Source of the DNA: Brevibacillus sp. | GTDB taxonomy: Bacteria > Bacillota > Bacilli > Brevibacillales > Brevibacillaceae | Direction of reading: 5' to 3' | Assembly: GCA_029240815.1 (NCBI GenBank) | Contig: JARDZO010000048.1 | Coordinates: 1-24,813 of the forward strand | Length of the DNA stretch: 24,813 nucleotides | Shown: one piece after another, positions 1-24,813 of the stretch | Position numbering within the stretch: position 1 is the first letter of the stretch | How the letters are laid out: every line of letters starts with the position of its first letter | Translations under genes and position numbers: made by a program | Notes under the pieces: generated by a model | Told to the model about the DNA's origin: nothing | Databases searched by the model: none | What the model saw: the letters and a program-made list of their open reading frames with translations, nothing else

Positions 1-483
1 CCAGTTGCGGAAGCCTTTGGATACGCTCGTCTGCACCATGCTTTCCATTCTGTCCCGCTGCAGTACGAACCCCGTCAATAGAAACACGCCTGTAAATGCT
101 AGCAAGGAAAAGCCAAAGTGGAGCGCGAGTACAGCTGAAGACTGCGGCCAGATCACGGCAGAAGCACCGAGAATCGACTCCAGCACGATGAAAAACAAAC
201 CGAACAAAGCAAGGTTGCGAACTTCTTGATTGCCCCGATAAAAACGCCAGCAGAGCACCGAGAAGATAATCACAACGATGCCGGCAATACCTGTAATCAA
301 GCGATGCGTGTATTCAATGATCGAAGCCAAGGTATACTCCGGGACCCATTTGCCATTGCAAAGTGGCCAGTCATTTCCGCATCCAAGGCCGGAATCCGTT
401 TTCGTTACAAGCGACCCGGCAATCATGACGATAAACATGACGAGAGTAGCAATAACGGCGAGAGGTTTCAGCCATTTTTCCAT
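1..483 (-). CDS. ctaA: Heme A synthase CtaA (partial, C-terminus beyond window edge)
   Basis: CtaA is a membrane enzyme that oxidises the C8 methyl of heme O to the formyl of heme A for aa3-type oxidases. The first 161 codons are present; the rest lies off the left edge. The ATG at 483 begins MEKWLKPLAV. A membrane helix spans about residues 7-27, followed by the loop GLGCGNDWPLC with the Cys35/Cys42 pair, then IIEYTHR with Glu57 and His60. These four residues have the same numbering as I remember for Bacillus subtilis CtaA. More hydrophobic segments follow near 63-80, 93-112 and 118-140. An AGGGTG lies about 8 bases before the start. It is co-directional with ctaB, unlike the divergent ctaA/ctaB arrangement of B. 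subtilis. Very confident in the family. Confidence 0.93.
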   Translation of the reverse strand, partial: MEKWLKPLAVIATLVMFIVMIAGSLVTKTDSGLGCGNDWPLCNGKWVPEYTLASIIEYTHRLITGIAGIVVIIFSVLCWRFYRGNQEVRNLALFGLFFIVLESILGASAVIWPQSSAVLALHFGFSLLAFTGVFLLTGFVLQRDRMESMVQTSVSKGFRNW

Positions 484-566
484 AGTGAATACACCCTGTT
501 TCCTGTGAGGATTGAGGTCTGTTGAGACGTAGACCTCTTGCGTAGTGTCCTCTCTTACGATAATGA

Positions 567-593
567 AACATCCCCTGCTAAGCAAGGGATGTT
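567..593 (-). terminator. Hairpin between ctaB and ctaA
   Basis: Arms AACATCCC and GGGATGTT (8 bp) continue through one mismatch into TGC/GCA with a TAA loop. On the minus strand it is followed only by TTTCATTAT, a weak U-tract. It may be a weak or partial terminator after ctaB, or an mRNA-processing hairpin ahead of ctaA. Confidence 0.5.
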
Positions 594-620
594 CCGTGAA
601 CATTTAGTGAGTGTTTCGTG

Positions 621-1556
621 TCAATAATGGTACACCATTGTGCTTATGACAATCGATGCACAGAAGACAGTCAGGTACAGAATGGAATAGCCGAAAAGCT
701 TGCGCGCCCATGCGAGGTCGTCCTTGGCACGGAAGCCTTGGAACAACAGCACCATGTACACGAGGCCCATAATCCCCATGACAATCAGGTAAACGTAGCC
801 TACGCTGCCGTGAATAAAGAGCAGCAAAGACGCCGGGAACAAGACAGAACCCCAGAGCACCATTTGACGCTTGGTTTCTGCAAAACCTTTAACTACTGGT
901 AGCATCGGCAAATTCCCTGCACGATACTCTTCCGTTTTCAGCATGGCCAACGCCAAGAAATGCGGAGGCTGCCACAGGAACATAATCAGGAACAATAGCC
1001 AAGCTGCCGGGTCCATGTTATTCGTAACCGCTACCCAACCAATGACGGGAGGAGCAGCACCGGAAATACCGCCAATAACGGTGTTCAATGTAGTCACGCG
1101 TTTCAGAGGCGTATAAATCAGCACGTAGAAGATGTGACCGATCAATCCCCATACAGCAGCCAACGGATTGGCAAAGACTGCGAGAACGACCAATCCCGCC
1201 AAAAGCAATCCAATCCCCACGAGCAATGCATTACGGGGCGAAATGCGTCCGGTAGCTACTGCCCGGTTTTTGGTACGCTTCATTTTCTGATCCAATTCAC
1301 GATCGTAAAAGTTGTTCAAGGCCGCACCCGACATGATCACCAAAGCGGTGCCAAGCATGGTGAGGATCGCTAGTTTCCAGTCTGGAAAACCGTAGGATGC
1401 CAACCATAAAGCAGCAAATGTAGTCATCAGGTTGGACATGGTAATCCCAGGCTTTGTCAGTTCTACATAGTCGCGCCAGGTTGCCTGTTCTACCGGTTGT
1501 GCCTGCAAGGCAGTATCGGCTTCGAGCGATTCCTGCATCGTTACTTGCTGGTCCAC
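621..1556 (-). CDS. ctaB: Protoheme IX farnesyltransferase (heme O synthase)
   Basis: CtaB transfers a farnesyl group from farnesyl diphosphate to protoheme, giving heme O, the substrate of CtaA. It is a polytopic UbiA-family prenyltransferase. The diphosphate-binding motif NFYDRELDQKMKRTKNRA is clear, and many hydrophobic helices follow. I place the start at a GTG at 1556, because AGGAGG lies 8 bases upstream. This gives 311 residues starting VDQQVTMQES, close to the usual length of about 300. The frame stays open to a TTG at 1631, which would add 25 residues, but I see no Shine-Dalgarno sequence there. It sits in a cluster with ctaG, a DUF420 gene and ctaA. Confidence 0.93.
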   Translation of the reverse strand: MDQQVTMQESLEADTALQAQPVEQATWRDYVELTKPGITMSNLMTTFAALWLASYGFPDWKLAILTMLGTALVIMSGAALNNFYDRELDQKMKRTKNRAVATGRISPRNALLVGIGLLLAGLVVLAVFANPLAAVWGLIGHIFYVLIYTPLKRVTTLNTVIGGISGAAPPVIGWVAVTNNMDPAAWLLFLIMFLWQPPHFLALAMLKTEEYRAGNLPMLPVVKGFAETKRQMVLWGSVLFPASLLLFIHGSVGYVYLIVMGIMGLVYMVLLFQGFRAKDDLAWARKLFGYSILYLTVFCASIVISTMVYHY

Positions 1557-1669
1557 ATTTTGTACCTCCTGTCTGAATCTATCTGAACATCCGATTTCGC
1601 AATTTGACAAACTATCTTTCATTGTAGTCAATATTTGCGAGGCAAGTCAACTTGAAAGAGGGGTTTCCA

Positions 1670-2128
1670 TTACCGTCCAAAGATAACGTCGAGGACACCC
1701 GCCGTCTCTCCACCAGGGTAAATCAGATACAGCAACGTATAGACCGTCGCGCCTGTAATCGCCGTAACAAACCAGATAATCGATGTCCACGGACCAATCT
1801 TTCTGTGCTTGGCAAACTCTTTTTTGTAAGCAAAGCGAAGAGTAATCAGCCCCATCACTCCGCCTACGGTAGCCAATGTAATATGGAAGATCAGGAAGGT
1901 CTGATAGATCGGCTTGAGACTGTCGGGCCCGCCGAAATGCGTATTCCCTAAAAAAGCAGTGCGGGATACGTAAGTAATGAAGAAGATCGTCGCACAAATG
2001 GCGGCCCACTTCATGATTTGCATATGTTTCTCTATTTGTCGCTTTGCAATCGCATACCAGCCAAAGGCGACCAAGATGCCGCTGAGGACGATAAACGAAG
2101 TGCTTATGGTAGGCAACAAGATGGACAT
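1670..2128 (-). CDS. DUF420 membrane protein, CtaM/YozB-like oxidase assembly factor
   Basis: This 152-residue protein is almost wholly hydrophobic, with about four transmembrane segments (near 5-25, 38-58, 76-98 and 113-138). The segment FITYVSRTAFLGNTHFGG and the pattern IYQTFLIFHITLATVGG fit the DUF420 family (B. subtilis YozB, Staphylococcus CtaM). CtaM is known to be needed for aa3-type oxidase maturation. The start ATG at 2128 follows GAGGTG. Conserved His residues in the membrane parts could contact heme, but that is inference. It lies between ctaG and ctaB, which supports an assembly role in the cytoplasmic membrane. Confidence 0.82.
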   Translation of the reverse strand: MSILLPTISTSFIVLSGILVAFGWYAIAKRQIEKHMQIMKWAAICATIFFITYVSRTAFLGNTHFGGPDSLKPIYQTFLIFHITLATVGGVMGLITLRFAYKKEFAKHRKIGPWTSIIWFVTAITGATVYTLLYLIYPGGETAGVLDVIFGR

Positions 2129-2164
2129 TTCCTACACCTCATTCACGTATTTCTGTCTCTTTTT

Positions 2165-3061
2165 TCACACGCTACCTTCTTCAGTGGCAGGCGTCTTCAT
2201 CAAGATGTTCGCAGGCTGCTGATCCATCGATAAGTCATCCTGCTTCTCCTGTTTATACCAGTTATAGAAGACATAGGCAAGCACAGAGCCATAGACGAGC
2301 TCTTGTACCAGCTTCATAATAATCCCGCCCAATCGTTGGTCACTGAAGGTATCCAGGCTGACAAACAGCTGAGGTGCCTGCATGTATGTGACATATAGCG
2401 GAGTTTCAGCAAAGATGATCAGCGCACAGGCGGGAGTAATCAACACGCCATTCGCAAAGATGTACGTGAGCTTCTTCAATCCTGCCAGCTGCTTTTTGTT
2501 ATCCGAAAGCGGACTCACAATTGGCCACCACATGGAAAAGGCAGCGAGCAACAACACAACATGATAGACCGTCATCCATTCATGATTGAGTGCGGCAGCA
2601 TCAAAAATGAAAGGAATATGGTAGAACGAGAATAGTGTATTGAACAGAAGGGCTGCTACCAATGGTTGCGTCATGATCCGCAACAGGGTTTTTAGCCATT
2701 TGGGTTGAAAAATCTTTTCCATGAGCCACTCTGGTATTGCCACCAAGACAAGTGGCGGCAAAGCAAAATACAAAATCGACTGTTGCAGCATGTGAAGACT
2801 AAACAGGTAATGATGGCCGTAATAACTAATAGGACTCCCTTGTGCTGCATAAAACAAAATCAACGCAAATACAAACAAGCATTTTTGCTTGGTGGTTGCC
2901 GGCGCTGCATTGGCAAACCTTTGGTGAAAAGGACCTGTCATCAAAAAATAGACAATCGCAAAGAGCAAGGTCAACAACATTACATCCGGATTCCATAAGT
3001 CGGAAAATGTTGCGCCCCCCGCGCTTGATGACACGCCATGCAAGTGATTCTGACTATCCAT
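2165..3061 (-). CDS. ctaG: CtaG-family cytochrome c oxidase assembly factor (caa3 type)
   Basis: This 298-residue polytopic membrane protein has about seven hydrophobic segments. Features typical of the Bacillus caa3_CtaG family include WNPDVMLLTLLFAIVYFLMTGP near the N-terminus, SPISYYGHHYLFSLHMLQQS (His-rich) and AALNHEWMTVYHVVLLLAAFSMWWPI. In B. subtilis, CtaG is required for formation of active caa3 oxidase. It is unrelated to the proteobacterial CtaG/Cox11 copper chaperone of the same name. The ATG at 3061 is preceded by GGGAGGA. It is the first gene of the cta group; the DUF420 gene starts 36 bases after its stop. Confidence 0.88.
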   Translation of the reverse strand: MDSQNHLHGVSSSAGGATFSDLWNPDVMLLTLLFAIVYFLMTGPFHQRFANAAPATTKQKCLFVFALILFYAAQGSPISYYGHHYLFSLHMLQQSILYFALPPLVLVAIPEWLMEKIFQPKWLKTLLRIMTQPLVAALLFNTLFSFYHIPFIFDAAALNHEWMTVYHVVLLLAAFSMWWPIVSPLSDNKKQLAGLKKLTYIFANGVLITPACALIIFAETPLYVTYMQAPQLFVSLDTFSDQRLGGIIMKLVQELVYGSVLAYVFYNWYKQEKQDDLSMDQQPANILMKTPATEEGSV

Positions 3062-3170
3062 GAATATCCTCCCTTCATACTAGAAAGGGTGCCCTCTATA
3101 CATTCTCCATTATACCGTTGATCCAACGTTCTTTCCCGGTTAAAAATGAACAAAGTGTTGACAAAATGAT

Positions 3171-3341
3171 GAGCGGAAAACGGAGAAAAAAGCTCCGGGT
3201 TCATAGGGCCACTTGCTCGGATGTCGTTCCTGCACGGCTCCATTCCAAAAGCGGAACCGCGTCCAAAAGTAGCCGTTACATGGTGTATCTTCAAGTTGGA
3301 CGCTAAAAGCGTGTTCCACTTTTTCCACTGCACCTCGGCCG
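3171..3341 (+). repeat. Dispersed intergenic repeat, copy A
   Basis: This non-coding segment aligns in the same orientation with 24544-24711. Shared blocks include gagc-gaaaa-ggagaaaa, gctccat, aaccgcgtccaaa-gtagccg and ctttttcca. By eye roughly two thirds to three quarters of positions agree, with a few small gaps. It occupies most of the 387-base gap between the aldehyde dehydrogenase terminator and ctaG (3062-3448). Strand is nominal. Small ORFs in it share no consistent reading frame with copy B. Confidence 0.75.
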
Positions 3342-3392
3342 TGTCCCAAAGACCCTCGCTTTTTTCTCCGTTTTCCTGAGCGAACAAAAAGA

Positions 3393-3429
3393 GGGCTATC
3401 CCAAGTAGAAAAACTACTAGGATAGTCCC
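3393..3429 (-). terminator. Strong intrinsic terminator after the aldehyde dehydrogenase gene
   Basis: On the minus strand a long stem (GGG, CTATCC and AGTAG pairing with CTACT, GGATAG and CCC, with small mismatches) closes a T-rich loop. TCTTTTTGTT follows at once. It ends the paaABCD-aldehyde dehydrogenase unit 20 bases past the stop codon. Confidence 0.9.
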
Positions 3430-3448
3430 TTCATGCCAAAATCTTTTA

Positions 3449-4891
3449 TTACAATCCGAAAGAAACGAATTTCGTTTCCAAATATTCATCCATTCCGAAG
3501 TGACCGCCTTCGCGACCGATTCCGCTTTCCTTGAATCCGCCGAATGGAGCTTGCGTCTGGGTCGGCGAGCCATCGTTGATTCCGACGATTCCGTATTCCA
3601 GCTGTTCGGCCATGCGGAAGCAGCGTTGGTTGTCTCGCGTGTAGACATAGGCTGCCAATCCGTAGCGGGTATTGTTCGCTTGTTGTACCACTGCAGCTTC
3701 ATCCGTGAAGCGCACGATCGGTACGACTGGACCAAACGTTTCTTCATAGGCGATCTTCATCTCGTCAGTCACATCTGTGATGACAGTCGGCTCGCAGTAG
3801 AATCCTTTTGCGTAATCGCCCTCAGTCAAGCGAGCTCCGCCGTGTACGACTTGACCACCCTTGCCTTTAGCATCCTCGATGTGCTCTAACACCTTGTTCA
3901 GTGCACGCTCATTGACGAGCGGACCGATCTCGGTTTCTTTTTGGCGACCGTCCCCTACTTTTGCTTTTTTCAATCTTTCAACCAATTTCTCCGTAAAGGC
4001 ATCTGCCACCTCTTCATGCACGTACAAACGGTTTGTACAAATGCACATTTGACCGGAGTTGCGGAATTTGCTCTCAAAGAGTCCTTTTACAGCTGCGTCC
4101 AGATCAGCATCAGGGAACACGATGAACGGCGCATGACCGCCCAGCTCCATGCTGACGCGCTTGACTTGCTTGGCTGCCCCTTCCATGAGGAGTTTACCCA
4201 CGCGAGTCGATCCGGTAAAGCCGATTTTGCTCAGTTTTGGATTCTCAACGAATTCCTTACCGATCTCCTCTGCCTTTCCTACTACAAGGTTTACGACACC
4301 TTTAGGAAAGCCTGCCTGCTCAATCAGTTCAAACAGACGGATCGCGGATAGCGGTGTGCTCTCTGCCGGCTTTAGCACTACGGTGCAGCCTGCTGCCAAG
4401 GCTGGAGCGATTTTGCGCACGACCATGTTGACCGGGAAGTTCCAAGGCGTGATCGCGCCTACGACACCCACTGGTTGACGCAGTACCATGATCCGTTTGT
4501 TCGCGACAGAAGATGGGATCGTTTCACCGTAGACACGTTTGGCTTCTTCCGCGTACCAGACAAAGTTGTCGGCAGCGCCCAACACTTCTCCTTTTGCTTC
4601 TCCGATCGGTTTTCCCATCTCAGCGGAAATGATGCCTGCCAGCTCATCCCGGCTGTTTTTCACCAACTCGGACAAGTTGTACAAATATTTGGAGCGTTCA
4701 CGTGCTGTCAGGCGAGACCAGCTGCCAAATGCCTCGTGTGCTGCATCGATTGCTTTTTTGGCTTCGCGGTCGTCACCGAAAGAGACGGTTCCGACCGTTT
4801 CCCCTGTTGCTGGATTGACGATCGACAAGGTTTCCCCGCTTTCTGCCGATACCCATTCCCCATTGATATACATTTGCTTGCTCTCTCCCAT
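3449..4891 (-). CDS. NAD(P)-dependent aldehyde dehydrogenase, candidate replacement for the PaaZ dehydrogenase domain
   Basis: This is a full-length ALDH-superfamily enzyme of 480 residues, closest in look to succinate-semialdehyde dehydrogenases (GabD). Visible landmarks are PWNFP with Asn151, the general base in MELGG (Glu249), FTGSTRVGK, and the nucleophile Cys283 in NSGQMCICTNR; a second Cys lies two residues on, as in redox-sensitive SSADHs. I chose the ATG at 4891 because GAGAGGAG lies about 8 bases upstream; the in-frame ATG at 4909 precedes that site. It is the last gene of the epoxidase unit, 22 bases after paaD. No PaaZ is present in the window, so I infer it oxidises 3-oxo-5,6-dehydrosuberyl-CoA semialdehyde. 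A general semialdehyde role is possible. Confidence 0.88.
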   Translation of the reverse strand: MGESKQMYINGEWVSAESGETLSIVNPATGETVGTVSFGDDREAKKAIDAAHEAFGSWSRLTARERSKYLYNLSELVKNSRDELAGIISAEMGKPIGEAKGEVLGAADNFVWYAEEAKRVYGETIPSSVANKRIMVLRQPVGVVGAITPWNFPVNMVVRKIAPALAAGCTVVLKPAESTPLSAIRLFELIEQAGFPKGVVNLVVGKAEEIGKEFVENPKLSKIGFTGSTRVGKLLMEGAAKQVKRVSMELGGHAPFIVFPDADLDAAVKGLFESKFRNSGQMCICTNRLYVHEEVADAFTEKLVERLKKAKVGDGRQKETEIGPLVNERALNKVLEHIEDAKGKGGQVVHGGARLTEGDYAKGFYCEPTVITDVTDEMKIAYEETFGPVVPIVRFTDEAAVVQQANNTRYGLAAYVYTRDNQRCFRMAEQLEYGIVGINDGSPTQTQAPFGGFKESGIGREGGHFGMDEYLETKFVSFGL

Positions 4892-4913
4892 GACACTCGC
4901 TCCTCTCATTCTC

Positions 4914-5417
4914 TCAATAGATTGGTTTTAGAGCTTCAAACGGATTCTTGCAGTGCCTGCAATACAAAATGCTGCGACAGGCGGCAGGGCCAAACAGGTT
5001 TTCAATCGTTGTATAAGGAGAATCGCAGTAGGGACAAGCCACTTCCCACGCATCCCCCGGTTTAAGCCCAAGCGGTGGCGGTGCAATCCCAAAGCTGCGC
5101 AGTTTGTCTCGCGCATCTACAGCAATGCGGTCCGAGGTCCAATACGGATCGTACACAAAGCGCACTCGCACTTCTTTGATCCCCTCGCCTTCCACCAGCT
5201 TTTCTGTGATGTTTTTCTTCATGATTTCCAGTGCAGGACAGCCTACAAAGGTAGGGAGTACTTCCACATGTGCTACACCTGATTCCACACGCACCTTGTG
5301 AATCATGCCCATTTCTACCATGCTGATCACTGGGATTTCCGGATCTTTCACTTCTTGCAGCAGTTCCCAGCATGCCGCTTCTTGTTGTACACACATTTCC
5401 TGTTTTTCGTGCGCCAT
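4914..5417 (-). CDS. paaD: Phenylacetyl-CoA epoxidase accessory protein PaaD
   Basis: PaaD is a small DUF59/MIP18-type protein needed for the phenylacetyl-CoA epoxidase, probably in iron-sulfur or metal maturation. The 167-residue protein has the DUF59 region at about 15-95, with DPEIPVISMVEMGMI and Cys60 in TFVGCPA. A C-terminal zinc ribbon follows, made of CPYC (128/131) and CRHC (153/156) plus Cys147. The ATG at 5417 follows GGAGGG; the longer open frame to 5546 overlaps paaC and lacks such a site. It is also named PaaJ in some annotations, which should not be confused with the thiolase. It starts 13 bases after the paaC stop. Confidence 0.95.
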   Translation of the reverse strand: MAHEKQEMCVQQEAACWELLQEVKDPEIPVISMVEMGMIHKVRVESGVAHVEVLPTFVGCPALEIMKKNITEKLVEGEGIKEVRVRFVYDPYWTSDRIAVDARDKLRSFGIAPPPLGLKPGDAWEVACPYCDSPYTTIENLFGPAACRSILYCRHCKNPFEALKPIY

Positions 5418-5430
5418 GCAGATCCCTCCT

Positions 5431-6264
5431 TCACCAGCTTGCTGCCGGATCGATTCGGTACACTTCAGAAAGGGTCGCCAGTGCTTGCGCCAGCTCAGGA
5501 GTATGCTCCCCGGCACGGCCGCGCTCCCCAGCTGTGCCAGGTTCACCCGGCCAGTTCAAGCCAGCGTTTTGGAAGATTTCTTTGGTTATCTTGAGCCATT
5601 TTTGGCGGAGCAGGTCTTCCCCTGCGATCAGTCCAAAGCGAACGATGTTGTCTGCGTTCAAACCGAGATCGCTTAGTTCCCCTGCATCCTCCCATACTTT
5701 GGCTATCGCCGCTTCGAGCTTATGCCGGGCATCTGACGTACTGTTGGCGAGTTGCTTCAGCCATACTTGCCAGTGCATCAAGTGATAGCGGTGCTCTGTC
5801 ATCATCTTGCGGCTGATCAGGACGAGAGGTGCGTAGGAAGACTGCTGCAATGCTTCCAAGCGTACTTGCTTGTGCAAACCGTACACATAGCTGCGGACAA
5901 TGGCATACGCCCAGTCGTAGTGCGGATCATCATTGTATTCTCCCACACCGTTTTTGCGCTCGACGAGAATCGCATTGCGAAACGCTGCAGACTCGCGAAG
6001 CTGAGCGATGTCATCTGCCTTGCCCACCCCGAGCTCCTCGAGCATTTCATAGTACATGACCGCGTGTCCCATCATATCCTGCGACATGGAGGAAAACGCT
6101 ACATCTTCTTCTATATGTGGTGCGAGACCAAGCCATTCCGACCCACGATAGGCCAGAATGAAATCGTCGTCGGCCAGCTGGAAGAGAAGATCAGCCAAGG
6201 CTTGCTTGTATTCCTGATTTTGCAGTGCCTGTTCTACGGTTTCTACGTGTAATGCTTCACCCAT
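5431..6264 (-). CDS. paaC: 1,2-phenylacetyl-CoA epoxidase, structural subunit PaaC
   Basis: PaaC is the non-catalytic ferritin-fold partner of PaaA in the PaaABC multicomponent monooxygenase. The 277-residue product shows family stretches such as LADDDFILAYRGSEWLGLAP and EDVAFSSMSQDMMGHA near the N-terminus, and MTEHRYHLMHWQVWLKQL in the middle. The start at 6264 has AAGGAGG eight bases upstream; the in-frame extension to 6438 overlaps paaB and is rejected. The four epoxidase genes are tightly packed in the order A, B, C, D, indicating co-translation of the complex. Confidence 0.95.
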   Translation of the reverse strand: MGEALHVETVEQALQNQEYKQALADLLFQLADDDFILAYRGSEWLGLAPHIEEDVAFSSMSQDMMGHAVMYYEMLEELGVGKADDIAQLRESAAFRNAILVERKNGVGEYNDDPHYDWAYAIVRSYVYGLHKQVRLEALQQSSYAPLVLISRKMMTEHRYHLMHWQVWLKQLANSTSDARHKLEAAIAKVWEDAGELSDLGLNADNIVRFGLIAGEDLLRQKWLKITKEIFQNAGLNWPGEPGTAGERGRAGEHTPELAQALATLSEVYRIDPAASW

Positions 6265-6280
6265 GATCGAATCCTCCTTC

Positions 6281-6622
6281 TCAGCTGCCACTCCCGGTGT
6301 TTTGCTGTGCTTCGTACTCTTCTTTGTGGCGGCGCCATCTTCCCTGCAGATCACCATAGCCTTTTGTTTCCCGATAGCTCTTGTTGTCGATGCGCTCCAG
6401 GAAAGGACGCTCCTCTGGCGGCAACCCCGTGATGTCATCTCGCTTCACTACCCAAAGGTTGAAACAAGGCTCGCGTCGCAGGAAGTTTTCCCGTGCCATC
6501 GTCAGCGCGACCTCTGCGTTTGGTGCGAGCAAGCTGAATTGATGGACGAATGAAGTGCTTACGTTTTTTTGACTGAACACTTCGTAGATGAAAAAGCTCT
6601 CGTTGTTTGTTTGGTTGCTCAT
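6281..6622 (-). CDS. paaB: 1,2-phenylacetyl-CoA epoxidase subunit PaaB
   Basis: PaaB is the small subunit that bridges PaaAC heterodimers. The 113-residue product contains FFIYEVFSQKNVSTSFVHQF and a segment around ALTMARENFLRREPCFNLWVV, which match the family. A C-terminal basic tail is present. The start is an ATG at 6622 with AGGTGA six bases ahead; a GTG at 6631 would add three residues and directly abut the paaA stop. Epoxidation of phenylacetyl-CoA gives 2-(1,2-epoxy-1,2-dihydrophenyl)acetyl-CoA. Confidence 0.94.
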   Translation of the reverse strand: MSNQTNNESFFIYEVFSQKNVSTSFVHQFSLLAPNAEVALTMARENFLRREPCFNLWVVKRDDITGLPPEERPFLERIDNKSYRETKGYGDLQGRWRRHKEEYEAQQNTGSGS

Positions 6623-6631
6623 TACATTCAC

Positions 6632-7600
6632 CTACCCTACTTGACGGCCGAACGACAGAATAGCGTCGCGCACCCATTTTGTTTCTTCATAGGACATTTC
6701 ACGCAGATGCAGACGTTGGGCAGAACGTGGGCCCTTGCCCTTTACAATCAGCTTGAACTCTTCCCAATCCGGTTGTTGGTACACCCATTCATCTTCTGCT
6801 TCATCGAAGTAAATCGTATCGTCCGGTACAGTAAACCCGAGGTGGAAAATCCGCGGGAGATATTTTTTCAAGAAGATTTGTCGCAGTTCCTCATTGGTTT
6901 GCGAGCGGATCTTGTAACGCATGTTGGAAGCCTGGTTACTCGTGATGTTGCCATTCTCAGGTGGTCCGAAGAACATCAGGAGCGATGGCCACCAGCGGGT
7001 AATCGATTCCTGCAGCATTTGTCGCTGCTCCTCTGTTCCTTCAGCCAGTTCCAGTACGATGCTTTCCCCATGCTGGGCGTGGAATTTTTCTTCCGCACAG
7101 ATTCGGTGCAGGGCGCGTGCATAAGGAGCGTAGGAAGTATCCAGCGACATCGATTGCGTGATGATCGCGGCTCCGTCTACCAGCCAGCCAATGACACCTG
7201 CATCTGCCCAGGTCGGTGCTTCCATATGAAATACGTTGTGAAATTTCAATCGGCCTGCGAACAAATCTTGCATGATGTCTTCACGTGTTTTGCCCAGCGG
7301 AGCAATCAGATCCTCTGCGACTCGCAGCAACAGCTGTCCATGACCCATCTCATCCTGTACTTTGGCCATGATCGCCAGTTTGCGGCGAAGTGTCGGTGCT
7401 TTCGGTACCCATTCTTTTTCCGGTAAAGCACCCATGATCTCACTGATGCCATGCATCGAAATCAGCTTGACCAATTGGTTGCGGTAATCATCAGGCATCC
7501 AGTCGTCCGCTTCGATTTTTTCCCCGCGGTCAATTCGCGCTAAAAACGCTTCCATTTTTGCATTTTCTGTCAAATCTGAACGTTCCATCGGTGTTTGCAT
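6632..7600 (-). CDS. paaA: 1,2-phenylacetyl-CoA epoxidase catalytic subunit PaaA
   Basis: PaaA is the di-iron oxygenase subunit that inserts one oxygen atom into the ring of phenylacetyl-CoA. The protein is 322 residues. Likely iron ligands are visible: Glu54 in HGISEIMG, Glu84 and His87 in KVQDEMGHGQ, and the second ExxH, Glu171/His174, in CAEEKFHAQHGE. The start ATG at 7600 has GAAGGAGGT upstream; nine upstream codons are open but unsupported. It is first in the unit paaA-B-C-D-aldehyde dehydrogenase. The leader carries the ACGT-N7-ACGY operator, a promoter and a cre box. No PaaE reductase gene is visible in the window. Confidence 0.96.
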   Translation of the reverse strand: MQTPMERSDLTENAKMEAFLARIDRGEKIEADDWMPDDYRNQLVKLISMHGISEIMGALPEKEWVPKAPTLRRKLAIMAKVQDEMGHGQLLLRVAEDLIAPLGKTREDIMQDLFAGRLKFHNVFHMEAPTWADAGVIGWLVDGAAIITQSMSLDTSYAPYARALHRICAEEKFHAQHGESIVLELAEGTEEQRQMLQESITRWWPSLLMFFGPPENGNITSNQASNMRYKIRSQTNEELRQIFLKKYLPRIFHLGFTVPDDTIYFDEAEDEWVYQQPDWEEFKLIVKGKGPRSAQRLHLREMSYEETKWVRDAILSFGRQVG

Positions 7601-7648
7601 GGAGAACGACCTCCTTCTGTTTCGCACTTGTCTATTTCATATAATTTA

Positions 7649-7671
7649 TAATACGTTTTTGTAACGTAATA
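7649..7671 (-). promoter_or_regulatory. Putative PAA operator upstream of paaA
   Basis: Read on the minus strand it is TATTACGT-TACAAAA-ACGTATTA, an imperfect dyad with ACGT-N7-ACGT spacing. The same layout recurs at 14527-14549 and 24374-24396. It overlaps the predicted -10 box (7669-7674) by 3 bp, so a bound protein would block transcription. PaaX is the natural candidate, by inference. Confidence 0.6.
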
Positions 7672-7698
7672 ATAACATATCGTCATACGATTCCGCAA
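7669..7698 (-). promoter_or_regulatory. Predicted sigma-A type promoter of paaABCD-aldehyde dehydrogenase
   Basis: On the minus strand, -35 TTGCGG (7693-7698), an 18-base spacer and -10 TATTAT (7669-7674). The -10 differs from consensus at one position and the -35 is moderate. The start point would fall near 7662, inside the operator. Confidence 0.5.
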
Positions 7699-7702
7699 TA
7701 GG

Positions 7703-7717
7703 TGCAAGCGTTTTCAT
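7703..7717. promoter_or_regulatory. cre box (CcpA catabolite control) upstream of paaA
   Basis: The minus strand reads ATGAAAACGCTTGCA, which fits the cre consensus WTGNAANCGNWNNCW at every fixed position. It sits just upstream of the predicted paaA -35 box and 10 bases past the stop of the chemoreceptor-like gene. It suggests carbon catabolite control of the epoxidase genes. Confidence 0.65.
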
Positions 7718-7727
7718 CGAACCCGAT

Positions 7728-8558
7728 TTATTCCATCCTTCCTCCGGATACCGCGGCTTCCTTCAATTGCTCCGCCATCTGCCTGAGCTGCTGCATGACG
7801 GCATCCAGCTCCTGTATTCGCGTAGACTGCTGCAGGCTGTGATTCATCGTCTTTTCCAGTTCGCCAGATACCGTCCCTACCAAACCATTCATTTCATCCA
7901 GAATGCGAAAAATGCTCTTTGCCGAGGTCGAGGTAGACTGAGAAAGTCTTCGAATCTCTTCTGCCACGACAGAAAACCCCCGCCCTGCTGTACCGGCACG
8001 AGCAGCTTCTAGCACAGCATTTAATCCCAACACATTGGAACGGGTGGATATGTCACGAATCAATTGGTTGATTTGCGAAGTCTCGGTGATTTTGGATTCC
8101 ATCTGAACAGCCGTCTCTGATAATGTATGACTGGCCAAAGCAAGATCGTTCGCTTCTTTTGCCAGACTCTCCGTATGGCTCGTGATGTTCTCGAGCGCAT
8201 CTGTCAAATTCTCAGCGAGTGCACGCAATCGATCTTCCTGATCGGTCGTCACGCCTGTGGCCAAACAACCGACCACCTGTCCATTCTCTACGATCGGAAA
8301 GCCTACCGCGATATACGGAACGCCGTAAAGCTCCTTGCCAATCTTGCGGACCACTCTCCGATTTTCTGCCACCGCTGTCGCATTGATGCTGCCGGCACGC
8401 AGCGGGTCCCCTACCTTGATTCCTAGATTCAAGTCTGATGCCGGATAATACGCCAAAAACTTCTCCCTGTCCGTAACCCCTACCATGCAATCAAACAAAA
8501 ACGCTTTCTGCAAAATCGGAGCTACCATCAAAAGACTGTTTAGTAATGACATGACCAT
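7728..8558 (-). CDS. Soluble methyl-accepting chemotaxis-like protein (YfmS-type)
   Basis: The product is 276 residues with no transmembrane helix, so it is a cytoplasmic chemoreceptor-like protein. Residues about 20-105 form a small sensor domain ([45 protein letters not shown]). A signalling region follows with the receptor tip [29 protein letters not shown] at about 197-225. The C-terminal helix is short, like B. subtilis YfmS. The first ATG (8558) lies only a few bases after GGGGGA; an ATG at 8552 has better spacing. It lies between the importer genes and paaA, so a role in sensing an aromatic acid or a metabolic state is plausible. The ligand is unknown. Confidence 0.82.
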
Positions 8559-8563
8559 TTCCC

Positions 8564-8575
8564 CCAGACGTCTGG
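8564..8575. promoter_or_regulatory. 12-bp perfect palindrome in the leader of the chemoreceptor-like gene
   Basis: The sequence ccagacgtctgg is fully self-complementary and ends a few bases before the GGGGGA ribosome binding site. It could be an operator or the edge of the adjacent repeat. Confidence 0.35.
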
Positions 8576-8579
8576 TGAC

Positions 8580-8717
8580 TAGAAAACTTGGCTACGCCAA
8601 GCTTTTGGTGGAGCCTTAGTACCCAAAGGGCACAAGTCGCGCTTACTCACTGCGTTCGAAGTCGCGCTATGTTGCACTTGTACTGGATAGGAAACGTAAT
8701 TCCTATCTGTACGAAAA
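8580..8717 (+). repeat. Structured dispersed repeat, copy 1
   Basis: This segment matches the reverse complement of 23264-23368. Shared blocks are agaaaacttggctacgcca, cccaaagggcacaagtc, ttgcact, tactggata and atctgtacgaaaa. It holds hairpins CTTGGC-TAC-GCCAAG (8587-8601) and GATAGGAA-acgtaa-TTCCTATC (8686-8707). It is about 30 bases longer than copy 2; much of the extra lies between two direct gtcgcgc repeats (8636-8642 and 8661-8667). It fills most of the gap between the substrate-binding protein gene and the chemoreceptor-like gene. Confidence 0.75.
8583..8604 (-). terminator. Possible terminator hairpin after the importer operon
   Basis: On the minus strand AAGCTTGGC-GTA-GCCAAGTTTTCT forms a 6-bp GC-rich stem, extendable with G-T and A-T pairs, followed by TTTTCT. 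It is part of the structured repeat. It could separate the liv-type genes from the chemoreceptor-like gene. Confidence 0.45.
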
Positions 8718-8785
8718 CAGCCGTCCCTCCCGCATCTTCCGTTTGCGGAAAGAACAGCCGTTTTACGCTTCAGCCTTGTTGTCCT

Positions 8786-9997
8786 TTATTTAAGAATCTG
8801 AAATTTGCCATCTTTGACTTCTACCATGATCATGCTGTCTTCCGTCAAGCCGTTGTGGTCTTCTGCGGAGAAGACAAATTCACCTGTTACCCCAACGTAT
8901 TTTACTTTCTCCAGCACCTCACCCAGCTTGGATGCATCGCCGCCTGCCTGCTTCAATCCTTCGACCATCAGATTCAAGCCATCGTAGCCGTAGCCTGCAA
9001 AGCCATCTGGCTCCACATTGTAAGCAGCCTTGTAACCATCTACGAATTTCTTGACGACTGCTGCTTGAGGATCGTTTGCATCGATCTGATCAGGTACCAG
9101 CAATTTACCCGCTACCATCAGGACTCCGTTGCCAGCATCACCTACGAGCTCGAGGAATTTGCTATTGGCAGAACCGTGGCTGCTGATGATCGGAATGCTC
9201 AGGTTCAGCTGTTTGGCTTCTTTTACAATCGTCGCGGGTCCTGGATTGGTCCCTGCTACGATCAAAGCCTGTGCGTCTGTCCCTTTGATCTTGGTCAATT
9301 GGGAGCTCATGGACGGATCCTTGGTTCCGTATTTTTCTTCGGCAACGATCGTGATACCGTATTCAGGCGCGTATTTCTTCAATTGCTGTGTCCAGCCGCT
9401 GCCGTATGGATTGCTGTCGTTGAGCATCGCCACTTTGGTGATGCCTTTTTCTTTCAAATATTTATAGATGCGCTTGGTTCCGTGAACATCGGTATGTGGA
9501 GTCTTGAAGATACCTGCACGTACCGGATTCGTGATTTGGTCAGCCGCTGCCATGGAGATCAGAGGAATCTTTTCGGACTGGGAGAATTCAGCCATTCCGA
9601 GGGATGGACCGCTGCCCGAGGATCCAAGTACTGCTACGACCTTTTCCTTGGAGACCAGCTTTTTGATCGCTTTGACCGCTTCCGTGTTGTCGGATTTGTC
9701 ATCTTCAAATACCACTTCGACCGGACGACCCTCTACACCACCAGCGCCATTTATTTCTTTCACCAGCAACTCCACTGCCTGTTTCTCAGGTACGCCGAGT
9801 GGGCTGTTTGGACCCGTCATGGAGAATACCGCACCTAGCTTGATCGGCTCCTTGCTGCCCGCTTCTGCCGTTTGTCCCGTTGCTGCCGGTTGTCCTGCTT
9901 CAGCAGCAGGCTTGGCACCGCCTCCACAAGCACTGAGCAAAACCATGGAAGCCAAAGCAATCGGGTAGAGCCACTTGGTCTTTTGACGTTTGTTCAC
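8786..9997 (-). CDS. livK: ABC transporter substrate-binding lipoprotein (LivJ/LivK family)
   Basis: This is an extracytoplasmic solute-binding protein of the Leu/Ile/Val-binding type (Peripla_BP_6), 403 residues. It begins with a basic N-region and a lipoprotein signal ending LLSAC, with Cys24 as the lipidation site, followed by a Gly/Ala/Thr-rich linker. The mature protein opens with KLGAVFSMTGPNSPLG and continues VELLVKEINGAGGVEGR, both typical. I chose the GTG at 9997 because TAGGGGG lies 8 bases before it; the frame is open to 10054 but that start gives no proper signal. It is the last gene of a five-gene importer. Because of its position among PAA genes the ligand may be an aromatic acid rather than a branched-chain amino acid (inference). 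Confidence 0.9.
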   Translation of the reverse strand: MNKRQKTKWLYPIALASMVLLSACGGGAKPAAEAGQPAATGQTAEAGSKEPIKLGAVFSMTGPNSPLGVPEKQAVELLVKEINGAGGVEGRPVEVVFEDDKSDNTEAVKAIKKLVSKEKVVAVLGSSGSGPSLGMAEFSQSEKIPLISMAAADQITNPVRAGIFKTPHTDVHGTKRIYKYLKEKGITKVAMLNDSNPYGSGWTQQLKKYAPEYGITIVAEEKYGTKDPSMSSQLTKIKGTDAQALIVAGTNPGPATIVKEAKQLNLSIPIISSHGSANSKFLELVGDAGNGVLMVAGKLLVPDQIDANDPQAAVVKKFVDGYKAAYNVEPDGFAGYGYDGLNLMVEGLKQAGGDASKLGEVLEKVKYVGVTGEFVFSAEDHNGLTEDSMIMVEVKDGKFQILK

Positions 9998-10040
9998 GGA
10001 AAAACCCCCTAGAATAGTTGTCGCTTTGTATGTTTTATTG

Positions 10041-10784
10041 TCAAACCGCTTCATGGGAATGTCCCAGATAGGCAGATTGCACTCTCGGATCGTTGCTGAT
10101 CATCTCTGCTGTGCCTTCCAGCATGACGGTTCCGGTGGAAAGCACATACGCCCGGTCTGAAATGGCCAGCGCGGCGCGAGCATTTTGCTCGACCAGCAGT
10201 ACGGTGGTCCCCCACTGCGAGCGAATTTCTTGCACAATCGTCAAGATTTCCTTGGCGATCAAAGGTGCCAGCCCCAATGACGGCTCGTCCAACAAGAGCA
10301 GCTGTGGTCGTGAGAGCAGTGCCCTGCCGATCGCCAGCATTTGTTGTTGACCGCCGGAGAGCGTACCGCCGAGCTGCCACTTCCGCTCAGCCAGGATCGG
10401 GAAGCGCTCGTACACCGTCTCCATCTCTTTGGCGATGTCGCTCTTGCTCGTCTTGGGCATTCGGTGAGAAGCTCCCAGCCATAGGTTGTCTTCCACTGTC
10501 AGTGTGGAGAATATTTGTCTGCGCTCAGGCACATGCGCCATTCCCCTCGCCACTACCAGTTCAGCCGGCACGCGAGTAATGTCCTGATCGCGGAACCAGA
10601 CGCTACCGTCTTTGGCTCCGTGCAAGCCGCAGATGCAATTGAGCAGCGTCGTCTTGCCCGCTCCATTTGAGCCGAGCAAGGATACGATCTCTCCTTCATT
10701 TACTTGCAGGTCAATTCCATGCAGCACTTCGACAGGACCGTAACGAGCCTTCATGTTTTCTACGCGTAAGATCGCTTTTCCCAT
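10041..10784 (-). CDS. livF: ABC transporter ATP-binding protein LivF
   Basis: This is one of the two ATPases of a HAAT-family (branched-chain amino acid type) importer, 247 residues. Walker A GSNGAGKTT is at about 38-46; the ABC signature is in GGTLSGGQQQMLAIGRALL, Walker B is LLLLDEPSLGLAP and the switch His lies past LLVEQN. The N-terminus MGKAILRVENMKARYGPVEVLHGI is typical of LivF. The ATG at 10784 has GGGGGTGA upstream; the longer frame to 10919 lies within livG. It begins 4 bases after the livG stop. Confidence 0.93.
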   Translation of the reverse strand: MGKAILRVENMKARYGPVEVLHGIDLQVNEGEIVSLLGSNGAGKTTLLNCICGLHGAKDGSVWFRDQDITRVPAELVVARGMAHVPERRQIFSTLTVEDNLWLGASHRMPKTSKSDIAKEMETVYERFPILAERKWQLGGTLSGGQQQMLAIGRALLSRPQLLLLDEPSLGLAPLIAKEILTIVQEIRSQWGTTVLLVEQNARAALAISDRAYVLSTGTVMLEGTAEMISNDPRVQSAYLGHSHEAV

Positions 10785-10788
10785 CTCT

Positions 10789-11571
10789 TCACCCCCGACT
10801 GTCTTCCTGTTCTTCCGTTCCCAGATAGGCCGCAATGACTCGCGGATTCTCCTGAATTTCGCGCGGGGTTCCTTCCGCAATTTTACTGCCTTGATCCAGG
10901 ACAACGATTCGATCGGCAATGGTCATAATCATGTCCATATCGTGCTCGACCAGTAGGATTGCCGTTCCGTTTTGGCGAATCTCCTGAAACATCCGGCTCA
11001 TCTCTGCTGTCTCAGTATGATTCAAGCCAGCGGCCGGCTCATCGAGTAGCAACAGTCTCGGTTCTGCCACCATCGCACGGGCAATTTCCATCAAGCGCAG
11101 TTTCCCGTACGGCAGACTCCCCGCCTGTGAAGCAGTCAGAGACGAGAGCCCTACCTTTTCCAGCCACGTCTTGGCACGCTCCTGCATCATCCGTTCTTCG
11201 CGACGCGATTTCGTCAGGCTCATTCCGCACGAAAACAGGCTCGAATGCGTCTTCGTATGCATGCCCACCATGACGTTCTCCAAGACGGTCATATCATCAA
11301 AGGTCTGGAGATTTTGAAAGGTTCGGGTGATCCCCATTTTTGCGTATTCATAGCCGGGTACTTGGGTCATCGGCTGATTGTCGAAGCGGATTTCTCCCTC
11401 AGAAGGCGGGATGACACCCGATACCATGTTGAGTACCGTGCTTTTTCCTGCACCGTTCGGACCGATCAGCGCCAGGATTTCTCCCTGTTGTACCTGAAAA
11501 TCAACGTGATTGACTGCGCGCACTCCACCGAAATCGCGTGAAAGGTCTTGTACTGCTAGCAGAGTTGTCAT
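10789..11571 (-). CDS. livG: ABC transporter ATP-binding protein LivG
   Basis: The second importer ATPase, 260 residues. Walker A GPNGAGKST is at 37-45, and GITRTFQNLQTFDDMTVLENVMVG follows. The signature is the LivG-type LPYGKLRLMEIARAM, and Walker B is LLLLDEPAAGLN. The switch His lies in LLVEHDMD. Its ATG overlaps the livM stop codon in an ATGA arrangement, which indicates translational coupling. It works with LivF on the cytoplasmic face of the LivHM channel. Confidence 0.93.
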   Translation of the reverse strand: MTTLLAVQDLSRDFGGVRAVNHVDFQVQQGEILALIGPNGAGKSTVLNMVSGVIPPSEGEIRFDNQPMTQVPGYEYAKMGITRTFQNLQTFDDMTVLENVMVGMHTKTHSSLFSCGMSLTKSRREERMMQERAKTWLEKVGLSSLTASQAGSLPYGKLRLMEIARAMVAEPRLLLLDEPAAGLNHTETAEMSRMFQEIRQNGTAILLVEHDMDMIMTIADRIVVLDQGSKIAEGTPREIQENPRVIAAYLGTEEQEDSRG

Positions 11572-12584
11572 GTCGCCGCCTTCCTTTCCACCCGTTGCTC
11601 TGTTGGTGCCGGTGCTTTTTTTGCTTGCGCTTTTTCATACATGGAACGGATGCGCGGTACCAGCCCTTCCGGCATGAACATCACGATCAGCACCAGGATG
11701 GCACCAAACACGATCGTATCGACATCGCCCTGCAGACCCGGCACAACTTCACTCATCAAGACGAGCCCTTCACTGATGAATCCGATGAGCAAGGTCCCAA
11801 TCAAGGCTCCCCAGATGCTCGTCATCCCGCCAATGACCACCATCGTCAAAAACTTGATCGACTCATGCATGCCGAACGGCTGGGGATCGAGAATGCCCAT
11901 ATAGTGTGCGTACAACCCACCGGAGACCCCGGCAAACATCCCGCTGACAACGAAGGCATTCAGTTTGAATTTTCGAACATCAATTCCCATGGACGTCGCG
12001 GCAATCTCGCTCTTGTGAATCGCCCGGAAGGCCCGTCCGATCCGGGAGTGCATGAGGTTCAGCGAGAAGAGCAGCACACAGGTGACGACTCCCCAAATCA
12101 GGTAGTACATCGACAGTTCACTGTCTCCAAAGAACGTAATCTTCGGAATGCTGATCATGCCGCTGGCACCGCCCGTTACAGGCTCCCACTCTGATATTCC
12201 GATCTGGACGATGTATCCAAAGGCAAGTGTCGCCATCGCCAAGTAGTAGCCCTGTAATCCCGCAATCGCTCTCCCCAGGATAAAGGCGAACAGCCCAGGT
12301 ACGATCGCCGAAGCTACAAGACCCACTAACGGCGTCAATCCGAGCTTTGTGGTCAAAACCGCTGACGTATAGGCACCGATGCCCCAAAACGATGCTTGTC
12401 CTAATGAGATTTGTCCCGCCAGGCCCATTACCAGGCATAAACCGATGGAAACAATGGCATGGAGGCCGATGACAATCCCCACGGAGCGATAGTATTCGTC
12501 CGGCATTATAAATGGAAAGAGAATCATGAGTGCCAAATAGATGCCTAAGCCTTTCCCCCACTTACCAACCAGTTGCTTCATCAT
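11568..12584 (-). CDS. livM: ABC transporter permease LivM
   Basis: A 338-residue integral membrane permease with roughly eight to ten hydrophobic helices. LCLVMGLAGQISLGQASFWGIGAYTSAVL is the family hallmark, and GVSGGLYAHYMG and VVIGGMTSIWGALIG are also typical. The C-terminal tail is basic. ATG codons at 12584 and 12581 are both possible; AAGGAGGGCT lies just before the first, so the second has better spacing. The first overlaps the livH stop by 4 bases. Confidence 0.93.
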   Translation of the reverse strand: MMKQLVGKWGKGLGIYLALMILFPFIMPDEYYRSVGIVIGLHAIVSIGLCLVMGLAGQISLGQASFWGIGAYTSAVLTTKLGLTPLVGLVASAIVPGLFAFILGRAIAGLQGYYLAMATLAFGYIVQIGISEWEPVTGGASGMISIPKITFFGDSELSMYYLIWGVVTCVLLFSLNLMHSRIGRAFRAIHKSEIAATSMGIDVRKFKLNAFVVSGMFAGVSGGLYAHYMGILDPQPFGMHESIKFLTMVVIGGMTSIWGALIGTLLIGFISEGLVLMSEVVPGLQGDVDTIVFGAILVLIVMFMPEGLVPRIRSMYEKAQAKKAPAPTEQRVERKAAT

Positions 12585-13459
12585 AGCCCTCCTTTCCCTA
12601 CGCTGCGTTCTCCAAAGATGCCGGATGGCTTGATCAACAACATGGCGATCAACACCAGAAAGGCAATCGCGTCTTTCATCCCTGAACTGATATAACCTGC
12701 GCCGAGTGACTCGACGATTCCGAGGATAAATGCGGCAACGGCTGCACCCAACGGATTACCCAGCCCGCCCAGAATGGCTGCCGAAAAACCTTTGATTCCG
12801 AGCAGTACCCCGATATCGTAGGAGGTCACACTCAAAGGGGCGATCACAATGCCGGCAATTGCACCTGTCGCACCACTGATTCCAAAAGCCAGCATACTCA
12901 TTTTTGCCGGGCTGATTCCCATCAGTCTCGCCGCCATCGGATTGATCGAACAGGCATTGATCTTTTTGCCGAGCATGGTCTTGTCCATCAAATACCACAG
13001 CAGAAACAAAATGATGAGGACCGCGACTAAAATCCACACGCTTTGCTGGGCGATATTCACGCCTCCCAGCGATATCGGCTGATTACTCGTAATCGGATCG
13101 AGTGCGTAAGCGTCCTTGCCCCAGATCAAGCTCGCCAGACCGCGTATCAGAGTGGAAATCCCGATGGTCAAAATGATCAAGCTGATCGGGCTAGCCTTTT
13201 TGACGTAAGCGATTACATACTTCTGCATGAGTACGCCTACCAGTGTGACGATCAGAATCGCCAATAAAGCGGCCAAGGCGTAAGGGACATTCATGCCTAT
13301 CATCGCTACTGTGACCATCCCGCCCAGCATCAAGAACTCGCCTTGTGCCAGGTTGATCACTTTGCTGACGTTGTAGATCGTGATGAATCCAACTGCGACG
13401 ATGGCATAAATGCCGCCACTAACCAAGCCGTTTGCAACGTATTGCAGTAATTCTGTCAT
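12581..13459 (-). CDS. livH: ABC transporter permease LivH
   Basis: A 292-residue integral membrane permease, partner of LivM. It starts MTELLQYVANGLVSGGIYAIVAVG, as LivH proteins do, then YNVSKVINLAQGEFLMLGGM; the C-terminal half has GFSAAILGGLGNPLGA. It is the first gene of the importer operon in the order H-M-G-F-K. The ribosome site AAGGGGGT is about 11 bases from the ATG, a little far. A cre-like box lies in its leader, and the paaX terminator lies upstream. Confidence 0.93.
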   Translation of the reverse strand: MTELLQYVANGLVSGGIYAIVAVGFITIYNVSKVINLAQGEFLMLGGMVTVAMIGMNVPYALAALLAILIVTLVGVLMQKYVIAYVKKASPISLIILTIGISTLIRGLASLIWGKDAYALDPITSNQPISLGGVNIAQQSVWILVAVLIILFLLWYLMDKTMLGKKINACSINPMAARLMGISPAKMSMLAFGISGATGAIAGIVIAPLSVTSYDIGVLLGIKGFSAAILGGLGNPLGAAVAAFILGIVESLGAGYISSGMKDAIAFLVLIAMLLIKPSGIFGERSVGKGGL

Positions 13460-13494
13460 GCTCGTGCTGTACCCCCTTTATCTAGCCTCTATAA

Positions 13495-13533
13495 TCTTCC
13501 ATTTAAAACGCTTACATTTTAATTAATGGAAGA
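13495..13533. promoter_or_regulatory. cre-like box inside a 9-bp inverted repeat, livH leader
   Basis: The minus strand reads ATGTAAGCGTTTTAA at 13503-13517, matching the cre consensus except for the C near the 3' end. It lies between perfect inverted 9-mers TCTTCCATT (13495-13503) and AATGGAAGA (13525-13533). It could be a CcpA site, a second regulator's operator, or both. No convincing -35/-10 pair was found. Confidence 0.45.
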
Positions 13534-13549
13534 ATTAATTATAATAAAT

Positions 13550-13569
13550 GCCCTAGCTGAAACTAGGGC
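13550..13569 (-). terminator. Terminator after the paaX-family gene
   Basis: A perfect 7-bp stem, GCCCTAG with CTAGGGC, closes a 6-base loop. On the minus strand ATTTATTATAATT follows. On the plus strand gttttgttt follows, so it may work both ways. It lies between the paaX-family stop and livH. Confidence 0.75.
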
Positions 13570-13596
13570 GTTTTGTTTGGTGCGTGGCTTTCGCAC

Positions 13597-14424
13597 CTAT
13601 TTTTCAGGCGCTGCCTCATACACTGTCTCAAAGAATCGAACAGCCCCTGGATTCAATAATTGATAATAATTTTGGAAAAGTTGATCCGCTTCTTGCCCTA
13701 ACCATAGCTCCGGCAAAAGTTCCTGTGGCAAATCAGGATCGATGAACAAAAACTTTCGATACTGATGCACCAGCTTGGTTTTGTTCACAAAGCACAGGCT
13801 ATCGGGAACTTCCTTGTTTTGGCGAATGCTCTCTTCCAGTTCTTCGTACTCCGTGCGGTATGTATCGATGAATTCCCTGTACTTGGCATTGATCTCGTCG
13901 ATATTCCAGCATTTCTGTACCAACTGCTTCGGATCGCTCCAGCCTACATGCTCAGCCGAGAACACTTCCACATACTCGGTAATCTCCTGTGATTCGGTCA
14001 ATTCTTTGATCGGATCGCTCAAATTGTTGGGGCTGATCCAGGTGCTCGTCGTCAGCATGCCAAAGCCCATCCAGCCAAGCTCTTTGCGCAGTTGGTCCCG
14101 CAATGCTCTGCGCTCCTCCGGGATGTTGTAGCTCACCATGCACCACTTGCCATCCCAGACACCTGTTTCCACCTTGTAGATCCTCGCTGCCGCCTCCTCC
14201 AGCCGTTTTTTGCCACGCTCGGAAACCGAGTAAAAGCTGCGATTTCCTACTTTTCGTGACTCCAACCAGCCTTGGCGAAGCATCCGGGATATAGCGGCGC
14301 GGACAGCTGGCTCTGACAATCCGAACTCTCCCATGAGTTTGGTCAAGCTGCCAATCCAGATTTCACTACCGTAATGACGGACATATTCACCATAAATTGT
14401 AAACAGCATGGATTGTGGCTTCAC
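13597..14424 (-). CDS. paaX: PaaX-family transcriptional repressor
   Basis: PaaX proteins are winged-helix repressors released by phenylacetyl-CoA. The 275-residue product starts VKPQSMLFTIYGEYVRHYG, which aligns with PaaX N-termini. A winged helix follows at about 20-85 (LSEPAVRAAISRMLRQGWLESRK, then FYSVSERGKKRLEEA). The middle matches the PaaX core (WDGKWCMVSYNIPEERRALRDQLRKELGWMGFG), and the C-terminal part is also family-like. I chose the GTG at 14424, nine bases after GGAGGT; the frame is open to 14511. Its own sigma-A promoter overlaps an operator, so autoregulation is likely. It is monocistronic, ending at the 13550 hairpin. Confidence 0.92.
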   Translation of the reverse strand: MKPQSMLFTIYGEYVRHYGSEIWIGSLTKLMGEFGLSEPAVRAAISRMLRQGWLESRKVGNRSFYSVSERGKKRLEEAAARIYKVETGVWDGKWCMVSYNIPEERRALRDQLRKELGWMGFGMLTTSTWISPNNLSDPIKELTESQEITEYVEVFSAEHVGWSDPKQLVQKCWNIDEINAKYREFIDTYRTEYEELEESIRQNKEVPDSLCFVNKTKLVHQYRKFLFIDPDLPQELLPELWLGQEADQLFQNYYQLLNPGAVRFFETVYEAAPEK

Positions 14425-14514
14425 GTTTTTTCTACCTCCAGATCGATTCATACCTATTCGCTGTGAAATTGTATCATATTCTTTGCATGCGCGTGAATCG
14501 ATCCAGAACATATG

Positions 14515-14534
14515 ACGTTATAATTATATAACGT
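14515..14534. promoter_or_regulatory. Perfect palindrome at the paaX-family promoter
   Basis: The sequence acgttataattatataacgt has perfect 8-bp arms, ACGTTATA and TATAACGT, around TAAT. It overlaps the 23-bp operator at 14527-14549 and lies just downstream of the predicted start point. It may provide an extra half-site for co-operative repressor binding. Confidence 0.6.
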
Positions 14535-14549
14535 TATTCTTACGTCATT
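14527..14549 (+). promoter_or_regulatory. Putative PAA operator at the paaX-family promoter
   Basis: TATAACGT-TATTCTT-ACGTCATT has the same ACGT-N7-ACGT layout as the sites at 7649-7671 and 24374-24396. It overlaps the paaX -10 box by 3 bp, exactly as at paaA. Confidence 0.62.
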
Positions 14550-14575
14550 ATATTAAAACGTTTATGAAGAGTCAA
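14547..14575 (-). promoter_or_regulatory. Sigma-A promoter of the paaX-family gene
   Basis: On the minus strand -35 TTGACT (14570-14575), a 17-base spacer and a perfect -10 TATAAT (14547-14552). This is the best promoter match in the window. The -35 lies 1 base after the stop of the thioesterase gene, so the PAA operon could also read through into the repressor gene. Predicted start near 14540. Confidence 0.8.
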
Positions 14576-14576
14576 T

Positions 14577-14996
14577 TTATTCTGCATATTTTTTGTCGAT
14601 TTCTGCCTGTAATTGCTGAAATCGACGCTGCATCTCATCCTTGTTGAAAATAGCTTGCGTGAACATGCCCACCCCGACACGATTGCGGGGGGTGTCTGCC
14701 GTAACCTCGCAGACTACCCGCTTTTCTGTTACTTCCACGCAAACCGCACGGAAGGTGACCTCCTGTCCAATGACTGCCGGACCGACATGCTTGATATCAA
14801 TAGCAAAGCCAGAGCCTTCCTCGTGCTCTTCCAAGTGAGGCAAAAGGACGTAGCGCCCTGCCTTTTCCATGTGATAGATCATGCTTACGGTAGACATGAC
14901 GGGATGAATCACTTCCCCGTCAAATACAGGAACCATCTCTGCCGTTACCGTCACGGAGAATTCCGCTGCCGCGCCTGGTTGGAGTCCATTTTTCAA
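14577..14996 (-). CDS. FlK-type hot-dog acyl-CoA thioesterase
   Basis: The 139-residue protein belongs to the thioesterase family typified by FlK, the fluoroacetyl-CoA thioesterase. The FlK catalytic triad as I recall it is Thr42, Glu50 and His76; here Thr36, Glu44 and His70 occur with the same 8- and 26-residue spacings (STVSMIYHMEKAGR, then FAIDIKHVGPAVIGQ). The start is a TTG at 14996 with AAGGAGGTGA five bases before it; the frame is open to 15155 without a site. It is the last gene of the PAA run, 28 bases after the thiolase. I infer a housekeeping role, releasing CoA from reactive or dead-end acyl-CoAs; the substrate is unknown. Confidence 0.85.
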   Translation of the reverse strand: MKNGLQPGAAAEFSVTVTAEMVPVFDGEVIHPVMSTVSMIYHMEKAGRYVLLPHLEEHEEGSGFAIDIKHVGPAVIGQEVTFRAVCVEVTEKRVVCEVTADTPRNRVGVGMFTQAIFNKDEMQRRFQQLQAEIDKKYAE

Positions 14997-15024
14997 GATC
15001 GTCACCTCCTTTTGTGGTGCTGTT

Positions 15025-16224
15025 CTAAACGCGCTCGATGATCGTAGCAATCCCCTGTCCGACACCAATACACATGGCAGCCAACCCGTAACGGGCATCA
15101 CGACGCTCCATTTCATACAAGAGAGTGGTGAGGATACGTGCGCCGCTACATCCAAGCGGATGTCCCAATGCGATGGCTCCGCCGTTTACGTTTACCAGAT
15201 CAGGGTTCACACCCAGCTCGCGCACGCTGGCCACTGCCTGTGCCGCAAAAGCCTCATTGAATTCAAACAGATCAATCTGATCGATCGTAAGTCCTACTTG
15301 CTTCAAAGCCTTGCGAGTGGCCGGCACCGGTCCGATCCCCATAACCGATGGATCCACACCTGCTACGGCGGACGCGACAATACGTGCCCGCGGCTTCAAA
15401 CCGGCAGCCAAAGCAGCTTCCTGCTCCATAATCAGCAAGGCACTTGCACCGTCATTGAGGCCACTGGAATTCCCTGCGGTAACAGAGCCATCTGTCTGAA
15501 AGGCTGGTTTGAGCTTTTGCAGCTGCTCGATGGTTGTCTCCGGACGGGCGTGCTCGTCGCGCTCAAACAGCGTGACCTCTCCCTTGCGACCACGCAGTTC
15601 CACGGGAACGATCTCTGCTTCCCAATAGCCTTTTTCCAATGCCTTCGCATAATTCTGCTGACTGCGCAGGGCAAACTCGTCCTGTGCTTCGCGGCTGATT
15701 CCGTACTGCTCCGCCACTTTCTCCGCTGTTTCTCCCAGACTGATCGGCGGATACATTTCTTTCATCTTGTCATTCACCAAGCGCCAGCCCAACGTGGTGT
15801 CTACCAGCTGCTGATTCCCGCGCTGAAAAGCCGTACCCGGCTTCATCATGACCAACGGAGAACGTGTCATGCTCTCGGTTCCTCCAGCAATGTAGGCCAG
15901 TCCCGCTCCCGCTTTGATCGCATAGGCGCTCTGATTAACAGCCTCGAGACCGGAGCCGCAAAGGCGGTTTACCGTGACACCTGGAACCTCTACCGGTACC
16001 CCGGCAAGCAACAGGGACATCCGCGCAACATTGCGATTATCCTCACCCGCCTGGTTCGCGCAACCAAAGATGACATCATCGATACTTGCAGGATCAATGG
16101 CGTTTCGTTCCAACAGCTTGCGAATGACCAGCGCACCCAAATCGTCGGGGCGTACGTCTTTGAGGGCGCCTCCAATACGACCGATCGGTGTCCGCAAAGC
16201 ATCTATAATTACAGGTGTATTCAT
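15025..16224 (-). CDS. paaJ: Thiolase, likely 3-oxoadipyl-CoA / 3-oxo-5,6-dehydrosuberyl-CoA thiolase
   Basis: A 399-residue thiolase II. The nucleophile is Cys89 in [38 protein letters not shown] and CIGVGQG carry the other catalytic residues. The LCGSGLEAV pattern and the opening [15 protein letters not shown] are typical of PaaJ/PcaF enzymes, which act twice in the PAA pathway, releasing acetyl-CoA from the C8 3-oxoacyl-CoA and then from 3-oxoadipyl-CoA. I start at the ATG at 16224, eight bases after GGAGG; the frame is open to 16413. It follows another thiolase gene after 37 bases. Assigning PaaJ to this copy rather than the neighbour is a judgement from motifs. Confidence 0.85.
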
Positions 16225-16261
16225 CGCTTGCTCCTCCATCCTGACCACGTTTTTCCTTCTT

Positions 16262-17461
16262 TTATTCGAATGCTTCGACCAATGTTGCCAATCCTTGACC
16301 GCCACCAATGCACAGAGAAACAACACCATAGCGCGCTTTGCGACGACGCAGTTCATACAGGATGGCTCCTGCCAATCTGGCACCGCTTGCGCCGAGCGGA
16401 TGGCCCAGAGCAATCGCTCCTCCGTTCACGTTGGTCTTATCCGGGGACAAGCCCAGCTCACGCATGCAAGCGAGAGATTGGGAAGCAAAGGCTTCGTTCA
16501 GCTCAAACAGGTCGATTTGGTCGATCGTCATGTCGACTTCTGCCAACAATTTGCGGATGGCTGCAACCGGTCCGATGCCCATGATGCGTGGATCCACCCC
16601 GGCAGTGGCGAAGTGCACGATGCGGCCCAATGGCGTAAGTCCGGACTCGTCCAGCTTTTCCTTATTCATGAGCAGCAAAGCAGCAGCACCATCGTTAATT
16701 CCGGAAGAATTGCCTGCTGTTACACTGCCGTTTTTGCGAAAAGCAGGGCGCAGCTTGGCGAGAGACTCCACACTGGAATCGCGGCGAGGGAACTCATCGG
16801 TGTCAAAAATGGTTTCTTCCCCTTTTTTCCCGCGCAAGGTCACTGGCACGATTTCTTTACGAAACAGCCCTGCATCGATAGCTGCAACGGCTCGACGCTG
16901 ACTTTCCGCTGCAAACAGGTCCTGATCCTCGCGACTGATTCCGAATTGCTCTGCCACATTTTCAGCCGTGTCACCCATGGTCAGTTCTCCGTAGAGCGAG
17001 ATCGGGGCCGAACGCGGGCCGCCGAACGACTCGATCAAGGTCTGACCGCCGCGTTGGTAAGGCTGATCAAATTTCTCCATGATGTATGGGGAACGAGTCA
17101 GGTTTTCCACTCCACCAGCCAGCATGACACTGCTGTGACCAGCCTGGATCGATTGCGCAGCCAGATTGATTGCCTCCAGTCCGGAAGCACATACCCGGTT
17201 CACAGTCAGCCCTGGTACCGTTTCGGGCAGACCCGCTTTCAGCAACCCGACACGGGCAATATTAATGAAGGGGCCCGCTGAGATCACGTTCCCCATGATG
17301 ACACCATCGACGGCATCCCCAGTCTGTCCTGCCTGATTGAGCGCACCGTTCAGGACGATAGCTGTCAAATCATCGATCGGGGTATTTTTCAGACTGCCGC
17401 CCAGCTTGCCAATCGGTGTACGCACCGCAGCCGTTACGTAGACATCTTCCCGTACTGGCAT
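16262..17461 (-). CDS. Acetyl-CoA C-acyltransferase (second thiolase)
   Basis: Another 399-residue thiolase, clearly a diverged paralogue of the downstream one. The nucleophile is Cys91 in [38 protein letters not shown] and CIGGGQG complete the site. The CASGLEAI variant is common in acetoacetyl-CoA and general 3-ketoacyl-CoA thiolases. The ATG shares its A with the TGA stop of the upstream gene, and GGGGGTGA provides the ribosome site, so the two are translationally coupled. It might split the two thiolysis steps of the pathway with its neighbour, or handle fatty or side-chain acids. Confidence 0.87.
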   Translation of the reverse strand: MPVREDVYVTAAVRTPIGKLGGSLKNTPIDDLTAIVLNGALNQAGQTGDAVDGVIMGNVISAGPFINIARVGLLKAGLPETVPGLTVNRVCASGLEAINLAAQSIQAGHSSVMLAGGVENLTRSPYIMEKFDQPYQRGGQTLIESFGGPRSAPISLYGELTMGDTAENVAEQFGISREDQDLFAAESQRRAVAAIDAGLFRKEIVPVTLRGKKGEETIFDTDEFPRRDSSVESLAKLRPAFRKNGSVTAGNSSGINDGAAALLLMNKEKLDESGLTPLGRIVHFATAGVDPRIMGIGPVAAIRKLLAEVDMTIDQIDLFELNEAFASQSLACMRELGLSPDKTNVNGGAIALGHPLGASGARLAGAILYELRRRKARYGVVSLCIGGGQGLATLVEAFE

Positions 17462-18216
17462 CAGACTTCACCCCCGTCTTTTGGCTGATAGCTGTAAAAG
17501 CCTTGACCACTCCGTACGCCGTAACGCTTTGCCAGCACCAGCTTTCGCAATAACGGTGCTGTCCGATAACGCTCTTCTGCCAGATCACGCTGCAATCCGC
17601 GAGAAATAGCATAGATCTCGTCCAAGCCGATCCGGTCCGCCCATTCCAGTGGACCGTACGGGTAGTTGGTTCCTTTTTTCATCGCAGTGTCGATATCCTG
17701 TGGCGTCGCTGCCTTCTCCATCAGCGTGAACGCCGCTTCATTAATAATAAGAGAGAGAATGCGCGGAAATACCAGGCCAACTTCATCCTCCACCACTTCT
17801 GTTTCTTTACCGAGAGACTGGAAAAAAGCCATTGTCGCCGCCAAGGGCGCTTCCTCCGTCTGCAGAGCAGGAGCTACTTCAAACAGTGCGCGCTCCGCCA
17901 GTGGCACCAACGTGCCAAAGCCGCATACGCGCTCCGGATTCTGAGTCCACGAGGCTGCCTCTGTCGCTGTGATCGCAAGGGAAGTCGTTACGATCGGTAC
18001 AGATGGCCCTAGCAAGCGATCGATTTCGCACAGCTGCTCCTTTTTTGCCTCCAGATCGAGACTGTTTACTTCCAGTGCCAAAAAAATCGCTTCACGCTCA
18101 GCTGCTGCTTCGGTGAGCGAAACCACCCGATAACCGTGCATTTCTATTATTTGATGCAGTTCCGCATTAAGAGGACTGTCCCCCGCGAGCAAAACCGTCT
18201 TATTTGCTGTAGTCAT
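17461..18216 (-). CDS. C-terminal half of a split PaaH-type 3-hydroxyacyl-CoA dehydrogenase
   Basis: The 251-residue product matches the second half of E. coli-type PaaH. Residues about 1-125 form a Rossmann-like fold without the GxGxxG dinucleotide motif (TVLLAGDSPLNAELHQ instead). Residues about 145-250 are a 3HCDH C-terminal domain (LIINEAAFTLMEKAATPQDIDTAM, then NYPYGPLEWADRIG and EERYRTAPLLRKLV). Alone it should not bind NAD. The start ATG at 18216, with GGGGAT upstream, lies inside the end of the preceding gene, a 17-base overlap in a different frame. I infer that it pairs with that product to make a two-chain PaaH. A structural or regulatory role is possible. Confidence 0.85.
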   Translation of the reverse strand: MTTANKTVLLAGDSPLNAELHQIIEMHGYRVVSLTEAAAEREAIFLALEVNSLDLEAKKEQLCEIDRLLGPSVPIVTTSLAITATEAASWTQNPERVCGFGTLVPLAERALFEVAPALQTEEAPLAATMAFFQSLGKETEVVEDEVGLVFPRILSLIINEAAFTLMEKAATPQDIDTAMKKGTNYPYGPLEWADRIGLDEIYAISRGLQRDLAEERYRTAPLLRKLVLAKRYGVRSGQGFYSYQPKDGGEV

Positions 18217-19057
18217 AGAAGCCATCCCCCGTCTTTGCGCCCAGACTTCCGGCCTGTACCATCCGCTGTTGGATTCGGCTGGGCTTGAATCGTCCTTCGT
18301 GGAAGAAATCGGTGTAGACCGATTGGGTCGTGGCGAAATTGATATCAATACCGATCATGTCTTGCAGCTCAAACGGCCCCATTTTGAATCCGCCTGCTTG
18401 CTTCATGATCCGGTCGATCTGCTCGACACTTGCTCCGTTATCACCGAGAATACGCAATGCCTCATTATAGTAAGGTCGAGCGATGCGATTGACGATAAAC
18501 CCTGGTGTATCCGTTACGAGCACAGGTACTTTACCCAAATCCTCTGCAAAGCGATAGGCTGTCTGCACATTTTCTTCGCTGGACTTCTTCCCGCGGATCA
18601 CCTCAATGAGAGGCATGACCGGTGCAGGGTTGAAGAAGTGAAACCCGAGAGTGCGCTCAGGATGTGGAAGCCCTCCCGCGATTTCCGTAATGGAAATGGA
18701 GGACGTATTGGTCAAAAGCAACGCATCATTTCTGCAGATGCGGGAAAGGTCCCCAAAAATCGTTTTCTTCAGCTCTAGTCGCTCGGGCACTGCTTCAATG
18801 ACGATATCAGCAGCCGCTAGCTTTTCCATGTCGGATACAAAATGAACCCGATCCAGCGTCTCTGTTTTTTTCTGCTCGCTGATTTTTCCTTTTTCCACGT
18901 CCTTGGACAAAATGGATTGCAGGTAGCCCATCGCTTTGTCCAATACAATCTGGTTTGCATCCAGTAGCAACACATGATGTTCACGGCGGGCACAGACGAG
19001 AGCGATCCCTGCTCCCATCGTTCCTGCGCCAATAACTCCTACTGTTTTTCTCTCCAC
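18200..19057 (-). CDS. paaH: 3-hydroxyadipyl-CoA dehydrogenase, catalytic half (PaaH)
   Basis: PaaH oxidises 3-hydroxyadipyl-CoA to 3-oxoadipyl-CoA with NAD. The 285-residue product has the NAD-binding GAGTMGAG at 10-17 and TNTSSISIT. Catalytic His140 and Glu152 lie in GFHFFNPAPVMPLIEV. A first 3HCDH domain follows (GFIVNRIARPYYNEALRIL, FKMGPFELQDMIGIDIN) and it ends FYDYSK. It covers only the first half of the roughly 475-residue E. coli PaaH; the other half is the next gene. The GTG at 19057, eight bases after GGGGAGGT, is preferred to the in-frame start at 19105, which overlaps paaG. Confidence 0.92.
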   Translation of the reverse strand: MERKTVGVIGAGTMGAGIALVCARREHHVLLLDANQIVLDKAMGYLQSILSKDVEKGKISEQKKTETLDRVHFVSDMEKLAAADIVIEAVPERLELKKTIFGDLSRICRNDALLLTNTSSISITEIAGGLPHPERTLGFHFFNPAPVMPLIEVIRGKKSSEENVQTAYRFAEDLGKVPVLVTDTPGFIVNRIARPYYNEALRILGDNGASVEQIDRIMKQAGGFKMGPFELQDMIGIDINFATTQSVYTDFFHEGRFKPSRIQQRMVQAGSLGAKTGDGFYDYSK

Positions 19058-19079
19058 TTTTCTCAACCTCCCCTTTGCC

Positions 19080-19856
19080 CTATCGGCCGGTAAATCGAGG
19101 AGCACGCTTTTCCATGAAGGCGGTTACCCCTTCTTTGTGATCCTCCGTGCTGCCTGCCGCCTCCTGTGCAAACGCTTCGTATTTGAGCGTCTCTTCCAGA
19201 TTCATTTCGAGACCTTTGTACATCGTCCGCTTGATCAAGCCGATCGCACGTGTAGGCAAGACTGCGAGCTTGCGGGCGTACGCTAGTGCTTCTTCCATAA
19301 AGCTGTCTGCCGGATACACCTGATTGACGAGCCCGATCCGCAGGGCTTCTGCTGCCGTTACCTTTTCCCCCGTCATGGCCAGCTCCAGCGCTTTGCCCAT
19401 TCCGACAATCCGCGGGAGGAAGTAGCAACCACCTGAGTCTGGCACCAATCCGATATTGACGAAGGCGTTGACGAACGAAGACTTTTCCGATGCGAGACGA
19501 ATATCACAAGCCAGCGCGACGCTCATGCCTGCACCTGCTGCCACTCCGTTGACCGCTGCGATAATCGGCTTCTCGGTTTTTTGAAACTGGAGAATCATCG
19601 GATTGTAGCGTTCCCGTAAAAATCCGCCGAAGTCTACATCGCCCCCAGCAACATCGCCGAGATCCTGCCCTGCATTAAAGGCACGACCCGCACCCGTCAA
19701 GACGATACAACGGACATCTGCATCTTTTTGCGCCTTTTTGAGAGCATCTGTGATTTCCTTATTCATTTTTTCTGTGAAAGCATTGAATTTATCTGGTCGA
19801 TTCAGAGTTACGACTGCAACGCCCTCCGATACCTCGTACAGAATCGTTTCGTACAT
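19080..19856 (-). CDS. paaG: 1,2-epoxyphenylacetyl-CoA isomerase PaaG
   Basis: PaaG isomerises the ring epoxide to oxepin-CoA and also shifts a double bond later in the pathway. The 258-residue crotonase-fold protein has the oxyanion-hole segments GRAFNAGQDL and NGVAAGAGMSVALACD. Asp140 lies in GLVPDSGG, at the place of E. coli PaaG Asp136, and the glutamates of true hydratases are absent, as expected for the isomerase. It ends KRAPRFTGR, the common C-terminus. The ATG at 19856 has AGGAGG overlapping the paaF stop codon, so the two genes are coupled. Confidence 0.92.
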   Translation of the reverse strand: MYETILYEVSEGVAVVTLNRPDKFNAFTEKMNKEITDALKKAQKDADVRCIVLTGAGRAFNAGQDLGDVAGGDVDFGGFLRERYNPMILQFQKTEKPIIAAVNGVAAGAGMSVALACDIRLASEKSSFVNAFVNIGLVPDSGGCYFLPRIVGMGKALELAMTGEKVTAAEALRIGLVNQVYPADSFMEEALAYARKLAVLPTRAIGLIKRTMYKGLEMNLEETLKYEAFAQEAAGSTEDHKEGVTAFMEKRAPRFTGR

Positions 19857-19865
19857 GGCCGCCTC

Positions 19866-20639
19866 CTAGTTTCCCGTAAACCGGGGTTTGCGCTTCTCCA
19901 AAAAAGCTTGCATGCCTTCTTTTCGATCCTCACTTGCCAAGAGCAGGTAGAAGCCGTTGCGTTCGTAATCCATACCTTCCTGTAGTGGCAGATCGTCCGC
20001 CTTGTGCGCTGCCTTTTTGATGACCTGCACAGCGAGTGGCGGCTGCTTCGCGATTTGTTTCGCCAGCTTCAGTGCTTCCTGATAGTAGGCTTCGACGGGT
20101 ACGACCCGATTGACCAGCCCGTACTGCAACGCTTCCTTCGCAGAAATCGGATCTCCGGTGAACAGCATCTCCATCGCCTTTCGCAACCCGACTGCACGCA
20201 CCAAACGTTGGGTACCACCTGCCCCAGGCATCACCCCTAGCTTGATTTCCGGTTGACCGATGACAGCCGTTTCCGACGCGATGACGATGTCGCAGTTCAT
20301 CATCAACTCACAGCCGCCGCCGAGTGCGAAACCACTGACGGCCCCGATAATCGGTTTGGAGATCAACGAGATGCGATCCCACACGGCAAACTGATTTCGC
20401 TTCATAATGTCGATAGCCGATGCCTCAGCCATTTCATTGATGTCGGCTCCAGCAGCAAACGCTTTTTCATTCCCGGTGACAAGAATCGTCCGAATGTCCG
20501 GGTCTTTGTCCAGACTCTCCAGCTCTGTGACGAGCTCATTGATCAGTTTTAAATTCAAGGCATTGAGAATTTTCGGTCGATTCAGCGTGACAATACCGAC
20601 ACCATCTTCGCGACCAGTGGTGATGAATTCATAAGACAC
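19866..20639 (-). CDS. paaF: 2,3-dehydroadipyl-CoA hydratase PaaF
   Basis: A classical enoyl-CoA hydratase, 257 residues. Both catalytic glutamates are present: Glu111 in LGGGCELMMNCD and Glu131 in GQPEIKLGVMPGAGG. The other oxyanion segment is KAFAAGADINEM. In the pathway PaaF adds water to 2,3-dehydroadipyl-CoA to give the substrate of PaaH. The start is a GTG at 20639 with AAAGGGGGA nine bases upstream. It follows paaK after 33 bases and is coupled to paaG. Confidence 0.88.
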   Translation of the reverse strand: MSYEFITTGREDGVGIVTLNRPKILNALNLKLINELVTELESLDKDPDIRTILVTGNEKAFAAGADINEMAEASAIDIMKRNQFAVWDRISLISKPIIGAVSGFALGGGCELMMNCDIVIASETAVIGQPEIKLGVMPGAGGTQRLVRAVGLRKAMEMLFTGDPISAKEALQYGLVNRVVPVEAYYQEALKLAKQIAKQPPLAVQVIKKAAHKADDLPLQEGMDYERNGFYLLLASEDRKEGMQAFLEKRKPRFTGN

Positions 20640-20672
20640 AGCCTCATCCCCCTTTCTCCAACCAAGACAGAT

Positions 20673-22001
20673 TTAGATGGCAGCTTGCGTTTTGTTACGG
20701 TTGTCCACTACACGGATCGCTTTGCTCTCGCTTCTCAGGAGGGAGTTTGGCGGCAAGAAACGTACAACTACCGATACGCCCAGCGAGCATTTGATCATGT
20801 GACCGATTTCTTTGACCAGCGAGGACAAGGCAGAACTTTCGATGGATCCAATCTCATTCATATATTCAGGTGTCAATTCGCAGTGAACTTCAAAACGGTC
20901 TAACGCTCCGTCACGTTCGATGACGACTTGATAATGTGGCGCCAATTGCTTGAAAGTGAGCAGAACTGCTTCAATTTCAGTAGGGAATACATTGACTCCG
21001 CGAATAATCAGCATGTCGTCTACGCGACCTTTGATACGGGACATACGCATGGTGGTACGACCGCATTTACAAGGCTCAGGATTGAGGGAGGCAATATCAC
21101 CTGTGCGATAGCGAACGACCGGGAACGCTTCCTTCGTCAAAGACGTGAACACAAGCTCGCCCTCTTGACCGTACGGGAGAACTTCCCCTGTTTTGGGATC
21201 GATAATTTCCGCATAGAAATGGTCTTCCGCGATATGCAAACCATCTTGTGCTTCATGACATTCAATCGATACGCCTGGTCCCATTACTTCGCTCAGCCCG
21301 TAAATGTCCACTGCCTTAATGTCCAGTGCCGCTTCCAGTTGAACACGCATTTCCTCGGACCACGGCTCTGCTCCGAAAATGCCGTATTTGATGCTTGTTT
21401 CCCGTGGATTGATGCCTTGCTTTTTCATTTCTTCGACGATGTTGAGAACGTAAGAAGGAGTTCCGGACAGACCACGCGGCTTGAAATCCTCGATCAGCGT
21501 GATTTGACGAGGAGTATTTCCGCCCGATACTGGAACGGCGACAGCCCCCATGCGTTCAATACCATTGTGCAGGCCCAATCCACCTGTAAAGAGGCCGTAG
21601 CCATAGGCGTTGTGGAAAATGTCACCAGGTTCTCCACCCGCACAGCAAATGCCGCGAGCTACGATTTCTGCCCAGTTGTCCAAGTCATTTTTGGTGTAGC
21701 CTACAACAGTCGGTTTTCCTTTTGTACCTGAAGAACCATGGATCCGCGATACTTCTTTCATATCCACTGCGAAAAGATTGAAAGGATAGTTCTCACGCAA
21801 ATGCGTTTTCTTCATGAACGGCAGTTTTTGAATATCCTCCATGGATTGGATATCTTCCGGCTTTACTCCAACTTCATCAAACGCTTGTTTATGAAAGGGG
21901 ACTCGCTCATAGACACGCTTTACGGTTTCTTGCAGACGTTTCAGTTGCAATTCTGTCATTTTTTCCTTTGACAGCGTTTCCATTTCCACGTTAAAAATCA
22001 T
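20673..22001 (-). CDS. paaK: Phenylacetate-CoA ligase
   Basis: PaaK activates phenylacetate with ATP and CoA in the cytoplasm and commits it to this pathway. The 442-residue adenylate-forming enzyme has the nucleotide loop HGSSGTKGKPT at 88-98, FGAEPWSEEMR, DIYGLSEVMGPGV and YRTGDIASL. The C-terminal lid is GRVDDMLIIRGVNVFPTEIE with a Lys in RSESKAIRV. The Cys residues in PCKCGR may bind metal, as in relatives. The ATG at 22001 is preceded by GAGGGAG. Length and motifs fit the family throughout. Confidence 0.95.
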   Translation of the reverse strand: MIFNVEMETLSKEKMTELQLKRLQETVKRVYERVPFHKQAFDEVGVKPEDIQSMEDIQKLPFMKKTHLRENYPFNLFAVDMKEVSRIHGSSGTKGKPTVVGYTKNDLDNWAEIVARGICCAGGEPGDIFHNAYGYGLFTGGLGLHNGIERMGAVAVPVSGGNTPRQITLIEDFKPRGLSGTPSYVLNIVEEMKKQGINPRETSIKYGIFGAEPWSEEMRVQLEAALDIKAVDIYGLSEVMGPGVSIECHEAQDGLHIAEDHFYAEIIDPKTGEVLPYGQEGELVFTSLTKEAFPVVRYRTGDIASLNPEPCKCGRTTMRMSRIKGRVDDMLIIRGVNVFPTEIEAVLLTFKQLAPHYQVVIERDGALDRFEVHCELTPEYMNEIGSIESSALSSLVKEIGHMIKCSLGVSVVVRFLPPNSLLRSESKAIRVVDNRNKTQAAI

Positions 22002-22047
22002 ACCGCTCCCTCATTTCTACGTTCTCGTTGTTTTACTTTTCTAGTTG

Positions 22048-22833
22048 TTATTCTCCTTTAAACTCCGGTCTGCGCTTTTCTCGAAACGCTTCGAGAGCTT
22101 CCAGCCGATCTTTGGTCGGAATAATCACTTCATAGCACATGGATTCCAGATCAAGACCTGTTTGCAAGTCTACGCTGGAACCGCGGTCAATCGCTGATTT
22201 TGCCTGATAAACGGCAAGTGGTGCATTGGCGAGAATCTCCCGCGAAAGTCCGACTGCCTGCTCTTTCAGCTCTGCAAGATCTTTTGCCACGCCGTTCACG
22301 AAACCTAGCTCATACGCATCTGTTGCAGAGATCCGACGTGCCGTCAAAATCAGCTCCTTGGCTCTAGAAGGACCGATCAATCGAGACAACCGTTGTGTAC
22401 CGCCTGCTCCTGGTATGATACCCAAGCTCACTTCCGTTAGCCCCATCTTGGCGTCAACCACCGCATATCGGAAATCACAGGCCAGAGCCAGCTCAAATCC
22501 TCCACCAAAAGCAAACCCATTGATCAAGGCAATTGTCGGTTGAGGCAGTCTCTCCATTGCGGTAAAAACATCCCTGATTTTGCGTACGTTACGGCGTACT
22601 TGCTGCTCAGTCAACGTACGGCGTTCTTTCAAGTCCGCACCTGCACAGAACGCTCTTCCTTCTGCTTTTACCAAGACGACGCGAATCTCCTTGGAATTCA
22701 GGCGAATCTCCTCGATGATTTCACCTAGGCGATCCAATGTATCGTAGTTTAATGCGTTCAGCTCATCCGGACGATTCAGTGTGATGAGCCCGATGTGTCC
22801 GTCAATCTCGAAACGCACAGTTTCCTGGTTCAT
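22048..22833 (-). CDS. Enoyl-CoA hydratase/isomerase family protein (third crotonase of the locus)
   Basis: A 261-residue crotonase-fold protein with both hydratase glutamates, Glu114 in FGGGFELALACD and Glu134 in GLTEVSLGIIPGAGG. The oxyanion segment is GRAFCAGADLKERRTL. It resembles AUH/methylglutaconyl-CoA hydratase-like enzymes such as YngF. It is distinct from PaaF and PaaG. Since no PaaZ hydratase domain is seen, it is a candidate for opening the oxepin ring, although PaaZ uses a MaoC-like fold, so that would be a non-homologous replacement. The ATG at 22833 has AAGGAGGA upstream. It may instead be a general beta-oxidation hydratase. Confidence 0.88.
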   Translation of the reverse strand: MNQETVRFEIDGHIGLITLNRPDELNALNYDTLDRLGEIIEEIRLNSKEIRVVLVKAEGRAFCAGADLKERRTLTEQQVRRNVRKIRDVFTAMERLPQPTIALINGFAFGGGFELALACDFRYAVVDAKMGLTEVSLGIIPGAGGTQRLSRLIGPSRAKELILTARRISATDAYELGFVNGVAKDLAELKEQAVGLSREILANAPLAVYQAKSAIDRGSSVDLQTGLDLESMCYEVIIPTKDRLEALEAFREKRRPEFKGE

Positions 22834-22863
22834 CTTTGTCCTCCTTGTGGATCTGCAAAGGAA

Positions 22864-23250
22864 TTACGCCTGACGGGTCCGTGCATATGTGCCAGTAGCA
22901 ACCGCGACGAGCTTGCCATCACAGGTGACGCGAGCTTCCATGATGATCAGTGTCTTGCCTGACTTCAGCACGGTGGACTGTGCCTCGAGCAGCTCACCCT
23001 TCGCCGGGTACAAGTACTGGATCTTGCTCTCTACCGTGACGCACTGCTGTACACCGTCTACGTGAGGTGCGGCACCATGCCCCATCGCCACATCGGCTAA
23101 CGTGGAAGTAACTCCGCCGTGCACGACTCCTTCGATACTGTTGAACAATTCAGGACGGATCTTCAGAGCGACCTTGCATCCCTGTTCATCTCGTTGGATG
23201 ACCTCAATTCCCAGGTAGTCATTGAACCGATTTCGGATATTTTCAGTCAT
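22864..23250 (-). CDS. PaaI-like hot-dog thioesterase (second copy)
   Basis: This 128-residue single-domain hot-dog protein has the family motif NSIEGVVHGGVTSTLADVAMG, with Asn37 and Asp53 as likely catalytic residues. It ends VAVATGTYARTR. Such enzymes hydrolyse aryl- or acyl-CoA thioesters. It is the first gene of the large PAA run and follows the structured repeat, whose edge lies just before the AAGGGG ribosome site. It is only distantly similar to the PaaI encoded upstream at 23552-24019. Confidence 0.85.
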   Translation of the reverse strand: MTENIRNRFNDYLGIEVIQRDEQGCKVALKIRPELFNSIEGVVHGGVTSTLADVAMGHGAAPHVDGVQQCVTVESKIQYLYPAKGELLEAQSTVLKSGKTLIIMEARVTCDGKLVAVATGTYARTRQA

Positions 23251-23263
23251 TGCTGCGGCCCCT

Positions 23264-23368
23264 TTTTCGTACAGATAAGAATTTTAAGATTCTTATCCAG
23301 TATTAGTGCAACTAGGGCGAGACTTGTGCCCTTTGGGTGCAAAGGCTTGGCGTAGCCAAGTTTTCTAA
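23264..23368 (-). repeat. Structured dispersed repeat, copy 2
   Basis: Inverted relative to copy 1 (8580-8717). Hairpins are cttggc-gta-gccaag (23346-23360) and GATAAGAAT-tttaag-ATTCTTATC (23274-23297). The second stem differs from copy 1 by a paired change (G-C to A-T), so the fold is kept. It ends about 14 bases before the ATG of the thioesterase gene at 23250. Confidence 0.75.
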
Positions 23369-23489
23369 CTGAATCAGAAAGCGTAAAACTTCTTGGACAC
23401 TCTGCCTGATTCAGCAAGAATAACCTTCCGCTAAAACGCGGTCGCTCCCCTATGAATACGCTCGATAGAGGTTTTCTTATGATCTCACG

Positions 23490-23533
23490 TAAAACAGTGA
23501 AAGGAGCCTTGCATTTGCATTCGGCATCCTTTC
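23490..23533 (-). terminator. Probable terminator after paaI
   Basis: On the minus strand GAAAGGA pairs with TCCTTTC, and GCC with GGC inside it around a one-base bulge, with a loop of about 14 bases. ACTGTTTTA follows. It would end the EthD-paaI unit or attenuate read-through into the PAA run. Confidence 0.55.
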
Positions 23534-23551
23534 TCTGCTTTTTCTCTAATA

Positions 23552-24019
23552 TTAGTTCGCTTCCTGATCCTCAATCGATACGAAGTACTCATTTTTGCGA
23601 TACGCCAGTGCATCCAGTGTAGCGATCAGCTCATTCTCACTCTCTACGCGAATGCGGTACCAGGCTGTACGATTGTTTTTCTTCTCCTCTGTCGCTGTCG
23701 CAACGAGACGATTCCCTTTGAATCCTGCTGCCAGAAAGCCTATATTCATCGACAAGGCCACAGAGGTTTTGCCATAGGAATTGCACGCGGCGGCAAATAC
23801 GAAGTCTGCCAGTGAAAAGATCACGGCTCCGTGCGCAGTCCCATGTGCATTCAACATATGGTCGGCGACCGTCAACTCTGCGGTTGCTGTCCCCTGCCCT
23901 AATTCTATCAGCTGTATCCCGAGAAATTGTGCGTACTGATCATTTGCCAGCTTTTCACAAATCTCATCGTAATGTTCTTGATGGAGCCTTCGCTCATCGA
24001 TAAACGGTTTCGCGCTCAT
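23552..24019 (-). CDS. paaI: Phenylacetyl-CoA thioesterase PaaI
   Basis: PaaI is a hot-dog thioesterase that hydrolyses hydroxylated phenylacetyl-CoAs and relieves CoA trapping when the pathway stalls. The 155-residue protein carries MLNAHGTAHGAVIFSLADFVFAAACNS, which follows the E. coli PaaI motif closely, with Asn57 and Asp72 as likely catalytic residues. The region SMNIGFLAAGFKGNRLVATA is also family-like. It has an N-terminal extension of about 20 residues compared with E. coli PaaI. Its ATG follows the EthD gene stop by 2 bases, so it is translationally coupled to it. Confidence 0.9.
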   Translation of the reverse strand: MSAKPFIDERRLHQEHYDEICEKLANDQYAQFLGIQLIELGQGTATAELTVADHMLNAHGTAHGAVIFSLADFVFAAACNSYGKTSVALSMNIGFLAAGFKGNRLVATATEEKKNNRTAWYRIRVESENELIATLDALAYRKNEYFVSIEDQEAN

Positions 24020-24021
24020 GG

Positions 24022-24324
24022 TTAAACCACTTCTGCAAAGTGCATGGAGACCACTGGACCTGCAAAGCCGCGGAGATCTTTTCCTGCCGCACGTCCTTCT
24101 GTTGATGACAACGCTTCCAATAATGCCTCTTTAGATTCGAAGTACATTTCTGCAATCAGATGCAGATCGCTCTCTCCCATAGGAGTTCCGTATATTCTGC
24201 TAACTTCCATTTTGATCAAGCCTGGCATTTTCTCTGCTAACGGGGCATGAACTTCATTGTAATGCTTGTCAAATGCCTCGATATCCTCTGGTTTACGATA
24301 AATAGCCACCAATTTCACCATCAT
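24022..24324 (-). CDS. EthD-domain small protein
   Basis: A 100-residue protein with the dimeric alpha/beta-barrel EthD fold: MVKLVAIYRKPEDIEAFDKHYNEVHAPLAEKMPG at the N-terminus, and AEMYFESKEALLEALSSTEG followed by GRAAGKDLRGFA. EthD-type proteins occur in ring-oxidation gene sets, but their exact activity is often unknown. It is first in a two-gene unit with paaI, behind the promoter and operator at 24374-24435. Two ATG codons in a row (24324 and 24321) are possible starts after AGGGA. I infer a role tied to an oxygenated intermediate of the pathway. Confidence 0.82.
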   Translation of the reverse strand: MMVKLVAIYRKPEDIEAFDKHYNEVHAPLAEKMPGLIKMEVSRIYGTPMGESDLHLIAEMYFESKEALLEALSSTEGRAAGKDLRGFAGPVVSMHFAEVV

Positions 24325-24373
24325 GATCCCTGCTTTCTTATAGAAATTGTCTAATCATGTGACGTCTATTAAG

Positions 24374-24396
24374 TATAACGTTATTTTAACGCACGT
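24374..24396 (+). promoter_or_regulatory. Putative PAA operator upstream of the EthD gene
   Basis: TATAACGT-TATTTTA-ACGCACGT shares the ACGT-N7-ACGY layout with the paaA and paaX sites. It extends to a second dyad, TATAACGT (24374-24381) with ACGTTATA (24393-24400), which is perfect over 8 bp. It sits just downstream of the predicted start point. Confidence 0.6.
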
Positions 24397-24406
24397 TATA
24401 GTTTTT

Positions 24407-24435
24407 ATTATATAAACACTTCAGAAATGGCGCAA
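24407..24435 (-). promoter_or_regulatory. Predicted sigma-A promoter of the EthD-paaI unit
   Basis: On the minus strand, a perfect -10 TATAAT (24407-24412), a 17-base spacer and a weak -35 TTGCGC (24430-24435). The start point would be near 24400, beside the operator. Confidence 0.55.
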
Positions 24436-24474
24436 GTATTTTCCTTTTGCCAAATTACATCGTTCGACAACTGC

Positions 24475-24510
24475 AAAAAAGGCCTCTCTCCCACTGTATG
24501 GAGAAAAGCC
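24475..24510 (-). terminator. Strong intrinsic terminator upstream of the EthD-paaI promoter
   Basis: On the minus strand GGCTTTTCTCC pairs with GGGAGAGAGGCC over 11 bp (two G-T pairs), followed by TTTTTT. It would stop transcripts entering from the right, such as from the IS element. Confidence 0.85.
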
Positions 24511-24543
24511 TCTGTACATTCTTTTGATCAGGCTGTAGTGGTG

Positions 24544-24711
24544 GAGCAGAAAAAGGAGAAAACGCTCCAGCTTCTTGGGTCCCCTGCAGAGAGGTCATCC
24601 CTGTACAGCTCCATGTAAAAAGCGAAACCGCGTCCAAAGTAGCCGATTCAGGATGCGTCTCAAAGGTGGGCGCGTAAGACCGTGTTTCTCTTTTTCCATT
24701 CCGCTTCGGCT
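24544..24711 (+). repeat. Dispersed intergenic repeat, copy B
   Basis: It aligns in the same orientation with 3171-3341. The best block is aaccgcgtccaaagtagccg. It ends about 9 bases before the IS end. Strand is nominal. Confidence 0.75.
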
Positions 24712-24720
24712 GGTTGGTCA

Positions 24721-24813
24721 TAGCCCCGTCAAATAGACACTAAAAAAGAGTGAATTTTTATGCGGCGATCGCTTCACGGTATTCGACAGGGGAGAGATTG
24801 CCGAGCCTTTTCT
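24721..24813 (-). mobile_element. End of an IS3-type insertion sequence (partial)
   Basis: It contains the last codons of a transposase and a short AT-rich tail. A candidate terminal repeat on the minus strand is tgtctatttgacggggcta (24721-24739). The other end lies beyond the window, so the exact boundary and target duplication cannot be set. Confidence 0.6.
24758..24813 (-). CDS. IS3-family transposase OrfB, C-terminal tail (partial)
   Basis: The minus strand ends KRLGNLSPVEYREAIAA and a TAA stop at 24758-24760. The pattern LGNLSPVEYRE-(15 residues or fewer)-stop is the usual C-terminus of IS150/IS3-type OrfB integrases, where the rve domain ends. Only 17 full codons are in the window, so catalytic residues cannot be checked and intactness is unknown. 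Confidence 0.65.
   Translation of the reverse strand, partial: KRLGNLSPVEYREAIAA

Follow-up and report, generated by a model that had tools for sequence, protein, structure and literature searches.

Three sites of a common layout, in front of paaA, paaX, and a set of catabolic genes in the phenylacetic acid degradation cluster of a soil bacterium, Brevibacillus sp., are very probably the operators of an autoregulated, phenylacetyl-CoA-released PaaX repressor encoded at 13597–14424, a conclusion drawn from sequence comparison. The attribution to PaaX is made because, in related bacteria, the site is mostly present where PaaX is. The window, which is the whole stretch of DNA analysed, is 24,813 nt long (GCA_029240815.1, contig JARDZO010000048.1, positions 1 to 24,813, forward strand) and carries the following features:

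3449..7627, minus strand: paaA (ORF 6632–7627) through PaaC, PaaD, and an aldehyde dehydrogenase; TIGR02156, TIGR02158, and TIGR02159 above cut-off
7653..7685, minus strand: predicted paaA operator; outer TGACG 7681–7685, inner ACGT 7664–7667 and 7653–7656; exact match to the extended layout
7669..7698, minus strand: likely paaA promoter, weak -35 TTGCGG and extended -10 TG-N-TATTAT, -10 at 7669–7674; read from the sequence
8786..13459, minus strand: Liv-type ABC transporter genes, downstream of paaX; NCBIfam matches
13597..14424, minus strand: PaaX repressor, 275 aa; TIGR02277 and Pfam
14513..14545, plus strand: predicted paaX operator (autoregulation); outer TGACG 14513–14517, inner ACGT 14531–14534 and 14542–14545; exact match to the extended layout
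14547..14575, minus strand: paaX promoter TTGACT-N17-TATAAT, -10 at 14547–14552; 11/12 consensus letters
14577..24324, minus strand: catabolic genes, from an EthD-family gene (24022–24324, first) to a thioesterase gene (14577–15005, last); NCBIfam and Pfam matches
24360..24392, plus strand: predicted catabolic-operon operator; outer TGACG 24360–24364, inner ACGT 24378–24381 and ACGC 24389–24392; exact match to the extended layout
24407..24435, minus strand: likely catabolic-operon promoter TTGCGC-N17-TATAAT, -10 at 24407–24412; read from the sequence

The catabolic genes, which are taken to be one operon, include between the two end genes those for PaaI, a thioesterase, enoyl-CoA hydratases, PaaK (20673–22001), PaaF/PaaG-like and PaaH-like proteins, and thiolases, as matched by NCBIfam and Pfam. 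The product of 13597–14424 reaches 292.4 bits against TIGR02277 (cut-off 264.55), with PF07848, PF20803, and PF08223, the N-terminal PaaX, Cas2-like middle, and PaaX_C domains, all above cut-off. Its gene lies inside the paa cluster and has its own promoter, which carries the shared site.

All three of the 23 bp strings described in the initial annotation, at 7649–7671 (minus strand), 14527–14549, and 24374–24396, are present at the positions and on the strands given. The five strand-wise matches to ACGT-N7-ACGY in the window all fall on these three places, so the claim that this layout occurs in no other intergenic region holds. A longer layout, TGACG-N13-ACGT-N7-ACGY, is common to all three and has exactly three exact matches in the window. 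In the window scan, no operator of either the short or the extended kind is present in front of the Liv-type ABC transporter genes.

The annotated overlap of 3 bp between site and -10 box is correct for both paaA and paaX, for paaA by reading only. The likely paaA and catabolic-operon promoters are not reported by the consensus promoter scan; the former is similar in the aligned sites of relatives, and TATAAT is retained in 13 of 14 aligned catabolic-promoter sites and 11 of 12 aligned paaX sites. The catabolic -10 is upstream of the core, which means that the site there covers the start region and the early transcript.

A scoring matrix built from the sites of 22 relatives, with the window excluded, gives its three highest scores in the window to paaA (55.6), the catabolic promoter (44.3), and paaX (41.0), and the only other positive scores in the window are at places overlapping these. 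Aligned sites are present at the catabolic promoter in 14 of 22 sources, at paaX in 12 of 22, and at paaA in 16 of 22; the strict core is missing from the paaX promoter of B. centrosporus. Of the 74 matches found across 39 Brevibacillales genomes, 53 are within 15 kb of paaX, where about 0.4 would be expected. Matches near paaX are found in 27 of the 29 PaaX-bearing Brevibacillales genomes.

Across the Bacilli, the site is built around a dyad core, ATAACGTT-N5-AACGTTAT, to which an ACG half-site is often added at exactly 16 bp further out. The 16-letter core pattern is found in 31 of 398 Bacilli genomes, and the same pattern read backward in two. A PaaX match is present in 27 of these 31 genomes, compared with 115 of the 398 overall, while neither PaaX nor PaaA is present in four of the 31. 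Where paaA is over cut-off, the core pattern occurs in 26 of the 97 genomes that have PaaX and in none of the 48 that do not (Fisher 1.2e-5, uncorrected for kinship). Similarly, a site scoring at least 16 is present at 19 of 42 loci from PaaX genomes, against 2 of 40 PaaX-less paa loci (2.7e-5, kinship ignored). The 42 loci were chosen blind to sites; 15 of an original 57 had been picked for a known site and were excluded, and 19/42 is thus the count to use. Reversed locus sequences contain no sites. The prediction of a regulon of a Gram-positive PaaX-family repressor is supported by conservation, by concentration at paa loci, and by co-occurrence with PaaX and not with the alternative TetR regulator.

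The site is not always beside both genes. In favour of PaaX, a site at paaA is more than 1.4 Mb, either way round, from the only PaaX in two genomes (G095, G135), and at locus L147 a site precedes a paaX that has no neighbouring paa operon. Against it, the site is away from paaA and paaX in one of the 19 loci (L151), and genome G274 has a site at paaA with no detectable PaaX. A group of Bacilli with PaaX about 50–53% identical (e.g. L119, L120, L227–L233) has no strong site. A possible TAACG element with different spacing is seen before some paaX genes of this group.

Allowing up to three mismatches, ATAACGTT-N5-AACGTTAT matches the paaX site (two mismatches), the paaA site (three), and 3112–3132 (two) in the window; four are needed for the catabolic operator. 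The place at 3112–3132, in front of ctaG, was considered as a fourth operator and rejected, being poorly kept in the five relatives with a ctaG match: both halves are seen to be kept only in the closest relative (L243), the left half is lost in L244, the stretch is unlike that of the window in L245 and L248, and in L247 the left half is outside the compared stretch.

That three AT-rich leaders resemble one another by chance has next to no probability. The short layout alone is weak evidence and not improbable in the window: it is expected 1.12 times on average in 100 window shuffles, with a largest count of five, reached in one shuffle. The extended layout, in contrast, has an expectation of 0.00 and was in none of the 100 shuffles, and the sites are conserved and concentrated at paa loci. 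It is also very unlikely that they are AT-rich promoter sequence inherited by common descent and without operator function. The sites do overlap or adjoin -10 boxes and are near-identical in close relatives, as this would suggest, but in 75 non-redundant AT-rich sites the outer ACG, which was no part of their selection, is found on 42 of 150 sides at this single exact offset, and on no more than three at any of 27 other offsets. The distance from core to -10 and the orientation of the array also differ between promoters.

An equally slight chance is given to the sites belonging to the TetR-type PaaR, or to another regulator of the same genomes. PaaR of Thermus and Burkholderia is described in a review as a phenylacetyl-CoA-released repressor of paa genes (PMC9493321), and would work like the PaaX of the window, although it is of a different protein family. 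The operators reported for Thermus PaaR are CNAACGNNCGTTNG or AACnAACGTTnGTT (PMC9493321, PMC6651687), and the latter, the consensus, has AACGTT in common with the half-sites (PMC6651687). PaaX and PaaR are recorded together in several Bacilli in a 2026 survey (PMC13186573), and many PaaX-bearing Bacilli have no strong site, including 23 of the 42 loci chosen blind to sites. Against this, a TetR protein (PF00440) like L183:5351–5992, at least 48% identical, is found at 36 of the 40 PaaX-less paa loci, where the site is rare. Its gene is at none of the 37 loci L116–L152 and at 7 of the 20 loci L223–L242, all seven of which are without a site of at least 12. Loci L001–L021 have two matches only, about 26% identical, identity does not exceed 36% among the matches listed for the 39 Brevibacillales genomes, and the window has no match.

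The PaaX of the window is of the same family as that of E. coli (phmmer E 1.9e-46 to chain 8a39). According to a review, E. coli PaaX regulates its own promoter as well as catabolic ones and acts at Px by steric block (PMC9493321). The E. coli site is given as TGATTC(N27)GAATCA, with operators at Pz, Pa, and Px (PMC9493321). The suggestion that the Brevibacillus motif is unlike this site is borne out: with up to three mismatches, TGATTC-N27-GAATCA has 10 matches in the window where 14.89 would be expected, and none of them falls on the three operators. In its place is a compact dyad with an 11 bp half-site step and an outer half-site 16 bp away, and by eye the leaders of paaZ-paaA and paaX in E. 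coli have no architecture in common with the window half-sites. The recognition helix is RTALFRL in E. coli and RAAISRM in the window. This segment was rejected as evidence, since it is no guide to which PaaX proteins have sites and which have none, leaving only the contrast with E. coli; genome G255 has RVAVSRM (L096), as in many site-less loci, yet has a site of 30.7 at paaA (L226).

PaaX is described as a negative regulator of an eight-gene paa cluster in the Gram-positive Rhodococcus opacus (PMC11186279), and is recorded in Bacilli in the 2026 pathway survey of 6,536 genomes (PMC13186573). The terms "binding site" and "operator" are absent from the main text of both papers. No paper on a Gram-positive PaaX operator was found in literature judged by titles and the starts of abstracts, a scope outside which most subscription journals fall.

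Under the PaaX reading, the repressor would bind the inner dyad, ATAACGTT-N5-AACGTTAT, through two winged helices spaced by a helical turn, with a further contact to the RACG half-site 16 bp outside it. At paaA and paaX, where the site overlaps the -10 and the start, PaaX would block RNA polymerase; at the catabolic operon it may block initiation or early elongation. By analogy with the E. coli and Pseudomonas PaaX literature, phenylacetyl-CoA would release the repressor, and it is proposed that all three units, paaX included, would then be switched on together. This would provide a concrete, testable candidate for the PaaX operator of Brevibacillus and of some other Bacilli, an AT-rich switch for Gram-positive hosts that is probably phenylacetyl-CoA-responsive, and would make the regulon predictable even where paa genes are split across the chromosome.

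According to a 2022 review, the PaaX-operator complex is still to be elucidated (PMC9493321), and the fixed outer half-site makes the placement of a PaaX oligomer on DNA directly testable. More tentatively, and on balance doubtfully, bacillal PaaX may read a half-site array and not a simple dyad, binding either as a tetramer or as a pair of dimers that interact. In such an array, of up to four half-sites, the two inner ones would be separated by one helical turn and the outer ones would stand at the strictly constant distance of 16 bp. At the paaX promoter a further ACGT (14558–14561) gives, as read from the sequence, the four-fold array ACGT-N12-ACGT-N7-ACGT-N12-ACGT. The orientation of the array relative to transcription flips between promoters, with the outer half-site upstream at paaA and downstream at paaX and the catabolic operon, which, if the array is read in this way, could allow a single repressor to act on these promoters with different strengths.

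There are three sites with the layout ACGT-N7-ACGY in the window, where the initial annotation had placed them (7649-7671 on the minus strand, 14527-14549 and 24374-24396), at the promoters of paaA, paaX and the catabolic operon. The initial annotation had reported the layout from no other intergenic region, and indeed it occurs nowhere else in the window. By itself it is not rare, with 1.12 occurrences expected in the window. In all three sites the first ACGT is also preceded, at a distance of 13 bp, by TGACG, and the resulting 33-bp extended layout, TGACG-N13-ACGT-N7-ACGY, has three exact matches, versus none in 100 shuffles. A matrix of 43 columns, built from 22 sites of relatives with the window excluded, scores the paaA site at 55.6, the catabolic-gene site at 44.3 and the paaX site at 41.0; the remaining positive scores in the window (14.3, 12.2 and 3.7) all overlap these three places on the opposite strand. 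The phenylacetate cluster that fills the window is of the Brevibacillus type, with every gene on the minus strand.

24324 down to 14577 (-), catabolic genes: EthD family, PaaI, PaaK, hydratases, dehydrogenases, thiolases
14424-13597 (-), paaX: PaaX protein above the TIGR02277 cut-off, with all three PaaX Pfam domains
13459-8786 (-), Liv-type ABC transporter, between paaX and the chemoreceptor-like gene
7728-8558 (-), chemoreceptor-like gene for a short protein with a PF00015 signalling domain, between the transporter genes and paaA
7627-3449 (-), paaA onward: phenylacetate genes

Of the PaaX proteins at the 22 loci found, the closest comes from Brevibacillus centrosporus, with 92% identity.

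A core pattern of 16 letters is present in 31 of 398 Bacilli genomes, and its backward version in 2. A PaaX match is found in 27 of these 31 genomes, and in 115 of the 398 overall. The other four pattern genomes lack PaaA as well, and have C or T before the first CGTT, where most sites have A. Among the 145 genomes with paaA above the cut-off, the core pattern is present in 26 of the 97 with PaaX versus none of the 48 without (Fisher 1.2e-5, kinship ignored). The site need not lie beside paaX: in G095 and G135 it is before a paaA that is separated from the sole PaaX by more than 1.4 Mb, whichever way round, and in locus L147 it is before paaX with no recognised paa operon alongside. Two Paenibacillus genomes have an exact extended site about 8 kb upstream of paaA (L038:1501-1533, L039:1501-1533), which in L038 precedes the gene for an ABC substrate-binding protein (PF04392), possibly an extra PaaX-controlled uptake system.

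At the fetched loci a TetR regulator mostly takes the place of a missing PaaX. Sites of 16 or more are present in 28 of 37 (L116-L152, of which 15 were fetched on account of an already known site) and 4 of 20 (L223-L242) loci from PaaX genomes, and in 2 of 40 PaaX-less paa loci; reversed sequences have none. Four genomes (G095, G135, G136 and G336) are represented by two loci each. With the 15 preselected loci left out, the counts are 19/42 versus 2/40 (P 2.7e-5). A TetR protein (PF00440), presumably PaaR, is encoded at 36 of the 40 PaaX-less loci versus 0/37 and 7/20 of the PaaX-genome loci, and matrix scoring found no site in those seven. As to the two PaaX-less exceptions, the site in L196 is over 13 kb away from paaA and that in L211 is at paaA; the genome of the latter, G274, has no PaaX match, and another search, with the PaaX of the window as query and no positive control, also found none. 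No site of 16 or more is present in the PaaX-bearing Bacilli loci L119, L120 and L227-L233. A different, TAACG-containing element precedes paaX in loci related to these, which hints at a second operator type.

The shape of the operator was derived from 111 core matches, reduced to 87 at less than 75% identity and to 75 by removing 12 with less than 60% A+T. Their symmetrised consensus is ATAACGTT-N5-AACGTTAT, and the selection rule itself fixes its inner CG steps. No such selection applied to the outer ACG, which occurs on 42 of 150 sides at a distance of exactly 16 bp outwards from the inner ACG; none of 27 other offsets has more than 3 (outside Brevibacillus 24/110 versus no more than 3; among the 12 removed sites 3/24). 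Of the 75 sites, 37 have an outer ACG on at least one side and 5 on both.

At paaX the core comes directly after the promoter TTGACT-N17-TATAAT, and TG-N-TATTAT, read by eye, precedes it at paaA; the 3-bp overlap with the -10 box noted in the initial annotation holds at both. The catabolic promoter has a conserved TATAAT that is further upstream of the core, so that there the site would extend over the transcription start and the first part of the transcript. Neither of these last two promoters, those of paaA and the catabolic genes, was among the hits of a consensus promoter scan of the minus strand. At paaA the outer half-site is on the upstream side, at paaX and the catabolic promoter on the downstream side, and the sequence at paaX reads as four ACGT arrayed ACGT-N12-ACGT-N7-ACGT-N12-ACGT.

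With their 11-bp step the inner half-sites would point to the same side of the helix, an arrangement that would suit a winged-helix dimer, and the position of the site over or next to the inferred start region in each of the three units would fit steric repression. The segment that we take, from general knowledge of the fold, to be the DNA-reading helix is RAAISRM in the window's PaaX and RTALFRL in that of E. coli, which fits a changed specificity; within the Bacilli, this segment does not separate PaaX proteins with sites from those without. Release by phenylacetyl-CoA, repression of its own promoter and negative regulation are assumed here as in known PaaX proteins, the first two being reported for E. 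coli (PMC9493321) and the last for Rhodococcus (PMC11186279). As in E. coli, the window's protein is a PaaX and control would work alike, but the predicted operator has a different layout. On this comparative basis, we regard the predicted operator as a new variant within a known regulatory kind.

There are other features of the cluster. The PF00015 protein could tie chemotaxis to phenylacetate. An inverted repeat pair (8580-8642 and 23317-23367, about 14.7 kb apart, whose 28- and 31-bp arms are 96% and 90% complementary) may be a small mobile or REP-like element. The space from the hairpin that follows paaX to the livH-type gene contains TGTAAGCGTTTTA (13504-13516, minus strand), which we liken to the consensus of the CcpA-binding cre. 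By eye, the stretch examined in L021 has no TGTAAGCGTTT, variants are present in L010 and L011, and TGTAAGCGTTT is retained in 10 of the 13 Brevibacillus loci read, which suggests that the transporter may be under catabolite control.
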